Assembly: GCF_000331305.1 (NCBI RefSeq)
Contig: NZ_KB217478.1
Location: 7,967,481 to 8,031,480, forward strand
Source of the DNA: Calothrix sp. PCC 7103
GTDB lineage: Bacteria > Cyanobacteriota > Cyanobacteriia > Cyanobacteriales > Nostocaceae
DNA: 64,000 nucleotides
Direction of reading: 5' to 3'
Both the position numbers and the translations under genes were made by a program. Each line of letters opens with the position of its first letter. Position 1 is the first letter of the stretch. Positions 1-64,000 of the stretch are shown here, in pieces. The notes beneath the pieces were generated by a model. That model did not search any database, was not told the DNA's origin, and saw nothing but the letters and a program-made list of their open reading frames with translations.

Positions 1-37
1 CTTGGGTCGGCGCCGTTTATTCTAGGTATAGATGAAT

Positions 38-202
38 TTAAAATCTTTCTTTGTCAAGTTTTAAGTTTCTGGGTTTAAAACCATCTTTTAGTACATATAG
101 TGATATGGTATAGGCGCCAAAGTCACCGTATACGCAACCGTTTTTAAATCCAGATGGCATATCGGGTATAGTTGTGGCGCCTATTGAACCCATATATATC
201 AT
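38..202 (-). CDS. small hypothetical protein (54 aa), possibly a gene remnant
   Basis: A short open frame on the minus strand starts at ATG 202 and ends with TAA at 38-40. The product is 54 residues, rich in Gly, Tyr and Phe, with a charged C-terminus (KLDKERF). I recognise no family. The composition is protein-like and the frame contains two GGCGCC sites read as Gly-Ala, as in neighbouring genes. The frame stays open a few codons upstream of the ATG to a stop, so the ATG is the only standard start. It lies 110 bp downstream of the next minus-strand gene and could be co-transcribed with it. It may be a complete small gene or the C-terminal relic of a longer one. Confidence 0.4.
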   Translation of the reverse strand: MIYMGSIGATTIPDMPSGFKNGCVYGDFGAYTISLYVLKDGFKPRNLKLDKERF

Positions 203-311
203 TTGTATTTGTGATTTTACTTCTTGCCAAGTTTTACAATAGTATTATGTTAAACGCAATATAATTAAAGCTAGCGTGGATACAATTGCTTTGAATATAT
301 TACAATTTACT

Positions 312-662
312 TTATGTATAAAGGCTTTCTGCCTTACAATAAATTCTATTTGGTTGCGTCTCAAAGTATTTAAATAAAGCAGGACAAAGCCATCCTTCTA
401 GTTTTTTTTCACCCCATAAATACCAGTGTCCGTTATATTCTTCGCGTAGCCATATTAACTCCGCTTGATACCCAGGAAAAGGATTACCTGAAAATAAAAG
501 TTTGAAACCTTCGTCAGTGTTAGAAATATCTTTGACCAAAATGTCAATCATTTCGGGGACTCCACTGACAAACGGTTCTTGCACGAGTCCCACTCGTTCG
601 TCGTCGAATACCCAGGTTCCATTGTGTCGGTAAGGAAAAATAACTGCAATCGCATTACTCAT
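312..662 (-). CDS. conserved cyanobacterial hypothetical protein (DUF6717-like)
   Basis: Soluble protein of about 116 residues with no signal peptide or membrane segment. It is rich in aromatic residues and has the blocks FPYRHNGTWVFDD near the N-terminus, GVPEMIDILV, FPGYQAELIWLREE and EGWLCPALFKYF. From memory this pattern belongs to a small cyanobacterial family of unknown function, DUF6717. I prefer the ATG at 662 because the family begins close to the IFPYR block; an in-frame ATG at 683 would add seven residues. It is transcribed away from egtC. The molecular function is unknown. Confidence 0.65.
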   Translation of the reverse strand: MSNAIAVIFPYRHNGTWVFDDERVGLVQEPFVSGVPEMIDILVKDISNTDEGFKLLFSGNPFPGYQAELIWLREEYNGHWYLWGEKKLEGWLCPALFKYFETQPNRIYCKAESLYT

Positions 663-848
663 TACATTCTCACTTATTACCATAACTGTTGTTGAGACGA
701 CTTCTTTCTAGCGATGGGTTCCAAGCTTAACTGGCGCCACTACAATGTAAACTTATGTAAATATGCTGAGGGAAATACTCATTTAGTATTCAGGGGCTTC
801 TCAGGAATAACGTTTAATATGTGAAATTGTAAGGACAAATTTTAATTT

Positions 849-1637
849 ATGTGCCGTTTACTTGCTTATATTGGTACCCCTGTAAATCTAGAAACGCTTC
901 TATATGAACCAGAACATTCACTGATAGTTCAAAGTTATCAACCGCGTGAAATGCTTTCAGGTGTCGTAAACGCAGATGGCTGCGGCGTTGCCTGGTATGA
1001 TTTGAAAAAGGGTTCGGCGCCTTTTATTTATAAAAATACTCTACCAATTTGGAATGATATTAATCTACCAAGTATCAGTCGCTACGTGGAATCTAACAAT
1101 ATTTTAGCTTATGTGCGTAGCGCAACATCAGGTCAAGCGCTTGATATGAGCAACTCACAGCCGTTTCAATATAAGAACTTCTCATTTATCCATAACGGTC
1201 GTATTGATAAGTTTAAAAAGACTTTGTACAGGCCAATACGAACTCAATTAAGCGATGAAATTTACCAATGGATTGGTGGAAACACTGACTCAGAGCATTT
1301 TTTTGCAATGATATTAAATAAGCTCACTGCCAATCCTGATAAAACTATTGAACAAGCTGTACATGCAACGTTGCTTGAACTTAAAGAAATGGCGATAAAT
1401 TATGATACTTGTGCATTAGCAAATTTGGTTATTAGCGACGGTAAACGACTAGTTGCTTCACGTTATGCAACAAAACAACCTGCACCTACGCTTTATTGGG
1501 TTAAAAATGACCCAAATTTTCCGTCCTCAGTAATTATTGCTTCGGAACCGTTGTTTACTGGTAATTGGCAGGCATGTCCAGAAAATAGCATTATTAGTGT
1601 GGGAGAAGACTGTGATATTGAACTATTGCAAATCTAG
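849..1637 (+). CDS. egtC: ergothioneine biosynthesis protein EgtC (class II glutamine amidotransferase fold)
   Basis: EgtC removes glutamate from gamma-glutamyl-hercynylcysteine sulfoxide in ergothioneine synthesis. The protein is 262 residues and begins MCRLLAYIG, so Cys2 becomes the N-terminal nucleophile once Met1 is removed, as in Ntn-type amidotransferases. The block NADGCGVAWY and the segment FSFIHNGRI are typical of this fold. It is cytoplasmic, with no signal peptide. The gene overlaps the start of egtB by about 26 bp and is followed by egtD, which fixes the assignment over other class II amidotransferases. EgtA (gamma-glutamylcysteine synthetase) and EgtE are not in the window. Family and context agree well. 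Confidence 0.9.
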   Translation: MCRLLAYIGTPVNLETLLYEPEHSLIVQSYQPREMLSGVVNADGCGVAWYDLKKGSAPFIYKNTLPIWNDINLPSISRYVESNNILAYVRSATSGQALDMSNSQPFQYKNFSFIHNGRIDKFKKTLYRPIRTQLSDEIYQWIGGNTDSEHFFAMILNKLTANPDKTIEQAVHATLLELKEMAINYDTCALANLVISDGKRLVASRYATKQPAPTLYWVKNDPNFPSSVIIASEPLFTGNWQACPENSIISVGEDCDIELLQI

Positions 1638-2850
1638 CTTACGAGATTACTTTATACATGGGTTTCAGGAGTGTCGCACACAAACGCTGGAACTATTAGA
1701 TAGTTTGGATGAGGAGACTTTTTGTTGTCAAGCGCATCCTGATTTTAGTCCGGTTGGTTGGCATCTAGGACATATTGCTTATACTGAGTCATTATGGTTA
1801 TTGGAACGCGGCGCCAAGCAAGCGTGCATGTTTCCGCAATACCGTAAACTATATGCAGCAGATGGTTTACCAAAATCAGAACGAGTCAAATTACCAAGCA
1901 TTGAAGAAACTCGTAATTACTTAAATGCAGTTCGCAAAAAAGTTATAGATTACATAAAAGTCGTAGATATCGAACCGCAAGAAAAACTTTGGCGATTTTT
2001 ACTTCAACACGAAAGTCAACATTGTGAGACAGCTTGCATCGTTCTTTCTTTAATCTCTACCCCTTTACATCTTCCTCCTTCCCCCTTACTCGTTAAGTCT
2101 TCCCCCGACATGATTAAAATCCCTGCGGGGGAGTTTGAAATGGGGAGTAATTCACCGAATGCGTTAGATAATGAACGTGCGGCACATAAAGTATATCTAG
2201 ACACCTATTTTATCGATAGGTATCCAATAACTTCGGGTAAATATCGTGAATTTATGGAATTTGGAGGTTATGAAAAGGCTCAGTATTGGTCGGATGAAGG
2301 CTGGAAATGGTTGCAAATTGAGCAAGTAAAGCATCCTTTATATTGGTTAGATGATGGCGCCTATGATAATCATCCTGTAATGGGTGTGAGTTATTATGAA
2401 GCAGAAGCTTATGCGAATTTTGTAGGCAAACGACTACCAACAGAAGCAGAATGGGAAAAAGCTGCACGTTGGGATGAACGAGCAAATCGCAGTCGTACAT
2501 ATCCTTGGGGAGAGGAAGAACCAACCCAAGAATTCTGTAATTGCTCTACTCCTTTGAGTATTTCTCAAACAACTCCAGTTAACGCATACCCCAATGGGCA
2601 AAGTGCATATGGAATGTATGATGCTTTGGGTAACGTTTGGGAATGGACAAATTCTTGGTTCGATGCTTATCAAGGATTTGAATATTATCCGTATATAGGT
2701 TACTCGCAAGTTTACTTCGACAACAAACATAAAGTACTAAAAGGTTCTAGCTGGGCAACACGACCAATGGCAATGCGTGCAAGTTTCCGCAATTGGTATT
2801 ATCCCCATGTTAGGCAGATTTTCGCAGGGTTTCGCTGTGCAAGCGATTAG
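1612..2850 (+). CDS. egtB: ergothioneine synthase EgtB (iron-dependent sulfoxide synthase)
   Basis: EgtB is a non-heme iron enzyme that joins hercynine to gamma-glutamylcysteine (or cysteine) with O2, forming the sulfoxide intermediate. From the chosen start the protein has about 412 residues. An N-terminal DinB-like domain carries the three-His iron site: His51 in GWHLGH and His133/His137 in HESQHCET. A C-terminal formylglycine-generating-enzyme-like domain has MIKIPAGEFEMGS, GNVWEW and a closing FAGFRCA. The frame stays open upstream to ATG 1537, but that would extend far into egtC. GTG 1612 (or TTG 1618) gives the normal length and a short overlap, suggesting translational coupling to egtC. 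Confidence 0.9.
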   Translation: MILNYCKSSLRDYFIHGFQECRTQTLELLDSLDEETFCCQAHPDFSPVGWHLGHIAYTESLWLLERGAKQACMFPQYRKLYAADGLPKSERVKLPSIEETRNYLNAVRKKVIDYIKVVDIEPQEKLWRFLLQHESQHCETACIVLSLISTPLHLPPSPLLVKSSPDMIKIPAGEFEMGSNSPNALDNERAAHKVYLDTYFIDRYPITSGKYREFMEFGGYEKAQYWSDEGWKWLQIEQVKHPLYWLDDGAYDNHPVMGVSYYEAEAYANFVGKRLPTEAEWEKAARWDERANRSRTYPWGEEEPTQEFCNCSTPLSISQTTPVNAYPNGQSAYGMYDALGNVWEWTNSWFDAYQGFEYYPYIGYSQVYFDNKHKVLKGSSWATRPMAMRASFRNWYYPHVRQIFAGFRCASD

Positions 2851-2986
2851 GGCTTAATTTTAAATTGTAATCGCTGTCAATCTAGCTCAAGCGTGATGTT
2901 TTGAGACATTGCTTTGTGTTTCACTATCTGAATGCTTGGAAAAATAACTTGCAAGTAGCGAATATAACGTTGTATTCGGAGGGTCA

Positions 2987-4015
2987 ATGGCAATATCTAA
3001 TACTAATAGCAGTCAGACTATGCAGCAACAAATTGAGAAGCGTTTAGCAATTCAACACTTACGTTCTGTAACTGCTAGTCTAACAACAACTGCTGGAAGT
3101 GATGTAGTGAAAGGGTTAACCCAAACACCAAAAACACTACCTCCACGTTACTTTTACGATGATAAAGGTTCGGAGCTATTCGAGCAAATTTGTGAGTTAC
3201 CAGAATATTATGTTACGCGAACCGAAACTGCAATTTTACAAGAATGTGCGCGTGAAATAGCAGAGATTACAGGAAAATGTGAATTCGTGGAATTAGGCAG
3301 CGGTAGTTCAACGAAAAGTAGAATTTTACTTAATGCTTATCAAAATCTAGGTTTGCCATTACGGTATTTACCAATAGATGTAAGTGCTGGAATGTTAGAA
3401 AACAGTGCCAAGCAATTGTTATTTGATTATCCAACACTAGAAATTAGCGCACTTGCTGGGACGTATGAACTAGCTTTACAACAACTTCCAAAAAAACAAT
3501 TACCGTCTCGGATGATTGCTTTTATTGGTAGTACCTTGGGTAATTTAAATCCGCAAGAGTGTGAAATATTCTTTTTACAAATCACACAAGCATTACATTC
3601 AGAGGAGTATTTTTTATTAGGTATCGATTTGCAAAAACCAAAACATATTTTGGAAGCTGCATATAATGATAGTCAAGGTGTAACGGCTGCTTTTAACTTA
3701 AACATGTTAGAGCATATCAACTGGTTGTATAATGGTAACTTTGATACAACACAGTTTGAACATTTTGCATTTTACAACGAGAATGAAAATCAAATTGAAA
3801 TGCATTTACGCTCTTTACAACAGCAAACTGTAAAATTAAATGCGCTTAATCTAATTATTAATTTTGCACGCGACGAAACTATTATGACCGAAATTTCACG
3901 TAAGTTTGATATTGCTACCATTAAGCAGCAATTAAGCACACATGATTTGATAACTCAAAAAGTTTGGACTGACCCAAATAATTGGTTTGGTTTGTTGCTT
4001 TGCCAGTTACAGTAA
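2987..4015 (+). CDS. egtD: L-histidine N-alpha-methyltransferase EgtD
   Basis: EgtD trimethylates histidine to hercynine with S-adenosylmethionine, the first committed step of ergothioneine synthesis. The 342-residue protein has PPRYFYDDKGSELFEQI near residue 52, the SAM-binding block VELGSGSSTKSR at about 101-112, and FIGSTLGNLNP further on, all characteristic of the family. ATG 2987 is preceded by GGAGG with good spacing. It lies 136 bp after egtB in the same direction, so the three genes probably form one unit. The order egtC-egtB-egtD is unusual in that catalysis runs EgtD, EgtB, EgtC. It is convergent with the following Rieske gene. Confidence 0.92.
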   Translation: MAISNTNSSQTMQQQIEKRLAIQHLRSVTASLTTTAGSDVVKGLTQTPKTLPPRYFYDDKGSELFEQICELPEYYVTRTETAILQECAREIAEITGKCEFVELGSGSSTKSRILLNAYQNLGLPLRYLPIDVSAGMLENSAKQLLFDYPTLEISALAGTYELALQQLPKKQLPSRMIAFIGSTLGNLNPQECEIFFLQITQALHSEEYFLLGIDLQKPKHILEAAYNDSQGVTAAFNLNMLEHINWLYNGNFDTTQFEHFAFYNENENQIEMHLRSLQQQTVKLNALNLIINFARDETIMTEISRKFDIATIKQQLSTHDLITQKVWTDPNNWFGLLLCQLQ

Positions 4016-4027
4016 ATGAGTGCAATG

Positions 4028-4120
4028 GATACAACCGATGTAACGGATGAGTTATTGGTTACAAACAAAATCTTGTTATTTAAAATAAACTATCCGTTAC
4101 ATCCGCTCTTATCCGTTGCC
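4028..4120. repeat. ATCCGTTAC-type dispersed repeat, inverted pair between convergent genes
   Basis: CGATGTAACGGATGA (about 4035-4049) and TATCCGTTACATCCG (4091-4105) are near-perfect inverted arms between the convergent 3' ends of egtD and the Rieske gene. The last codons of the Rieske gene (VGNG and stop) lie in the right arm. Related ATCCGTTAC units occur at 7280-7307, 16778-16795 and 49149-49170. It may act as a bidirectional terminator. Confidence 0.5.
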
Positions 4121-5155
4121 AACTTGACTTTGCATTAACTTTTGCACGCTAACCAACGCGCGGTTTAACTCATAATTTTTACGTTCAGGGTTTTGTAAGT
4201 ATGCAAGTTGTTCTTCTTCTATCATCTTGACATCTTGCACTACTAACCCATCAAGTAATTTCTGTGCGGCGCCAAATAAGCTATCTTTAACAAAGCGTCG
4301 AAACCATATTGGCAACTTATGCAGGCGCCAAAATGCATTTAACGAAGTAAAGTGTACTAAATATGCTTTGGTTTCAGTCTCACTAATTGGACATAGCAAG
4401 CAATATATTTTAAAATCTTGACCTAACGTCGAAGTCCAATGCGGATAAACATAACTTACATCTAAAGGTTCTGGATGCAGGTGCCGTAATTTTTTGAAGA
4501 ATAACTGCGATATCGACCAGATTTTATCTATTCTATAATAACTTTGGGCTGTGTAGTGCGCGTCTACACGATTCTCATTCTCCATAATATTTTGAAGTTC
4601 CGCTTCTGCCCACGCTTGATAGTCCTCGTGTAAATGTCCATGATACATATCCATCAGGTTCTCAATTAAATATGAATAGTGCGCTTTGCAATGAATTGTT
4701 GAAACAGTCGCTATGTAATTCAAATGCTCCCATTCAGGTAAACCCATTGGTTGTGTTAATTGTGTTTCAACATCACCAGGAAATAACCAAATAAAACCAT
4801 CTTGTTCTTGAACAGGGTAACGACGAATTTTACAGCTTGGTAATTTTTGATTTTCTGCTAAGTATGGCACTTCTACACAGTTACCATTTTCATTTAGGCG
4901 CCAGCCATGATAAGCACACTCTAATGTATTATTTATAACTTTACCATGACTTAATTTAACTTGGCGATGTGGACAGCGGTCTTCTAGTGCGTGGATGTTA
5001 CCATTATAATCTCGATAAAGGGCAATCGCCTGTTTCCATAAAGTTACACCTACAGGCTGCGTATTTACCTCACAACTGCGCGCGACAACATACCAGTGAT
5101 TAGGATTAATGCCCAACTGACGAACATCACGACCAGATACAGCTTGCACAAGCAT
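4109..5155 (-). CDS. Rieske [2Fe-2S] ring-hydroxylating oxygenase alpha-subunit-like protein
   Basis: Probable non-heme iron oxygenase of 348 residues. The N-terminal Rieske domain has Cys61-x-His63 (CPHRQ) and Cys80-x2-His83 (CAYHGW) as ligands of the 2Fe-2S cluster. The catalytic domain has ENLMDMYHGHLHEDY near residues 165-179, supplying Asp169 and His residues for the mononuclear iron. No transmembrane segment is obvious, unlike the chloroplast pheophorbide oxygenase branch. The substrate cannot be read from the sequence. It is convergent with egtD, so adjacency to the ergothioneine cluster is not evidence of a shared pathway. The start MLVQAVSG at 5155 is accepted; its extreme C-terminus lies in a dispersed repeat. 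Confidence 0.8.
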   Translation of the reverse strand: MLVQAVSGRDVRQLGINPNHWYVVARSCEVNTQPVGVTLWKQAIALYRDYNGNIHALEDRCPHRQVKLSHGKVINNTLECAYHGWRLNENGNCVEVPYLAENQKLPSCKIRRYPVQEQDGFIWLFPGDVETQLTQPMGLPEWEHLNYIATVSTIHCKAHYSYLIENLMDMYHGHLHEDYQAWAEAELQNIMENENRVDAHYTAQSYYRIDKIWSISQLFFKKLRHLHPEPLDVSYVYPHWTSTLGQDFKIYCLLCPISETETKAYLVHFTSLNAFWRLHKLPIWFRRFVKDSLFGAAQKLLDGLVVQDVKMIEEEQLAYLQNPERKNYELNRALVSVQKLMQSQVGNG

Positions 5156-5221
5156 ATATATAAATAATTGATAGAGTTTTTACTTGAAAAGCGTAATTGT
5201 TTGATATTGTACCAATTTGCT

Positions 5222-5249
5222 GTAGAGACCGTATTAATTCGGTCTCTAA
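5222..5249. repeat. GTAGAGACC...GGTCTCTA palindromic repeat
   Basis: Arms AGAGACCG and CGGTCTCT flank TATTAATT, giving a short stable hairpin between the divergent Rieske and YbjN-like genes. A near copy is at 28885-28912, and related palindromes with AGAGACG or AGACGTG arms are at 9041-9066 and 24221-24240. Confidence 0.65.
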
Positions 5250-5385
5250 AATTTCGCTGGCGCCTATTTGCCCCAGTTTTAACACGTTCTTAATAAAACA
5301 ATGTTGTGCAGTTTCGCTCTCGCGCTTGTCGCACGCAAGTTATAAAGTAGGTGTAGTTAAACTATAAAAGCGAGGCGCCTTTTTT

Positions 5386-5862
5386 ATGACAAGTTACCAA
5401 GCTGTACCTGGCAATGTTGAAGACTTAATAGCTGAGGGTAAATCTATCAACTATATTGATGTTATTGAGAATGTTATTGACACTCTCGAACAAGATGATA
5501 GTGCAATGGTTAGTCAACCTCCCGAAGGTGGACATTTGTGGAAATTTAAGTATGGTAGTGTGGAAGTGTTTGTACAATTAACTGGTATAAGTGATGAAGA
5601 TACTATAACCGTTTGGGCTGTGGTTCTCAAGTTACCAGCAAAAGATGAACCGAAGTTAATGCGTAAGCTTTTGGAAATGAACTGTTCTAGCACTTTTGAA
5701 TCGCGCTTTGGTATTATCCAAAATCAAGTAGTTGTATTGGCTACACGTACTTTGGCTGAATTATCTGCAACTGAGGTATCGCGGTTAATAACTGTTGTGG
5801 CAACTATTGCCGATAATAACGATGACGCTTTACAATCAGAATTCGGAAGCTCTAATTTCTAG
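5386..5862 (+). CDS. YbjN domain-containing protein
   Basis: Acidic cytoplasmic protein of 158 residues resembling the YbjN / type III secretion chaperone-like fold found widely in cyanobacteria. The central part (GGHLWKFKYGSVEVFVQL, then DTITVWAVVLKLP) is beta-rich and is followed by an amphipathic helix KLMRKLLEMN and VVVLATRTLAELSATEV, the usual signature of these proteins. No catalytic residues are evident; relatives are thought to act as chaperone-like or regulatory proteins. ATG 5386 is preceded by GAGG inside a GGCGCC-containing stretch. The next gene starts 24 bp downstream, so they may be co-transcribed. Confidence 0.75.
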   Translation: MTSYQAVPGNVEDLIAEGKSINYIDVIENVIDTLEQDDSAMVSQPPEGGHLWKFKYGSVEVFVQLTGISDEDTITVWAVVLKLPAKDEPKLMRKLLEMNCSSTFESRFGIIQNQVVVLATRTLAELSATEVSRLITVVATIADNNDDALQSEFGSSNF

Positions 5863-5866
5863 CTTC

Positions 5867-5886
5867 TCACTCCTAACTCCTAACTT
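5867..5886. repeat. CTCCTAA heptamer repeat (STRR type)
   Basis: About two and a half units of the heptamer CTCCTAA fill the short gap between the YbjN-like gene and the following gene, reaching its start codon. The same heptamer is tandemly repeated at 13761-13800. Confidence 0.6.
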
Positions 5887-6615
5887 TTGAACAACTGGCG
5901 CCTAATTCCTTTAATTGAAGCATCTGGTGCTACCCAAATGGCAATCGATAAATGGTTGCTAGAACAACATTTATTGGGTAGTCCACCTGTATTAAGATTT
6001 TATACATGGGCGCCATCCGCTATTTCTTTAGGCTATCACCAGCATAAGTACCCTGAACATTGGCAAAATATTGTTTGGAAGGGACAAAAACTTGATTTAG
6101 TTAAACGTCCTACAGGTGGAAGGGCTGTTTTACATCAAGGTGATTTAACTTATGCTGTGATAACATCTGGATTGGATGGGACTCGGATGCAAGCTTATCA
6201 AAAAATATGTGAGTTTTTAATTGCTGGCTGGAAACAGCTTGGTGTATATTTACATTATGGTACGGCAGGACGTGGTTATATCCATAATCCTAATTGTTTT
6301 GGTACTGCTACAAGTGCGGATTTAGTTACTAATGATGGATATAAATTAATTGGTAGCGCACAGTTACGAAAGGGAAATGCGATTTTGCAACATGGCGCCA
6401 TTCAATTACAGCCTGATATAAACTTATTCTCTCAGGTTTTTGGTGAAGAGTCACGCTTTGGGCAGTTGTCTTTAAATTTTGATGTTGAAACAATTATTAA
6501 TGCTCTGGTAGATGCTGCAAGTAATTGTTTTAATATACATTTTGATATTCAACCTTTATCAGAGGATGAAATGCAACTTATGCTTTCAAATATCCAGCCT
6601 CAGCAAAATCATTAA
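5887..6615 (+). CDS. lipoate--protein ligase A family protein
   Basis: Member of the BPL/LplA/LipB cofactor-transferase fold, 242 residues, probably moving lipoyl or octanoyl groups between proteins. The family motif RPTGGRAVLHQGDLTYAV is at about 77-94, and GSAQLRKGNAILQHGAI near residue 156 includes the lysine expected to sit in the cofactor pocket. The frame starts at TTG 5887 (MNNWRLIPLIEASG); no ATG gives the family N-terminus, so TTG is accepted. A heptamer repeat occupies the site where a Shine-Dalgarno sequence would be expected. Its 3' end overlaps the convergent HD gene by 38 bp. Whether it acts in lipoylation or on another acyl group cannot be decided here. Confidence 0.8.
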   Translation: MNNWRLIPLIEASGATQMAIDKWLLEQHLLGSPPVLRFYTWAPSAISLGYHQHKYPEHWQNIVWKGQKLDLVKRPTGGRAVLHQGDLTYAVITSGLDGTRMQAYQKICEFLIAGWKQLGVYLHYGTAGRGYIHNPNCFGTATSADLVTNDGYKLIGSAQLRKGNAILQHGAIQLQPDINLFSQVFGEESRFGQLSLNFDVETIINALVDAASNCFNIHFDIQPLSEDEMQLMLSNIQPQQNH

Positions 6616-7168
6616 TCATTTGCTGTATAGCATCCCATAGTTCTGGTGTACCTTCCTCAACAGGCGCCATACGTTTCATGACTTGTTCGCGACTAATATT
6701 ATGCAGGCGCCAAGTTCCACCTTTTGTTTGTCCGTTATGTAAAAATGGCTGTATTCTATCTAAAGCAGCGGCAAATTTTGATGTTGGTGTATTTTGTTGC
6801 TCGAATTCTTCCCAAATTTTTCTTAGTTCTAATTCTAAATCGTTTGGTAAAAGTCCAAATATCCGATTTGCCGCTTCAATTTCGCGTTGAGCTTTGTTTA
6901 AGTTTGCTTGTATGTCGTAGCAGAATGTATCACCTGCGTCTATTTCTACTATGTCATGGATTAATAACATTTTGATGGCGCGTGATATATCTGTTTCAGG
7001 TGGTGCGTATTCGGATAGAATTATTGCCATGATGGCGATGTGCCATGAGTGTTCTGCGGTGTTTTCTCGACGGGAACTGTCGGTTAGTAGGGTTTGGCGA
7101 AGAATGTGTTTGAGTTTGTCTATTTCTAGAATGAATTGTATTTGTTGAGTGAGACGATTGTTTTGCAC
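6578..7168 (-). CDS. HD domain protein, YfbR-like hydrolase
   Basis: Probable metal-dependent phosphohydrolase of the HD superfamily, like 5'-deoxynucleotidase YfbR or related HD_3 proteins, about 196 residues. Metal ligands are visible as ENTAEHSWH (first His), LLIHDIVEIDAGD (the His-Asp pair) and a distal Asp in AALDRIQPF. The open frame reaches back to ATG 7234, but its first 20 codons run through a dispersed repeat (7206-7231) and do not look like protein. I therefore choose GTG 7168, which begins MQNNRLTQQIQFILEIDKLK. The substrate is unknown. The 3' end overlaps the convergent ligase-family gene. Confidence 0.78.
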   Translation of the reverse strand: MQNNRLTQQIQFILEIDKLKHILRQTLLTDSSRRENTAEHSWHIAIMAIILSEYAPPETDISRAIKMLLIHDIVEIDAGDTFCYDIQANLNKAQREIEAANRIFGLLPNDLELELRKIWEEFEQQNTPTSKFAAALDRIQPFLHNGQTKGGTWRLHNISREQVMKRMAPVEEGTPELWDAIQQMINDFAEAGYLKA

Positions 7169-7205
7169 TTTCTTCAAGTAAATATTCTGTATTAGTATTT
7201 TATGT

Positions 7206-7231
7206 TGGAACGGCTGGGGACAGCCATTCCA
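7206..7231. repeat. TGGAACGGCTGGGGACAGCC hairpin repeat, copy 1
   Basis: Arms GGCTG and CAGCC, extended by TGGAAC and ATTCCA, form an imperfect hairpin. A second copy is at 40720-40742, and both are followed by CACAAGA. Confidence 0.55.
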
Positions 7232-7279
7232 CAAGATTTAGCTTTTTGCAGAAACAAAAACTTGTTTAATAAAATAAAT

Positions 7280-7307
7280 TATCCGTTACATCCGTTGTAT
7301 CCGTTGC
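7280..7307. repeat. ATCCGTTAC dispersed repeat
   Basis: Three successive ATCCGTT units just past the 3' end of the site-2 protease gene. They match the repeat between egtD and the Rieske gene (4091-4120) and a copy near 49149-49170, in each case next to a minus-strand gene end. Confidence 0.5.
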
Positions 7308-7312
7308 AAAGT

Positions 7313-8509
7313 TTATTCTTTTGTTGTGGATTTGGCAATTATTCCTAGCTGTAGCCCTGGTGGGTAGGTTCCATTTTGTTTGACTTGTTTGATGTCAGCA
7401 TCGCTAATTTTTAATTTTAGTTTTTTTGCTAGTGCTTGGATAATATCTCCTCTGTCTATTAAACCAGCAACGGCGCCTGCTGGTGAAAGTACTGTGACTC
7501 GCAGAAGTTTTTCGTCTTCGAGTTTGTTGATTACTTCTATTAGTGTGGCTGTTTCTTCGACGGTGGGAAGTTCTGAAAGAGGGTTAACTATTGCTTCTAA
7601 GGTTTTGGTTTCCCACTCGCTACGTTCTATTTGACGTAAGTTGTCAACGTTTACCATACCTCGGTAGCGTCCATCTGACTCAGCGAAGTAAATTTGTGAA
7701 TTGGAATCTAACAAATATAAGTCAGCAAACGCACGCAGGGGTTGGTTTGCGTCAACAACACGAAAGTCGCGTGTCATTACTTCGCAAGATTTAGTTTTTA
7801 ATAGTGTCTCTTGCAAAACTGTAACACGGTCGTAGCTTGTCGCGTTACGAATTCCAAACCACCCTAATAATGCAATCCATAGTCCTGTCCCTAAGTCACT
7901 TGTAAAATAATCAACTGCTAAACCAATCGCAATCGCAGTGTACCCTAAAATCTTTCCAGATAAAGCGGCGCCTCGTACTGCTTGAAATCTATTGCCCGTC
8001 ATTTTCCACAATGCTGCTTTTAATACTTGTCCACCATCTAACGGTAAACCTGGAATTAAATTAAATAGTGCTAGGACTAAATTTATACGTGCTAAGTCTC
8101 CAAGTATGGCATGTGTAAGTGAAGTATCAGAAAACACATTTGATATAAATTGCAGTACTATATATAAACCAATGCTTACTAGTGGTCCTGCTATGGCAAC
8201 TTGAAAAGCTTTACCTGGAGTTTTTGATTCTTCTTCAATTGCCGCAATTCCACCAAATAAAAATAAGGTTATTGAGTTAACTTTAATACCTTGTGACTTT
8301 GCAGCCAAGCTGTGGCCTAATTCGTGTAGTACAACTGAGCCAAACAACAGTAATGACATTATCACTGCGGCGCCCCAAGCCAAGCTGGCGCCCCATTGCT
8401 GGTAAGCAAAACCAAAATTTAGCGTTGCCAAGCCAAAAACTACAAACCACAACGGGTCTAAAAATAAAGGTATTCCGAACAAAGACCCTATTTTCCAATT
8501 TGCTTGCAT
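7313..8509 (-). CDS. site-2 protease family zinc metalloprotease with CBS domains
   Basis: Intramembrane protease of the M50 family, 398 residues. The zinc site is HELGH at 62-66 inside a membrane helix, and the third ligand is Asp158 in NLIPGLPLDGG, both diagnostic. About six hydrophobic segments fill residues 10-215. The C-terminal part (about 235-375) reads as a CBS pair, starting with CEVMTRDFRVVDANQP, which probably binds an adenine nucleotide and tunes activity. Such proteins cut membrane-bound regulators such as anti-sigma factors; the substrate is not evident. ATG 8509 has GGGAAA just upstream. It is followed by a dispersed repeat and the HD gene in the same direction. Confidence 0.9.
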   Translation of the reverse strand: MQANWKIGSLFGIPLFLDPLWFVVFGLATLNFGFAYQQWGASLAWGAAVIMSLLLFGSVVLHELGHSLAAKSQGIKVNSITLFLFGGIAAIEEESKTPGKAFQVAIAGPLVSIGLYIVLQFISNVFSDTSLTHAILGDLARINLVLALFNLIPGLPLDGGQVLKAALWKMTGNRFQAVRGAALSGKILGYTAIAIGLAVDYFTSDLGTGLWIALLGWFGIRNATSYDRVTVLQETLLKTKSCEVMTRDFRVVDANQPLRAFADLYLLDSNSQIYFAESDGRYRGMVNVDNLRQIERSEWETKTLEAIVNPLSELPTVEETATLIEVINKLEDEKLLRVTVLSPAGAVAGLIDRGDIIQALAKKLKLKISDADIKQVKQNGTYPPGLQLGIIAKSTTKE

Positions 8510-8519
8510 GATGTTTCCC

Positions 8520-9040
8520 GTTTAATAAATATTACTAATTGTATTAATAAAGTAGTATGCTTTTGCACTTATTGTACTATAGCTTGTAGAAGCGTGTAGT
8601 AATATGCTTCGTCAGATTTAATATCTCTAGCATAAACAATTGTAGCTCTTTGGATATTGAGCAGTTGACTCGCAAACCTTAATGTTTATATTGGCGTTTA
8701 ATTACCAATATTGTTCCAAGTGCAAATGATTATATTTTGATGAAATCAACCAGAACAATATGCATAATGGGCTACATCGACAGCTAGGTTTTTGCTATTG
8801 AAAGCGCTTGTGCCTATAAAATACCGATAGTATTTCAATTATATTGTAGCAGAAATGGATATGTATAAACGTAGATATCTTGAGATATAGAAGCAGCTTT
8901 AAGAAAAAATTAAAATTTATTAAATATATCACTTTTGGAATAATAAAAAATCAAAGTAATAAAAATATTTACCAGAAGGTGAGTAGTTATTTTGGAGTTA
9001 GAGTAATAACCTAGATATATAAAAATTTTGAATAAAAATA
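8520..9040. other. AT-rich gap without a recognisable gene
   Basis: About 520 bp between the divergently placed protease gene and the psaK pair. Short frames on both strands are unconvincing (low-complexity Asn/Ile/Lys). I see no RNA gene and no GGCGCC here. The only structure is the hairpin at its right edge. Confidence 0.5.
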
Positions 9041-9066
9041 TAGAGACGTTACATGTAACGTCTCTA
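9041..9066 (-). terminator. TAGAGACGTTAC palindrome downstream of psaK
   Basis: TAGAGACGTTACA and TGTAACGTCTCTA form a perfect 13-bp inverted repeat without a loop. Read on the minus strand it follows the second psaK and is trailed by TATTTTTATTC, so it can serve as an intrinsic terminator. It belongs to the palindrome family also at 5222, 24221 and 28885. Confidence 0.65.
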
Positions 9067-9098
9067 CAAGCAATATAAAATTTTTGATTCAAAATTAA

Positions 9099-9410
9099 CT
9101 AAAGAACACCAAGGTTGGTTAAACCTAAAACTGCGCCTATACCAACTATATGGCCAGTAGCCATTGCTGCAAGAAATGTACCAACACTGGGATTATTAAA
9201 TACTGAAGGGAAAGGTAATGGCATTTTATTGCCTACATGAGGTTCTTCGATTGTTCTGGGAATGATTAAAAGAGCTAATAAGCTGGCACCAACAATAATG
9301 ATAGTGCCAGTCCAGTTCCATTCAACAGCACTGTTAGGAACAGTTGGTTGAACAGCCGCTAAAAGCGGTATTAAATTAAATGACAAAGTAGATATGAATG
9401 TGGAAAACAT
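9099..9410 (-). CDS. psaK: photosystem I reaction center subunit PsaK (second copy)
   Basis: PsaK is a small two-helix membrane subunit at the periphery of photosystem I that binds chlorophyll and helps attach antenna. The protein has 103 residues. The C-terminal half ends [19 protein letters not shown], the diagnostic PsaK segment, and the first helix is [16 protein letters not shown]. It has a longer N-terminus than its neighbour ([20 protein letters not shown]), resembling a cleavable membrane-targeting sequence. ATG 9410 is preceded by AGGAG at good distance. It lies 133 bp after another psaK in the same direction. The two differ greatly in the loop and N-terminus, so this is an old duplication. 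Confidence 0.9.
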
Positions 9411-9543
9411 GGTTCTTTCTCCTACACGAACTTAACTTTGCTCTTAATGCTCGTTCGGATAAAGACTTGAATCTTCCATCTAAGGGGAGGAAATGACCTC
9501 CCCCTTTAGTTAGAATTACAAATGCCGTAAAATGTGCTGCATT

Positions 9544-9795
9544 TTACAATGTGCCAATGTTAGTCAGTCCTAAAACGATACCAATACCGACGACATGACC
9601 AAAGCACATTGCAGCTACAAATGCAGGAATGCTCATAGGCAGTAACGGCATTTTTGGACCAACCATTGGTCTTTCAATCTTTAAGGTGAGTAGCAGCGCA
9701 ACAAACGAGCATATGCTGATAATCAATCCAATTGTTGGATTCCAAGCGGGTGTTGCGGGAACATTAGCTGCAACTGCTAGTAAAACTGGATGCAT
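9544..9795 (-). CDS. psaK: photosystem I reaction center subunit PsaK (first copy)
   Basis: Second member of the tandem psaK pair and the upstream one in transcription order. From ATG 9795 it has 83 residues, MHPVLLAVAANVPATPAWNP at the N-terminus and FGHVVGIGIVLGLTNIGTL at the C-terminus, the standard PsaK ends. Two membrane helices flank a Pro-rich loop containing KMPLLPMSIP. I chose ATG 9795 over the in-frame ATG at 9831 because GAGGAG lies about 12 nt before it and the family starts here. A good sigma-70-type promoter lies just upstream (9842-9871). Multiple PsaK forms in cyanobacteria are known to be used under different light conditions. Confidence 0.9.
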   Translation of the reverse strand: MHPVLLAVAANVPATPAWNPTIGLIISICSFVALLLTLKIERPMVGPKMPLLPMSIPAFVAAMCFGHVVGIGIVLGLTNIGTL

Positions 9796-9841
9796 AAGCG
9801 CGGTTTTCTCCTCAGAGCGAAAACTTATCATAATCAGAAAG

Positions 9842-9871
9842 ATTATAAAAGTTTATAGTAAATAAAGCCAA
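9842..9871 (-). promoter_or_regulatory. predicted sigma-70-type promoter of the psaK pair
   Basis: On the minus strand a perfect -10 TATAAT (9842-9847) is preceded by TTGGCT (9866-9871) at 18-nt spacing. This would start transcription about 40 nt before the ATG at 9795. The second psaK has no such site in its short upstream gap and is probably transcribed from here. Confidence 0.5.
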
Positions 9872-9934
9872 TATTCTTTATTTATTTAGAATTACAGTAA
9901 AGTTAACTACGTTTCTTAAATTCTTAAAATTTAT

Positions 9935-10573
9935 ATGCGAATTAAAATTTGTGGAATTCGTGACCCACTACAAGGTCAAGCTATTGTGACTTCGGGTGCC
10001 ACTGCTTTAGGATTTATTTGCGTCGAATCTTCCCCACGTTACGTTAACGTCGAACAAATTAAATCGGTTGTAGCTTTAATACCACCTCATGTAGATAAAA
10101 TTGGAGTTTTTGCCAATGCACAACCAACAGAAATAGCATTTATAACTAATAATTCGTCATTGACAGGAGTGCAATTACACGGTAATGAATCTCCAGAATT
10201 TTGCAAACAAGTACGTGAAATTTTGCCAGGAATTGAAATAATTAAAGCGTTAAGAATACGTAATGTAGAAGATTTAGATAATACGGCAAGTTTTACTGAT
10301 TATGTTGATACCCTGTTATTAGATGCTTATCATCCTCAACAGTTAGGTGGAACTGGTCAAACTCTAGATTGGAACATCCTTGAGGAATTTAACCCAGGTC
10401 GTCCTTGGTTTTTAGCAGGAGGATTAACACCAGACAATATTGCCTCAGCACTAAATAAAGTCAAACCGAACGGAATTGACTTATCGAGCGGTGTCGAAAA
10501 GGCGCCAGCAGATAAAGATTTAGATAAAGTCGCAAAATTATTTGAACAGTTAGGAGTTAGGAATTCTCATTAA
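9935..10573 (+). CDS. trpF: phosphoribosylanthranilate isomerase
   Basis: TrpF catalyses the Amadori rearrangement of phosphoribosylanthranilate in tryptophan synthesis. The 212-residue TIM barrel starts [10 protein letters not shown], with the catalytic Cys at residue 6, and has [25 protein letters not shown] with the catalytic Asp, [11 protein letters not shown] for phosphate binding, and GIDLSSGVE. It is cytoplasmic and stands alone, as trp genes often do in cyanobacteria. The last codons (QLGVRNSH and stop) run into a heptamer-type repeat, so the extreme C-terminus derives from repeat DNA. It diverges from psaK and converges on folE. Confidence 0.95.
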
Positions 10574-10590
10574 CTCATAACTCCTAACTA
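10549..10590. repeat. AGTTAGGAGTT...AACTCCTAACT inverted heptamer repeat between trpF and folE
   Basis: The left arm AGTTAGGAGTT lies within the trpF 3' end and the right arm AACTCCTAACT lies just beyond the folE stop. They pair perfectly over 11 bp and form a likely bidirectional terminator between convergent genes. It is built from the same heptamers as 13761-13800. Confidence 0.6.
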
Positions 10591-11289
10591 TTAAAAGAAT
10601 GATGGTTGGTGACGAATTAAGTTGAAGAACTCTTCGCGCGTTTTTTGTTCGTCTTGGAATACACCAAGCATGGCACTAGTAACAGTCCAAGAACCGGGTT
10701 TTTGAACTCCACGCATAGCCATGCACATATGGGCGCCTTCCATAACTACAGCAACGCCTTGGGGTTCTAAAATTGTTTGAACAGCTTCAGCAATTTGACG
10801 GGTAAGACGTTCTTGCACCTGCAAACGACGCGAGTACATTTCGACGATGCGGGCAAGTTTACTAAGTCCAACAACTTTTTGGTTAGGGATATAAGCAACA
10901 TGCGCTCTACCCATAAAGGGGAGCATATGATGTTCGCATAAGCTGAAAAAGTCAATATCACGAACCAATACCATTTCGTTGTGCCCTTCATCGAAAATGG
11001 CATTATTAACTAGGTCTTCAAGCGACTGGCTATAACCACTCGTCAAGAAGCGCATCGCTTCTGCTACACGTTTTGGAGTTTTGAGCAGTCCTTCACGTTC
11101 CGGGTCTTCGCCAACACCTATAAGTATATTTCGTACCGCATCCTGCATTTGCTCCATATGCTCTTGGGTAGGTGGATGCAAATCAGGTGTCTTACCGTTA
11201 TGGGTATTACGGTCGGGTCTAGTACTGATGATATCAGTTAAATCAGGAATTAGCGGAGATTGAGAGCCGTTAGAACGAGCTATAGTCAT
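10591..11289 (-). CDS. folE: GTP cyclohydrolase I
   Basis: FolE converts GTP to 7,8-dihydroneopterin triphosphate, the first step toward folate and pterins. It has 232 residues. The zinc ligands are in [10 protein letters not shown] (Cys and His) and [11 protein letters not shown] (Cys). [11 protein letters not shown] and [16 protein letters not shown] are family blocks. The first 45 residues are polar and variable, normal for cyanobacterial copies. It is the last gene of a minus-strand series accA-SDR-folE. The gap to the SDR gene is filled with heptamer repeats. A folE next to the alkane genes is conserved synteny in several cyanobacteria as I recall, without a known metabolic link. Confidence 0.95.
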
Positions 11290-11334
11290 GATGTAAGTGT
11301 TATGTGATGTTTGTGTGGAATAGTTCTGAGTGCT

Positions 11335-11441
11335 GATTACTGAGTGCTGAGTAAAATACTGAGAGTCATGAGTTAGAAGTTATGAGTTAAGAGTTGTAAG
11401 TTACGAGTAAATACTCAGCACTCAGCATTTTCTACTCAGCA
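11335..11441. repeat. mixed GAGTGCTGA / ATGAGTT heptamer-type repeats
   Basis: The SDR-folE gap consists of GAGTGCTGA-type units, then GAGTTATGAGTTAAGAGTT-type heptamers, then ACTCAGCACTCAGCA in inverted orientation. It can fold into a long hairpin. No coding sequence is present. Confidence 0.65.
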
Positions 11442-11445
11442 CTAC

Positions 11446-12171
11446 TTAAAGAACTCCAGCACTTGGCATGAGAGTTAATTCATTAACGACTGCACCAGAA
11501 GGCAGTAGCGCAGTGTAAAGAATTGATTGAGCAACAATTTCTGGGGTGAGCATGTTGGAACGGTCAAAGTCCGCGTGAACGGTTTCGGTGTCCCAAAGTT
11601 CTGTATTTACTGAACCTGGGCAAAGTGCTGTGACGCGGATACCGTACTTACGCTCTTCGTGTGCTAATGTTTGTGACAGCGCTAACAAACCAGCTTTACT
11701 AACGCAGTAGGCGCCCCAGTTTGGAAAAGCTTGTTTACCTGCGATTGAAACGACGTTAATAATTGTACCCGTGCCGCGAACACGCATTGTGGGTAAAATT
11801 CCCTTGATGCATTCAAATACGCTGGTTAAATTTAAATCAATTACCCGTTGCCAGTCAGATAAAGGTGTTTCGCTCAAGTCGGCTGTATATGCCATTCCAG
11901 CATTATTTACAAGAATGTCAATATTACCAAAATCTTGTGCAATGTGTTGCATTTTTTCTTGGACTTCGCTAACAACGCTTAAGTCCACTGCGTATGTTTT
12001 TGCCTCTACTCCTGTATGTCGCACAGCTTCAGCTACTGCTGTGAGTTTTGGGAGAGAACGGCTAAGTAGAGCAACATCTATACCCGCTTTTGCAAAGGCT
12101 AAAGCTGTTGCTTTTCCAATTCCGCTACTTGCTCCAGTTATAAGGGCGCGTCGTTTTTGCTCGACAATCAT
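11446..12171 (-). CDS. short-chain dehydrogenase/reductase (SDR)
   Basis: Classical SDR, about 241 residues, NAD(P)-dependent. The cofactor motif is TGASSGIG near the N-terminus, NNAG follows, and the catalytic residues are Ser in NVVSIAGK with Tyr-x3-Lys in YCVSK. PGSVNTELWD is the usual post-catalytic motif. ATG 12171 is preceded by GGAG at 6 nt and gives a normal Rossmann start; an in-frame ATG at 12210 would add 13 atypical residues. It lies between folE and accA on the same strand, but a strong hairpin (12549-12595) separates it from accA, so it probably has its own promoter. The substrate is unknown. Confidence 0.85.
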   Translation of the reverse strand: MIVEQKRRALITGASSGIGKATALAFAKAGIDVALLSRSLPKLTAVAEAVRHTGVEAKTYAVDLSVVSEVQEKMQHIAQDFGNIDILVNNAGMAYTADLSETPLSDWQRVIDLNLTSVFECIKGILPTMRVRGTGTIINVVSIAGKQAFPNWGAYCVSKAGLLALSQTLAHEERKYGIRVTALCPGSVNTELWDTETVHADFDRSNMLTPEIVAQSILYTALLPSGAVVNELTLMPSAGVL

Positions 12172-12548
12172 GTTGTCTCCAGTTGTTTGGTCACCCAAAC
12201 GCATCGCCATTAAACAGACTTCTTGTCACCAGTTCTTTCTCTCTAGATAGATACCTAGAACTTTTGATTTTGAGGCCTAATATGTGTATCGCGGTTGGTT
12301 ATATAAATTAAGCAATTCTAAAAATTTCCTGAATAACCTCTAAACAGATGCTATCCTTTCAAATTAATACATTCCAATTGTAAGCAATCAAATACAGTTT
12401 CTTGACAAATTTTGCAATACATATCACTAAAAGCCTGTTAGTGGTTAACGTTTGGTTCTCATTCCCATTGACGCTACATTACTTACTCACTAATTCTGGA
12501 AAACAGTTGAGCAAAGTAAACAATCAAATCGAATTAATGTACTAAGAT
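12172..12548. other. intergenic region upstream of the SDR gene
   Basis: About 375 bp of AT-rich DNA between the SDR start and the hairpin behind accA. I see no coding frame or RNA gene. It presumably holds the SDR-folE promoter; I could not single out a convincing -35/-10 pair. Confidence 0.4.
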
Positions 12549-12595
12549 GCCTATGGAAGGTTAAGATTCGTTAAGAAAAGTAACTTTCCATAGGC
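12549..12595 (-). terminator. hairpin downstream of accA
   Basis: GCCTATGGAAGGTTA (12549-12563) and TAACTTTCCATAGGC (12581-12595) pair over 15 bp with one mismatch around a 17-nt loop. It lies about 30 bp beyond the accA stop on the minus strand and is a likely end point for the ado-aar-accA transcript. Confidence 0.6.
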
Positions 12596-12628
12596 AATTA
12601 TAACAAAAAAAAGTTTATTAGAGTATAT

Positions 12629-13609
12629 TCAATGTTCAACTTCGGTAAAAACGCCAATTTTGCGGAATTTTTCGTAGCGTAACTGGCGCCGTTGTGCTGA
12701 AGTTAAGGTAGAAAGTTCATCTAAATTATCAACTAAAGCGGTTTTAAGAGTAGTTGCGGCTTTGAGAGGGTCGGAATGGGCACCACCAGTTGGTTCAGGT
12801 AAAATTTGGTCAACGATACCCAAACCTTTGAGGTCATGAGAAACAATTTTGAGTGCAACAGCAGCTTGAGGAGATTTAGCGGCATCTTTCCATAGAATGG
12901 CGGCACAAGCTTCGGGAGTCGCAACAGTGTAAACCGAATGCTCAAACATCAAAAGTCTATCACCGACACCAATACCTAAAGCACCACCGGAACCACCTTC
13001 ACCAATAACAGTACAAATAATCGGTACATCATAGCTAAACATTTCACGTAAGTTATAAGCAATAGCTTCACCTTGACCTTGATGTTCAGCTTCAACGCCA
13101 GACCAGGCACCAGGAGTATCAATAAAAGTTATAATCGGCATCCCAAACTTGTTAGCGTGTTCCATTAACCGCAACGCCTTACGATAACCACCTGGGTAAG
13201 GCATTCCAAAGTTACGGGCAATATTATCTTTAGTATCCCGTCCTTTTTGCTGCCCCAACATTACCACAGGGCGCCCATCCAACCTGCCAACACCACCAAC
13301 CATCGCGGGGTCATCAAAACCGCCTCTGTCACCATGTAACTCCATCCATTCATCACTAATTGCCTGGATGTAATCTAAAGTACTAGGGCGACGTGGATGA
13401 CGTGCAACCTGTAATCGCTGTGATGGAGATAAACTACTGAAAATTTCCTCTCGCAGTTGGGTTGCACGAGCTTCTAGCTGCCGAATTTGACCAGAAACAT
13501 CCACGCCATTTTCTTCAGCAAGTTGCCGAATTTGGTCTATTCGGGTCGCCAATTCTGCCAACGGCTTCTCAAAATCTAGCAGTAGTGGTTTACGCTCAGT
13601 AGTTGCCAT
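12629..13609 (-). CDS. accA: acetyl-CoA carboxylase carboxyltransferase subunit alpha
   Basis: AccA forms the carboxyltransferase with AccD, making malonyl-CoA for fatty-acid synthesis. It has 326 residues and starts with the usual [16 protein letters not shown] helix. [59 protein letters not shown] and [19 protein letters not shown] are all standard and intact. It follows aar on the same strand, separated by about 200 bp of heptamer repeats. The order ado-aar-accA links supply of fatty acyl chains with their conversion to alkanes, as known in other cyanobacteria. Confidence 0.96.
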
Positions 13610-13686
13610 CTTTAAAAATCAATAGTTACAAGTTGAAAGTTTGTACAGACGTGATTAATCCCTTCGGGAAATCCTCCGGATAACAC

Positions 13687-13801
13687 GTCTGTACGAGTTC
13701 TGAGTTAGGAGTTGGGAAATATTAGTCTAGAGTTAAAAGAGTACTTGTGTTGAATTATGAACTCCTAACTCCTAACTCCTAACTCCTAACTCCTAACTCC
13801 G
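13687..13801. repeat. tandem AACTCCT heptamer array between aar and accA
   Basis: Positions 13761-13800 hold about six uninterrupted copies of AACTCCT. Around 13697-13711 lies an inverted version (GTTAGGAGTTGGG), so the region can form a hairpin. At about 13640-13694 there is also an ACAGACGTG...CACGTCTGT inverted pair. Such short tandem heptamers are typical of heterocystous cyanobacteria. The array directly abuts the aar stop region. Confidence 0.8.
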
Positions 13802-13805
13802 TTCC

Positions 13806-14828
13806 TCATGAAACCAAAAGCGGTCTAAACCCGTGTTTAAGCGAAAGCTGACCGATGCGACTCATTTTTTCTACAGTAATCTGATTGCGTCCCCAAGAAA
13901 AGTTAGTATGCAACTTCTCGAACTCTAGAAGCATAGACTCCGCGAAACAAGCAAACAATTGGCGTCCTGGAATTTCCATGTTGACAATTTTCATGATTTT
14001 CCAGTCAATATCCAAGGAATGTTCGACGATTCCGCCATTCAGGACATATACACCAGACTGCTGAATCTTTGTAGCCATATTTTTTGGGTACCCACCGTCA
14101 ATGAGTAAGCAAGGCTGCTTAAGGGTTGCTGGGTCAATTTCTACCCCTTTGGGCATACTCGCGACCCAAACTATAATATCAGCTTCAGGTAACGCTTGTT
14201 CTAACCCCATGATTTTTCCGCGTCCCAACTCAGCTTGCAACTGCTCCAAACGCTCTTGGTTACGTGCTATCAGTAAAAGCTCCTTAACATCGGTTTTAGC
14301 GTCAAGCCAGCGGCAAACAGCACTACCAATATCACCAGTGGCGCCGCAAACAGCAACCGTAGCTTGCGATAAATTAATACCGACTTGTTGGGAAGCTTGT
14401 TCAACCTGCTGACAAATAATATAGGCAGTATGAGTATTACCAGTTGTGAACCGTGTAAACTCAAGGGTTGTATTTCGGACTTGACGAAGTTGCTCTAAGT
14501 TAAAGTTTTCAAAAATGATTGAAGAAAACCCACCCAAGGCAGTAATATCAATGCCGTGCTTCTGGGCATGAGCCATTGCATTCAATATTTTACGAGTAGC
14601 CGCTTTAATCCTACGTGTAGCAAGCATTTCCGGCAAAAAGCAAGATTCTACGTATCTTCCCTCAATTTTTTGTCCGGTAATACTAGTGACAGTAATATTA
14701 TCAACTATTTGAGGTGGCGCGCTACACCAAAAATCTAAGCCTTGGTCGGCATATTCAGGGTAGCCTAACTCGAGGGCTACCGATTGAGCGTGTTCTAAAC
14801 TAGTCAGGTGTCCGATTAGACCAAACAT
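13806..14828 (-). CDS. long-chain acyl-[acyl-carrier-protein] reductase (AAR)
   Basis: AAR reduces fatty acyl-ACP to fatty aldehyde with NADPH, the first step of cyanobacterial alkane synthesis. The protein has 340 residues and begins [15 protein letters not shown], the hallmark start. [19 protein letters not shown] follows, then the Rossmann motif [14 protein letters not shown] for NADPH around residue 160. The conserved catalytic Cys is in LFACFAE near residue 295. It is cytoplasmic. It lies between ado (upstream, 120 bp gap) and accA on one strand. Both gaps carry heptamer repeats, which may weaken or shape the operon mRNA. Confidence 0.96.
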
Positions 14829-14857
14829 GTACTGTGATACTGGGCGTGGGTAAATAA

Positions 14858-14946
14858 AGTAATAAGTTATAAGTTATGAGTTGTGAGTTATGAGTTATGA
14901 GTTAAGAGTTCATTTTCAACTCCTAACTTCTAACTCCTAACTCCTC
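14858..14946. repeat. ATGAGTT / AACTCCT inverted heptamer repeats between ado and aar
   Basis: A run of AAGTTATGAGTTGTGAGTT-type heptamers is followed by AACTCCTAACTTCTAACTCC in opposite orientation. It fills almost the entire gap between ado and aar and can fold into a long imperfect hairpin. Confidence 0.75.
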
Positions 14947-14953
14947 ACTATTT

Positions 14954-15646
14954 TTAGGCGGCGCGGAGACCGTAAGCGGACAAGCGCATGATATCGCGGG
15001 TGTTGAAGCCGATGTTACTCAGTGCTTCGCCGTATTGAATCATAAAATCTTCAACCAAAGCGTCTTTTTCCATTGCCATATTTTCGGCATCGTTTTCAAC
15101 TTGGTTGAGCATTTTCCAAACTAAAGGCAGGTTTTGGCGGTTTGCTTCTTCGAGCTCGGCTTTAGATGCTTCAAAGTTTTCTTTGAGCCAAACTTCTCCA
15201 AAATTTAAGTGTGAGTATTCATCTTTAACAACGCCTTCAGTGATTTTACGTGCAAAATCATCAGCAACAGGAATATATATGTTGTAAGCTGCAATTGCAA
15301 AACATTCGATAATTAACGATTGAATTAGCAAGCAAGTAACAACCTTACCTTCTGCCGCTGCTTCTTGGAAGTTGCGGTGTAAACCAGCAAAAAACTCACG
15401 TGCAAATTCTAAATCAGGTGTAACTTGAAGGTTTTTACCACAAGCTTCAAAACCCTTCTTGTGACGGCTTTCCATCTTCGATAAGCGAACCAAGTCATCA
15501 TGAAACTCGGGAAGCATTTCGGCTAATTTTATATAGTTTTCGTGTGCTTCTTGTTCGCCTTCGATTACAATCGCATTAATGCGGCTGTAAGCGTCTTTAT
15601 AGACTTCACTGCTGAAATCAAGTCCTAATTCTGCCACCTGTGACAT
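14954..15646 (-). CDS. aldehyde deformylating oxygenase (alkane synthase, ADO)
   Basis: ADO converts C16/C18 fatty aldehydes to C15/C17 alkanes and formate at a ferritin-like di-iron site. From ATG 15646 it has 230 residues beginning [20 protein letters not shown], the normal family start. Iron ligands are visible as Glu in [10 protein letters not shown], Glu-x2-His in [10 protein letters not shown], Glu in [11 protein letters not shown] and [10 protein letters not shown]. An in-frame ATG at 15730 would add 28 residues. I reject it because AGGAGT lies ten nt before 15646 and the family lacks the extension. It heads the minus-strand unit ado-aar-accA. Confidence 0.96.
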
Positions 15647-15840
15647 AGTATGCTCACTCCTGTTATGTGATTTATTTGATACAATCCGGCTAATAGTTGA
15701 TAGCGCGGAACTGATAGCTTTTATGTTCACTGTGATTTAATTTAACTTAACAAAGTCACTATGTTATAGATTAGCTTCTGCTGGGAACTATTTTTTACAG
15801 ATGACACTACTAGAATAAATGCTTGGGAGATTATAGAATA

Positions 15841-16668
15841 ATGCCAAAACCAAGCTTGAATCCTAAATACCACGATATTCTTAGCTATTGCGTACTTCTA
15901 CTTCTAGCACTTATCGTCTTACTACCGCTAATCATTGTTTTCATTACCTCGTTTGCTCCAGGTGGGTCAGCTCCAGGTAACGCCTTTAAGCAAAGTTGGT
16001 CACTTATGTACTATGGTGACGCATGGCAGCGAGGTAAGTTTCTTTTAGCATTTTGGAATTCAACACTAGTAGCTTTATCTGTCACCGCATTTCAAATTAT
16101 TACCTCCGCTTTGGCTGGTTATGCTCTGGCGAGATTAAAATTTCGCGGTAAGCAAGCCCTGTTATTAATAGTACTCGCTACATTGGTAATACCATTCCAA
16201 TTGCTTGTAATACCAATATTCTTGGTATTGAAAACAGGAAATTTAATCAACACCTACGGCGCGTTAATATTGCCAACAGCAGTAAACGGGTTTGGAATAT
16301 TTCTGCTGCGTCAATTTTTCCTGACTATTCCGGTAGAACTCGAAGAAGCTGCCGCATTAGATGGCGCCAATCGACTACAAATCTTATGGCAAGTAATGTT
16401 ACCACTCGCGCGTCCTGCTCTAGTCACTTTATTCTTATTTACCTTCATCGGTGAATGGAATGACTTATTCAAACCATTGGTATTTACAACTCGACCCGAA
16501 CTAAGAACCGTCCAACTAGCACTCGCCGAATTTCAAGAGCAGTTTACTAATAACTGGTCACTTATGATGGCGGCAGTAACAATTGCTACCGTACCAGTAA
16601 TGATTCTATTTCTAATCGGTCAGCGCCAATTTATTCGAGGCATCGCCGCAACAGGAATAAAGAATTAG
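15841..16668 (+). CDS. carbohydrate ABC transporter permease (MalG type)
   Basis: Inner-membrane permease of a CUT1-type sugar ABC importer, about 275 residues. There are six hydrophobic segments, and the cytoplasmic loop that binds the ATPase (EAA motif) is EEAAALDGANRLQILWQVML with the usual Gly. The N-terminal helix is SYCVLLLLALIVLLPLIIVF. ATG 15841 follows GGGAGA at ten nt; an in-frame TTG at 15823 is less likely. No partner permease, binding protein or ATPase is in the window, so this is an orphan component whose partners must be elsewhere, a common arrangement in cyanobacteria. The substrate cannot be told. Confidence 0.88.
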   Translation: MPKPSLNPKYHDILSYCVLLLLALIVLLPLIIVFITSFAPGGSAPGNAFKQSWSLMYYGDAWQRGKFLLAFWNSTLVALSVTAFQIITSALAGYALARLKFRGKQALLLIVLATLVIPFQLLVIPIFLVLKTGNLINTYGALILPTAVNGFGIFLLRQFFLTIPVELEEAAALDGANRLQILWQVMLPLARPALVTLFLFTFIGEWNDLFKPLVFTTRPELRTVQLALAEFQEQFTNNWSLMMAAVTIATVPVMILFLIGQRQFIRGIAATGIKN

Positions 16669-16682
16669 CAACGGATATATTG

Positions 16683-16714
16683 TAGGTTGGGTGGAGGCTT
16701 TGCGGAACCCAACT
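16683..16714. repeat. AGGTTGGGT...ACCCAACTT dispersed hairpin, copy 1
   Basis: TAGGTTGGGTGGAGGCTTTG is followed by CGGAACCCAACTTA; the GGTTGGGT/ACCCAACTT arms pair. Related copies are at 25379-25400 and 37928-37982. It lies between two convergent genes. Confidence 0.6.
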
Positions 16715-16797
16715 TATTAATTTCCAATAAGTCATAGTATTTATTAAAACCTGCTTTGCTGAACTAATAACTGTACTACTAATATCTACATCCGTTG

Positions 16798-17832
16798 CTA
16801 ATTTTCTTCCTCTTGTATTTGTAACCTGACAGTCCGTTCGTTCGGACTACCAATTTGAATGGTCATAAGTTGACTTCCAAGCGGTTCTATGCATTCCAAC
16901 AACCCACGCAGTTGCGGAGTACTGGCGCCTGTATCAACATACAAACGGTCAGCCAAATTACCAACACGCTTCCAGGTCATGTAAAGCTTACCGATGATTT
17001 GTTCAAGCTGAGATGCTTGGTTAACTAAGTCAGCAGCAGTATTTAAACATCCCACACGCTGTGCTTCTAACAAAGCTGTCTCAATATCTACATCTTGCTG
17101 AGTTAATGCTTGAACTTGGGCACTAGCTTTGAGGTATTTAGCTAAATTGCGTGCTTCTGTAGTTGCGGTCTTTATTGTATCTAAGTCAGGGTTAGCGGCG
17201 ATTTCTTTCTGAATTACAACTTGATGTACTTCAGGCAGCTTTTCCATTTCCCTTACTAAAGGAGCAATATAGCGAGGAGGAAGCGAATTATCAGCAGCTT
17301 TTTCCTTAACAGGTTGGGGTAACAAGTCGCTGGTCATTGCCGTCCACTCTTCGGTAAGCTGTTTTACCTCACGGCGAGTTATTTTATCACCTTTTTGCGC
17401 GGCTTCAGTCACCATATGCTGAACTTCTGGTACAGCTTTGGCAGTTTCAATAAACGCGCGCTTGCTAAAGTTCTTAATACATTTCTCTTCGAGCTTACCT
17501 TCTGCAAGAAGTGTATCAGCACTATTTGCCAGTTGAATCCAGTTATAGCCCTGACTCTTACTGATTTCGCGTTCTTTGAGCCAGTGTAGGAACCCAGTAC
17601 CACGACCATCCCCACCAATTTTCTCTCTATCCCGAACCGCGCGCAGGATTCGTCCTCGCCAAATATCGGTCTGTAAGTCAAAACGGTCGCATACCTGCCA
17701 AGCAATATCTACCTGCTGTTGAAATTCCGACTCTGAAATTGCCTCATCTTCAGGGTCAGGAAGATCAAAGTTAAAATCTACTGGCTGTTGTAATGCATCC
17801 GCCAGGTCGTTCATCGATTCAGTATATTCCAC
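16798..17832 (-). CDS. conserved hypothetical protein with coiled-coil-like C-terminus
   Basis: I do not recognise a characterised family. The 344-residue acidic, soluble protein has no signal or membrane segment. Residues about 40-110 (AWQVCDRFDLQTDIWRGRIL, then FLHWLKEREISKSQGYNWI) are helical and vaguely resemble DUF3102-like phage or plasmid proteins with a helix-turn-helix; this is a weak impression. The middle is Lys/Glu-rich and the C-terminal third helical (VNQASQLEQIIGKLYMTWKR). The frame begins at GTG 17832; an ATG at 17814 is an alternative and neither has a strong ribosome site. It stands alone, convergent with the ABC permease gene. Confidence 0.6.
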   Translation of the reverse strand: MEYTESMNDLADALQQPVDFNFDLPDPEDEAISESEFQQQVDIAWQVCDRFDLQTDIWRGRILRAVRDREKIGGDGRGTGFLHWLKEREISKSQGYNWIQLANSADTLLAEGKLEEKCIKNFSKRAFIETAKAVPEVQHMVTEAAQKGDKITRREVKQLTEEWTAMTSDLLPQPVKEKAADNSLPPRYIAPLVREMEKLPEVHQVVIQKEIAANPDLDTIKTATTEARNLAKYLKASAQVQALTQQDVDIETALLEAQRVGCLNTAADLVNQASQLEQIIGKLYMTWKRVGNLADRLYVDTGASTPQLRGLLECIEPLGSQLMTIQIGSPNERTVRLQIQEEEN

Positions 17833-18053
17833 GATGGTTCTGTCTAGTTAGGGTATGCAATCGGCTTATTATCCCACAATCTGTCCACAATAATAGTGGG
17901 TACAAATCAATTAAAAATTAAAAAATAAAAACTTATTAAATCAGTAACAACCGCAATAATTTTTACTTTAAGTAACGTAGATAAATTTATTACTAGTTTA
18001 ATTTATGTATACTGATATATTTTCTCCCATACATATAAACATCTACCAAACAT
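17833..18053. other. AT-rich spacer, nothing recognised
   Basis: Very AT-rich DNA without GGCGCC, a convincing open frame or a hairpin. It probably carries the promoter of the minus-strand gene ending at 17832. Confidence 0.4.
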
Positions 18054-18191
18054 ATGCGAAAAATCATCATTGGAATCATGGGAGCAGGTGAAAACGCTAC
18101 ACCCACTGATATCGAGAATGCTTACCAACTAGGAAAAAGCATTGCTGAACAAGGATGGGTAATAAGACTAAGGGTGATGTTGAACTTGTAG
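18054..18191 (+). pseudogene. remnant of a TIGR00725/SLOG-type protein
   Basis: ATG 18054 opens a 45-codon frame, MRKIIIGIMGAGENATPTDI and then NAYQLGKSIAEQGWV. This closely matches the start of the TIGR00725/LOG-like Rossmann family (nucleotide-binding SLOG fold). Where the family continues with a Gly-rich TGG motif, the frame instead runs into a few unrelated codons and a stop. A second frame downstream (GDVELVAMAPSKM) may be a further relic. The rest of the gene (about 110 residues) is missing, so I call it a deletion remnant. Confidence 0.5.
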
Positions 18192-18450
18192 CAATGGCGC
18201 CAAGTAAAATGCATAAGTATCTAAGTGCTAGGAATATATATATTTACACATACCTCAGCTTGATATTAACCTTATGAGTAACAAAGGCTAAGTAATATTT
18301 CTTTACAGTTGATAAATAATTTTATTGTTAATGTTGAAATTTATAAAATGTTCGTTAAAAACAGTTTATAGATTTGAATATAAAAATTAGTGGGTACGTG
18401 AATAAATAACAAGACACAGCAGTATTTACGTAATATATATTTGGGAAGTT

Positions 18451-20612
18451 ATGAAAATTAAGCATTATCGCCAGTCTTTACTGCATTTGCTACAGCATCT
18501 ACGTCCAAAATGGGGTCTGTACTGCTTAATTTTATTAGCAGGCGCCGTGGTTTTGTCTAATTTTGTACAAGTAAAAAATATATCTACTGAGTCACGAATC
18601 GAACAAGAAACAGCTTTAAAGCTGCAAGACCCAAATTATATAGCTGCACAAAAAGCATTTAAAAATGGATTATTGCTTTCTAAACTAGACTTGGTGTCAA
18701 AAAGAGAAGCTATAAAAGAATACGAAACAGCAATACAATTGTGGCAAAAGTTAGGAGACCAAGCATCACAAAGTAATGTTTTAAACAAGTTAGGACAAAC
18801 TTACTTGGATTTGGGAGAAAAAGAAAAAAGTATTGATTATTACAAGCAAGCACTAAAATTAAGTAGGTAGGTGATAAAAATGGAGAAGTTATTGTTCTTG
18901 GTAATATTGCGTTACTAGAACGTAGTCAGGGCAATTTAGAAAAATTATACAAAAGTATAAATAATGCAATTGCGCTAATCGAAGATTTACGGAAGTCTTA
19001 TACTAATACAGATGACCAAAGTGCTTATTTTGCCTCAGTGCAGCAATATTATAAATTGCACATAGACTTGTTGATGGAACTACACAATAAAAATCCGAAA
19101 CAAGGTTATGATGCATTGGCGCTCTATACGTCCGAACGTTCTCACGCAAGAGGTTTAGTAGAACTTTTAAGGCAAGCTAAAGCAAATCTCTGTAAAGGTA
19201 TTGACCCAGAGCTTATAGAAGCTGAAGAACGTTTAGTTTCCAAGCGTGACGAAGCCGAAAAAACATTATCTCAATTATTAAATCAACCGCAGCAGTCAGG
19301 AGAACTTATTGCTGCAACTCAAAAACGAATTGCTAGTATCATCAAAGAGCAAGATGAAGTTAACGATAAAATCCGCGCGCAAAACCCAGACCGTGAGAAA
19401 GTTTTAAATCCGAAGTTAGGAAGAGATATTCTCGAACTTCCACAAATTCAAAAGCTTCTCGATAAAGATACTGTTCTATTGGAATATTCTTTGGGTGAGG
19501 AACGTAGTTATTTATGGGCAGTTACTCAAAATTCACTCTATAGTTATCAATTACCTGGGCGCCAGCAAATCGAAGCAGCAGCGAGTAAATTTAGAAGTGG
19601 TGTATTAATACCTGATAGCAATTTACCACCAGAGGTTATTAAAGCATCAAGCGATTTTAGTAAGATGATACTGGCGCCTGTTGCTGATAAATTGCCTGGA
19701 AAGCGATTAGTCGTTGTAGGGGATGGTGCATTACAAGATGTTCCTTTTGCTGCATTACCTGACCCTAACCAAATTCGTAATTATCAACCATTGATGCTTA
19801 ATTATGAAATCATCAGTTTGCCTTCAGCATCAACGCTTGCTATTCAACGTCAAAAACTCGCAAACCGAAAATTGGCACCGAAAGCATTAGCTATTTTTGC
19901 AGACCCTGTATATAGTCGCGCTGATGAACGAGTTTCAGGTTTACCTGAAAATAATCAATTAGGTCTCGAATTAGCATTACAGAATTTAGACCTTGAAAAA
20001 TCTGCTAAAAGTTTACAACGTTCTGGTTTCGATAGACTTCAAGGTACAGTCACAGAAGCACAAGGAATATTAAATCTAGTACCAGCATCCGATAGTATGC
20101 AGGCAATTGGTTTTGATGCGAACTATACCTGGGCAACCAATAGTGTGCTAAATCAATTTCGTATCATACATTTCGCCACACACGGCTTTGTAAATTATGA
20201 AAATCCAGATTTATCTGGAATTGTACTTTCTTTGTTTAATAAAAAAGGTGAACCAATAGCTGGTTACTTACGCTTGGGATATTTATTTAACCTCGACTAT
20301 CCAGCAGAATTAATAGTTTTAAGTGCTTGTGAAACTGGACTTGGTAAAAATGTTAGTGGTGAAGGGTTAATAGGATTGACAAGTGGGTTAATGTATGCAG
20401 GTGGTAAGCGTCTTGTTGTATCACTATGGAATGTTAACGACGCAGGCACATCAGTATTAATGCAAGAATTTTATAAAGAGATGTTGCAGCAGAATAAAAC
20501 ACCAGCAAATGCTCTGCGTGCCGCTCAAAAGAAATTATGGGAGAACCGCGAATGGAGAAGTCCTTATTATTGGGCTGGTTTCACTCTTCAAGGTGAATGG
20601 CAATCAGCTTGA
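18451..20612 (+). pseudogene. TPR-CHAT domain protein, interrupted by one frameshift
   Basis: CHAT proteins are caspase-like cysteine proteases, often with TPR sensor regions. The first part (18451-18870) has a membrane segment (LYCLILLAGAVVLSNFVQV) and about two TPR motifs, and ends YYKQALKLSR followed by TAG. From 18867 another frame continues the expected TPR text (VGDKNGEVIVLGNIALLERS) without a stop into the CHAT part. The CHAT domain has His in HFATHGF and Cys in LSACETG, then VVSLWNVND and SPYYWAGFTLQGEW. A single-base loss near 18866 explains the break. GTG 19038 could start a separate CHAT protein of 524 residues. Sequencing error is possible. Confidence 0.75.
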
Positions 20613-20789
20613 AAATAGCCTTTGTTAAAAAAAATACTCAGAAATGAGTTAATTTTGCTTCATAATATTTTTGCTTGCCCAGAAGTTAATTTGCACTATG
20701 TATGCTTTTTTGAGGAGAGATTTTAGATAATTCCACGCTAACTTTAAAGAGTATTAGTATAGAGACTCCAAAAATAAGTGTTTAATATC

Positions 20790-20817
20790 TTGACAAAATA
20801 AGTACAAAGTGTATGTA
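20790..20817 (+). promoter_or_regulatory. predicted sigma-70-type promoter of moaA
   Basis: TTGACA (20790-20795) is a perfect -35 and TATGTA (20812-20817) a reasonable -10 at 16-nt spacing. Transcription would begin near 20824. That excludes the GTG at 20809 as start codon and supports the ATG at 20833 or 20842. Confidence 0.45.
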
Positions 20818-20841
20818 ACCAGTATAAGCAAAATGTTAAAG

Positions 20842-21831
20842 ATGAATCAAGTAGATTATTTGCGAATTAGTTTGGTAGACCGTTGCAATTTTCGGTGTCA
20901 GTACTGTATGCCGGAGGGAGCAGAGTTAAATTATATACTTAAACAAAATTTATTGACGAATGAAGAGTTACTAATTCTGATTAAAGAAGTTTTTATTCCA
21001 GTTGGGTTTACCCGCTTTCGTTTAACTGGTGGTGAACCGTTATTGCGTCCCCGTGTTGTTGAGCTTGTAGAAAAAATTGCCTCTCTGCCAGAGACGCAAG
21101 ATTTATCGATGACAACTAATGGTTTTTTACTGGCGCCATTAGCTCAAGACCTTTACAATGCTGGTTTAAGAAGGATTAATATTAGTTTAGATTCACTCGA
21201 AGAAGATACATTTAATTCCATTATTGGTAATCGCGGACGCTCGAAGTGGCACCATGTATGGGATAGTATCCAAGCTGCGTATAATGTAGGCTTTGACCCG
21301 TTGAAGTTAAATGTAGTGGTAATACCTGGTGTTAATGACCATGAAGTATTAGATTTAGCTGCCTTGACTATTGATAAACAATGGCATGTCAGATTTATTG
21401 AATTTATGCCAGTTGGTAATGGTGATTTATTTGGAAATAAAGGTTGGGTAGCTTCTGAAGAATTACGTCAAAAAATTCGCGCACGCTGGGGACTGGCCGA
21501 AAGTCAAGTTCGTGGTAATGGACCTGCGGATGTCTTTCAAATACCTGGCGCCAAAGGTACATTAGGATTTATTAGCCAAATGTCAGAATGCTTTTGCGAT
21601 AAATGTAACCGAGTTAGACTTTCTGCTGATGGTTGGTTACGTCCTTGTTTACTAAACGAAACGGGTCAAATCGATCTAAAAACTGCTCTCCGCAGCGGTA
21701 TCAGCATTACCAAATTGCGGGAGCAGCTACAAGAATTATTGACGGTAAAATCTGAAATAAACTTTAAACAACGTTATTCCGGAACTGCGACAGGCAATTA
21801 CAGCCGCACCATGTCGCAAATAGGAGGGTAG
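20842..21831 (+). CDS. moaA: GTP 3',8-cyclase MoaA
   Basis: MoaA is the radical-SAM enzyme that starts molybdenum cofactor synthesis from GTP. From ATG 20842 it has 329 residues. The N-terminal cluster motif is CNFRCQYC, then [12 protein letters not shown]; the C-terminal cluster uses Cys residues in [20 protein letters not shown]. It lacks the C-terminal GG that some MoaA proteins need only if the final Gly-Gly here (SQIGG) is disregarded; the tail is in fact intact. [15 protein letters not shown] is the family start; in-frame GTG 20809 and ATG 20833 would add a few residues. Other moa genes are absent from the window. It is convergent with rpsD. Confidence 0.93.
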
Positions 21832-21835
21832 AAAG

Positions 21836-21908
21836 TAATGAGTGCTGAGTTCTGAGTGCTGAGTAGGGTATAATATTACTACTCAGCGTTCAGCACTTTC
21901 CACTCAGC
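21836..21908. repeat. GAGTGCTGAGT...ACTCAGCACT inverted repeat between moaA and rpsD
   Basis: Two direct GAGTGCTGAGT-type units are followed, after GGTATAATATTA, by three ACTCAGC(A/G) units in reverse orientation. They can form a long hairpin that may terminate both convergent genes. The same unit occurs at 11335-11441 and 45664-45684. Confidence 0.65.
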
Positions 21909-21915
21909 ACTATTT

Positions 21916-22524
21916 TTAAGCTTGACGTGAGTAGTACTCAACGACCAGCAGTTCATTAATTTGTAGCGCCACCCATTCGCGCTCGACAACACCATTGACC
22001 TTGCCTTCGAGTTTGTTTTTGTCAAACTCCAAATGGCTAGGGAGGTTTGCCAAACCTGGGTATTGCAAATTAGCTTCCACAAGTTTCTTTGAACGGTCGT
22101 TATTACGGACACTAATAACCTCACCGGGACGGCACTGGTAACTGGCAATGTTAACTTCACGTCCATTGATTAATACATGACCGTGATTAACTAATTGTCG
22201 AGCCGCAGGAATGGTAGGCGCCATACCTAAACGGAATATTGTATTATCCAAGCGCATTTCTAGTAATTGCAGTAGCACTTGTCCGGTTGAACCGGTTACA
22301 CGTCTTGCTTTACGCACGTAACGCAACAACTGTTTTTCGGTAACACCGTAGTTAAAACGAAGCTTCTGCTTTTCTTCCAAACGCACAGCATACTCAGAAC
22401 GCTTCTTGCGGTTCTGACCGTGCTGACCAGGTGGATAAGCACGACGGGCACTTTTACGACTTAATCCTGGCAATTCGCCTAAGCGGCGGGTGACTCTTAA
22501 ACGAGGTCCTCTATATCGGGACAT
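21916..22524 (-). CDS. rpsD: 30S ribosomal protein S4
   Basis: Primary 16S rRNA-binding protein of the small subunit, involved in decoding fidelity. It has 202 residues and starts [20 protein letters not shown], exactly the cyanobacterial/plastid form. It carries the S4 RNA-binding domain ([34 protein letters not shown]) and ends [10 protein letters not shown]. It is monocistronic here, as is usual for rpsD in cyanobacteria, and convergent with moaA across a hairpin repeat. Confidence 0.97.
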
Positions 22525-22681
22525 GGTTCTTGACTGTAATCCTGTTTAAATTTTACTCAGACATTTAATTATAAATGGAAATTGGAAATAGGGAATAGGG
22601 AATTATGAATTGGCCCTTAAACCCCTCCCACTCCCTCTAGATGCGTTATTCTTAACCTTGGGTGTTTGGAGATTTATTAAA

Positions 22682-23311
22682 ATGTTTAAATTATTGAAGA
22701 AAGGTAAATATACTACCAGTCTTGCAAGCATACTAGCTATCACTGGCTGGTTTTCTTCTGTCTTTACTTTGCCAGCTATGGGTCAAACACAATCAAGTAC
22801 TTTTGGAAGTGATTACCGTGCTTGTGCAGGAAGACTGCTGAGACTGGGTATTACCCCCGAAGCTGCTTCACAAAATTGCGCTGCGGTACTCCGTCCAAGA
22901 GACTTTTCTAATTGTGTGACTCGAATTCAACGACAAATTCAGGTTGCTGCTGCTGATATTCTTCCTTCTTGTCGCTCTGCACGTCGTCCTGAAGATTTAG
23001 CAACTTGCGTTGTTAACGTTAGTACGAGCAAAAGAGATTCTTTCGACCCATCAGTTTTCAACTATTGTGGTCGTAGCTTACTACCAATTAGGTTTGCATC
23101 TTGCGTAGTTGGTATACGTCGTGAAATTGATTACTCAGCAGTTCAAGCAATGGACACTTGTATCGATGCTAGCGATAGACTCGGTGGGCTTTTACCTTCA
23201 TTCGTACCAGGGAATCCTACTCCAGTACTACCACCTAATCAACCAAATCAGTTCAACCGTACTTTCGAGACTACTCCTATTCAACCTGCTCCAGTTCCAC
23301 AGAGAGAATAA
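22682..23311 (+). CDS. secreted cysteine-rich hypothetical protein
   Basis: Exported protein of about 209 residues. The N-terminus has a Lys-rich start and a hydrophobic stretch ending AMGQ, a good signal peptide. The mature part has regularly spaced Cys residues in repeated blocks such as YRACAGRLLRLGITPEAA, FSNCVTRIQRQI, LATCVVNV and FASCVVGIRREI, suggesting disulfide-linked helical repeats. The C-terminus is Pro/Asn/Gln-rich. I know this as a recurring cyanobacterial type without a function. ATG 22682 follows GGAG; the frame is open upstream to ATG 22610, but that would bury the signal peptide. Confidence 0.7.
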   Translation: MFKLLKKGKYTTSLASILAITGWFSSVFTLPAMGQTQSSTFGSDYRACAGRLLRLGITPEAASQNCAAVLRPRDFSNCVTRIQRQIQVAAADILPSCRSARRPEDLATCVVNVSTSKRDSFDPSVFNYCGRSLLPIRFASCVVGIRREIDYSAVQAMDTCIDASDRLGGLLPSFVPGNPTPVLPPNQPNQFNRTFETTPIQPAPVPQRE

Positions 23312-23332
23312 GGTAATTTCGGTTAATATGAA

Positions 23333-23357
23333 AACCCCTGGTATTTTAATCAGGGGT
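23333..23357 (+). terminator. ACCCCTG...CAGGGGT hairpin downstream of the secreted protein gene
   Basis: ACCCCTG (23334-23340) and CAGGGGT (23351-23357) pair perfectly around a 10-nt loop, 22 bp beyond the stop codon. There is no long T-run after it, so intrinsic termination is plausible but not certain. Confidence 0.5.
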
Positions 23358-23538
23358 ATAAGTAGTAATACCATTTCACCTAATGTTGACCAGAGTAAGC
23401 CTGACTCGCTTTCCTTTTAATAGGGTTTAGCTCGAAAAGCAGCAAACTTAACTAGTTATTAAATGTTACCTCAGACTACATAATTTTTGTATAAAAATAT
23501 TACTTAAGGCTGAAATGTACACTTAAACTATGTCAACG

Positions 23539-23560
23539 AATGTGAACCACGGTTCACATT
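23539..23560. repeat. perfect AATGTGAACC...GGTTCACATT inverted repeat
   Basis: Ten-bp perfect arms separated by AC. It stands alone in a gene-free stretch and is followed by TGTATTTTTTAG. It could be a terminator hairpin or a dimeric regulator site. Confidence 0.5.
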
Positions 23561-23902
23561 TGTATTTTTTAGTATTATCTTTGTATTATATTGACTCCAT
23601 TCTTGTGAGTCATGTGAGTCAGGTGTCCCACCTGAGCAATATTGTATAAAGGCGCCTGATAACAGAGGCAGGACGCATATGATACAAGATATAAAACGTT
23701 TTTCAGTAATTTATCTAGGTATAAAGTAAAATACTCAATCAATAATTTATTATTTTTCAAGAATAAATGATTAGTATTTTATCAAAATTAATTAATTCAT
23801 TTATATGATTGCTATAAAAATATGTTTTTAAATTCTTTAACTGACATTTTGGAATTGAAACATACAATTAAATGAGCGTAAATAATAAAAAAATAATTAA
23901 TT
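23561..23902. other. AT-rich gap, no gene recognised
   Basis: Short frames only; one GGCGCC near 23651 and scattered GTGAGTCA-like words near 23606. Nothing convincing on either strand. Confidence 0.4.
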
Positions 23903-24133
23903 AATCGCGTTTTTAATCGCATTCAAAACAATTTTATTACTGGCATTAATATAGGCAAAGGTGGTAATCTCAGGATTAATACTGAAAATTTACAGCTTAC
24001 TGATGGTGGTCAAATTTCTGTTGGTACTGCTGGTAATGATGCTGGAAATCTTCAAATTATAGCAAACTCAGTTGAACTCACTGGTTCTACTCAATTTGGT
24101 CGCAGTGGTCTAAATTCCCATGATTTGGTGTAG
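23903..24133 (+). pseudogene. fragment of a filamentous-haemagglutinin-type exoprotein
   Basis: A frame without its own start reads GKGGNLRINTENLQLTDGGQ, ISVGTAGNDAGNLQI and NSVELTGSTQFGRSG. This is the beta-helix repeat of large cyanobacterial haemagglutinin (two-partner secretion) proteins. It stops at TAG 24131; the neighbouring frame continues FGVDADSG, the next expected words, so a frameshift occurred there. Both ends of the original gene (normally over a thousand residues) are missing. Confidence 0.6.
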
Positions 24134-24220
24134 ATGCAGACAGTGGAATCGCATTAATTGTTTTTAATACTGTATCAACTCCACAACCTGCATTACAACA
24201 TTATCAATGTTCCCAACACT

Positions 24221-24240
24221 AGACGTGATATATCACGTCT
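24221..24240. repeat. AGACGTGATATATCACGTCT palindrome
   Basis: A perfect 20-bp palindrome directly after the haemagglutinin fragment and just downstream of the 3' end of the next minus-strand gene. It belongs to the AGAGACG palindrome group also found at 5222, 9041 and 28885. Confidence 0.6.
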
Positions 24241-24245
24241 CTACA

Positions 24246-24578
24246 TTAGGCACTCACTACTACTTTCACCAAGCGATGATGTAACCAAACTGCGACGGTG
24301 TTTGTTAGTAAACAACTAATAGCTAGTAATAGCAGTATAAAAGTTTGCGGTCTGACTATACCAACTTCAAACCAGGTGTATACATGTAGTATCATGGTTA
24401 CAGCAAAAAAGCTAGCAATTCCACATGCTTGTCCTACTTGCTGTGATAAACGTTGACGATGTATGAAAACAAGAATCATTGTCAGCGATGTTGCAATGAG
24501 ATTTGCTGGGACTAGAAACGCGCAAATACTTATACAATTCGCGCGAGAAAATTCAGAGAAAGTGTTTAAGTCAAGCAT
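24246..24578 (-). CDS. small three-helix membrane protein, unknown
   Basis: 110 residues with three hydrophobic segments: ICAFLVPANLIATSLTMILV, ACGIASFFAVTMILHVYTWF and TFILLLLAISCLLTNTVAVW. Short positively charged loops (HRQRLSQQ, HHRLVK) suggest an integral membrane protein with both termini at opposite faces. No catalytic motif and no family I can name. It stands alone on the minus strand between remnants and the fasciclin gene. Confidence 0.6.
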   Translation of the reverse strand: MLDLNTFSEFSRANCISICAFLVPANLIATSLTMILVFIHRQRLSQQVGQACGIASFFAVTMILHVYTWFEVGIVRPQTFILLLLAISCLLTNTVAVWLHHRLVKVVVSA

Positions 24579-24791
24579 TAATTGTTGCGGTAGTTTTAAA
24601 TTACTATAAGTTTTCGGTTGTTTTGTTCAAAAGCAATGCAAATAAAGACTAGTAATAATTAAAATTTACTTAAGTTTATCTAAAATTTTAATTTACATGC
24701 TTTCGACGCAAATTCACCACGCCTTCCACATTTTATAACGCAATATAAACAATGAGGAGAGTATTACTACGCTCCTCTACATAAATCTTTA

Positions 24792-25193
24792 TTAACCCAT
24801 GAGAATGACTGTATCTATAACATGAATTACACCATTATCAGCATCAATATCTGCTGCTAATACAGTGGCATTTTTTACCTCAAATCCGTCAGCGCAATTA
24901 ATATTGATTGTCGAACCTTCTACGGAAGTAACGGTTCCAAGTTTCGCCAAGTCCGCTTTCGTCAACTTACCTGGTACAACGTGATACTTAAGAATACGTG
25001 TTAACTGAGGAATGTTTTGTACTAAAGTCGTTATAGTCCCTGGTGGTAACTTCGCAAAAGCATCATCATTAGGTGCAAATACAGTAAATGGACCAGGACT
25101 CTTAAGTGTTTCTACTAAACCCGCAGCTTGGACTGCTGTAACAAGAGTCGAGAATGAACCCGCACCAACGGCGATATCTACAATGTCAGCCAT
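24792..25193 (-). CDS. fasciclin (FAS1) domain-containing protein
   Basis: Single FAS1 domain of 133 residues without signal peptide. FAS1 domains mediate adhesion or protein contacts. The H1 block [17 protein letters not shown], the [13 protein letters not shown] segment (YH motif) and the H2 block [14 protein letters not shown] are all present. It begins [21 protein letters not shown] 25193 is preceded by AGAGA. Short cytosolic FAS1 proteins of this form are common in cyanobacteria, and their role is unsettled. No operon partner. Confidence 0.92.
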
Positions 25194-25378
25194 GTTTCTC
25201 TAAAGTATATGTGTCATAAATTGTAAACTATGGTAAATTAACTTTAACTTGTATTTGTTTATGGTATCGATTGACTTAAAATATACAAGTTTGGCTTATT
25301 GAATGGTCTCATCTGTAAATGTCAAACTCGACTCCCAAGCTACCGCACTCTTATCTGCTTATACCAACAATTAAACGT

Positions 25379-25400
25379 AGGTTGGGTGCTAACCCAACCC
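25379..25400. repeat. AGGTTGGGT...ACCCAACCC hairpin, copy 2
   Basis: AGGTTGGGT and AACCCAACC arms flank GCT. It lies just beyond the 3' end of the small Cys-rich gene and may terminate it. Related to 16683 and 37928. Confidence 0.55.
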
Positions 25401-25418
25401 CCCTATATAAACTTCTAA

Positions 25419-25664
25419 TTAACGCTCACTAGGAGAACTTTGTTGAAGTTTAATAGGATTTGTGACTGGCTGCATTTGACCATAGTGTCTGAAAAAAAAG
25501 ACAATCAAAAGCCATAAAATCAACCAATCAAGTCTCCATCTCTTCTTGTCCAAACGACGCTCTTGTCCTGTTTCTAAATTAACATACCGATTTGGATTAT
25601 TCGCATCTTGTACATATCCATTACAGCACTGGCAACGACCGCAATTACAATGTTTATCTGACAT
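25419..25664 (-). CDS. small Cys-rich membrane protein, unknown
   Basis: 81 residues. The N-terminus has a cluster of five Cys in CNCGRCQCCNG, which could bind a metal. It is followed by a polar stretch (PNRYVNLETGQERRLDKKRW) and one membrane helix (LDWLILWLLIVFFF). GGAGG lies seven nt before ATG 25664, supporting a real start. I do not recognise the family. Membrane anchoring of a small putative metal-binding head is an inference from the layout. Confidence 0.6.
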   Translation of the reverse strand: MSDKHCNCGRCQCCNGYVQDANNPNRYVNLETGQERRLDKKRWRLDWLILWLLIVFFFRHYGQMQPVTNPIKLQQSSPSER

Positions 25665-26034
25665 AAATTCCTCCAGTAGAGTGTAAACTATCTATCAACA
25701 CTGTTTGCGCTCTACAAAAATAGTTAGTCATGTTATTAACCACAGACAGCACACAAAAAATAAATTGTCTATTTTGTTTTATACAATGCGCTGACTAACT
25801 CTTATTCTTGTCTAGCTTTCATCGAGAACGTTTCTCACACTAATTACATTTACGTTCTAATTTGTCTGTTCTTCATGTCTCGATTGTAATCAATAGTACT
25901 TGCTTTGCCGGTATGTTTCAGGTAGGTACTTTTTAAATTACAAATATTAATAAAAGTAGGAAAAAGTAGGTTAATAGTATGTAAAAAGTTTAATATACCT
26001 GTTAAAGTAGGATAACAATAATTATAATTAGCGA
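25665..26034. other. 370-bp gap before the STAND gene, nothing recognised
   Basis: AT-rich, no convincing frame, no RNA gene, no repeat family member seen. It presumably contains the promoters of the two divergent genes. Confidence 0.4.
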
Positions 26035-28362
26035 ATGAATATAGAACAAGTCTTAAACTATCTTGAAAAATTAACAATTAAAAAAAACAGCAAGTATTTA
26101 GACTCATGTCAAATTATTATCCTCAAAGAATTATGGCAGGATGAGAGACTTACATACTTAGATATTGCAATAAAGCATGATTATACTGAAGCTTATTTAA
26201 AAGAAGTTGGCGCCGGACTTTGGAGCGAACTGTCTAGACTAATTAGTCAAAAAGTAAGCAAAAAAACATTTAAAGCAACTATTGAACGCTCTTGGGATCA
26301 ACAAAACCTAACGATTGAAAAAATTAGTACTAATAGCGTTAACTTTAACTTTATTGGCAGAGAAGCAGAAATTGAAGAGTTGAATAAAATTGTGTTGCAA
26401 GGTTATAAATTTATAGTTATACAAGGAAAAGGAGGTGTAGGTAAAACTACTTTAGGATATAATTATTTTAAAAGACATGATTTTGATGTCTTACAGTTAA
26501 GACTAGGTAAAGAAATAGAGAATATTTCAACAGTTGAGAGTATTGTTGAAGAATGGTTACAGCGAGAATTTAATGAACAACCCGCGCGAGATTTTCATAT
26601 AAACTTGGAACGACTACGCCGTAAGCTACAACAAAAAGATAGAAAAATTGGAATATTCATAAATAGCTTAGAAACAGCGTTGGATAAAAACGGTAAATTA
26701 ATTGAAGAAAGGCGCCACTATCTACAACTATTAGAGGTATTATCTGACCCCAATGTAAATTCAGTTACATTAATAACAAGTAGAGAAGCATTCTATGAAC
26801 CGAGTGTACAAGTTTATCGCTATCGTCTCACAGGATTAGATGAAGATGCATGGCGCCAGTTTTTTTCTTGGCGTAATATTGATTCTAAGTCTCCAATAAT
26901 TGGTGAAATGTGGCGAGCATATGGAGGAAATGCCAAAGCAATGCAAATACTGAGCGGTGCAATTATGACAGATTTTTATGGTGATATTGATACTTACTGG
27001 CATGAAACTAAAAAATCTGGAAATTTACTGCTAGAAAGAGAATTGAAAGATTTAGTTGTGAGTCAATTTAATCGTTTGGAAAAAAATAACTTAGCAGCGT
27101 ATAATTTACTTTGCCGCTTGGGATGCTATCGCTATAAAGATATTATTTCAATTCCAATGGACGGATTATTATGTTTACTTTGGGATGTTCCAGATTATAT
27201 TCGGGTTCGTCTGATTCGAGATTTACAAGATTTGTCTTTAATCGAGTTTCACAAAGGCAAATATTGGCTACATTCTATAATTATGCTCGAAGCCAAGCAA
27301 CGCTTGAAATCTACAAGTGAATGGGATGCATCTAATCGACAAGCAGCAGATTTTTGGACATCAACAGTTAATACCATTTTAGATGCTAACGATGCTCGAC
27401 TAGCTTTAGAGTCTTACTATCATTATATTGCTATTGAAGATTATGAAAAAGCATGTGATGTAATTTTAACAGAAAGAAGCAATCGACATCGAAATTCGAC
27501 TTTAGGAGCATCTCTTTATCAGCTAGGATTACTTCAAAAAGTTGTCGATGTTATCACGCCTCTTATTGCTAAAATTCAAGAAGAGAATAGACTTATTGAT
27601 CTATACCATATTCTTGGGTATACATATCGCATCATTGGTAGTTTAGAATTAGCGTTACAATGCTTTGATAAGTCAATTGAAATATTTGATAGAATTTCAG
27701 TTAAGCAAGAACATCGAGAAATACGTACATGGTTCAATATTGGTCTTTGTAAGATGGAACTATGGGAAGTTGAAGCAGCTAAATTTTACTTTAATAAAGT
27801 TTATGAACTTAGCTTGAGTAGTATTAATTATGACAACTACACTATTTATTCTCAATCTTGTTTAGCTTTTCTAAATTCCTGCACTAACTATACAACAGAT
27901 GCATTAGTAATGGCTGATCAAGCTATAAGCTCTCTTCATTCATCTACAAATATAAACTCATGGGGTGCAGGGCATAATTTAGTTAATCTTGCGTCTTGTT
28001 ACAAAAATTTAGGTTATCTTGATAAATCTTGGGAAATCTGTAAAACAGCTATCCTCAACTCTGAAGGTAACAAATTTACACAAATTCATGCTAGAGCTAT
28101 TATTTGCATGGCAGAAATCAAACGACAAAAAATGAATTTTGATGCTGCAATATCTCTTCATTATATCGCAATTCAGATGCTTTCTGAAATCGGCGCCAAA
28201 TCAGATTTAGCAGAAGCTCACTACCAGTTAGGGTTGACTTTTTACAAAAAAGGTGATATGGAAAAAGCGCAAGAAAATTTTGAAACGGCAATTCAGCTAT
28301 TCCATGAAATGCAGGCGCCTAAGCAAATACAAAAAGTACAAGCGGGTTTCCCGATATCCTAG
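26035..28362 (+). CDS. STAND NTPase with N-terminal vMAP-type helical domain and C-terminal TPRs
   Basis: Large signal-transduction ATPase of 775 residues. Residues 1-90 (MNIEQVLNYLEKL, AGLWSELSRLISQKVSKKTF) match the winged-helix-like N-terminal domain found on many cyanobacterial vWA-MoxR-associated proteins. The NTPase begins with FIGREAEI at 107, Walker A GKGGVGKTT at 131-139, a Walker B-like strand IGIFINSLE and sensor block TLITSREAF. A winged-helix/arm region follows, then from about 470 TPR-like helical repeats ending with AHYQLGLTFYKKGDMEKAQE. STAND proteins switch on after ligand binding and may serve in stress signalling or phage defence. No effector domain or partner gene is visible. 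Confidence 0.8.
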   Translation: MNIEQVLNYLEKLTIKKNSKYLDSCQIIILKELWQDERLTYLDIAIKHDYTEAYLKEVGAGLWSELSRLISQKVSKKTFKATIERSWDQQNLTIEKISTNSVNFNFIGREAEIEELNKIVLQGYKFIVIQGKGGVGKTTLGYNYFKRHDFDVLQLRLGKEIENISTVESIVEEWLQREFNEQPARDFHINLERLRRKLQQKDRKIGIFINSLETALDKNGKLIEERRHYLQLLEVLSDPNVNSVTLITSREAFYEPSVQVYRYRLTGLDEDAWRQFFSWRNIDSKSPIIGEMWRAYGGNAKAMQILSGAIMTDFYGDIDTYWHETKKSGNLLLERELKDLVVSQFNRLEKNNLAAYNLLCRLGCYRYKDIISIPMDGLLCLLWDVPDYIRVRLIRDLQDLSLIEFHKGKYWLHSIIMLEAKQRLKSTSEWDASNRQAADFWTSTVNTILDANDARLALESYYHYIAIEDYEKACDVILTERSNRHRNSTLGASLYQLGLLQKVVDVITPLIAKIQEENRLIDLYHILGYTYRIIGSLELALQCFDKSIEIFDRISVKQEHREIRTWFNIGLCKMELWEVEAAKFYFNKVYELSLSSINYDNYTIYSQSCLAFLNSCTNYTTDALVMADQAISSLHSSTNINSWGAGHNLVNLASCYKNLGYLDKSWEICKTAILNSEGNKFTQIHARAIICMAEIKRQKMNFDAAISLHYIAIQMLSEIGAKSDLAEAHYQLGLTFYKKGDMEKAQENFETAIQLFHEMQAPKQIQKVQAGFPIS

Positions 28363-28470
28363 TTAATATGAAAAATTTGGTTAAACCTGCCCCCCCAACA
28401 TCCCTCTCGCCAAAAATTGGATGGTTAGTATAATGGATATCAAATCGCATGTTTAATCTGGGTCAAAACA

Positions 28471-28848
28471 ATGAAAGCTATAACTTATGGCGCCTTAATA
28501 GTAGCGGCGGCTATTGTCAGCTTTGGAATGCCCGCTACTGCACAATCACCAAGAACGTCAACCCCAGAAGGAGAAGCATCTTCATTATCTGGAACTTCGT
28601 TAGTTGGAATCGATAATAGAAGCGCACAAGATGATTTTGCTAACTTCTTCGGTGCAATTAATCCTGAAAATAATCAACCAAGTGCGGCTCAACAAAATTC
28701 AGCCTCACCTGTTCAGTTCAACCAAACTCTGACGCTTCCTGATACTCCTGTATTTTTACAACCCGCACAGCAAACAATTGGAGGTGGTAACGATGGAGTA
28801 CAAGTTCAGGTTGATTTAACTGGTTTGGATAGACCAGCTAAGAAGTAG
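28471..28848 (+). CDS. secreted hypothetical protein
   Basis: 125 residues with a clear signal peptide (MKAITYGALIVAAAIVSFG, cleavage after ATA in PATAQS). The mature part is low in hydrophobics and rich in Ser, Asn, Gln and Pro, with no Cys. I recognise no domain. It probably acts in the periplasm or outside. It lies about 110 bp after the STAND gene; a functional link is not implied. Confidence 0.55.
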   Translation: MKAITYGALIVAAAIVSFGMPATAQSPRTSTPEGEASSLSGTSLVGIDNRSAQDDFANFFGAINPENNQPSAAQQNSASPVQFNQTLTLPDTPVFLQPAQQTIGGGNDGVQVQVDLTGLDRPAKK

Positions 28849-28884
28849 TAAGCGTATCTTTCGACACATGTATATTTATCAGAT

Positions 28885-28912
28885 GTAGAGACCGTATTAA
28901 TTCTGTCTCTAC
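28885..28912. repeat. GTAGAGACC...TGTCTCTAC hairpin, copy of the 5222 element
   Basis: Near-identical to 5222-5249 with one change in the right arm (C to T, a wobble pair). It sits between two convergent genes and probably acts as a transcription end signal. Confidence 0.65.
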
Positions 28913-28926
28913 ATTGCGTTTATGTA

Positions 28927-29211
28927 TTATTTTTTACTAAAAATGATTTGTTGTGGTTGATTTTGTGCTGTTTCGAGTCTCTGTGATATTTCGCCCGTGC
29001 GTGTTATGATTGCGGCGCCTAACAACACTAAAATGGCGACAGCACTATATATTATTGGTCTATGTGCGACTGATTGCGATTCTACTGCGTCGTTTTTATC
29101 TGGAGTAATTTCATCTTTGATTATAGATGTCCATTCTGTGCCACTGTGCCACCAAAAACTGGACAGATTTAAGTCGTTTAAACGGTGAAAGTCTCTTCTT
29201 CGCTCTGACAT
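28927..29211 (-). CDS. small single-pass membrane protein, unknown
   Basis: 94 residues. A polar N-terminus (MSERRRDFHRLNDLNLSSFW) is followed by one membrane helix (PIIYSAVAILVLLGAAIITR) and a short Gln-rich tail. AGGAGG sits seven nt before ATG 29211, so the start is well supported. No family recognised. It is divergent from the phosphatase gene. Confidence 0.6.
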   Translation of the reverse strand: MSERRRDFHRLNDLNLSSFWWHSGTEWTSIIKDEITPDKNDAVESQSVAHRPIIYSAVAILVLLGAAIITRTGEISQRLETAQNQPQQIIFSKK

Positions 29212-29427
29212 TTTTTCCTCCTAGTACTAAGTACCTAGTAAAATATATGAGGTTCCATGCATCGAATTAATGCAGGTCTTAAAACTAGTAGAAGATAAAA
29301 TTGGCAAGTTATGCAGTATTTAAAGTTTTAAAAAGAAAAAATTTACAATATTTCACATATCTGGTTGTGTCACGAAGTCGCGCACTTTAAAGTAAGATTA
29401 TACCTTTAGATAGAGGAGGGTTTAAAG

Positions 29428-30768
29428 ATGACTCGTGTCATCATTGTGCGCCACGGTCAAAGTACATACAATACTGAGAGGCGCATTCAGGGACGTTCCG
29501 ATGCGTCGCACTTAACACAGAAAGGTCGTGATGATGCAAGCAAAGTAGGGAAAGCTCTTAGCAACATATCATTCAATGCTATTTACTCTAGTCCATTACA
29601 GCGTGCAAAGTTGACGGCAGATATTATTTGTAGCGATTCCAGTCAATCTACAGCACTCCAAACCAGTGATAATCTTATGGAGATTGACTTACCCTTGTGG
29701 GTTGGGATGACAACTACTGAGGTCAAAGAAAAATTTCCCGAAGAGTATACAGCTTGGCATTCCTGCCCTGACAAGTTTATGATGCTTCTTCCCACACCCG
29801 AAGGGACACGCAAACACTTCCCAGTTTTGTCTTTATACGAACAAGCGAAGCAATTTTGGGAAGAGATTTTACGGTGCCATAAAGGTGAAACAATACTGAT
29901 TATTGGACATAACGGTATAAATCGTGCATTAATTAGTACTGCTTTATCAATTTCTCCTGCTCGATATCATTCGCTTCAACAATCAAATTGTGGAATTAGC
30001 GTCTTGAATTTTTCTGGTGGTTTAGGAGAAAACGTCCAACTCGAATCAATGAACCAGACGCAGCACATGGGTGAGGCAATACCTTCGGTACGTCCAGGAC
30101 ATCAAGGAGTAAGGTTGCTACTTGTGCGTCATGGTGAAACTGAGTGGAACCGTCAAGGTAGATTCCAAGGTCAAATCGATGTTCCCCTTAATGATAATGG
30201 GAGACTACAAGCTAAAAAAGCTGGCGAATTTTTAAAAGAAGTCAAAATCGATTTTGCTGTATCAAGTCCAATGGCACGTCCCAAAGAAACAGCCGAAATT
30301 ATTTTACAATCTCATCCAAACATAGACTTAAAATATAACGCTGACTTACGTGAAATAAGCCACGGACTATGGGAAGGAAAATTCGAGCGAGAAATCGAGC
30401 AAGAATATCCTGGAGAACTAGAAAGGTGGCGCACAATACCCGCCGAAGTTCAAATGCCAGAAGGTGAGAATCTACAGCAAGTCAGTGAGCGTAGCACGGC
30501 AGCATGGCAATTAATTATACAACAAGCTCTAAATGAACAAAGAAACATAGGGTTAATAGTTGCCCACGACGCAACAAATAAGACCCTACTTTGTCATATC
30601 CTAGGATTATCATCAGAAAGCTTCTGGAATTTCCGTCAAGGTAATGGCGCCGTCAGCGTTATAGATTATCCCTCTGGCTTAGATGGACATCCAGTATTGC
30701 AAGCGATGAACATCACCACACACCTAGGTTCCGGTGTACTAGACAAAACCGCAGCAGGAGCCTTGTAA
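29428..30768 (+). CDS. double-domain histidine phosphatase (phosphoglycerate mutase-like)
   Basis: 446 residues made of two histidine-phosphatase domains. Each has its own RHG motif: VIIVRHGQSTYN at the start and LLLVRHGETEWNRQGRFQGQ in the second half. Each also has a second His motif (ILIIGHNGINRALI and GLIVAHDATNKTLL). The enzyme uses a phospho-His intermediate. Cyanobacterial relatives are annotated as phosphoglycerate mutases, and some are phosphoserine phosphatases, so the substrate is open. It is unusual in keeping complete motifs in both domains. GAGGAGGG precedes ATG 29428. The dihydroorotase-like gene follows 83 bp later and may be co-transcribed. Confidence 0.82.
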   Translation: MTRVIIVRHGQSTYNTERRIQGRSDASHLTQKGRDDASKVGKALSNISFNAIYSSPLQRAKLTADIICSDSSQSTALQTSDNLMEIDLPLWVGMTTTEVKEKFPEEYTAWHSCPDKFMMLLPTPEGTRKHFPVLSLYEQAKQFWEEILRCHKGETILIIGHNGINRALISTALSISPARYHSLQQSNCGISVLNFSGGLGENVQLESMNQTQHMGEAIPSVRPGHQGVRLLLVRHGETEWNRQGRFQGQIDVPLNDNGRLQAKKAGEFLKEVKIDFAVSSPMARPKETAEIILQSHPNIDLKYNADLREISHGLWEGKFEREIEQEYPGELERWRTIPAEVQMPEGENLQQVSERSTAAWQLIIQQALNEQRNIGLIVAHDATNKTLLCHILGLSSESFWNFRQGNGAVSVIDYPSGLDGHPVLQAMNITTHLGSGVLDKTAAGAL

Positions 30769-30850
30769 TAATTGCTTCAGCAATTTCTTTGGTCATTAGT
30801 TACCTCAACGCACATGACCAAAGACGAAAAACAGAGGATTGGACAAATTA

Positions 30851-32122
30851 ATGGCTGAACTACTAAAACAAGTAAGGATTATAGACCCCATTTCAGAAAC
30901 CGACCAATTAGCAGACGTGCTAATTCAAAACGGCGAAATCATCAAGGTTGCAGCCAGCATTTCAGAATTTCCACCTGATGCAAAAATTCGCAACTGCCAA
31001 GGACTTATCTTAGGAACCGGATTAATTGATTTATACAGCCACTCAGGAGAACCAGGATATGAAGAACGCGAAACCATAAATTCATTATTACAAGCAGCAG
31101 CACATGGTGGCTTCACTCGCATCAACATATTACCCGACACAAACCCAGCAATAGATAACGCTGCTGTAGTCACACAACTACAAAAAATCGCCCAAAACAT
31201 ATCTATATTTGATTCCTCATTCTCCATTCCTAATCTCAACATATGGGGCGCCATCAGCCAAGACTTTGCAGCACAGCAATTGAACGAATTTGCAGATTTT
31301 GCCACAGAAGTAGTTGGTTTCACCGACGCCAAACCTCTAGATAACTTAGCAATGGTTCGACGTGTACTCGAATATCTTCAACCATTTAATAAAACAGTAG
31401 CTTTTTGGGCTTGTAACACTCAGCTACGCGGCAACGGTATAGCACGCGAAGGAGCAGATGCACTAAGACTTGGATTACCATTTGTACCAGAAAGTTCAGA
31501 AACATCGGCTATTGCGGCACTTTTAGAATTAGTAGCAGCAACAGAAACACCCGTGCATATCATGCGCGTTTCCACAGCTAGAAGTATTGAATTAATAGCA
31601 GCCGCAAAATCACGGGGTTTACCAGTAACAGCCAGCACAACATGGATGCACTTATTACTCGATACAATTGCCCTAAAAAGCTATAACCCAAGTTTACGAC
31701 TTGAACCACCTTTAGGTAACAAGAGTGACATGATAGCTCTACGAAAAGGAGTTATCGAAGGCATTATTGACGCAATTGCAATCGACCATAGCGCTTATAC
31801 ATACGAAGAGAAAACAGTAGCATTTGCCGATGCACCACCAGGAGCAATTGGCTATGAATTAGCACTATCTTTACTATGGCAAAAGTTAGTAGAGACTGGA
31901 GAATTTACACCCTTACAATTATGGCGCCCATTAAGCAGTCGTCCAGCACAATGCTTACAACAAAAAGTCAGTAAAATAACACCAAATCAACCTTGTGAAT
32001 TAGTACTATTTGACCCTCAACAAACTTGGACAGTTAAACAAACAAACTTATATACACTCTCAGCAAACACACCTTGGTATGGACAACAATTAAAAGGTAA
32101 AGTTATACAAACTTGGTGTTAA
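30851..32122 (+). CDS. dihydroorotase-like protein lacking canonical metal ligands
   Basis: Amidohydrolase-fold protein of about 423 residues, related to class I dihydroorotase of pyrimidine synthesis. Several catalytic landmarks are altered: the D-x-H-x-H metal motif reads DLYSH (first His to Tyr), the F-H-A-E block reads FWAC, and the H-x-S-T block reads MRVST. AIDHSAYTYEEK retains the Asp-His. Such degenerate copies (PyrC'-like) can serve as structural partners of aspartate transcarbamoylase. It may therefore be inactive alone, or a divergent active type. ATG 30851 follows AGAGGA; TTG 30839 is an unlikely alternative. Confidence 0.78.
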   Translation: MAELLKQVRIIDPISETDQLADVLIQNGEIIKVAASISEFPPDAKIRNCQGLILGTGLIDLYSHSGEPGYEERETINSLLQAAAHGGFTRINILPDTNPAIDNAAVVTQLQKIAQNISIFDSSFSIPNLNIWGAISQDFAAQQLNEFADFATEVVGFTDAKPLDNLAMVRRVLEYLQPFNKTVAFWACNTQLRGNGIAREGADALRLGLPFVPESSETSAIAALLELVAATETPVHIMRVSTARSIELIAAAKSRGLPVTASTTWMHLLLDTIALKSYNPSLRLEPPLGNKSDMIALRKGVIEGIIDAIAIDHSAYTYEEKTVAFADAPPGAIGYELALSLLWQKLVETGEFTPLQLWRPLSSRPAQCLQQKVSKITPNQPCELVLFDPQQTWTVKQTNLYTLSANTPWYGQQLKGKVIQTWC

Positions 32123-32191
32123 ATTATTTATTATGTAATATTTTAGTACTGGTATAGTATGATTATTTCACATAATAGATAAAATTTAGTA

Positions 32192-34168
32192 ATGCAACAG
32201 TTGTCTCTTCCTCTTGAATTACCTGGTTATGAACCAATTAATAAAGCTTGGTTCCAGGAAATACTAACAACTCTTAAAGTCAAACAAGAACCAGCATGGC
32301 CAGATAACTTTGGCAACTCGCTCCGAAAATGGCTAATACAGCAGGGACACACCCCTATTAAAACACTTAGTTTATTTTCTGGTGGTGGAGGATTAGACAT
32401 TGCATTTCATGATGCTGGTTTTGAAATAATTCAAATGGTAGAGCTTGAACCTAAGTATATCAAAACCTTAGAGCATAATTCGTCACAAGGAAAATGGTTG
32501 TCAGGCGCCAAACCTATATGTATAGATATTAGAGAGTATTCACCTACATTTAACTTTAAAATAGATTTCATTATTGGAGGACCACCCTGCCAAAGTTTCT
32601 CAGCTGCTGGACGTAGAGCAGCAGGAGTAACTGGAATTACAGATGCTAGAGGTACATTGTTTCAAGAATATGTTCGTATTCTTAAAGCACTTCAACCAAA
32701 AGGTTTTTTATTTGAAAACGTTTATGGAATTACTGGCGCCAATAAAGGTGAAGCTTGGCAAGAAATTCAACAAGCTTTTAGAGAAGTTGGGTATAAAATT
32801 TACTATCGTATTTTAGATGCGGCAGACTATGGAGTCCCTCAGCATAGAGAGCGTTTATTCATTATTGGGCTAAAAGAAGGTGAATTTTTATTTCCATATC
32901 CTACTCACGGTCTAGACTCTCTTAATCAAAATCCCTATTACTTTGCAGCACAAGCTATAGAAGGCGCCGACCATTCAGATATTGAAATAGGAATAAACGG
33001 TAAATATGGACATTTACTGGAACATATTCCACCTGGGCTTAATTATAGCTTTTATACAAAAGAAATGGGATATCCCAATCCAGTATTTAGCTGGAGGTCG
33101 AAATTTTCAGATTTTTTATATAAAGCAGACCCAGAAACTCCAGTAAGAACTATCAAAGCGCAAGGTGGACAATATACAGGCCCTTTTAGTTGGGAAAATC
33201 GAAAGTTTTCTATTGCTGAGTTAAAACGTTTGCAAACAATTCCTGATGAGTATGAAATAGTTGGAAATCGACAAGTTGCTATCGAACAAATTGGTAACTC
33301 AGTACCTCCTCAATTGGGCAGGATATTGGCGCTGAGTATTTTAGAACAATGCATGAAAGTTAAATTACCTAGTTCAATAACTTATTTACCACACAACAAA
33401 AAATTAAACTTTCGACAACGCAAAAGAGAATTAACAGATATTTATTTACAAAAAGCTAAAGCTGCCGTAACAGATTTAAAAGAAAAAGGTAAAATTTTAT
33501 ATATTCCTAGCATCAAATCTGAAGACAAAGGAGAAATAATCAGATTTCTGTCACCTGATTTTGCTTGGAAGAAAGAAGTAACTGCTGGAGCTAGAAAAAT
33601 TTACATAAATTATAATTTGGATGATGCACGCTGGTTAATTAAAGTCGGTCTAAATCCAAATTGGGATGACGATGAAAAGTTTGCTATAGAAATTAATCCA
33701 TCTTACGGTAATGAAGAATGGGTTATAGGCACAAACTTAGTTAAGCTTTGCGCTCAAGATTTAGATTTACAAATACTAACATCTCTTTGGAAATGTTTTG
33801 AAGAAAAGTTAACTGAAATTACAGGGAAAGCTGACTTAGTGCAGTTATCAGGGTATTATCAATACAGTCCAAAAATTCTTGGCATAATGACCTTTCATCC
33901 AAAATTAGAAGTTAATCAGCTTTGGCATGTTATTCAATGTGTAACAAGGTATATTGGTACTGCTTCTCAACTTTCAACAGCAGAACTTGCTGATAAATGG
34001 GGTGTTAAAGCAGAAGATATATTTTCTTACCTTCAATCTTTACGAAGTATAGGCTATGAAGTGAGAAACCATAATACCAATTCTCAAATTCCTAAAGATA
34101 AATATTTAATTCCTTATGCCTTTCCAACATTAAACCCCAAAAGCGTACAACTTCGTAAAACTTTATAA
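32192..34168 (+). CDS. DNA (cytosine-5-)-methyltransferase with long C-terminal extension
   Basis: 658-residue C5 methyltransferase. Motif I is LSLFSGGGGLDIAF at 59-72, the catalytic Cys133 lies in GGPPCQSFSAAGRR, motif VI is FENV, motif VIII QHRERLFIIG, and motif X QIGNSVPPQLGR. The target-recognition region between them is moderate. Residues from about 390 onward do not belong to the methyltransferase fold. They include a beta-rich middle and a winged-helix-like segment (LSTAELADKWGVKAEDIF). An N-terminal 55-residue extension also exists. The stop is seven nt from the next start, so this and the next gene form an operon, likely a type II restriction-modification pair. The recognition site is unknown. 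Confidence 0.9.
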   Translation: MQQLSLPLELPGYEPINKAWFQEILTTLKVKQEPAWPDNFGNSLRKWLIQQGHTPIKTLSLFSGGGGLDIAFHDAGFEIIQMVELEPKYIKTLEHNSSQGKWLSGAKPICIDIREYSPTFNFKIDFIIGGPPCQSFSAAGRRAAGVTGITDARGTLFQEYVRILKALQPKGFLFENVYGITGANKGEAWQEIQQAFREVGYKIYYRILDAADYGVPQHRERLFIIGLKEGEFLFPYPTHGLDSLNQNPYYFAAQAIEGADHSDIEIGINGKYGHLLEHIPPGLNYSFYTKEMGYPNPVFSWRSKFSDFLYKADPETPVRTIKAQGGQYTGPFSWENRKFSIAELKRLQTIPDEYEIVGNRQVAIEQIGNSVPPQLGRILALSILEQCMKVKLPSSITYLPHNKKLNFRQRKRELTDIYLQKAKAAVTDLKEKGKILYIPSIKSEDKGEIIRFLSPDFAWKKEVTAGARKIYINYNLDDARWLIKVGLNPNWDDDEKFAIEINPSYGNEEWVIGTNLVKLCAQDLDLQILTSLWKCFEEKLTEITGKADLVQLSGYYQYSPKILGIMTFHPKLEVNQLWHVIQCVTRYIGTASQLSTAELADKWGVKAEDIFSYLQSLRSIGYEVRNHNTNSQIPKDKYLIPYAFPTLNPKSVQLRKTL

Positions 34169-34175
34169 ATAAAAA

Positions 34176-35483
34176 ATGGATGAATTACACTTAAAAGTAT
34201 ACAACAACAGAAGTGAATTGGTATTATCAAATGGTACATCTGAATTATTCATTGAAGGAGCGATGAACCAATCTGCAAAAATACGACATAAAAAAATAGC
34301 AACGGAACTCTCTAATGGGTATTTAGAAAGACAAATTTTACTGTGCCGTAATTCATTATCAAATCTTGATTTTTCACAACTATCTCAAGAGCATAAGCAT
34401 CTTTTAAGTACACTGGTTAGTTCAGTAACTAGCGAAGTTGGTAGAGCATTAGTTGGTTTGACAATTTTACAGTTGTGCGTAAAGTCTATTGAACCAGAAC
34501 AAAATATTAGATTACATAAAGGTAGTGCAAGTTCAAGAGATTTTTCTTGGCGTGATGGTATTTCAATGCGTTCGCTGGACAAACAGTATATTACGCCAAC
34601 ATTGCGAAAATATGAATTACTTAGGTTAAATGCAGATGGTTTTATGATGACGCGCAGTTTAGCAGAAAATTATCCATACTCCTCTGTGTATAAAGCTAAT
34701 ATGAGAGGCGCCCGTTCTGAGTGGTTAAATATTGTTGAGGCAGTGGAGGAAGATCAGATAGTACCAGAGCTAGCATTGCGCTATCTTCTATTACAATTAT
34801 TAAACCAAGCAGATAACTTTAGAAAATTGGCTGTACAAATTGCTGAAAAGCTACTTTCATATCTGGAAACTACAATAATAAATAAAAATATTGCATTTAG
34901 TCTCATATTACAACACATTAATACTTCAGATTATGCCGCTCGATTAATGGAAATAGCAATGCACAGCTTAATGCAAGCAATGCAAGAACTCAATATTTTT
35001 TCTACTTATTTACTGAAACCCCTTTCACAAATGCGTTCAGCCAATAAAAAACATGGAAATATTGGTGACATCGAACTTTTAGAGGATAGACAAATTGTAG
35101 AAGCTTGGGATGCTAAATATGGTAAGCCATACTTAAGAGATGAGATTGAAGAATTATCAGAAAAACTGGAGGTACATTCCGAAGTTAGAAGAACTGGCTT
35201 TGTTACAAATCTTAAACCCGAACGGCTTGAGGAACTAGAACCCAGATGTAGAGAAATTGAGGAAACATTTGAGATATCGCTTGAAATATTAACGTTTGAA
35301 GAGTGGGTTGAGGTACAATTTAATCGCTCATCGACAGAAGAACTTAGTGTTGAACAAGAACTTGCGGCACGATGGTTGAGAGCTTATACTGAGTCTTTAG
35401 CACAACTACGTCGAGATTTGGCGCCAATTGATGAACCTTGTTATCAATGGCTGGTTTCATTGAATGAAATTTTGAATCTGTAA
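34176..35483 (+). CDS. putative type II restriction endonuclease (partner of the methyltransferase)
   Basis: 435-residue soluble protein that I assign to restriction mainly from its position. It starts seven nt after a C5 methyltransferase of the same strand, and no other function fits. The conserved-looking part lies at about 85-190: EVGRALVGLTILQLCVKSIE, IRLHKGSASSRDFSWRDGIS, SLDKQYITPTLRKYELLRL. This resembles, from memory, SacI-type restriction enzymes, but I could not verify it. No PD-(D/E)xK motif can be named with confidence. The middle is helical and the C-terminus strongly acidic. It contains GGCGCC sites like the host genes, so the pair is not a very recent arrival. Confidence 0.55.
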   Translation: MDELHLKVYNNRSELVLSNGTSELFIEGAMNQSAKIRHKKIATELSNGYLERQILLCRNSLSNLDFSQLSQEHKHLLSTLVSSVTSEVGRALVGLTILQLCVKSIEPEQNIRLHKGSASSRDFSWRDGISMRSLDKQYITPTLRKYELLRLNADGFMMTRSLAENYPYSSVYKANMRGARSEWLNIVEAVEEDQIVPELALRYLLLQLLNQADNFRKLAVQIAEKLLSYLETTIINKNIAFSLILQHINTSDYAARLMEIAMHSLMQAMQELNIFSTYLLKPLSQMRSANKKHGNIGDIELLEDRQIVEAWDAKYGKPYLRDEIEELSEKLEVHSEVRRTGFVTNLKPERLEELEPRCREIEETFEISLEILTFEEWVEVQFNRSSTEELSVEQELAARWLRAYTESLAQLRRDLAPIDEPCYQWLVSLNEILNL

Positions 35484-35591
35484 TAATTTCTTACTGTCCT
35501 GATGGAGAAGTGAAAAAATGCAAGCAACTGATAGTTAAGTTATATTAAGACTTAGTTATAACTTTAGCTTTAACAAACTTGAAAATCTTAA

Positions 35592-35639
35592 AGATGCTAC
35601 CCTTCGGGAAAACTGCGTTAACGTTCCTCAGCATGACAA
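35592..35639. repeat. AAGATGC...TCAGCATGACA dispersed repeat, partial copy
   Basis: Partial member of the element seen at 45541-45630 and 56104-56188 (GTCATGCTGAACG... AGAATGACA). It lies in the gap between the restriction gene and mtnW. Confidence 0.4.
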
Positions 35640-35717
35640 AAGTAAAAATTTAGGGATATCAAAAGTTGTAGAAATTCTGGGATACTGGATTTTGGTATTT
35701 TGCGGAAGCTTTGTAAA

Positions 35718-36893
35718 ATGGCTATCGAAGTAGATTATCGTTTTCCATCTAGTGTCAATGCTGAGAAGCAAGCTCAAATTATTGCGATAGGGCAAACTGT
35801 TGGAACTTGGGATGCGCGCTTTGCCCATCGTGAAGCGAGTTTAACATCGCATTTGGGTGAGGTTGTATCTGTTGTCAAACAACCTAATAATTACAGTATT
35901 GCGACGGTACGCTTTCCTTTATCGAATGTAGAAAATGATGTGAGTAGTTTACTTACTATGATATTCGGTAAGTACTCGATGGCAGGCGCCGGGAAAGTTG
36001 TTGCATTACGATTGCCAGAAAATTACGGATTGCGTCCTCAATATGGTATATCAGGTATACGTGAATTATTAAACGTGCATGAACGTCCTTTAATTATGGC
36101 TATCTTCAAACCAGCTTTGGGACTTTCTGCCGCAGACCATGCTGCTATTTTAAAGGAAGTTGCTTTTGCGGGTTTAGATATTATCAAAGATGATGAAATT
36201 TTAGGCAATCTTCCTTCTGCTCCCACTCTCGAACGCTTAAAAGCTTGCCGCGAAGTACTTGATACTGTTAAGCAACAAACTGGACGCACTGTACTTTATG
36301 CTGTTAATCTGACTGGTAATGCTGCACAATTATTACAACGTGCGCGCGATTTAGTAAGTAATGGCGCCAATGCTTTACTATTAAATGTCTTTTCTTACGG
36401 TTTTTCTGTTCTGGAAGCTTTAGTTGTTGATCCAGAAGTAAATGTGCCTATTTTTACCCATCCTGCAGGTGCAGGCACCCTTTCTGCTGCTCCTGACTAT
36501 GGATTTGATTATTCGGTTTCTTTAGGAACATTAATGGCTTATGCTGGCGCCGATGCTGTTTTGTATCCAGCCCATTATGGTAATTTACCATTTAATGCCA
36601 ATACTGAAGCTCAAATTCGCGATATTTTAAGAGCTAGAAATGTAATGCCAGTTCCATCAGCAGGTATTCACCCAGGTGTAGTAAGCAAAGCTGTATCTGA
36701 CTATGGGCAAAATGTAATTCTCAATGCTGGTACAGGCATTATGGACCACCCTGATGGCGCCGCCTCTGGTGTCCAAGCATTTTTTGAAGCTCTCGAATGT
36801 CTGAAAAAAGGTGAATCTTTGAATTTAGATAGTTTACCAGATGGCGCTTTAAAGAGCGCAATTCAAAAATGGGGTGTTTGGTCAGATGAGTAG
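35718..36893 (+). CDS. mtnW: RuBisCO-like protein, 2,3-diketo-5-methylthiopentyl-1-phosphate enolase (MtnW)
   Basis: Form IV RuBisCO-like protein of about 391 residues, expected to act as the enolase of the methionine salvage pathway. It keeps the activator lysine and metal ligands (KDDE at 157-160 in AGLDIIKDDEILGN) and KPALGLS at 131, with Ala where RuBisCO has the second Lys. The loop carrying catalytic Lys334 in RuBisCO is replaced by HYGNLPFNAN, so it cannot fix CO2. ATG 35718 follows GGAAG at ten nt. None of the other salvage genes is next to it. It sits between two DNA methyltransferase loci, an accessory-looking setting. Confidence 0.88.
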   Translation: MAIEVDYRFPSSVNAEKQAQIIAIGQTVGTWDARFAHREASLTSHLGEVVSVVKQPNNYSIATVRFPLSNVENDVSSLLTMIFGKYSMAGAGKVVALRLPENYGLRPQYGISGIRELLNVHERPLIMAIFKPALGLSAADHAAILKEVAFAGLDIIKDDEILGNLPSAPTLERLKACREVLDTVKQQTGRTVLYAVNLTGNAAQLLQRARDLVSNGANALLLNVFSYGFSVLEALVVDPEVNVPIFTHPAGAGTLSAAPDYGFDYSVSLGTLMAYAGADAVLYPAHYGNLPFNANTEAQIRDILRARNVMPVPSAGIHPGVVSKAVSDYGQNVILNAGTGIMDHPDGAASGVQAFFEALECLKKGESLNLDSLPDGALKSAIQKWGVWSDE

Positions 36894-36988
36894 CCAACAA
36901 ACGTACTATACAAAAATAAACATAAGCATAGTTGACGAACAAAGGAACTATAGTTGACAATTTGCCATAGGTCTTTTTAGGAATTTGT

Positions 36989-37930
36989 ATGGCATTAATA
37001 AATAAGCAAACCAAACATACAAATTTAAGAATTATTGACTTTTTTGCTGGCTGTGGCGGATTATCTTTAGGCTTTCAAAATGCTGGTATGACCATCGTAG
37101 CAGCATTTGATAAATGGGAACCAGCAGTACAAGTCTATAAAAAGAACTTTTCGCATAAGATTTACAGTTGTGACCTTGGCAATGTAGATAATTATAATTT
37201 TTTTCTTAGCCTTAACCCTGACGTTATTATAGGCGGTCCACCTTGCCAGGATTTTTCTAGCGCTGGGAAGCGTAATGAAGATTTAGGAAGAGGTGATTTG
37301 AGTATTACATTCGCTCAAATAATCGCGTCTGTGAAACCACAATGGTTTGTAATGGAAAATGTAGATAGGTTTCAAAAAAGCCAGAAATATAACCAAGTTA
37401 TAAATATATTTAAAAATAGTGGTTACGGGTTGACACAAAGGATAATTAATGCAGCATTCTGCGGAGTTCCTCAAAGTCGAAAAAGATATTTTTGTATAGG
37501 AGAATTAAACGGTATCGATAACGCATTAATTCCATATATAAACTATAATTTATCCAATGAACCAACTACAATCAGGCATTATTTAGGGAACAGCCTAGGT
37601 ATTGAATATTACTACAGGCATCCTAGAACTTATCAAAGACGAGGTATATTTAGTATTGATGAACCAAGTCCTACAATTAGAAGTGTAAATCGACCTGTTC
37701 CCAAAAGTTATAAAGGGCATCCTGGAGATGCGGCGCCTATCACTTCTGATTTACGTCCATTAACTACTATAGAACGAAGCTATATACAAACATTTCCAAA
37801 GCATTTTATTTTTGATGAACAAAATCAATCTAAAACTGATTTAGAACAAATGATTGGTAATGCAGTACCAGTAAAATTAGCTGAATTTGTCGCCAGATGC
37901 CTGCTCCAACACATAAAAGATAAACTGTAG
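36989..37930 (+). CDS. DNA (cytosine-5-)-methyltransferase, apparently solitary
   Basis: Compact C5 methyltransferase of 313 residues. Motif I is IDFFAGCGGLSLGF at 16-29, Cys86 is catalytic in GGPPCQDFSSAGKR, motif VI is MENV, motif VIII QSRKRYF and motif X QMIGNAVPVKLAEF. The recognition domain between VIII and IX is short. No restriction gene adjoins it: upstream is mtnW and downstream a convergent glycosyl hydrolase gene. Solitary C5 methyltransferases are common in cyanobacteria and modify frequent palindromes. Which site it modifies is unknown; GGCGCC is a candidate by abundance only. AGGAA precedes ATG 36989. Confidence 0.92.
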   Translation: MALINKQTKHTNLRIIDFFAGCGGLSLGFQNAGMTIVAAFDKWEPAVQVYKKNFSHKIYSCDLGNVDNYNFFLSLNPDVIIGGPPCQDFSSAGKRNEDLGRGDLSITFAQIIASVKPQWFVMENVDRFQKSQKYNQVINIFKNSGYGLTQRIINAAFCGVPQSRKRYFCIGELNGIDNALIPYINYNLSNEPTTIRHYLGNSLGIEYYYRHPRTYQRRGIFSIDEPSPTIRSVNRPVPKSYKGHPGDAAPITSDLRPLTTIERSYIQTFPKHFIFDEQNQSKTDLEQMIGNAVPVKLAEFVARCLLQHIKDKL

Positions 37931-37982
37931 GTTGGGTGGAGGTTTTGCGTTCACGCAGTGTTCCGAAGGAAAACCCAACCTA
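37928..37982. repeat. AGGTTGGGT...ACCCAACCT hairpin, copy 3 (long loop)
   Basis: TAGGTTGGGTGGAGGTTTTG at the left and AAACCCAACCTA at the right form a perfect terminal stem. The loop also contains GTTCACGCAGTGTTCCG. It starts at the stop codon of the methyltransferase, between convergent genes. Confidence 0.65.
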
Positions 37983-38000
37983 ACCCACAAGATGGTAAAT

Positions 38001-40055
38001 TTAACTGGCGGTAATGACTACACCTGGACTTTCGTTGGCGAGTCTGTCAACAGCACATACTACATATTGTCCTGGTTCTACGGTGGCGAAGTTTGTGTCG
38101 CGACTAAGGACACGCTGTAGTGTCCAGTTGTCTCCACTGCGTCTATATAATGTCCAAGAACGAATTTCGCGCGTGTCTCCTGGTTGCCAAGATAGGCGCC
38201 GTGAAGCTACTTGGAGTTGAGTTGGTGGTGATGGTGGGTTAGAATTACGCCAAGGCATGGTCGGCGCCAGTGCGGGGGTATTATATAGAGATTGTCGGAA
38301 TTTATCGGCGATACCCTGACGATTTTCATTAATGGGACTCATACTAAAAAAGATGTTGCCCAAAGATAAATCATTAACTAGGTTACGACTGATTTTTACC
38401 TGTTTTTCGATTTCTTCGTCCTTCCAAGCTTTACCATCTAGTTGTCCAAGATTATTTCCTGCATAAACATGGCGTTCCCTTGTATTAATTTCTGTCCACC
38501 ATTTGAGTAAAGCAGGGTAACTTTGTTGTGTTTGGTCGGTACGCCAATATAGTTGTGGAGCAATATAATCTAACCAGCCTTGTTCAACCCACTTTTTAGC
38601 GTCGGCATAAAGTACTGCAAAAGCATCTAAACCTCTAATTCCTGATGGTTGTCCTGGTCTATAAATACCAAAGGGACTAATACCAAATTTGACATGCGGT
38701 TTTGCAGTTCTGATTCCTTGTGATAACCGTAATACCATTTGATTCACGTTTTCGCGGCGCCAGTCTTCTAAACTTAAATTACCGCCAGCACTGCGATAGG
38801 CTGCATAAGTTTTATTATCAGGAAAAGTTTTTCCTTGAATGGGGTAAGGGTAAAAATAATCGTCGAGGTGAATACCATCAACGTCATAGCGTTGTAGCAC
38901 GTCCATAATTACATTGTACGCGCGGTCTTGCACTACCTTGGCGCCTGGGTCCATCCATAATTGGTTACCCCATTGATATACTACATCAGGGTTTGTAACA
39001 GCAAGATGAGGACGGGCTAGATTACCTTGTCGAATTGAAGTTTTGGCGCGGTAAGGATTAAACCATGCATGTAGTTCAATATTGCGTTTACGACATTCAG
39101 CAATAGCAAACTCTAATGGGTCATATCCGGGTGCTTGACCTTGTGTACCAGAGAACCAAGCACTCCAAGGTTCTAACTGTGACCTGTAAGCTGCATCTCC
39201 TTCAGGACGTACTTGAAATACAAGCGCGTTGAAATTTAATTGTTGAAGTCGGGTGATAATTTGTACTAATTCAGCTTTTTGCTGGTCGGCAGATAACCCT
39301 GGTTTCGACGGAAAATCACTATTCCATACACACGCTAACCAGGCGCCGCGAAATTCACGACGATGACTCACACGAACTGTACCTGTTGGTGCTGGTGATG
39401 GAGTTGGAGTAGGAGCAGGGGCGGGACGTGGTGGGGTTGAAGTTTGTTGAGGTGAAACTAAAAAGTTGGAGGCAATTTTTGGAACCTCGCCAATGTAGAC
39501 TAAGCCTTGATAGATAAACGCTGCAACATCAGCACGAATTGCCGCTAAATTCGGATTGAGTAATCTCGTATTTGGGTGGCTTGATACTATTTCCGCACTA
39601 GTCGCTATTGCTACTTGATTTCTTGCATAGCCAGGAATTTGTATGGAGTCTTCATAGATGTGCGGCAAGCTTTTCAATAAGTCAGGTCTTATTTTTGACG
39701 CAATATCTAAACCTGCGACTAGGGATAATAAAACTTCTAGACGCGAAATTCGATTATCGGGACGAAAACGATTATCAGGGAAGCCATTCAGAAAGCCAGT
39801 TTCAAAAGCTGTTTGAATCGCTGAGAAAGCCCAAGAATTTGCAGGTACATCTACAAAAGGTATGTATTGGCGCCTTTTCGGAATCTTTGTAAATGCTTTA
39901 GTTATAATTGCTGCATACTCCGCACGTGTAATTGAGTTATCAGGACGAAAGACACCGTTTTGCCCTGCAACTACACCACGTCGCAGCAATGGTTCGATAA
40001 ATGGACGTGCCCAGTGATTTTGAATATCAGAGAACGTTGTAGGATTTGATACCAT
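38001..40055 (-). CDS. S-layer-homology and glycosyl hydrolase-like (family 10-like, DUF187) protein
   Basis: 684 residues. The first 200 hold three SLH motifs (FSDIQNHWARPFIEPLLRRG, RPDNSITRAEYAAIITKAF, VPANSWAFSAIQTAFETG), which bind peptidoglycan-linked polymers. A Pro/Thr linker (about 205-225) leads to a TIM-barrel-like domain beginning HRREFRGAWLACVWNSD, with RYDVDGIHLDDYFYPYP and FGISPFGIYRPGQPS, typical of the GHL10/DUF187 family. A beta-sandwich tail ends the protein. No signal peptide is apparent at this start (MVSNPTTFSDIQ), which is odd for an SLH protein; an upstream start was not found. A role in cell-wall or exopolysaccharide turnover is inferred. Confidence 0.85.
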   Translation of the reverse strand: MVSNPTTFSDIQNHWARPFIEPLLRRGVVAGQNGVFRPDNSITRAEYAAIITKAFTKIPKRRQYIPFVDVPANSWAFSAIQTAFETGFLNGFPDNRFRPDNRISRLEVLLSLVAGLDIASKIRPDLLKSLPHIYEDSIQIPGYARNQVAIATSAEIVSSHPNTRLLNPNLAAIRADVAAFIYQGLVYIGEVPKIASNFLVSPQQTSTPPRPAPAPTPTPSPAPTGTVRVSHRREFRGAWLACVWNSDFPSKPGLSADQQKAELVQIITRLQQLNFNALVFQVRPEGDAAYRSQLEPWSAWFSGTQGQAPGYDPLEFAIAECRKRNIELHAWFNPYRAKTSIRQGNLARPHLAVTNPDVVYQWGNQLWMDPGAKVVQDRAYNVIMDVLQRYDVDGIHLDDYFYPYPIQGKTFPDNKTYAAYRSAGGNLSLEDWRRENVNQMVLRLSQGIRTAKPHVKFGISPFGIYRPGQPSGIRGLDAFAVLYADAKKWVEQGWLDYIAPQLYWRTDQTQQSYPALLKWWTEINTRERHVYAGNNLGQLDGKAWKDEEIEKQVKISRNLVNDLSLGNIFFSMSPINENRQGIADKFRQSLYNTPALAPTMPWRNSNPPSPPTQLQVASRRLSWQPGDTREIRSWTLYRRSGDNWTLQRVLSRDTNFATVEPGQYVVCAVDRLANESPGVVITAS

Positions 40056-40233
40056 TGTTTAAGTTGTAATATTCGGTTTACTGGGATAAATTGTAGACTG
40101 CTTTGTTATTTTGGGCACAAGAAAAAAGAAACCGGGTTTATGATAGGAAACAATTTTGTATTTTTGCCTATCTTGGCTTTTAAGCTACAACTGTTTTTGT
40201 AATAGATGGTTAAAGTTAATTGATTGATGAGTA

Positions 40234-40695
40234 ATGATTTTTAAAAGCGTGCGAAAGCGTAACTTATTTTACATTTTATTTACACTTGTTTTAATTGGCG
40301 TTATGGGTTTCTCGTATTTATCGGAAAAGTCGCCTATTTTAGGGTGTCAATGGTGGGGTTTTTCTGATAATACTCCTAAATATTATGCGTATCCTGAAAA
40401 GCTAGTTGTTAAACCTTGGCATGGACAACATCATGTATTTGCTATTTTTATGGTTCCCGGTGGGTATCTTAATGATAAGCAGTTTACTGTGAATATTGAG
40501 GGTGATAAAACTTATTGTGGAATTCTTGCTTATGGTGGGACGAATGAATTTGAGGGTGTTCGCGCGAAACCTGGATACTATTTAATGAAGGGTTTGTTAA
40601 ATACTCGTATTGCTTTGTGGGTTATTTCTCAAGGTAAGGGTGATGAGTTGAAAGAGGCTACTAATTGGAAAGTGGGTTATTCTAAGATTAAATAG
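40234..40695 (+). CDS. membrane-anchored hypothetical protein
   Basis: 153 residues. An N-terminal Lys/Arg-rich start and hydrophobic helix (LFYILFTLVLIGVMGFSYLS) anchor or export it; the remainder is beta-rich with two Cys (LGCQWWGF and DKTYCGILAY) that could form a disulfide. No family recognised. It stands alone, divergent from the SLH protein gene, and is the last ordinary host gene before the compositionally different block at about 40.97 kb. Confidence 0.6.
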   Translation: MIFKSVRKRNLFYILFTLVLIGVMGFSYLSEKSPILGCQWWGFSDNTPKYYAYPEKLVVKPWHGQHHVFAIFMVPGGYLNDKQFTVNIEGDKTYCGILAYGGTNEFEGVRAKPGYYLMKGLLNTRIALWVISQGKGDELKEATNWKVGYSKIK

Positions 40696-40719
40696 ATAAA
40701 TAATTAACAAAAAATTAAA

Positions 40720-40742
40720 GGACGGCTGGGGACAGCCGTTCC
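40720..40742. repeat. GGACGGCTGGGGACAGCC hairpin repeat, copy 2
   Basis: GGACGGCTG and CAGCCGTTCC arms pair around GGGGA. Copy 1 is at 7206-7231. Just downstream of the 3' end of the preceding gene, so it may act as terminator. Confidence 0.6.
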
Positions 40743-41024
40743 ACAAGAGTTATATCCCACATTCCGCACTTCAATTTGAAGTACAAAAGATTACAACCAA
40801 GGAAAAGCTCATTTATATAAGCCTATAGTCTTATAGTAAAACGCTTACCAACAGATGTATCTAGCCATTTTTTGCTTACACGCTAAAAAAAATCGGACAA
40901 ATTATGCCTTGTAAAAAACTTGGACAAGTTATGCCTATATTTAAGGAATAACTGAACTGTTAGCGTGCAGCTAGATTGCGCAAAGTAGGCGGGCGATTGC
41001 CAATCCTCATCCATCGCTTTACCG
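40743..41024. other. left edge of the foreign block, with a direct repeat pair
   Basis: No gene. GGACAAATTATGCCT (40895-40909) and GGACAAGTTATGCCT (40922-40936) form a direct repeat with one difference, 27 bp apart. Base composition changes visibly near 40970 (TAGGCGGGCGATTGCC), where the GC-richer block begins. I could not find matching repeats at the right edge. Confidence 0.4.
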
Positions 41025-42761
41025 TTACGCCAGATACTGTTGCTGCACTGGGATTTCGATTATAAACTTTGTATCTGCTCCCGGTGTTGACTCACAGTAG
41101 AGCTTGCCGTTGTGCTTCTCGGTGATGATTTGATAGCCAATGGAGAGTCCTAAACCAGTGCCTTTGCCGACGGGCTTGGTGGTAAAGAAGGGATCAAAGA
41201 GACGAGAACGCACGTCTTCGGCAATACCTTTGCCATTATCAGCGATGATAATTTTGATTTGATTGCGAACTGACAAGTCAGCGCTGGCGCTATCGCCTAC
41301 TTCCGTATAAATCCAAATCGTATTTGGGTTACTCTCAATATCCTGAAATGTGCGATGCTGATTCGAGTCTTCGAGGGCATCTATAGCATTGTTGAGCAGA
41401 TTCATAAACACTTGGTTCAGTTGTCCAGCATAGCATTCCACCTGGGGCAGATCGCCGTAGGCTTTGATCAGTTGAATCGCTGGACGGTTTGCCGTCGCCT
41501 GAATCCGATGCTGCAAAATCAGCAGGGTATTATCAATGCCTTCGTGGATATCCACCGCTTTGAATTCTGATTCATCCAAGCGCGAGAAGTTGCGTAACGA
41601 CAGCACAATTTCGCGAATGCGATCGGTGCCCATTTTCATTGATCGCAAAACCTGGGTGATATCTTCGCTCAGGAAGTCGAGATCAATCGCTTCGATTTGG
41701 TTTTGCAAGGCTGGGGGCGGCTTGGGGACATGCTGTTGATAGGACTGGACGAGATCTAAAAGATCCTGGGTGTAGGTGTTGATATGGGTTAAATTGCCGT
41801 GAATAAAACTGACGGGGTTGTTGATCTCATGGGCAATACCAGCCACCATTTGCCCCAGAGACGACATTTTTTCTGCCTGAATGATTTGGTTTTGGGTGCG
41901 ATGCAGTTCGGTTAAGGTGGCGTTGAGTTGGATATTTTTGGTGCTTAATTCCTGGACTGCGGTTGCCAGCTCTTGGGCTTGCTGTTGCAGTTCCTGCTGG
42001 TATATCTCGACTTTGGTAGCCGCCGATTGCATGGTCTGGGCCAGGAATCGAATTTCGTTATCGGGCAATCCCTGGGGCATGACAAACTGGTCAATGCCGT
42101 TGCGATCGGTCACGGCTTTGTTCAGCCGTTGCAGGGGATGTAAGACCGTGCGCTGAATTAGCACGGTCATCAGCACCAAAATGACTGCCATGCCGATCAA
42201 TAGGGTGAGGGTAGAAGTCGAGAAGGTTCTCCAAGCTTCCTGTTGCAGTTCTTTGGCATCAAGAATTGCGATCACCAGCCCCCGGCGATCAACCTGCCCA
42301 AACAGGGTGCTGCTAAAGGGCAAAACTTCGACTAGGGCAGACTTCCCTGCGATATTGGTTCTGAAACTTGTTTCCAGTCCGGTTTGAGCCGCCTGTTCTA
42401 ATACTGGCGTCAATTCTGGATAAATTGCTGCGTAGGGTGGATTTTGGCGTGCTACTCCGCTCCGTGCCAGGGTCTGGCCATTGGGGCTGACAATCGCGAC
42501 CTCCACCACTGTGGGCAGGGTTGCGTAGTTTTGCACCACGCGCTTGATAATGCTCGTATTCCCCAGTTCGATTAATCCCTCCGTGGAAAATCCTACCCCT
42601 TGGGTAATCGATTGGGCGCGTTGTTCTAGCTCTTGCTCCAACTTCCCTTGAATCAAGAAGTAGTTTAATCCCAAGGTGGTTAAGCCGACCGTTACCAGAG
42701 AAAAGCCAAAACTCATCAGGAGTTGATGGGCTAAATGGCGTTTTGGGGCTTTCTGGTTCAT
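41025..42761 (-). CDS. membrane-bound sensor histidine kinase
   Basis: About 578 residues. Two membrane helices (12-36 and 182-203) enclose a periplasmic sensor of about 145 residues. A HAMP-like segment, a Gln-rich coiled coil (about 250-300) and the kinase core follow. The phospho-acceptor is His311 in [12 protein letters not shown]-binding boxes are [45 protein letters not shown] 42761 shares an A with the stop of the upstream binding-protein gene (TGATG), so the two are translationally coupled. No response regulator adjoins. Codon use is GC-richer than the neighbours and there is no GGCGCC, pointing to transfer from another cyanobacterium. Confidence 0.9.
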
Positions 42762-43810
42762 CACTTCCACCCTGCTATCACTTCATTGACGAGGGTGCCA
42801 TCAACTTCCACATCTTGGCGAATCACCCGACCATGGCGCGGATCGGCTTTGAGCAGTTGGACAATGTCAGCCTTTGCCGACTTGAGCCGCCCCTCAGTGG
42901 CAAACATGCGTTGGTTGAGAGCCATATCGCCTTTTTTCAACCCCGCATAATCACTGGCAAACGCCTCTCCGCTTTGCCCCAGTTGCTGGCCAACCGCGTT
43001 AAAGACTGCGGTCGGCTGGGTGTCCACGGCCTGCATGACATCAAACCAAGCCAGCATGAATTGTTTGAGTTCGGCTTTTTTCTTTTCCACAATCTTGTCA
43101 CTCGACATCAAGGTATCAATCACTAAACTATCTACCTGCTTAGTGGTGTGAACCACATTACCCTTGATGCTCTTGGCCGTTTCCCCCTGCATGGGTTCCC
43201 ACAAAACTGCCGCATCGATCGCACCGGCTTTAATTTTCTCGGCTGCCACTTCATTGGAATAATCCAAAATCTCCACGTCAGCGGGTTGAATTTGATGGGC
43301 TTTCAGTGCCTCTAGTAAAATTAAATGATTGACGGTGCCGAGCTTGGCACCTACCTTTTTGCCGCGTAAATCGGCGACGGATTTAATGGCTGGCTGGGCA
43401 ACAATGCCGTCCGCTCCCGCAGAAATATTGGTCGTCAATAGCACCAGAGGCTTACCCTCACCCGGATCAACCTGCATCACATCCCAGAAAGAAGCAAATG
43501 CGGCGTCTAAGCTACCACGCATCACGGACCGACTGGAATCTTGCTGGTTATCAAATTGCACCAATTTAACGCTTAACCCCCGCTGCTTGAAGATTCCTGC
43601 GGATTGGGCATAGCGAACAACGTCAAACCCCACCCAACTGGTAATGCCGACTCGGAGGGGCTGGAGCGATTGGCCTGCTCCGAGGCTACAGGCATGGGTC
43701 AGAAACGTGAGGGAAAGGGCGATCGCAAATAAACAGGCTGGCTTGATCCCGACCTTCAATGCGTGTTTCCACCCAAGGCTAAATATGTCGATCAGCGAGG
43801 TAATTCTCAT
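42761..43810 (-). CDS. ABC-type (NitT/TauT family) substrate-binding protein
   Basis: About 349 residues. An N-terminal signal region ends in LTHAC, a weak lipoprotein box with Cys41. The mature part begins LRVGITSWVGFDVVRYAQSA and has GSLDAAFASFWDVM, LRGKKVGAKLGTVNHL and AGAIDAAVLWEP, the pattern of binding proteins for nitrate, taurine, sulfonate or similar anions. There is no permease or ATPase next to it; instead the coupled gene is a histidine kinase. I infer that it presents a ligand to the kinase sensor. ATG 43810 is chosen because the frame upstream to 43897 is not signal-like. HIP1 (GCGATCGC) occurs at 43719-43726. Confidence 0.85.
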   Translation of the reverse strand: MRITSLIDIFSLGWKHALKVGIKPACLFAIALSLTFLTHACSLGAGQSLQPLRVGITSWVGFDVVRYAQSAGIFKQRGLSVKLVQFDNQQDSSRSVMRGSLDAAFASFWDVMQVDPGEGKPLVLLTTNISAGADGIVAQPAIKSVADLRGKKVGAKLGTVNHLILLEALKAHQIQPADVEILDYSNEVAAEKIKAGAIDAAVLWEPMQGETAKSIKGNVVHTTKQVDSLVIDTLMSSDKIVEKKKAELKQFMLAWFDVMQAVDTQPTAVFNAVGQQLGQSGEAFASDYAGLKKGDMALNQRMFATEGRLKSAKADIVQLLKADPRHGRVIRQDVEVDGTLVNEVIAGWK

Positions 43811-44312
43811 GACTGGTGCTCTTTTCTGGAAAACCTTATAGTTATAAGATTCCCAAAAGTATCGTTGGCAGAACAATATTGCTGGAAATATAAGCACTTT
43901 TTTACGGCAATATTATGAGTTAACCGACACGCACCTATAATTAATTGAACTTTGGACAAAATAGTACGTTCGCGAATAATATTTGTGAATAAAAAAAGGA
44001 CGCAGCTTTTTTATCCCAGTTATGAAATTAACTGAGTAAAACAAATATATTTATAGAAAAACTACGCAGATTGGTTCTTCCATAAATAGCGTGCTAAATT
44101 TGAATTAAACTCGATAAATGTGCTTTGATATCAAGGCTTACAGGCGCTTATTAGTCTTAAATTCAGAATCTGACATAAAAGGCAGAGAAATAATGCTGTT
44201 ATACTTGTTAAACAAGGATTTCAAGCTGATTTTAAACAAATGTAGCACGCTAAATACGCAAGACCCATTTCTTCCTGGGTTAGATTTGTCATTATTACCT
44301 TGTGTACTATTT
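43811..44312. other. right edge of the foreign block, no gene
   Basis: The composition returns to AT-rich after about 43820. A plus-strand frame around 44118-44357 has low-complexity, unpersuasive content. No clear inverted repeat matching the left edge was found. Confidence 0.4.
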
Positions 44313-44426
44313 CTAACGAGCTTCAATCCCTCGATTAATCACCTCAGCATTGCTTGATAGAATGTTCAGCGAAATCATGCTCCCTACTAGTAATGCGATC
44401 AAACTTGCCCATTTTCTTTTCAACAT
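44313..44426 (-). CDS. very small secreted peptide or truncated exported protein
   Basis: ATG 44426, preceded by GGGA, opens 37 codons: MLKRKWASLIALLVGSMISL and then a short tail ending NRGIEAR. The N-terminus is a textbook signal peptide. The tail after cleavage is only about ten residues. An overlapping minus-strand frame (NSTQGNNDKSNPGRNGSC) might be the displaced continuation, so a frameshifted small exported protein is possible. Confidence 0.35.
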   Translation of the reverse strand: MLKRKWASLIALLVGSMISLNILSSNAEVINRGIEAR

Positions 44427-44550
44427 GCTTGTATTCCCATCTAACTAACGTGGTAATTTTTATCTAAGTTCTTTTCATTACTCGGTATGGTTCTCTAACT
44501 TTACCGTTCGAGTAGCTTGAATGTCTTTAATCGAAAGTCATGTTAAGCTC

Positions 44551-44658
44551 CTAAACTAAAGACAAGGTTGACCGAATATTAGAAGGCGCCAACCCCTCGC
44601 GCTCCATGCGAACCTCTACCTCACGCTCTACATACTCCCATTCTTTACTCGCGCGCAT
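44551..44658 (-). CDS. short charged coding-like fragment
   Basis: A 35-codon frame from ATG 44658 reads MRASKEWEYVEREVEVRMER and ends in APSNIRSTLSLV. The frame is also open upstream of the ATG (TLLLRM). The charged, helical composition is clearly protein-like, but the length is too small to assign. It may be the end of a lost gene. Confidence 0.3.
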   Translation of the reverse strand: MRASKEWEYVEREVEVRMEREGLAPSNIRSTLSLV

Positions 44659-44705
44659 CCGCAGCAATAATGTATTTATTTAATTGTAAGTTCCTTAGAA
44701 TCTTT

Positions 44706-45044
44706 CTACACTCGCGCTGTCCCAAGAAGTACTTGTTTTATATCGCCATTGGTCTGCCAACTCAAAATTAAGAGGTAAGTTGCGAGGAAAAGACTGCCTC
44801 CCAAAAGTGCCAGTACTGCTAGGAGTATTCCGGTGTACGAAAATTGATGGCGCCATGCAACCCAAAGCGCAGAAAGTGTCAACATAAACATGAAATCGAG
44901 ATTGAACTGACCTGCCCAATTCATTACTATTATGTCACCGAAAAAAATATTGAGTAGCCCCAAACCATGATTGGCGATCACGATACCAGTATAGCCCATA
45001 AGAATAGTTAACAGGACTATCAAAAAAAAGCGAAATGTGGTCAT
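44706..45044 (-). CDS. three-helix membrane protein, unknown
   Basis: 112 residues with three membrane segments (FFLIVLLTILMGYTGIVIAN, FMFMLTLSALWVAW and GILLAVLALLGGSLFLATYL). Both ends are short and polar. It lacks recognisable catalytic or transport motifs; a relation to small DUF2834-type membrane proteins is possible but not shown. GAGGA lies upstream of ATG 45044. It stands alone in a gene-poor stretch. Confidence 0.6.
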   Translation of the reverse strand: MTTFRFFLIVLLTILMGYTGIVIANHGLGLLNIFFGDIIVMNWAGQFNLDFMFMLTLSALWVAWRHQFSYTGILLAVLALLGGSLFLATYLLILSWQTNGDIKQVLLGTARV

Positions 45045-45540
45045 AGCAACATCCTCAATAGACTTGATTGGAAATAACTGAAAGCCCTGCCAGGAGGGTA
45101 TTTTACTTTTTAACCTAAATCGGTATCAAAGGCAAGCTGGCTGGGAATTTAAGGCTATTATTGCTCATTTTATTAGCAATAATGTCTAATGATTTTTTAT
45201 TGCCGCCGTTGTGTACCAGTGTGTTCAGCAACTACTATAATTTTTGTAAAAATAAATATTTATTTTACGAAGATTAATATTTTTTGTTTAATTTAAAACT
45301 TTTAGAGATGCTTTTAAAGTAATCTAGTTTTATTCGCGCATTAAGTTCGCGAATGAAAAATCTTAATTTTTATAAAATGTCAAAAAAATATCTTCTTCTA
45401 CTGAAGACATAATTATGCGTGCTGATATTCTTGCAGCATTAATTTCAAACTTTGAACGTGAGATTAAACAAATAGCTGAGTCGGGTACATCTTCCAAGCT
45501 TTTTAGCTTACAAAATAATGCTTCTAATGTAGAGCCATCT
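45045..45540. other. AT-rich gap, nothing assigned
   Basis: About 500 bp. A minus-strand frame over 45363-45683 runs through the repeat at 45541-45630 and is not trusted as a gene. Its inner part (SKFEINAARISARIIM) could be a relic. No RNA gene seen. Confidence 0.35.
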
Positions 45541-45630
45541 ATGTCATGCTGAACGAAACGTAGTGCAGTGAAGCATCTTAGAGATTCTAGCCTGCGGCAA
45601 ATGCTCCGCATTACGCTACGCTCAGAATGA
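45541..45630. repeat. GTCATGCTGAACG...AGAATGACAT dispersed repeat
   Basis: The element starts TGTCATGCTGAACGAAACGT and ends CTACGCTCAGAATGACATTT; its ends pair as an imperfect inverted repeat. A shorter copy is at 56104-56188 and a partial one at 35592-35639. Confidence 0.6.
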
Positions 45631-45663
45631 CATTTATTACCCGTGTTAAGTATAATTAGTAAT

Positions 45664-45684
45664 TGGCACTCAGCACTCAGCACT
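45664..45684. repeat. ACTCAGC heptamer repeat
   Basis: Two tandem CACTCAG units before the 3' end of the peptidase gene, of the same type as at 11335 and 21836. Confidence 0.5.
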
Positions 45685-45687
45685 TTA

Positions 45688-47640
45688 TTACTTTAAGAGA
45701 TTTTCTTGGATGAACATGATTGTTGCGTAAAATTGAAAGTCTATGTTTCTTTTTTTACTGAAACCATGTCCTTCGTCTTTTGCCATGAGATACCAGACGG
45801 GGATGTTGTTTTTTCGCACAGTTGCTACTATTTGTTCGGCTTCGTTTAATGGTACACGCGGGTCGTTTTTTCCGTGAATTACAAAGAGTGGTTTTTTGAT
45901 ACGACTGGCGTTATTTAATGGCGATATTTTTAAGAGAAATTCGCGCATTTTCGGGTCTCGCTCGTCTCCGTATTCTACTCTTCGTAAGTCTCTTCTATAA
46001 CCTTCGGTTCTTTCTAAGAATGTGACAAAATTAGAGATTCCAACAATGTTTATAGACGCGCGTATTCTTTCAGGATAGTTGGTTGCTACTGCTAGTGACA
46101 TGTAACCTCCATAACTTCCACCTGTTACTAATACTCGGTCTTTATCTAGCTGGGGTTGTGTTGCTATCCAATCTAATAAGGCGCCTATATCTTTTACCGA
46201 ATCTTCACGTTTAAATCCGTTGTCGAGTTGCAGAAAGGTTTTTCCGTACCCAGATGAACCTCGGATGTTAGGAAATATTACTGTTACACCTAATTCATTT
46301 ATTATGTAATTAAGGCGCCCTAAAAAGCCAGGACGTGATTGCCCTTCTGGTCCTCCATGAATATCAATTATGACCGGACGTTTGCCTGTAAATTTAGATG
46401 GGGGACGATACATAAACCCAGAAATTGTTTTACCGTCAAAGCTTTTCCATCTAATTAATTGGGCATCGGTGAAGTTGGCTGTGTTGATACCACCTGTTTC
46501 GCTTTCTGTCCAACGTTCTATTTTGTTACTGCGAATATTTAATGAATATATATCGGCTGTGGAACGTGCAGAAACTAATGTAAATCCTAAGTCCTCATTA
46601 TTTTTATGCCAGTTGGTGCCTAGTACTTGTCCTACAGGTAATTTAGGTAGGGGTTTTTCTTTACGTGTTGCTGTATCAAGAAGGTGCAATATACTAGTAC
46701 CATCTTCATTTGTAACGAAAGCTAAGTTTTTACCGTCGTCAGAAAGGTCAATATCTTCTACATCCCATTTGATATTAGTAGTTAGGTAAGTTGGCTGCAT
46801 TGTTCCTAGGTCAACATATGCCAATCTTTGAAACTCTGATTCTTTATCGGTAACGACGTATAAACCTTTTCCGTCTTTACTAAATATGGCGCCACCATAA
46901 GAAACTTTTTCTTTACCACCTTTGGGTGTAATAAGTTTCTTTTCTCCAGATGCTGTATCTAAAAGCCATAAGTAGCTTTCATTTATAGAAACATATTCGA
47001 TTGCGAGTATTTTGCTATCATCTGGCGCCCAGTCTAATGGACCCCAACCACCACCTTCTACTTGAGTAATAAGTTTATTGGTTTTGGGGTCTAATGGGTC
47101 AATAATATAAAAATCATTATCTTTACCAGTACGACGGGTAGAGGTGTAAATTATTCTGTCACCTTTATTCGACCATCTACCACCACTGTTTTTTGACTTC
47201 CCGTCAGTTAGTAATGTGACATCACCTGTTGCGAAGTCATAACGGTAGTTTTGGCTAAACTCATTTCCACCAATATCTTTACTGAAAACAAAATATTCGC
47301 CTTGCGTTGGTTGAAAGCTTCCTCCTGCAACACGTTCTGGAAAAAAAGTTAATTGCTTACGGGCGCCGAGAGGAGATTTGACGAGGTGTACTTGTGGAGT
47401 GTCAGCAAAGCGTGTAGATATCAACATTTCACGCCGTTTAGGGTGCCAACTAGCTAAACTGGCAGCGCGAAAATTGGTATAGCGTTCGACACTTTGGGCA
47501 ATATTAACAGGAATGGGTGGAATTCCTTCCACAACTAGATTATCACCCGGCGTAATAGTTTGAGTTTGAGCAACAGCCATAAAAGCAGGTAGTAACACTA
47601 CTGCTAGAAGGGTACCAAAGAATTTTGAAAAAAATCGCAT
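45688..47640 (-). CDS. S9 family prolyl oligopeptidase-like peptidase, exported
   Basis: 650 residues with a signal peptide (MRFFSKFFGTLLAVVLLPAF, cleavage after VAQ). The N-terminal two thirds form a WD40-like beta-propeller with repeated blocks such as SNKGDRIIYTS and APDDSKILAIE. The C-terminal alpha/beta hydrolase carries the catalytic Ser in GGSYGGYM, Asp in HGKNDPRVPL and His in DEGHGF. Such enzymes cleave or acyl-hydrolyse small peptides in the periplasm. It stands alone. The fold and catalytic triad are complete. Confidence 0.92.
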   Translation of the reverse strand: MRFFSKFFGTLLAVVLLPAFMAVAQTQTITPGDNLVVEGIPPIPVNIAQSVERYTNFRAASLASWHPKRREMLISTRFADTPQVHLVKSPLGARKQLTFFPERVAGGSFQPTQGEYFVFSKDIGGNEFSQNYRYDFATGDVTLLTDGKSKNSGGRWSNKGDRIIYTSTRRTGKDNDFYIIDPLDPKTNKLITQVEGGGWGPLDWAPDDSKILAIEYVSINESYLWLLDTASGEKKLITPKGGKEKVSYGGAIFSKDGKGLYVVTDKESEFQRLAYVDLGTMQPTYLTTNIKWDVEDIDLSDDGKNLAFVTNEDGTSILHLLDTATRKEKPLPKLPVGQVLGTNWHKNNEDLGFTLVSARSTADIYSLNIRSNKIERWTESETGGINTANFTDAQLIRWKSFDGKTISGFMYRPPSKFTGKRPVIIDIHGGPEGQSRPGFLGRLNYIINELGVTVIFPNIRGSSGYGKTFLQLDNGFKREDSVKDIGALLDWIATQPQLDKDRVLVTGGSYGGYMSLAVATNYPERIRASINIVGISNFVTFLERTEGYRRDLRRVEYGDERDPKMREFLLKISPLNNASRIKKPLFVIHGKNDPRVPLNEAEQIVATVRKNNIPVWYLMAKDEGHGFSKKRNIDFQFYATIMFIQENLLK

Positions 47641-47693
47641 TATATGGGTTATGTCATCTCGGAACGGTCATTGTATAAAATACACTGGTTTTG

Positions 47694-47750
47694 GGGGCGG
47701 GTTTACGAAGTGTTAAAACATTTGTAGCATATGGGTTAACCCGCCCCTAC
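47694..47750. repeat. GGGCGGGTTTACG...GTTAACCCGCCC repeat, copy 1
   Basis: GGGCGGGTTTACGAAG on the left and GGGTTAACCCGCCCCTAC on the right form a hairpin with GGGCGGGTT/AACCCGCCC arms. A second copy is at 50645-50702. It lies at the 3' end of the TPR gene. Confidence 0.65.
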
Positions 47751-49024
47751 CGTCTATCACGTTCGATATCACTAATCACTTTTTCCATGTACCAATCTTC
47801 TGACATACCTGGATAATAATACTTCGCGTCTTCTATCAGCCTTTCGGCAATTTCCCAGTAACCGCCTACAAGCCTTAATAATTTTTGACGAAGTATAGTA
47901 GATTTAGGTTTGTTTAAATCTTGACTCGGTACAGTTATTTGATTTAAGCTGTCCAAGGCTTTCTGATAATTTTTCCAATCTTCTTGTTCACAAAATATAC
48001 TCGCAGCTTTTTGATAATCATTAATTGCTTGCTGCATTTCTTCGATATGGGTGTATGCTAAACCACGATTATAGTAAGCGTGAGCATCCTCGGAGTCAAG
48101 TTGTAAAGCTTTAGTGTAGTCTTGAACGGCGCCGTAATGATTACCCATACTGCGATAAGCGTTACCTCTAGCGACGTAAAGCATGGCATTATCCGGTTCT
48201 AATTCTAAAGCTTTGTTAAAATCAGCGATGGCGCCAGTATTATCTCCGAGTTGTAATCTGGCTTTACCTCGATTACGGTAAACAATGGCATCTTGAAAGT
48301 TATATTTTAATGCTTGGTTAAAATCAGCAATGGCATCTATATATTTTTCTTGCTTGCAGCGTATTACACCCCTTATGCAATAAGCTTTACCATCTTGCGG
48401 GTCTACTTGAAAAACCCAGTTCAAACTTTCGAGCGCTTCTCTTATATCTCCTTGTTCGGCTTTTTCGATTAATTGTTTAAAGTAATCACCTTCGTGCATA
48501 ATTACAGGTAATGCGCTCGTTGATGGCTTAATGCTTACAACCTGCTGTGGTTCAGGTTTCGGTTGAAGCTGCTTAATTTTCTCCATGCACAACCGACAAT
48601 TTTCTGCATCTTTCTGCACTAGATATAATTCAGCCGCTTTTTTGAAACTGACAATGGCGCCATGAATATCTCCAGATTTTCGTAGCAGGGTACCGCGTAG
48701 GTTATGTGCTGCCGCATAATTGTAGTCAAGACGAATCGCGCGTTCAATATCATCAATAGCACTCGGCAAATTTTTTAGTACCATTCGCGCTAATGCCCGA
48801 CTGTAATATGCTTGAATTAACTTTGAATCTAGCTTTAAAGCTTCGGTATAGTCTGAAACGGCGCGCAATACTTCACCCAAATCATAATAAGCCAAGCCAC
48901 GCTGCAAGTAGGCTTCAGCAAAATAAGGATTTACCTCTAGTTCCGCTGTAAAATCTACGATGGCACCTGTATAGTCTTTCTGTTTAGCTTTTTCCAATCC
49001 CCGGTTGAAATTCTCGTATTGCAT
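47747..49024 (-). CDS. tetratricopeptide repeat protein
   Basis: 425-residue cytoplasmic scaffold made of about nine TPR units in two groups: roughly 1-140 (AEAYLQRGLAYYDLGEVLRA and successors) and 175-345 (AIVYRNRGKARLQLGDNTGA, AMLYVARGNAYRSMGNHYGA). A Pro/Gln linker near 150-170 separates them. The last 45 residues are acidic and aromatic (WEIAERLIEDAKYYYPGMSE), a tail seen on other cyanobacterial TPR proteins. TPRs mediate protein contacts; the partner is unknown. No signal peptide. Confidence 0.85.
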   Translation of the reverse strand: MQYENFNRGLEKAKQKDYTGAIVDFTAELEVNPYFAEAYLQRGLAYYDLGEVLRAVSDYTEALKLDSKLIQAYYSRALARMVLKNLPSAIDDIERAIRLDYNYAAAHNLRGTLLRKSGDIHGAIVSFKKAAELYLVQKDAENCRLCMEKIKQLQPKPEPQQVVSIKPSTSALPVIMHEGDYFKQLIEKAEQGDIREALESLNWVFQVDPQDGKAYCIRGVIRCKQEKYIDAIADFNQALKYNFQDAIVYRNRGKARLQLGDNTGAIADFNKALELEPDNAMLYVARGNAYRSMGNHYGAVQDYTKALQLDSEDAHAYYNRGLAYTHIEEMQQAINDYQKAASIFCEQEDWKNYQKALDSLNQITVPSQDLNKPKSTILRQKLLRLVGGYWEIAERLIEDAKYYYPGMSEDWYMEKVISDIERDRR

Positions 49025-49148
49025 GGTTATGGCGTAAAACGATTTTGGGATTAATCTATCCTAACTCACGAATACAAACGCTTGGCAATACACATAATTG
49101 ATTGCGCTGAAGAAGGTGCATCTGGATTCATGCCTGACAACTTTAATG

Positions 49149-49170
49149 AGTTATCCGTTACATCCATTGC
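49149..49170. repeat. ATCCGTTAC dispersed repeat
   Basis: TTATCCGTTACATCCATTGC, the same unit as at 4091 and 7280, about 20 bp beyond the stop of the PhyH-like gene on the minus strand. Confidence 0.45.
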
Positions 49171-49189
49171 AAGACCACAGTATAATTAT

Positions 49190-50137
49190 TTACAAAATTG
49201 ATTTAAGATAGCGAGGTTCGATTAAATCGTGCTGCATACCATAATCTTTGGTAGCAAACTCGACTTGCAACAGCAAACGAGGTTTAGTTATTGGTGCGCT
49301 TCCTTTATGATAACCAAACGTATCTTCGGCAAATCCCCAACCACGTGGGCCTGTGATTGAAATTATATTTTCTTTTCCGTAGTAATTAATTAAATCTGGC
49401 TCGGTCGCACGTCCTCGCAACAGTTGATATAAAAATTTCTTTTGAGAATGACTACCTAGTATATATACATGTGAACCACTGTTTATATCAACATCGGTTA
49501 AATAAAAGAAAAATTTGATAAATTTATAGTCATCAAGGTCACAGTGAAAAACTTGTGCAGCTTTTGACTGTTCAAAAAAAGTTGAATTATTAGGAAAACT
49601 CCAAAAAAGCGAGTTTGATATATGTAATGGTTTAGTTTTAAGGTATTTTACTGCAATTTGCTGTAAAATAAGGTCATTTTGCAGCATGTTAATAGCTTGG
49701 CATTGCAGTGCTGTGTTAAAATATTTACCAACTAATATTTTTTGTTTACAAAAAGCTTGCGCTTTGTCTTTTTGCTGAACCGGAAAACCCAGTTTTGGAT
49801 TTCTACCCGCGTAGCAGTTTGTGCTATAAGCAAATTTCAGTATTTCATCCACTATATACTCAGGTAGCTGTAATCCTTGATGCAACCCATATTTTTCTAA
49901 GTTAGCAATGACGTTATCTATGTTATCTATATTTATATCAGTAAAAATACTTGATTCTGTCTGTTGGGTAGATGGCGCCTTATAAGAAGTAAAACTCTCA
50001 GCTTTCCATTTGCGAATAGCATTGAATCTACCCATTCGCCGCATTATGAACCATTGAGGATTTGTAACTAGTTCTTTGGAGTTATAGCTAATATATTGAG
50101 CTAACTTGATATGAAAACCTTGAAAAAACTCTTTCAT
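49190..50137 (-). CDS. phytanoyl-CoA dioxygenase-like protein (Fe(II)/2-oxoglutarate fold), unknown substrate
   Basis: 315 residues, soluble. The C-terminal two thirds show the PhyH-type iron site: H-x-D in VFHCDLDDYKFIKFFFYL and a distal His in GYHKGSAPITKPRLLLQVEF, where the Arg would bind 2-oxoglutarate. GSHVYILGSHS between them is typical. The N-terminal 80 residues are helical and specific. The family includes many biosynthetic hydroxylases, so the substrate cannot be inferred. No biosynthetic cluster surrounds it. The start MKEFFQGFHIKLAQYISY at 50137 is accepted. Confidence 0.72.
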   Translation of the reverse strand: MKEFFQGFHIKLAQYISYNSKELVTNPQWFIMRRMGRFNAIRKWKAESFTSYKAPSTQQTESSIFTDINIDNIDNVIANLEKYGLHQGLQLPEYIVDEILKFAYSTNCYAGRNPKLGFPVQQKDKAQAFCKQKILVGKYFNTALQCQAINMLQNDLILQQIAVKYLKTKPLHISNSLFWSFPNNSTFFEQSKAAQVFHCDLDDYKFIKFFFYLTDVDINSGSHVYILGSHSQKKFLYQLLRGRATEPDLINYYGKENIISITGPRGWGFAEDTFGYHKGSAPITKPRLLLQVEFATKDYGMQHDLIEPRYLKSIL

Positions 50138-50415
50138 TGTTCTTTGTTTTACTTATCAGCTTAAAGTTAACCATTAAAAAATATCTATCCTTTTTCTATT
50201 TAAATTTTTCTTTAACTAATGAAATAAAGTCTCTGTAAAGATACTGACTAAAACAGTATTATTTGTGAATTGAAATGATATTAAAGTCATAATACTCAAA
50301 AAAATATACTGGTTAGCAAAAACATGTTTTTTGACCCTCAAGACGTTGAGAGTAAAAGTATTGTTATAAATCCTCCTTTTTTAAGAAGATTGGAACAATT
50401 AAAAATTAGTTAATT

Positions 50416-50632
50416 TTAACTAATACCCATTCCATCTGTTTCAGATACTAATAGGCGCCCGCCCGAACGGTTATTTACAGTGTAAGTCCACACATAACCT
50501 TCACCACCGCATGCAGCCAAAGTATCCTAACTTGGAGTACTCTTCTTTAATTCCATTTGTGAAGCCTTTAACCATATCATTTTGTAGATACCACAAATCG
50601 GTTGGTTCTAAAATTTTTACAGTATGTAACAT
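50416..50632 (-). pseudogene. small gene of unknown function broken by a frameshift
   Basis: From ATG 50632 a 43-codon frame reads MLHTVKILEPTDLWYLQNDM, then KGFTNGIKEEYSKLGYFG, before stopping at 50501. The neighbouring frame, open at 50419-50526, continues ACGGEGYVWTYTVNNRSGG and ends RLLVSETDGMGIS. The two frames meet around CTGCATGCGG near 50510, so one extra base restores a product of about 72 residues. I do not know the family. It could also be two sequencing-error halves of an intact small gene. Confidence 0.5.
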
Positions 50633-50644
50633 ACGTTGTTGTAA

Positions 50645-50702
50645 GGGTGGGTTTACGATGATGTTGAATTCAGTTTGAGCGTATTTGTTAACCCGCCCCT
50701 AC
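50645..50702. repeat. GGGTGGGTTTACG...GTTAACCCGCCC repeat, copy 2
   Basis: Second copy of the element at 47694-47750, with a different 30-bp centre. It ends ten bp before the sfsA start codon. Confidence 0.6.
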
Positions 50703-50711
50703 CATAATCCA

Positions 50712-51440
50712 ATGACTGATGATTATTTATACCGCTATCCACCTTTATACTCTGGAATTTTCGTAAAACGCTACAAGCGGTTTTTTGCGGATGTCGAACT
50801 TGCTTCAGGAGAAGTAGTCACTGCACACTGTCCTAATACTGGCCCAATGACGGGAGTGTCAACACCAGGTAGTGCGGTTATGCTGTCGAAAAGCGACAAC
50901 GAAGCACGCAAGCTAGCTTATACCCTGGAACTTATACAAGTCAACGATAATGAACCAACTTGGGTGGGCATTAATACTGCTTTACCCAATCGAATTATAA
51001 AGCTTGCCCTCGCACAGCATTTATTTCCAGAACTGGGGAATTACACTTTTATTAAGGGTGAAGTACCTTACGGAATTGACAAAAAGAGTCGTATTGATTT
51101 TTTGTTGACGGGGAATGATACAGACTTACCTGTTTATGTTGAAGTCAAAAATACAACTTTGGCATCGGGTCGGTTAGCGCTGTTTCCGGATACTGAGACT
51201 ACACGTGGACAAAAGCATTTGCGGGAGTTAACGGCTTTGTTACCTCACAGTCGTGCGGTAATGCTTTATTTTATTAACCGAGCAGATTGTACGGAGTTTG
51301 CTCCAGGTGACAGCACTGACCCTGTATATGGTAAATTGCTGAGAAATGCTTTTGCTATGGGTGTTGAGATATTACCTTGTAGATTTGAAATTACCCCCAT
51401 TGGTGTTCGCTATTTAGGTTTGGTGCCATGTGTAATGTAA
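50712..51440 (+). CDS. sfsA: DNA/RNA nuclease SfsA
   Basis: SfsA family protein of 242 residues, originally named sugar fermentation stimulation protein and now regarded as a nuclease-fold DNA-binding protein. GIFVKRYKRFFADVELASGE forms the N-terminal OB-like part; SRIDFLLTG, VYVEVKNTTLA and ALFPDTETTRGQKHL hold the Asp, Glu and Lys of the PD-(D/E)xK-type site. ATG 50712 gives the family start (MTDDYLYRYPPLYSG); the upstream in-frame TTG lies in the repeat. It is convergent with ndhD and has no operon partner. Confidence 0.93.
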   Translation: MTDDYLYRYPPLYSGIFVKRYKRFFADVELASGEVVTAHCPNTGPMTGVSTPGSAVMLSKSDNEARKLAYTLELIQVNDNEPTWVGINTALPNRIIKLALAQHLFPELGNYTFIKGEVPYGIDKKSRIDFLLTGNDTDLPVYVEVKNTTLASGRLALFPDTETTRGQKHLRELTALLPHSRAVMLYFINRADCTEFAPGDSTDPVYGKLLRNAFAMGVEILPCRFEITPIGVRYLGLVPCVM

Positions 51441-51521
51441 CACGCAAAAAAAAAGCAGGCGCTTTATACAGACGACTGCTCGTAAGGATTCAGAGGTAGA
51501 GGTTAACACAAACTGGTATAT

Positions 51522-53207
51522 CTATTTAAAAGTTCCTAAAACAGTCGCGGTTTCTGTTTCTGAGATTGTAGGAGCTAATAATCCTTGAGCATAGATACCA
51601 GGATTGCTGTTTGCTATTTGCGTATAAGAGGAGCGTATTTGAGTATTAATTGCAACAGTTTTTGCATCGTACATTTTCATTGTAAATCTAGGATACAAAC
51701 CGATACCGATAATCAGCACTAGGAAGCTAGCAGCAATAAATACTTCGCGAGCGCTAGCATCGCGGTAAACTGATTTGGTAGGAAGAACGCAGTCGGTACC
51801 GAAACAAACTACATCTTCTGTTTCTAAAGCTTGTAAACCACTGCTTCCTATTTCGCATTGGAGTACGGCGCCGTTACCATAAAATACCTGTTTGAGTAAC
51901 GATAATAGGTAAATTGGGGTAAGAATTACGCCAACAGCAGCTAGGAAAACGGTTACTGTGCAGAACGTTGAACTGTAAATATCACTGCTTGTCAGACCGA
52001 CAAACACCGCGAGTTCGCTAGCAAAACCACTCATTCCAGGTAACGCTAACGAAGCCATTGCGCCAATTGTAAACAGGGCAAATACTTTTGGCATTACCTG
52101 CCCGACACCACCCATTTCTTCCATTGCCATTGTGTGGGTTCGGTCGTAAGTTACACCAGCTAAAAAGAACAGTACTGCCGCTATCAAACCGTGAGAAATC
52201 ATTTGTAGCATGGCGCCATTGATTCCCAGGTCAGTAAACGAGGCGATACCTAGCAACACAAAACCCATGTGGGATACTGATGAATACGCCAACCGACGCT
52301 TCATGTTCTTTTGAGCCAACGAATTTAAGGCGCCGTAGATAATATTGATGACACCAAGTATTGCTAAAACTGGAGCGAAATATATATGAGCATCACCAAG
52401 AAGCTCCATATTGATGCGAATCAACCCGTATCCACCCATTTTGAGGAGTACACCCGCCAAAATCATTGATACAGGGGCAGAAGCTTCACCGTGAGCATCA
52501 GGTAGCCAAGTATGTAACGGGAAAATTGCTAGCTTGACACCAAATGCAATCAGTAACCCAGCATACAAAAAAAGTTCTAAACCAATTGGATAATCTTTTA
52601 AAGCGAGTGCAGCAATATCGAAAGTTAAATCGCCACCACCGTAAAGCCCCATTCCAAGAGCCGCTACAAGAATAAATATAGATGCTGCCGCTGTATATAG
52701 TATGAATTTTGTTGCTGCATAGCGACGTCTTTGTCCACCCCAAATCGAAACCAGTAAGTAAACGGGTACCAACTCGACTTCCCACATGATGAAGAACAGT
52801 AGCAAGTCTTGCGCTACGAACACGCCTATCTGTGCCGAATATAAAACCAGCATCAGCGCATAAAATAAACGTGGGCGCCTGTCTACTTGCCATGCAGAGA
52901 AAATAGCGAGTGTCGTTACAAACCCAGCCAACAGTACCAGCGGAACCGACAATCCATCTACAGAAACCGCCCAATTCAGACCTATCTGGGGTACCCAGGC
53001 ATAATTCTCCGCAAGCTGAAATTTCGCACTAGTTGCATCGTAGTGCTTCCAAAACGCATAGCACATAAGTACTAAATCGGCGATACCAACTCCTAAAGCG
53101 TACCACCGCACTTGCTTGCCATCTTTATCAGGTAAAAACGGAATTGCAAGCGAAGCAACTAGTGGTAAGAAGATGATCGCGGTTAGCCAGGGAAAATGTT
53201 CCGCCAT
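51522..53207 (-). CDS. ndhD: NAD(P)H-quinone oxidoreductase subunit 4 (NdhD)
   Basis: Proton-pumping membrane subunit of the NDH-1 complex in thylakoids, serving respiration and cyclic electron flow. It has 561 residues and about 14 hydrophobic helices. [19 protein letters not shown] contains the conserved Glu, [17 protein letters not shown] is the family signature with the Lys helix before it, and [12 protein letters not shown] follows. The C-terminal region after [13 protein letters not shown] holds a longer Cys-containing loop, as in many NdhD1/D2-type subunits. It is monocistronic here, with ndhF not adjacent. It could be NdhD1 or D2; I cannot separate these by eye. Confidence 0.93.
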
Positions 53208-54219
53208 GTCAATAAGAAAAAATACTCATTTTTGTTCTGAGGTTATTTTACTAAACTTTGTAAAGTTTTGTGCATCACTCTTCACCATAGCTATGCATAG
53301 CACTAACTTATAGTGCAGATTTGCCAAAATCTGATATGCTATTTTAATGTTATTGGCAATCTTAATAAAACTTTATATTCTGTAATACCAAGTCAATTTA
53401 CTCAGGACTGAAAACAGCATTGTCATGAAAAGCTGACAATTGATAAATCTCAGTATATAGATAGTGATTCGCTTGGAAGTATTAAGTAAACAGGGAAAAA
53501 CAGGTTTCTAAGTATAAAAGTTCTAATCAATACAACGAATTACTGTCGCCAAAAAATGTATTGCATTAACTGCTGTGCATCGCTGCTGTAGATAGAATTT
53601 GCGTGGTGTGAGGTATGTGAGGTGAGTATTTTTCTCGGTTCACTATGCATTTTTGTATCAAGTGGGTTAATATTGTTAGTCCTGAGTGTCAAACTCGTTT
53701 TGAATTGATTAAAATACGTTGTATACAATAAGAACAGTTTGTCAAGTCTCACAGGGTTGACATTTCAGTAGCACGTCCTCGTGCGATTAAAATTAAATAA
53801 GCTAGAGTTAGATTAATTAGCGACGTATGGCTAATTTTTACTGTATCCCGCAGATATTTTGCTGCTGGTTGCCTTAATTTCAAGCGAAGCCACTTGATTA
53901 GAATATTGGCTTGTTATCTAAAAAAACGGTGATTGCGGCATCAAACTTGCAAAGCTTCACTTGTCTATAGGAAAAGGCGCCTTTAAGTATAGATGCTTCG
54001 TAAAGGCATTTATGTTTGTCGAGGGTCTAAGTATCGAGTTTTCTGGCTTCCAGCAAGAAAATGGTAGTTACTTCCCTTAATTGTTCTGCTGTATCCCGTA
54101 GCGAGTTAAGAGTGAGTAGTAGTTACCGAGTAATTTGTTTTCACCCGTATTTCATTCAAAAATATGCAAATGTTGTGTAATGCAAAACTGTTAGAAATAG
54201 TTTTTGGTAACAAAACCAC
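53208..54219. other. long gene-free region between ndhD and sigA (left part)
   Basis: About 1 kb without a convincing gene on either strand, one GGCGCC near 53977. The stretch at 53995-54090 has protein-like words in two plus-strand frames (GIYVCRGSKYRVFWLPARKW; FVEGLSIEFSGFQQENGSYF) and could be a relic. No tRNA cloverleaf was found. Confidence 0.35.
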
Positions 54220-54357
54220 TTATGAGAACGCTTGCTTACCAAAGAATTGAGGTTTTGGCAAATACGTGCGAAGTTTTCCTGCATTTTGACGTGCCTCTTC
54301 AAAGAAAGTAACAACAATTTCTTGGTGGTTATAGTTTAAGATTTGGGTAAAGTTCAA
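54220..54357 (-). CDS. coding-like C-terminal fragment in the sigA leader region
   Basis: A minus-strand frame ending at TAA 54220-54222 reads FTQILNYNHQEIVVTFFEEA and then GKLRTYLPKPQFFGKQAFS. The only start in frame is TTG 54357; a stop lies a few codons before it. Composition and amphipathicity are protein-like, but the length (45 residues) is short. Adjacent frames also carry protein-like words (LSGNRTLELYPNLKL), suggesting a decayed larger gene. No family recognised. Confidence 0.3.
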   Translation of the reverse strand: MNFTQILNYNHQEIVVTFFEEARQNAGKLRTYLPKPQFFGKQAFS

Positions 54358-54479
54358 GTGTACGGTTGCCGCTCAAAATTTCTATTTGATATAACAGGCT
54401 TTGTTGATTAAAGTTCCTTCACGGATATTACACAAAATAAGTGCAATTTTTGTGAAACAGGCTACAATCTAAAAAGTCT

Positions 54480-54526
54480 TGACAAAAAAATATCTTCATC
54501 CCATTAGTAAAGATGTTTTTTTGTCA
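54480..54526. terminator. long hairpin with A- and T-runs upstream of sigA
   Basis: TGACAAAAAAATATCTT (54480-54496) pairs with AAGATGTTTTTTTGTCA (54510-54526) over 17 bp with one wobble around a 13-nt loop. The A-run on the left and T-run on the right make it terminator-like on both strands. It lies 390 bp before the sigA start. Confidence 0.6.
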
Positions 54527-54915
54527 GGTGTAATTTAGGTTGAAGGTCTGTAACAGGTAATTCAACCGCAACTGCATGTGCGTGAGCAACATAAGAGTGT
54601 TTTTCACTTAATAAACAATGCCAAACTCAATGCTATTTCTGAGAAAGGCTCAATGTATGAGTATTTAATCGGTAGTAGCTAGTGTTAGTGTGCGGTATGT
54701 CTTGAAAACCCTTTTTAAGCATTCTTGCTGTGGGTTAAGTTTCGGAAATTTGTTTGCATATTTTTTTAGATGAAATATGTAACATGTCTGAACATTTTTT
54801 AGCTAAATTAGTCATTACCCTAGTTGTAGGGATGATATTCAAAGCTCGCTCTCACGCGAGCAACTGCAATTTTGTCTTGAGTAATTGATTCTGCAAGGAG
54901 CATGAGGAACGCGGC

Positions 54916-56088
54916 ATGAACCAGGCTAATAACGTACTCGAAAATATATTTCAGCCTGATCTAGGAGTCACAAATCAGCCTGATTTCGAGTTAGAGGAAC
55001 TCTTAATAGATGATGAAGAGGACTTGCTACTTGGCGATGATGGCGAAATCGATGATTTTCTAGAACCGACATCTGATGAGGACGATGCAAAGTCTGGAAA
55101 AGCCGCTAAATCGCGTCGTCGGGCACAGTCCAAAAAGAAGCATTACACCGAAGATTCGATCCGTCTTTACTTACAAGAAATTGGTCGAATTCGTTTGCTT
55201 CGTGCGGATGAAGAAATCGAATTAGCGCGTAAAATTGCTGATTTACTCGAATTGGAAAGAATTCGAGAAAAATTGTCCCAGCAATTAGACCGTGACCCCA
55301 GAGATAGCGAGTGGGCTGAGGCTGTGCAATTAACATTACCACAATTCCGCTATCGTTTGCACATCGGGCGTCGGGCAAAAGATAAAATGGTGCAGTCCAA
55401 CCTGCGTCTTGTGGTTTCAATTGCCAAGAAATATATGAATCGTGGGCTGTCTTTCCAAGATTTGATACAAGAAGGAAGTCTTGGGTTGATTCGTGCGGCT
55501 GAGAAATTTGACCATGAAAAAGGTTACAAATTCTCAACTTACGCAACATGGTGGATTCGTCAAGCTATTACACGCGCAATTGCCGACCAATCACGCACTA
55601 TTCGTTTACCAGTCCACCTTTACGAAACGATTTCGCGTATAAAGAAAACAACTAAGTTACTTTCTCAAGAAATGGGTCGTAAACCTACTGAGGAAGAAAT
55701 TGCTACCCGCATGGAGATGACTATTGAGAAATTAAGGTTTATCGCTAAGTCAGCGCAATTACCTATTTCGTTAGAAACTCCTATTGGTAAGGAAGAAGAT
55801 TCTCGGTTAGGCGACTTTATTGAATCGGATGGTGAAACACCCGAAGATCAAGTGTCTAAGAATTTATTGCGCGAAGACCTCGAAAAAGTTCTCGATAGTC
55901 TTAGCCCTCGTGAACGTGATGTACTGCGTTTACGATATGGGCTAGATGACGGTCGCATGAAAACTTTAGAAGAAATTGGGCAAATCTTTAACGTTACACG
56001 CGAACGAATTCGTCAAATCGAAGCTAAAGCACTTCGTAAGTTGCGCCATCCTAACCGCAACAGCGTTTTGAAAGAGTATATTCGTTAA
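54916..56088 (+). CDS. sigA: RNA polymerase primary sigma factor SigA (RpoD)
   Basis: Group 1 sigma-70 factor of 390 residues directing housekeeping transcription. An acidic N-terminus ([18 protein letters not shown]) and a Lys/Arg linker precede region 1.2 ([20 protein letters not shown]). Region 2 is intact ([37 protein letters not shown]), region 3 is present, and region 4.2 is [23 protein letters not shown] 54916 lies after AAGGAG and GAGGA. The leader is unusually long and gene-free, consistent with several promoters and RNA-level control. It is monocistronic. Confidence 0.96.
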
Positions 56089-56103
56089 AGGATATTTTCA
56101 AAT

Positions 56104-56188
56104 GTCACCCTTATGTCATGCTGAACGTAGTGAAGCATCTGGTACATATAGTTAAACCTTAGATTCTTCGCTGCGCTCAGAATGACAA
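56104..56188. repeat. GTCATGCTGAACG...CAGAATGACA dispersed repeat, short copy
   Basis: TGTCATGCTGAACGTAGTG... TTCGCTGCGCTCAGAATGAC, the shorter relative of 45541-45630, just beyond the sigA stop codon. The TGTCAT and ATGACA ends pair. Confidence 0.6.
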
Positions 56189-56380
56189 GTGAAAGCTGCG
56201 CGCACTATAGACAATTTAAACCTTCTAGTCAACTTTTTAATTAGCGTCATAATACGAACCTGGGTGTTTTCTAACTTCCAGGTTTTGATTTTTATGTCTA
56301 AATTGTATATAAAAAATTAATCAAATAGTTAAGTAATGTAAATTTAAATTGATTTATATAAAGAATATTATATAAAAATA

Positions 56381-56416
56381 TAAAAAGTCTGGGAGGATAA
56401 GCAATTATCTTCCCAG
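56381..56416 (-). terminator. intrinsic terminator of the high-light-inducible gene
   Basis: Read on the minus strand, CTGGGAAGATAA and TTATCCTCCCAG form a 12-bp stem with a TTGC loop, followed by ACTTTTTATATTTTT. This is a standard rho-independent terminator 50 bp after the hli stop. Confidence 0.75.
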
Positions 56417-56464
56417 GTTACACAACATCTACAGGGTATCAATTCAAGACAGTTCTGTTTGAAC

Positions 56465-56650
56465 TTAAAGAATGCCCCAGAAGTGTAAAAAGCCCTTGCC
56501 AGAAAAAATTTCAATTAAAGCTGCTGCTAAAAAACCAATCATTGCTAAACGACCATTCCAGATTTCTGCTTGTGGAGTAAATCCCCAACGCCAAGCATTA
56601 CGGTCTTCCATTACTGGTACGTTAATATTGGTTACTGTTGTATTTTGCAT
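56465..56650 (-). CDS. hli: high-light-inducible protein (Hlip/Scp, chlorophyll a/b-binding-like)
   Basis: 61-residue single-helix relative of light-harvesting proteins that binds chlorophyll and carotenoid and protects newly made photosystem components under high light. The signature is AEIWNGRLAMIGFLAAALIE, with Glu, Asn and Arg forming the chlorophyll-binding site. A polar N-terminus (ending RNAWRWGFTPQ) precedes it and GKGFLHFWGIL follows. GGAG precedes ATG 56650. It has its own terminator and stands alone. Confidence 0.93.
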   Translation of the reverse strand: MQNTTVTNINVPVMEDRNAWRWGFTPQAEIWNGRLAMIGFLAAALIEIFSGKGFLHFWGIL

Positions 56651-56896
56651 GGTTAGTACTCCAAACTGGAATTAAAAACTTAAGGTCTTATGTAAATAAA
56701 TATAACAAATATTTTCTTTTCTGTTACACACCTTTAATAAAATCATACTTGGGACAGAATGTGATAAAATTTACTAATATATTTATACTTAATGAGTATA
56801 AAAAAATACAAAAATTGCATGATGTAGAGACTACAACATGCGTATCAAATTCATAAATTTTCGGTTAGTTTAATTTTTGAATATCCCTTGAAGGAA

Positions 56897-59404
56897 TTAG
56901 GGATGTGTTATTTCAACGACTGAGATTATTTTCTCGTCACGATTTAGTTGGAGGATACTTTCACCCGTACTATCGCGGTTTGAAAGTTTAACAGTATCAA
57001 TTGCCACACGGACTAATCGCTGTTGGTTCGTGATAAGTGCTACTTCTCCTCGTGATGTTGCATTTGTAATTCCGGCTAAAGCATCGGTTTTATTTGTAAA
57101 TTTACACGACTGAGTGCCAATATCACCTCGGTTCGCTAGTCGTAAATTCGAGAGTGAAATTTGTTTGGCATAACCCATTTGAGTTACCAGCAGTATATTA
57201 GTGGAATTTTTAACGCTCACGAAACCCGCCATTGTTTCGTTCAAACGTAGACGCATTGCTTGTAAACCCATTGCGGTGCGCCCCATTACTGCCAATTGTT
57301 CGTCATTTATTGCAAACCTTAACAGGCGCCCACCCGAAGAAGCAAGTACAACAGAGGCGCCTGGAAAAGTAAACTGTGTGGATAGCAGTTCATCATCGTC
57401 TTTAAGTTTGGTGATTGTAATACCGCGACGTGATAAGTTGCTAAACTCCATCAGCGATAATCGTTTAATACGTCCTTGCTTAGTCAAGAGAATCATTTCA
57501 TCATTTTGGGAATTCTCTGGCTGCATAAACCGAGTAATAATTGCTTCGGTGGCGCCTTGAGCGGTGTTACTAAGTAAAGTAATTAATGGAGTTCCACGAG
57601 CATTATTGCGTCCGCTTGAAACTGGAATATCACCAACTCGTATTGGATAAACTTTGGCGCCACTAGTAATGATAAGTAATTCCTTCTCGGTATTAGTATC
57701 TACCGTTTGAAGAATAAAATCGTTTTCAGATAAATTATTATCGCCCTTGGGTTTTTTACCGTTGGGTTGGGAACGTCGAACATAACCGCGATGAGTTAAT
57801 TCGAGTATTGTTTCTTCGCTTTTAACTTCGGGTTTTGAAGTTGGATTTGATTTTGTGTGGTCGTCGGAATTTTTCTTTGCTCCCTTCGGTGGCTCAAATT
57901 TCGCTTCAGCAGCGATACGAGTTCGACGCTCATCACCAAACTTTTTCTTCAAATATCGAAAATCTTTTTTCAGAGATTTTAGTAACTCCTTGCGGTCACC
58001 TAATAATCGTTGGAGATTAGTAATTTGCTCTCTGAGTTCGTTAAACTCGTGGGTTAAATTTTGTCGTTCTAAACCAGTTAGGCGCCTTAACGGCATAGCG
58101 AGTATGGCATCAGCTTGGACTTCGGTCAACTCTAATCGGCTGGCAATTTGAACTTTTGCCGTACTCCCATCAGGTGACTGTCGTAATATACTAATAAGTT
58201 CATCCAAATTTGACAAAGCTTTGAGCAAACCTTCTACCAAATGCGAGCGATTTTGAGCCTTGCCCAATTCATAAGTATAGCGACGTACTAAGGTTTGCTC
58301 GCGGAAACGTAAAAACTCAAGCAATAAATTACGTAAACTCAACTGCCTAGGCTGGCCGTCAACCAAAGCGAGCAAAATGGCGCCGAAGTTACTTTGTAAA
58401 GCACTTTGGTGATATAAAGCTTGAAGAATTTCATGCGGGTTAATGTCACGTTTAAGTTCAATAACAACGCGCATCCCATCCCGGTCACTTTCATCACGGA
58501 TATCAGAAATGCCATTTATCCGTCCTTGGTTAACAAGTTCGGCAATTTTTTCAATCCAACCCGCCTTATTTACCTGATAAGGTAACTCAGTTACAATAAT
58601 CGCCGTTTTGCGCTTCGTTCCTTTAGTTGCTGCGATTTCTTCAATTGTGGCAATTCCACGTAAAACAATACTACCCCGACCCGTAGTATAAGCCTCGCGA
58701 ATTCCCGAATCACCAACAATTTCCCCACCCGTTGGAAAATCTGGTCCAGGTATTAATTCAAATAGTTTGCTATCAGGTAATTCTGGATTATCAATGAGCG
58801 CAACCAACCCATCGACTATTTCATTTAAATTATGCGGGGGTATATTCGTCGCCATCCCCACAGCAATACCCGCACAACCATTGAGGATTAAAAATGGTAA
58901 CTGCGCTGGTAAAACAGTTGGTTCTTGCTGCGAATTATCAAAGTTGCCAATAAACTCAACTGTTTCTTCGCCAATTTCGGTCAACATTCCCTCATAACTG
59001 AGAGAAGCAAGACGAGTTTCTGTGTACCGCATTGCTGCTGGAGGGTCGTTATCAACGCTACCAAAATTACCGTGACCTGCGAGTAAAGGATAACGACTAG
59101 AAAAATCTTGCACCAGACGTACTAATGCATCATAAACCGATTGGTCGCCATGTGGGTGATATTTACCGAGAACGTCGCCGACTACGCGCGCGCATTTTCG
59201 GTAGGGTCGGTCAGGTGTAAGTCCTAATTCATGCATCGCGTATAAAATGCGACGGTGAACGGGCTTTAAGCCATCGCGGACATCGGGTAACGCTCGCCCG
59301 ACAATCACACTCATGGCATATTCAAGATAAGACCGTTGCATCTCGGTGTGCAAGGCTGTGGTGATTACCTGTCCCCCTGAGAGAAGGTTTAACTGTTTTG
59401 CCAT
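56897..59404 (-). CDS. gyrA: DNA gyrase/topoisomerase IV subunit A
   Basis: 835-residue breakage-reunion subunit of a type IIA topoisomerase. Catalytic Tyr127 is in [30 protein letters not shown] and [20 protein letters not shown] are standard (Gln at the quinolone-site Ser position). A coiled coil (about 430-490) includes [18 protein letters not shown]. After a charged linker (about 505-535) a C-terminal beta-pinwheel follows. I see no canonical GyrA-box QRGGRGG; the place reads [12 protein letters not shown]. It may therefore be a second, ParC-like copy rather than the true gyrase subunit. gyrB or parE is not adjacent. Confidence 0.85.
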
Positions 59405-59654
59405 GAGTTTTTACCTGATATCTATCTAATCTATACAAACAAAGTTTTAGTTTTTGAACACATCCGGCGCCTGTTGTGTAATGCGTAAGCATTCGCAGTT
59501 AAGGCAGCACATTGAAACACAATCTTGATACAAGACAGGATAAAAAACAGTAGTATTATCCTTGATGATAGAGAAACGTATGGATTAATAAGCAAGCAGA
59601 CGAAAAACTGAATAGTCAGATATTCATCCCCTTTACCCTACAAGTTAAATTCGC

Positions 59655-60062
59655 ATGAAAACTGTATTGATTGTCGAAGACGATCTGATTAACGCTCGCG
59701 TTTTTTCCAAGATTTTGACTAAGCGGGGCGGCTTAGATGTCAAACACACGGAAAATGTGGAAGAGGTAATGAAAATTGCCCAATCAGGAGATGCCGACAT
59801 TATTCTGATGGATGTTTCGCTATCTCGAAGTGTTTACCAGGGTAAGTCTGTTGATGGTATCAAGATTACACAAATGTTGAAATCCGACCCACAAACTTCG
59901 TCTTTACCAATTATTTTGGTAACGGCACATGCTATGGAAGGTGACCGTGAGAATTTCCTTAAGCAGAGTGGTGCAGATGGCTACATTTCTAAGCCTGTCG
60001 TTGACCATCAACAGTTTGTAGACCAAATAGTGGCACTCTTACCCAAAGATGATAATGCTTGA
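59655..60062 (+). CDS. response regulator receiver-domain protein (CheY-like)
   Basis: Single receiver domain of 135 residues, no output domain. It has the acidic pair in LIVEDD, the phospho-acceptor Asp in IILMDVSLS, Thr/Ala in LVTAHAM and Lys in YISKPV. It has an insertion SRSVYQGKSVDG after the Asp strand, a feature of some cyanobacterial single-domain regulators that mediate phosphorelay or partner binding. No kinase is adjacent; the topoisomerase gene diverges from it. A terminator follows at 60155. Confidence 0.9.
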   Translation: MKTVLIVEDDLINARVFSKILTKRGGLDVKHTENVEEVMKIAQSGDADIILMDVSLSRSVYQGKSVDGIKITQMLKSDPQTSSLPIILVTAHAMEGDRENFLKQSGADGYISKPVVDHQQFVDQIVALLPKDDNA

Positions 60063-60154
60063 AAACCTTGCGTTTGAAAAGGAAAACCCTTTCTCCTGGC
60101 AACAAATCTTACAAGCCGTGTTAGAACTATCCCAAAATATCACCTTTTAAGAAC

Positions 60155-60190
60155 AGTAGCTTGACTTTTGTGAGTCGAGCTATTGCTTTT
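60155..60190 (+). terminator. intrinsic terminator after the response regulator gene
   Basis: AGTAGCTTGACT and AGTCGAGCTATT pair with two wobbles around a 6-nt loop and are followed by GCTTTTTATTCTTT. About 90 bp after the stop codon. Confidence 0.65.
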
Positions 60191-60293
60191 TATTCTTTAC
60201 AATATATATGTACTGTATTGTGCGTAATCTTGCAATAGGGAATTTCAAATTTGGAGAGGGTTGTAGGACAGGCGGGAGCGCCTATCCTACAAT

Positions 60294-61196
60294 TTACTGT
60301 GGTCTTTGTTGTCTCGATGACTGACTTTCGCGTTGTTCAATAGCTGCTTGAATACCAGGTAACTCGATGAATTTTTTGGTGTCAGCTAGTAAGCGTGTAC
60401 CCCATAGGTTCTGCTTTAAAAATTCTAGGTCAGCATAACGGTTATCGATACGAAGTGCTTGTACTCCAAGTGCAAGCGCTTGTTGTCGGTCTCCTTTAGC
60501 GTGCAATGCTACAGCTAGTGCCAGTAGAGGTTCAGCAGCTTGTTTATCGAGTGACACAGCAGTTTGCCATTGCTTAATGGCGCCACTTGCATCACCTTGT
60601 TCGTACTTAATTAAACCAATATTGTTAATTGCAGGCCAGAATTTTTTATTTTGAGCAACTGCCTTATTGTATTGGCCTATGGCATCAGGCAATTTTCCAA
60701 GCATGTAAAAAGCATTGCCCAAGTCAAATAGTCCTTCGGGGTCATTTGGTTTTAATCTTAAACCTGCTTGGTAAAATCCGGCAGCTTCTTGATATTTTTG
60801 TTGTTGAAAATGGACAGAACCCAAAGCAAACTGAACGTCAGCATTCTTGGGATTGAGTCCCTGAGCCTTTCTTAAAGAACTGATGGCATTATTATAATCT
60901 TTCGTTTGTAAATACAACCCGCCCAAAAGGAACCACACTTTATCATTTTTCGGTGCGAGTTGCGATGCCAAGCGCGCGCGCGGTAAAGCAAGCTCATATT
61001 GCTGAAACTGTCCCAACGAAGCTGCTTCTTGAGCTAGAGATAGCCCTTGTTTTTCAAGCTTCGCTGCATCCAGTTGCAATGTATGGGGTATCAAAGCTTG
61101 TGCATTTGCACTCGAAGGCAAACACCATAAGCTACAAACCACTAGAAAAGAAATTAAACCAGTTTTTTTAGGCACACTACCGCCTCTTTTTACCAT
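60294..61196 (-). CDS. exported tetratricopeptide repeat protein
   Basis: 300 residues. A basic start and hydrophobic stretch (KKTGLISFLVVCSLWCLPSS, cleavage after ANA) give a signal peptide. Five to six TPR units follow (VWFLLGGLYLQTKDYNNAIS, VQFALGSVHFQQQKYQEAAG, GLFDLGNAFYMLGKLPDAIG, AINNIGLIKYEQGDASGAIK). The C-terminus is Gln/Arg-rich. It probably acts in the periplasm or at the thylakoid lumen as an assembly scaffold; the exact role is unknown. Confidence 0.85.
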   Translation of the reverse strand: MVKRGGSVPKKTGLISFLVVCSLWCLPSSANAQALIPHTLQLDAAKLEKQGLSLAQEAASLGQFQQYELALPRARLASQLAPKNDKVWFLLGGLYLQTKDYNNAISSLRKAQGLNPKNADVQFALGSVHFQQQKYQEAAGFYQAGLRLKPNDPEGLFDLGNAFYMLGKLPDAIGQYNKAVAQNKKFWPAINNIGLIKYEQGDASGAIKQWQTAVSLDKQAAEPLLALAVALHAKGDRQQALALGVQALRIDNRYADLEFLKQNLWGTRLLADTKKFIELPGIQAAIEQRESQSSRQQRPQ

Positions 61197-61401
61197 AAAA
61201 TCAAAACAATCTTCAGCTAGCTTAAACTATCTACGGGTTTGACGACAGCAAAATTTTATCTTCCATTGGCGCCATTAGACCCTCTATAACTATCGTTTTT
61301 TATAAATTTTAAACACTTAAGTGTAGGTTTGATACCGTCTTGTGAGAAATTGTTGAAAGTGTAAAACTTTCTTAAACTCATTCAAAATATAGCTCCTCCC
61401 A

Positions 61402-62295
61402 ATGGTCAACGATACCGAATATATCAAACAAGCCGAAGCAACCCGCGTTAGAGTACTTAGCGAAGCATTACCTTACATCCAGCAATTCGCAGGTCGCACC
61501 GTAGTTGTCAAATACGGTGGTGCAGCAATGAAAGACAGCGAACTCAAGGATACAGTAATTCGTGACATAGTTTTTCTCTCTTGTGTGGGTTTACGTCCCA
61601 TCGTCGTTCACGGTGGTGGACCAGAAATAAATAGCTGGTTAGACAAGCTCGGTATCGAAGCACAGTTTAAAAATGGGTTACGTGTTACCGACGCACCAAC
61701 AATGGATGTTGTCGAGATGGTATTAGTCGGACGAGTCAACAAAGAAATTGTTGCTTTAATTAATCAAGCAGGTGGAAAAGCTGTGGGACTATGCGGCAAA
61801 GACGGTAACTTAATCAAAGCTCGTCCTCAAGGTCAAGAAGGAATTGGTTTTGTTGGAGATGTAAGTGGTATTGATGTTACAATACTTAACACATTAGTTG
61901 AGAATGGTTATATTCCAGTTGTATCCAGCGTTGCTGCTGATGAAACTGGGCAATCATACAATATCAACGCGGATACCGTCGCCGGAGAAATAGCTGCTGC
62001 ACTCAACGCCGAAAAATTAATATTACTAACCGACACACGCGGAATACTCGAAAATTATAAAGACCCATCAACCCTAATTCCCAAACTTGATATTCAAGAA
62101 GCGCGCGACTTAATTGGAACAGGAGTAGTAGCGGGTGGAATGATACCTAAAGTTAATTGTTGTGTTCGTTCACTTGCCCAAGGAGTAAAAGCAGCGCACA
62201 TTTTAGACGGTCGCATACCCCATTCCCTACTTCTCGAAATTTTTACCGACGTTGGTATTGGCACAATGCTCGTAGGGTCACATTTTACACCTTAA
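61402..62295 (+). CDS. argB: acetylglutamate kinase
   Basis: ArgB phosphorylates N-acetylglutamate, the controlled step of arginine synthesis in cyanobacteria, and is the main target of the PII nitrogen sensor. It has 297 residues. [12 protein letters not shown] near residue 33 binds [13 protein letters not shown] and [10 protein letters not shown] follow, then GNLIKARP and [16 protein letters not shown]. An N-terminal helix ([20 protein letters not shown]) marks the hexameric, arginine-inhibited and PII-regulated type. It stands alone and ends with a hairpin. Confidence 0.96.
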
Positions 62296-62302
62296 TCTTG
62301 TG

Positions 62303-62323
62303 GCACAGGCATTCTGCCTGTGC
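62303..62323 (+). terminator. GCACAGGCA...TGCCTGTGC hairpin after argB
   Basis: Nine-bp perfect stem with a TTC loop, eight bp beyond the argB stop. There is no clear T-run after it, but its position suggests transcript-end or mRNA-stabilising function for argB. Confidence 0.6.
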
Positions 62324-62328
62324 ATTAC

Positions 62329-62691
62329 CTACGGGAAACTATACATAAACACAGAACCTTTTCTTGGTTGGCGCCGATAATAAGGATTATTGATTATAGT
62401 TGGGTTGATAATAGTCGAGTTCCGAATATTAGGATTTACCAACACTGGGTTCACCAAGGTAGAGTCATTGACATACTGCCTGATATGTGGGCGCCTGTAT
62501 ACCCTAACTTTCGGAAAATAAATGTTATTACTAGGATTGTTAGGGAATAAACTATTTGTGGAATTTTGATCAAATAAATTGGTCTTGGGTGGAAATAAAC
62601 TGCGTCCTCCAAGTGGGGTTACGGGGTAAGAAGTAACATGGGGGTAAGCGTAGTTACTGGGCGTTCGCTTATTTTTAGAGTCGAAGAGGAA
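62329..62691 (-). pseudogene. Asn/Pro-rich open frame without a start codon
   Basis: The frame is open for 120 codons on the minus strand, from TAA at 62692 to TAG at 62329, with no usable start codon near its beginning. It reads like a low-complexity secreted protein: PSNYAYPHVTSYPVTPLGGR, then LVNPVLVNPNIRNSTIINPT and IINNPYYRRQPRKG. The neighbouring frame upstream (LLLSLSPQGINSSSTLKISE) might carry the displaced N-terminus. I take it as the C-terminal part of a broken gene. Confidence 0.4.
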
Positions 62692-62694
62692 TTA

Positions 62695-63263
62695 ATACCT
62701 TGAGGGGAAAGGGATAAGAGCAATCAGCAAGCTTGGCGCCAGAATCCTGTAATCTGTAAGACATGTTCGGGTTCAGGTATGCGTATGGTAGTAAGCAAAC
62801 AGGTAAAAATTAATTCTTATACTCGCAGTATAATCAGTGAGAGAATTAAGTTTTGGTAGAAATACCCAAATTCTGGGATACCAAGAGATAAAAATGTGAA
62901 TTATAAATATAGTTAAGTTACAGCCTTTAGTACAAGTACCATAGTATAAGCATAATAATTATCTAAAATTCATCATATTAATTGATTATTATCAATTAAC
63001 TCTAAAATGCATTAAAAATTAATACAAACAAAAATTATAAACTATACTTCAACACAAGCGTCCGTTGTAGCTAAAGGCTGCAACGACGCGGCTGGCGCCT
63101 ATGCTTAAATTAATGAACACGATGCTATAAAAATATATATGCACCACATCGTCCAGATAAAAGACAAAGCTTTAAAGAAAGAAATATGCTTTGGTGCCCA
63201 GTTAGCACAGACAAATAAATCTAATTATTATCATACAGTCTATACTAAGGAGTACGCTTATAA
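62695..63263. other. AT-rich decayed stretch before the transposase
   Basis: No gene with a sensible start was found. There are two GGCGCC sites. It probably includes the outer end of the insertion sequence, but I could not identify its terminal inverted repeat. Confidence 0.35.
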
Positions 63264-64000
63264 TTATGTTTTGTATTGCAACGAATCTAACTGATAAATA
63301 GATTCAGGCATTTTCATGGCGGAAAGAATTTGTTTTTGAAGCTCGTTGATTGGAGTAATAAAGATGGTAGAATCAGGAAGGAAGTAGAGAGTTAAATTAC
63401 ACAAAGCCTTAAGCATTTGCTCGGCAGACGGGCGACTGGTTTTTCGCTTTGGATTACCGTCATAAAGCCCAGCTAACGATTGCTGAGTTTCCATAAGCGC
63501 CTCCCGCATTACAAACTCCATCAAGGTGAATACTCGTAAAGCTATGTTTAAAATAAACATTAATCCCGTAATTCGGTTTTGGTTTTTAAAATAAATGGGT
63601 AGGGCTGGCAAAGAACCTCTTTTAAAACGATGAAAACCTCTTTCTAAAAGCCATTCATCCCGGTAATACATTACAGCTTGTGGTAACGTTAGTTGAATGA
63701 TAGGCGCATTAGTAACATATAATCGCCCCAAGCGCTAATTTTTCTGCCTCTTTAATTGCAGTATCAATCTTCTTAACATGAAGTTGAAGAGATATTTGAG
63801 TTGCTTCCTCGGTTAAAGAGTTTTTTGATGGTCGTCCCCGTCCAACATGGCGAGAATATTTAGTTATTTCTTCTGTAATTATGGTTGAGAAGAAATCGCG
63901 CTCCACGATAGCGCTTGAGAATATTTTCGACTTTACAACTGAGTTGCTCTTGGTTGTCTCCAGGTTTTGCCACTAATTTATTCAAAGCAGTTTGAGCTTG
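63264..64000 (-). pseudogene. IS1634/IS4-type transposase, frameshifted and cut by the window end
   Basis: The C-terminal part (63264-63731) contains the Y-x2-R-x3-E-x6-K-type signature (YRDEWLLERGFHRFKRG), then LPALPIYFKNQNRITGLMFI. Upstream, another frame (63709-63906) has VERDFFSTIITEEITKYSRH and VGRGRPSKN. A third stretch at the window edge reads LNKLVAKPGDNQEQL. The frames join around GGGGCGATTA (about 63720) and near 63903, so at least two single-base shifts break the gene. The N-terminus lies beyond 64000. It is an inactive mobile-element remnant. Confidence 0.75.

Follow-up and report, generated by a model that had tools for sequence, protein, structure and literature searches.

Abundance and form of the GGCGCC word

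The window, i.e., the whole stretch of 64,000 bases (39.0% GC) that was analysed, contains 93 sites of the palindrome GGCGCC, which by word count form an alternate HIP extending from 9 to 63099 (first to last site). At 36989..37930 on the plus strand lies the gene of an orphan DNA cytosine-5 methyltransferase of 313 aa (PF00145, 5.9e-66), with the predicted recognition sequence GRCGYC, which includes GGCGCC. At 56897..59404 on the minus strand lies a gene resembling gyrA (DNA gyrase A / topoisomerase IV A; so named from the reading of its ORF), which is used as linkage landmark and as marker for placing the genus. The region 40755..45665 is an unaligned, strain-specific block of 44.3% GC, which holds 2 GGCGCC, all four CGATCG of the window (41620-43720) and its only copy of HIP1, GCGATCGC, at 43719. 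The block aligns to none of the four congeners G127, G138, G030 and G115 and is probably recent foreign DNA without the host word, in agreement with the sequence-only reading, which had seen a single HIP1 in a foreign-looking block.

From the base composition only 3.5 GGCGCC would be expected in the window, and the earlier estimate of about ninety sites where few are expected is thus correct. It is noted that a maximal-order Markov model gives an expectation of 48, with the words of this model already containing the motif. Among the hexamers of the window with a count of at least 10, GGCGCC is the most over-represented (26-fold), and the next-ranked ones are mostly overlaps of GGCGCC itself; the best unrelated palindrome, CGCGCG, reaches 6.2-fold by base composition, and 2.4-fold by an order-2 model in the larger sample described below. 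Counts near expectation were not found, nor was an equal excess of unrelated GC-rich hexamers. The whole genome has 17,704 GGCGCC, 163 HIP1 and 8 CCGCGG, the reversed control. In a larger sample, composed of the window and 20 stretches (443,900 of 464,000 letters readable, L097 being nearly all N), 799 GGCGCC are present versus 34.6 expected by the order-2 model, or 17.1 when the motif is masked in that model.

As had been read from the sequence, the sites lie both in genes and in gaps, with 72 inside the 40 ORFs used (a few ORF starts being set by hand for the coding and shuffle analysis of the window) and 21 outside ORFs. Since the Gly-Ala frame holds 42 of the 72 coding sites, it might be supposed that the excess arises from codon usage or base composition. 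However, shuffles that preserve the proteins and the codon usage give 5.3 GGCGCC in the window ORFs (maximum 11 in 200 shuffles) versus the 72 seen, and 30.6 versus 546 in a second run; moreover, the enrichment is present in all three frames and in the DNA outside ORFs (1.32 per kb, with a denominator that includes about 20 kb of N). This explanation is thus refuted, with a negligible probability left to it. As a separate observation on proteins, the Gly-Ala dipeptide ratio is 1.23 in G000 and 0.81 in the sister G095; an excess of this dipeptide does not hold consistently as a genus trait, with ratios of 0.86-1.08 in five other members (largely one syntenic region).

In the window, the extended forms TGGCGCCA and AGGCGCCT, of which the sequence-only reading had made a point, occur 19 and 7 times versus 16.8 and 8.4 predicted from the 7-mers. 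An extended unit is thus rejected, and the repeat unit is the hexamer. A regular spacing is rejected as well, because the spacing is Poisson-like (variance/mean 1.05). As GGCGCC is its own reverse complement, a strand polarity, as in segregation or recombination signals of the KOPS or Chi type, is absent. With this spacing, and with a palindrome that cannot be polar, the suggested role in segregation is not supported.

The switch across the genus and its methyltransferases

It was reported by Elhai in 2015 (PMC4390886) that GGCGCC is an alternate HIP in Calothrix PCC 7103. The switch from HIP1 to GGCGCC is thus already known, almost certainly from the same strain as this genome, with 14 HIP1 per Mb given by Elhai (PMC4390886) and 163/11.58 Mb = 14.1 here. 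What is new is that the switch is common to all seven genus genomes in our sample of 192 family genomes. These seven have 7,475-20,380 GGCGCC, corresponding to about 1,150-1,711 per Mb (counts over rounded sizes), and 31-163 HIP1, whereas the 185 other genomes have 0-1,053 GGCGCC, with at least 990 HIP1 in 182 of them. These data support that GGCGCC stands in for HIP1 throughout the genus, with high GGCGCC and low HIP1 in 7/7 and high GGCGCC in 0/185 others. Like other alternate HIPs, GGCGCC is an over-represented GC-rich palindrome with 1,000-2,000 sites per Mb beside low HIP1; it is not HIP1 itself, GCGATCGC being present only 1 time in the window and 163 times in the genome. The culture-collection strains PCC 7102 and PCC 7716 also belong to the genus.

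The gyrA-like gene carries 6 GGCGCC versus 0 in three sister-genus genomes, at new places and not at the HIP1 positions of the sister, so that an origin of GGCGCC from old HIP1 sites is rejected for this one gene. The replacement of HIP1 proposed earlier is therefore a swap at the level of the genus (7/7 versus 0/185) and not, in gyrA, a replacement in position.

A gyrA-linked copy of the window methyltransferase is present in 7/7 genus members, the copy of G076 being split into two fragments that lie at contig ends, and dN/dS among the six full-length copies is 0.05-0.14. The genus copies are monophyletic (support 100/99), and the window enzyme clusters (97/95) with enzymes from other genomes in the family, of which several are HindVP-linked. 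In the sister genus the homologue (70-72% identity) stands directly behind RE_HindVP (E 2e-154). The HindVP endonuclease (PF09519) was found in 0/7 genus genomes and in 42/192 across the family. We take GRCGYC to be the recognition sequence of HindVP, and from this neighbour of its homologues the window enzyme is predicted to methylate GRCGYC including GGCGCC.

At E 1e-60, the m5C CGATCG-type methyltransferase family was found in 0/7 genus genomes versus 178/185 others. This family presumably reads CGATCG, as judged from its near-universality and from Elhai (PMC4390886). Given the m4C CGATCG-specific methyltransferase that PCC 7103 carries according to the same work (PMC4390886), CGATCG methylation may still be present. 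Matches to PF02086 (N6-adenine methyltransferases) occur in each of 60 scanned genomes, which include 2 genus members, and are therefore uninformative on a change of the GATC enzyme.

An orphan GRCGYC-type enzyme is rejected as a sufficient cause of the switch on account of 10 genomes from outside the genus (a hand-picked list of matches that are full-length and at least 55% identical, with split and partial genes left out), which have the orphan enzyme, no HindVP match (fragments and genes with stops being counted as matches) and only 2-277 GGCGCC, and which all keep HIP1. In one of these, G096, the CGATCG-type family is missing as well at E 1e-60, and yet 6,883 HIP1 are retained.

Two further genomes were considered. 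In G259, of another family, HIP1 is lost and 9,489 GGCGCC are present; it has an orphan enzyme, belonging to the same broad family, which is missing from its three sampled congeners. The enzyme falls in another subclade, the word is wider than GGCGCC (AGCGCC 7.1-fold, GGCGCC 4.8-fold), and the count of the control word is elevated as well (2,450 versus 172-367 in congeners). G259 is thus a lead to an independent second alternate HIP, an unproven replicate, which, if true, would lie in another family. G395 has 2,493 GGCGCC versus 38 of the control; as a further case it was rejected, with 8 sites seen versus 7.1 expected in 25,551 readable bases and with 2,362 HIP1 kept.

Conservation and decay of the sites

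In five aligned congeners, 81/87, 62/71, 70/75, 53/65 and 21/35 of the window sites are conserved. Codons with conserved amino acids are identical more often inside the motif than the same codons outside it in 5/5 congeners, the contrast ranging from 0.92 versus 0.82 (G030, p 0.01) to 0.91 versus 0.58 (G115, p 2e-10).

Since four congeners are nearly equidistant and their site patterns conflict, lineage-specific patterns were used for counting changes over 103 kb in three genomes. The losses and gains of GGCGCC are 45 to 9, and therefore no strong drive is acting now. In 29 of the 45 losses the change is C-to-T at the central CpG, and in a second design, with G115 as outgroup, 14/26 losses are CpG changes versus 3/17 for other central-CG palindromes. 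At the outer bases the rate of change is 0.022 per position (16 events, 4 positions, 181 sites) versus 0.085 for all positions, and these bases are two- to four-fold protected. CpG transitions in the motif (29/181) are no commoner than in other CpGs (537/3,653), and a hypermutation is therefore visible only by comparison with the outer bases, which are protected. This decay spectrum suggests methylation of the inner cytosine. Together with the orphan methyltransferase it gives indirect support, at the level of sequence, to the link to DNA methylation put forward in the sequence-only reading.

The excess of losses, with other CpGs being balanced (537 losses to 500 gains), would be expected if GGCGCC were a neutral relic, amplified once in an ancestor, having no present function and now decaying. 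The total loss also lies near that of other palindromes, being 26 at 66 sites versus 132 at 307 for 63 palindromes with the G115 outgroup, and 33/169 versus 286/1,252 in the trio analysis, where the polarity varies with the outgroup and the three trios overlap. However, the low rate of change at the outer bases argues against a relic, as do the losses other than CpG transitions (12 at 66 sites versus 14 at 35 for other central-CG palindromes, G115 outgroup) and the better retention of synonymous codons inside the motif; we thus consider a relic rather improbable. Another explanation makes use of very-short-patch repair, which acts at Dcm sites in E. coli. With such a precedent, a T:G correction at the methylated site, converting GGTGCC to GGCGCC, would pile up the methylated word. 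This should deplete GGTGCC/GGCACC, which instead is the commonest decay product and, at 2.22-fold, the only clear excess among the nine one-base neighbour pairs (0.77-fold in the sister), so that this type of repair is disfavoured and very improbable.

In the ratchet published for PCC 7103 by Elhai (PMC4390886), a nick directed by G-m5C causes mismatch repair to keep the mutations that create GG(m5C)GCC, giving about one site per kb with no selection. It requires methylation of the inner cytosine, as the CpG decay footprint suggests, and it expects few gains near saturation; the gains per one-base neighbour in two overlapping trios, 2/60 and 4/27, look above the controls of 71/8,454 (other all-GC words) and 249/25,508 (other palindromes). 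However, gains are 0/13 in the third trio and 0/14 with the G115 outgroup, GGCGCC is lost 45 to 9 despite an intact enzyme, and the nickase is hypothetical in PMC4390886. The second methyltransferase copy, proposed there as possibly critical, was not seen in 2/7 genus genomes (G127, G101), and yet G127, with 1,701 GGCGCC per Mb, is the second highest of the seven. We give this ratchet a minor but real chance. The selection suggested by the sequence-only reading is in accord with the conservation of the sites beyond background, but so is a methylation-dependent repair bias.

Proposed model of the alternate HIP and comparison with known systems

The reading that we prefer, and regard as fairly probable, is an alternate HIP that arises from a HindVP-derived orphan GRCGYC methyltransferase, the loss of the CGATCG-type enzyme and a mark-dependent pressure upholding GGCGCC. 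In the order of events that we infer, the genus ancestor would have retained the GRCGYC-type C5 methyltransferase of a HindVP-type restriction-modification system without the endonuclease; the near-universal m5C CGATCG-type methyltransferase would have been lost and the HIP1 sites would have vanished. The retained enzyme would mark GG(m5C)GCC, and a weak genome-wide pressure dependent on the mark, either a bias in repair or selection for one methylated GC word per 0.5-1 kb, would first have raised and then maintained GGCGCC. At present the outer bases would still be protected while deamination of the methylated cytosine would outpace site gain, as judged from the three genomes compared. The mark would most likely be used for strand marking in mismatch repair, after Elhai (PMC4390886).

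More tentatively, and with less than even confidence, the function of HIP may be independent of the word: these cyanobacteria would need about one methylated GC-rich palindrome per kb, and after the loss of the CGATCG system a resident orphan methyltransferase could supply the word, so that alternate HIPs could become stable, heritable systems of a genus that arise from defunct restriction systems. The function of HIP1 is a long-standing question in cyanobacteria, and a genus that swaps both word and enzyme is a natural experiment separating sequence from function. It was argued by Elhai (PMC4390886) that alternate HIPs do not persist in clades and only HIP1 does, and the genus-wide persistence runs against this. 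PMC4390886 left open which cytosine is methylated by the GRCGYC enzyme, a point to which the pattern of decay at the CpG is relevant.

Compared with a HindVP-type restriction-modification system (GRCGYC), the likeness lies in the C5 methyltransferase (PF00145), homologous to the one that adjoins RE_HindVP in the sister genus; the difference is that PF09519 has no match in 7/7 genomes and that GGCGCC is hugely over- rather than under-represented. With HIP1 are shared a GC-rich palindrome, its occurrence about once per 0.5-1 kb in genic and intergenic DNA, and orphan methyltransferases (GATC and CGATCG for HIP1), whereas the sequence and the methyltransferase are different, the m5C CGATCG-type family being not found in the genus at E 1e-60. 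Other alternate HIPs with matching methyltransferases are rCCGGy in Oscillatoria PCC 10802 and GCsGC in Cyanothece PCC 7822 (PMC4390886). The closest likeness is to the case of Elhai (PMC4390886), with the same word and the same link to a GRCGYC methyltransferase, a sporadic state of one strain there and common to 7/7 genomes here, to which we add the decay spectrum, the net loss, the synteny and the HindVP neighbour in the sister.

Abundance, coding context and conservation of GGCGCC

In the window, GGCGCC occurs 93 times in 64,000 bases of 39.0% GC, while the base composition predicts 3.5, giving a 26-fold excess, and it is the top-enriched hexamer among those with at least 10 occurrences. 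The usual highly iterated palindrome of cyanobacteria, HIP1 (GCGATCGC), is found once in the window and 163 times in the whole genome. The sequence-only reading, which had put GGCGCC at about ninety copies where the AT-rich composition would give a handful and had seen HIP1 once only, is thus borne out. The excess, moreover, is genome-wide: the genome containing the window (G000; 11,584,393 bases, 12 contigs) has 17,704 copies of GGCGCC and only 8 of the reversed control word CCGCGG. A larger sample of this genome, made up of the window and 20 further stretches (464,000 letters, of which 443,900 are readable), contains 799 copies; an order-2 model predicts 34.6, or 17.1 if it is derived from sequence in which GGCGCC has been masked. 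Among unrelated palindromes, CGCGCG ranks highest, at 2.4-fold in this sample (order-2 model) and 6.2-fold in the window (base composition). It is also noted that the sample shows strong palindrome avoidance, with GGCC at 0.13-fold, GATC at 0.19-fold and no GTGCAC, CGTACG, GTCGAC, CCGCGG or CCCGGG at all.

The excess cannot be a coding artefact, as synonymous-codon shuffling rules this out. The 40 window ORFs contain 72 copies, while 200 shuffles give a mean of 5.3 and a maximum of 11; in 220 ORFs of the 20 other stretches, one of which is nearly all N, 546 are seen versus 30.6 (maximum 39 in 30 shuffles), with the excess present in all three frames. Another 21 window sites fall outside ORFs, so that the word lies in both genes and gaps, as had been claimed, and the spacing is Poisson-like (variance/mean 1.05). 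As a side observation, the Gly-Ala dipeptide excess in proteins is 1.23 in G000 and 1.27 in G259, a genome of another family, versus 0.81 in G095, a member of the nearest other genus (the sister genus), and in G205, a congener of G259, with 1.04 in G256, another such congener; it is not consistent over the genus sample.

The sites are also well conserved. Aligned congeners keep 81/87 (G127), 62/71 (G030), 70/75 (G138), 53/65 (G115) and 21/35 (G101) of the window sites, the fractions for other all-GC 6-mers being 0.71, 0.71, 0.74, 0.51 and 0.45, and for 6-mers with 0–5 G/C 0.68–0.71, 0.71–0.76, 0.67–0.69, 0.43–0.49 and 0.30–0.40, respectively. When the same four codons are compared inside versus outside GGCGCC, with the amino acid conserved in both, they are identical in 110/112 versus 431/538 (G127), 83/90 versus 391/475 (G030), 96/98 versus 382/494 (G138), 82/90 versus 256/438 (G115) and 38/46 versus 115/245 (G101), the one contrary cell being CGC in G101 (3/7 versus 39/72).

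Distribution in the family and the methyltransferase

Among 192 family genomes, the seven of the genus, namely G000, Dulcicalothrix desertica PCC 7102 (G127), Calothrix PCC 7716 (G138), NIES-4105 (G115), HK-06 (G076) and the MAGs FI2-JRJ7 (G030) and C42_A2020_038 (G101), carry 7,475–20,380 copies of GGCGCC (about 1,150–1,711 per Mb) and 31–163 of HIP1. The 185 others have 0–1,053 copies of GGCGCC, and HIP1 reaches at least 990 in 182 of them, the exceptions being G082 (30), G022 (535) and G154 (574). The comparison with relatives proposed in the sequence-only reading sets all seven genus genomes apart. The sister genus by GyrA (Calothrix elsteri G019, G068 and G095; 80–81% identity, the next 77%) has 4–5 copies of GGCGCC and 5,938–6,966 of HIP1. 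In gyrA, the genus carries GGCGCC at seven positions; no HIP1 site of the sister genus coincides with any of them, and the three sister genomes are at least 2 bases away from GGCGCC at 5–6 of the seven.

The window contains a C5 methyltransferase ORF (36989–37930; PF00145), the solved relatives of which include M.HaeIII and M.HhaI. Its gyrA-linked homologue is present in all seven genus genomes and is of full length in six; in G076 it is two fragments at contig ends (95–96% identity), and an additional full-length copy (83%) lies elsewhere in that genome. The linked enzymes of the six genomes and this additional copy form a single clade (100/99), with dN/dS of 0.05–0.14 among the six and 0.10–0.17 versus the additional copy. 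In the sister genus, the homologue lies directly behind an ORF for RE_HindVP, the endonuclease of the GRCGYC restriction-modification system (E 2e-154). RE_HindVP has matches in 42 of the 192 genomes and none in the seven of the genus. It is noted that in the sister stretches L026 and L027 the HindVP genes adjoin a mutS-like ORF, as named from reading it, and that the RE_HindVP ORF of C. elsteri is shortened (305 versus 366 aa).

Outside the genus, the median GGCGCC count is 5 (range 0–166) in 36 genomes with both the full-length methyltransferase and a HindVP match, versus 88.5 (2–277; at most 14 in 4 of 10) in the 10 with the methyltransferase and no HindVP match; genomes lacking the window-type enzyme can be equally poor (G095, 4). 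This indicates that restriction accompanies avoidance and that an orphan enzyme brings at most its relaxation, so that a further factor is needed for the excess. The clearest candidate is that the m5C CGATCG-type methyltransferase, of a kind presumed to be specific for CGATCG, has been lost: with a query from G052, a family genome outside the genus, this kind of enzyme matches 178 of the 185 outside genomes and none of the seven in the genus at E 1e-60. The seven outside genomes without it still carry 2,878–6,883 copies of HIP1.

Other observations concern the neighbourhoods of such enzymes. In G052 (L137), the CGATCG-type methyltransferase lies between two ORFs that read as KfrA-like and DnaB-like; in G076 (contig C60, L145), ORFs that read as these two kinds are direct neighbours, and a window-type methyltransferase comes after them. 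Immediately upstream of the window enzyme, a RuBisCO-like protein (35700–36893) is closest to 2,3-diketo-5-methylthiopentyl-1-phosphate enolase, below that model's cut-off. At 32192–35483, a second C5 methyltransferase (658 aa) stands immediately before an ORF of 435 aa that exceeds no Pfam, NCBIfam or PADLOC cut-off. The segment lies within a block that aligns with G127, but mostly beyond the long blocks that align with G030, G138 and G115, and may represent a defence or restriction-modification island in which the partner gene goes unrecognised. The window also contains a 775-aa STAND-kind protein (26035–28362) with TPR repeats and a weak NB-ARC/AAA-like ATPase match, and a truncated IS1634-family transposase (63264–63731) just below the curated cut-off.

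Decay of sites and the proposed mechanism

GGTGCC/GGCACC, which arise from GGCGCC by C-to-T change at the central CpG, are the sole clear excess among the nine one-base neighbour pairs (2.22-fold versus 0.77-fold in a sister genome; next pair 1.03-fold). When G000, G127 and G138 are aligned together (103,175 positions), all three genomes have GGCGCC at 136 sites; a single genome lacks it at 45 and a single genome has it at 9. The 45 losses comprise 29 central-CpG transitions, 8 other single changes and 8 multiple ones; with the 16 losses of the last two kinds, the outer bases change at 16/(181 × 4) = 0.022, versus 0.085 per position overall. The CpG transition has a rate of 29/181 = 0.160 inside GGCGCC versus 537/3,653 = 0.147 at CpGs elsewhere, where losses and gains are balanced (537 to 500). 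G000 accounts for most of the losses (27/45) and also has the longest branch (3,764 of 8,724 changes). Two alternative designs put total loss fairly close to the level of other palindromes, namely 33/169 versus 286/1,252 for 63 other palindromes (106/327 for 63 other all-GC words) and, with G115 as outgroup, 26 at 66 sites versus 132 at 307. With the G115 outgroup, CpG transitions make up 14/26 of the GGCGCC losses, versus 3/17 at the 35 sites of other central-CG palindromes; losses of every other kind number 12 at 66 GGCGCC sites versus 14 at the 35 sites of those palindromes. From these substitution patterns, we read the outer bases as still two- to four-fold protected, the inner C as methylated and mutating faster than the protection can offset, and the word as being at present lost faster than gained.

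Most likely, the orphan methyltransferase would mark GG(m5C)GCC, and GGCGCC would be favoured by a weak pressure that depends on this mark. The pressure may be selection or may be biased mismatch repair. In the repair model of Elhai, the word accumulates by a ratchet of biased mismatch repair. Gains are few (2/60, 4/27 and 0/13 in one design, 0/14 with G115 as outgroup), which together with the net loss speaks against a strong present-day ratchet, although the model of Elhai (2015; PMC4390886) predicts that gains cease near saturation.

Relation to other alternate palindromes

Among 386 scanned genomes sampled from the phylum, G259 has 9,489 copies of GGCGCC; the counts in its congeners G205, G256 and G270 are 304–343. 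It carries a full-length methyltransferase (L188:7874–8899; 53%) of the broad family of the window enzyme, beside which no endonuclease-like neighbour was recognised among the ORFs read; the three congeners have none of this type at comparable score. HIP1 counts are 74 in G259, 134 in G205, and 3,110 and 3,424 in the two remaining congeners. G259 (stretches L164–L169 and L188–L198) has thus lost HIP1 and has a CGGCGCYG-like word in excess. We regard it as a lead only to a second case, because its word is wider than GGCGCC (AGCGCC 7.1-fold, GGCGCC 4.8-fold), its count of the control word is likewise elevated, and G205, which has also lost HIP1, shows no successor word in its sample.

The switch has already been published. 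According to PMC4390886, GGCGCC is the alternate HIP of Calothrix PCC 7103 and by far the most over-represented 6-mer among 97 genomes; the strain has two GRCGYC methyltransferases, has lost the standard m5C CGATCG enzyme, with an m4C CGATCG enzyme instead, and has 14 HIP1 per Mb. The last value agrees with G000 (163/11.58 = 14.1 per Mb) and with no other genus member (3.6–22.6 per Mb, from rounded sizes), so that G000 is very probably PCC 7103. Among the literature matches listed, none besides this paper treats GGCGCC in Calothrix. The second GRCGYC copy is present in five of the seven genus genomes (in G076 as a 220-aa ORF) and is not among the matches listed, to near E 1e-24, for G127 or G101, and thus it would not be needed for keeping GGCGCC. 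The paper by Elhai argues that exceptional HIPs are sporadic and do not persist in clades; that GGCGCC is common to all seven genomes of the genus goes against this claim.
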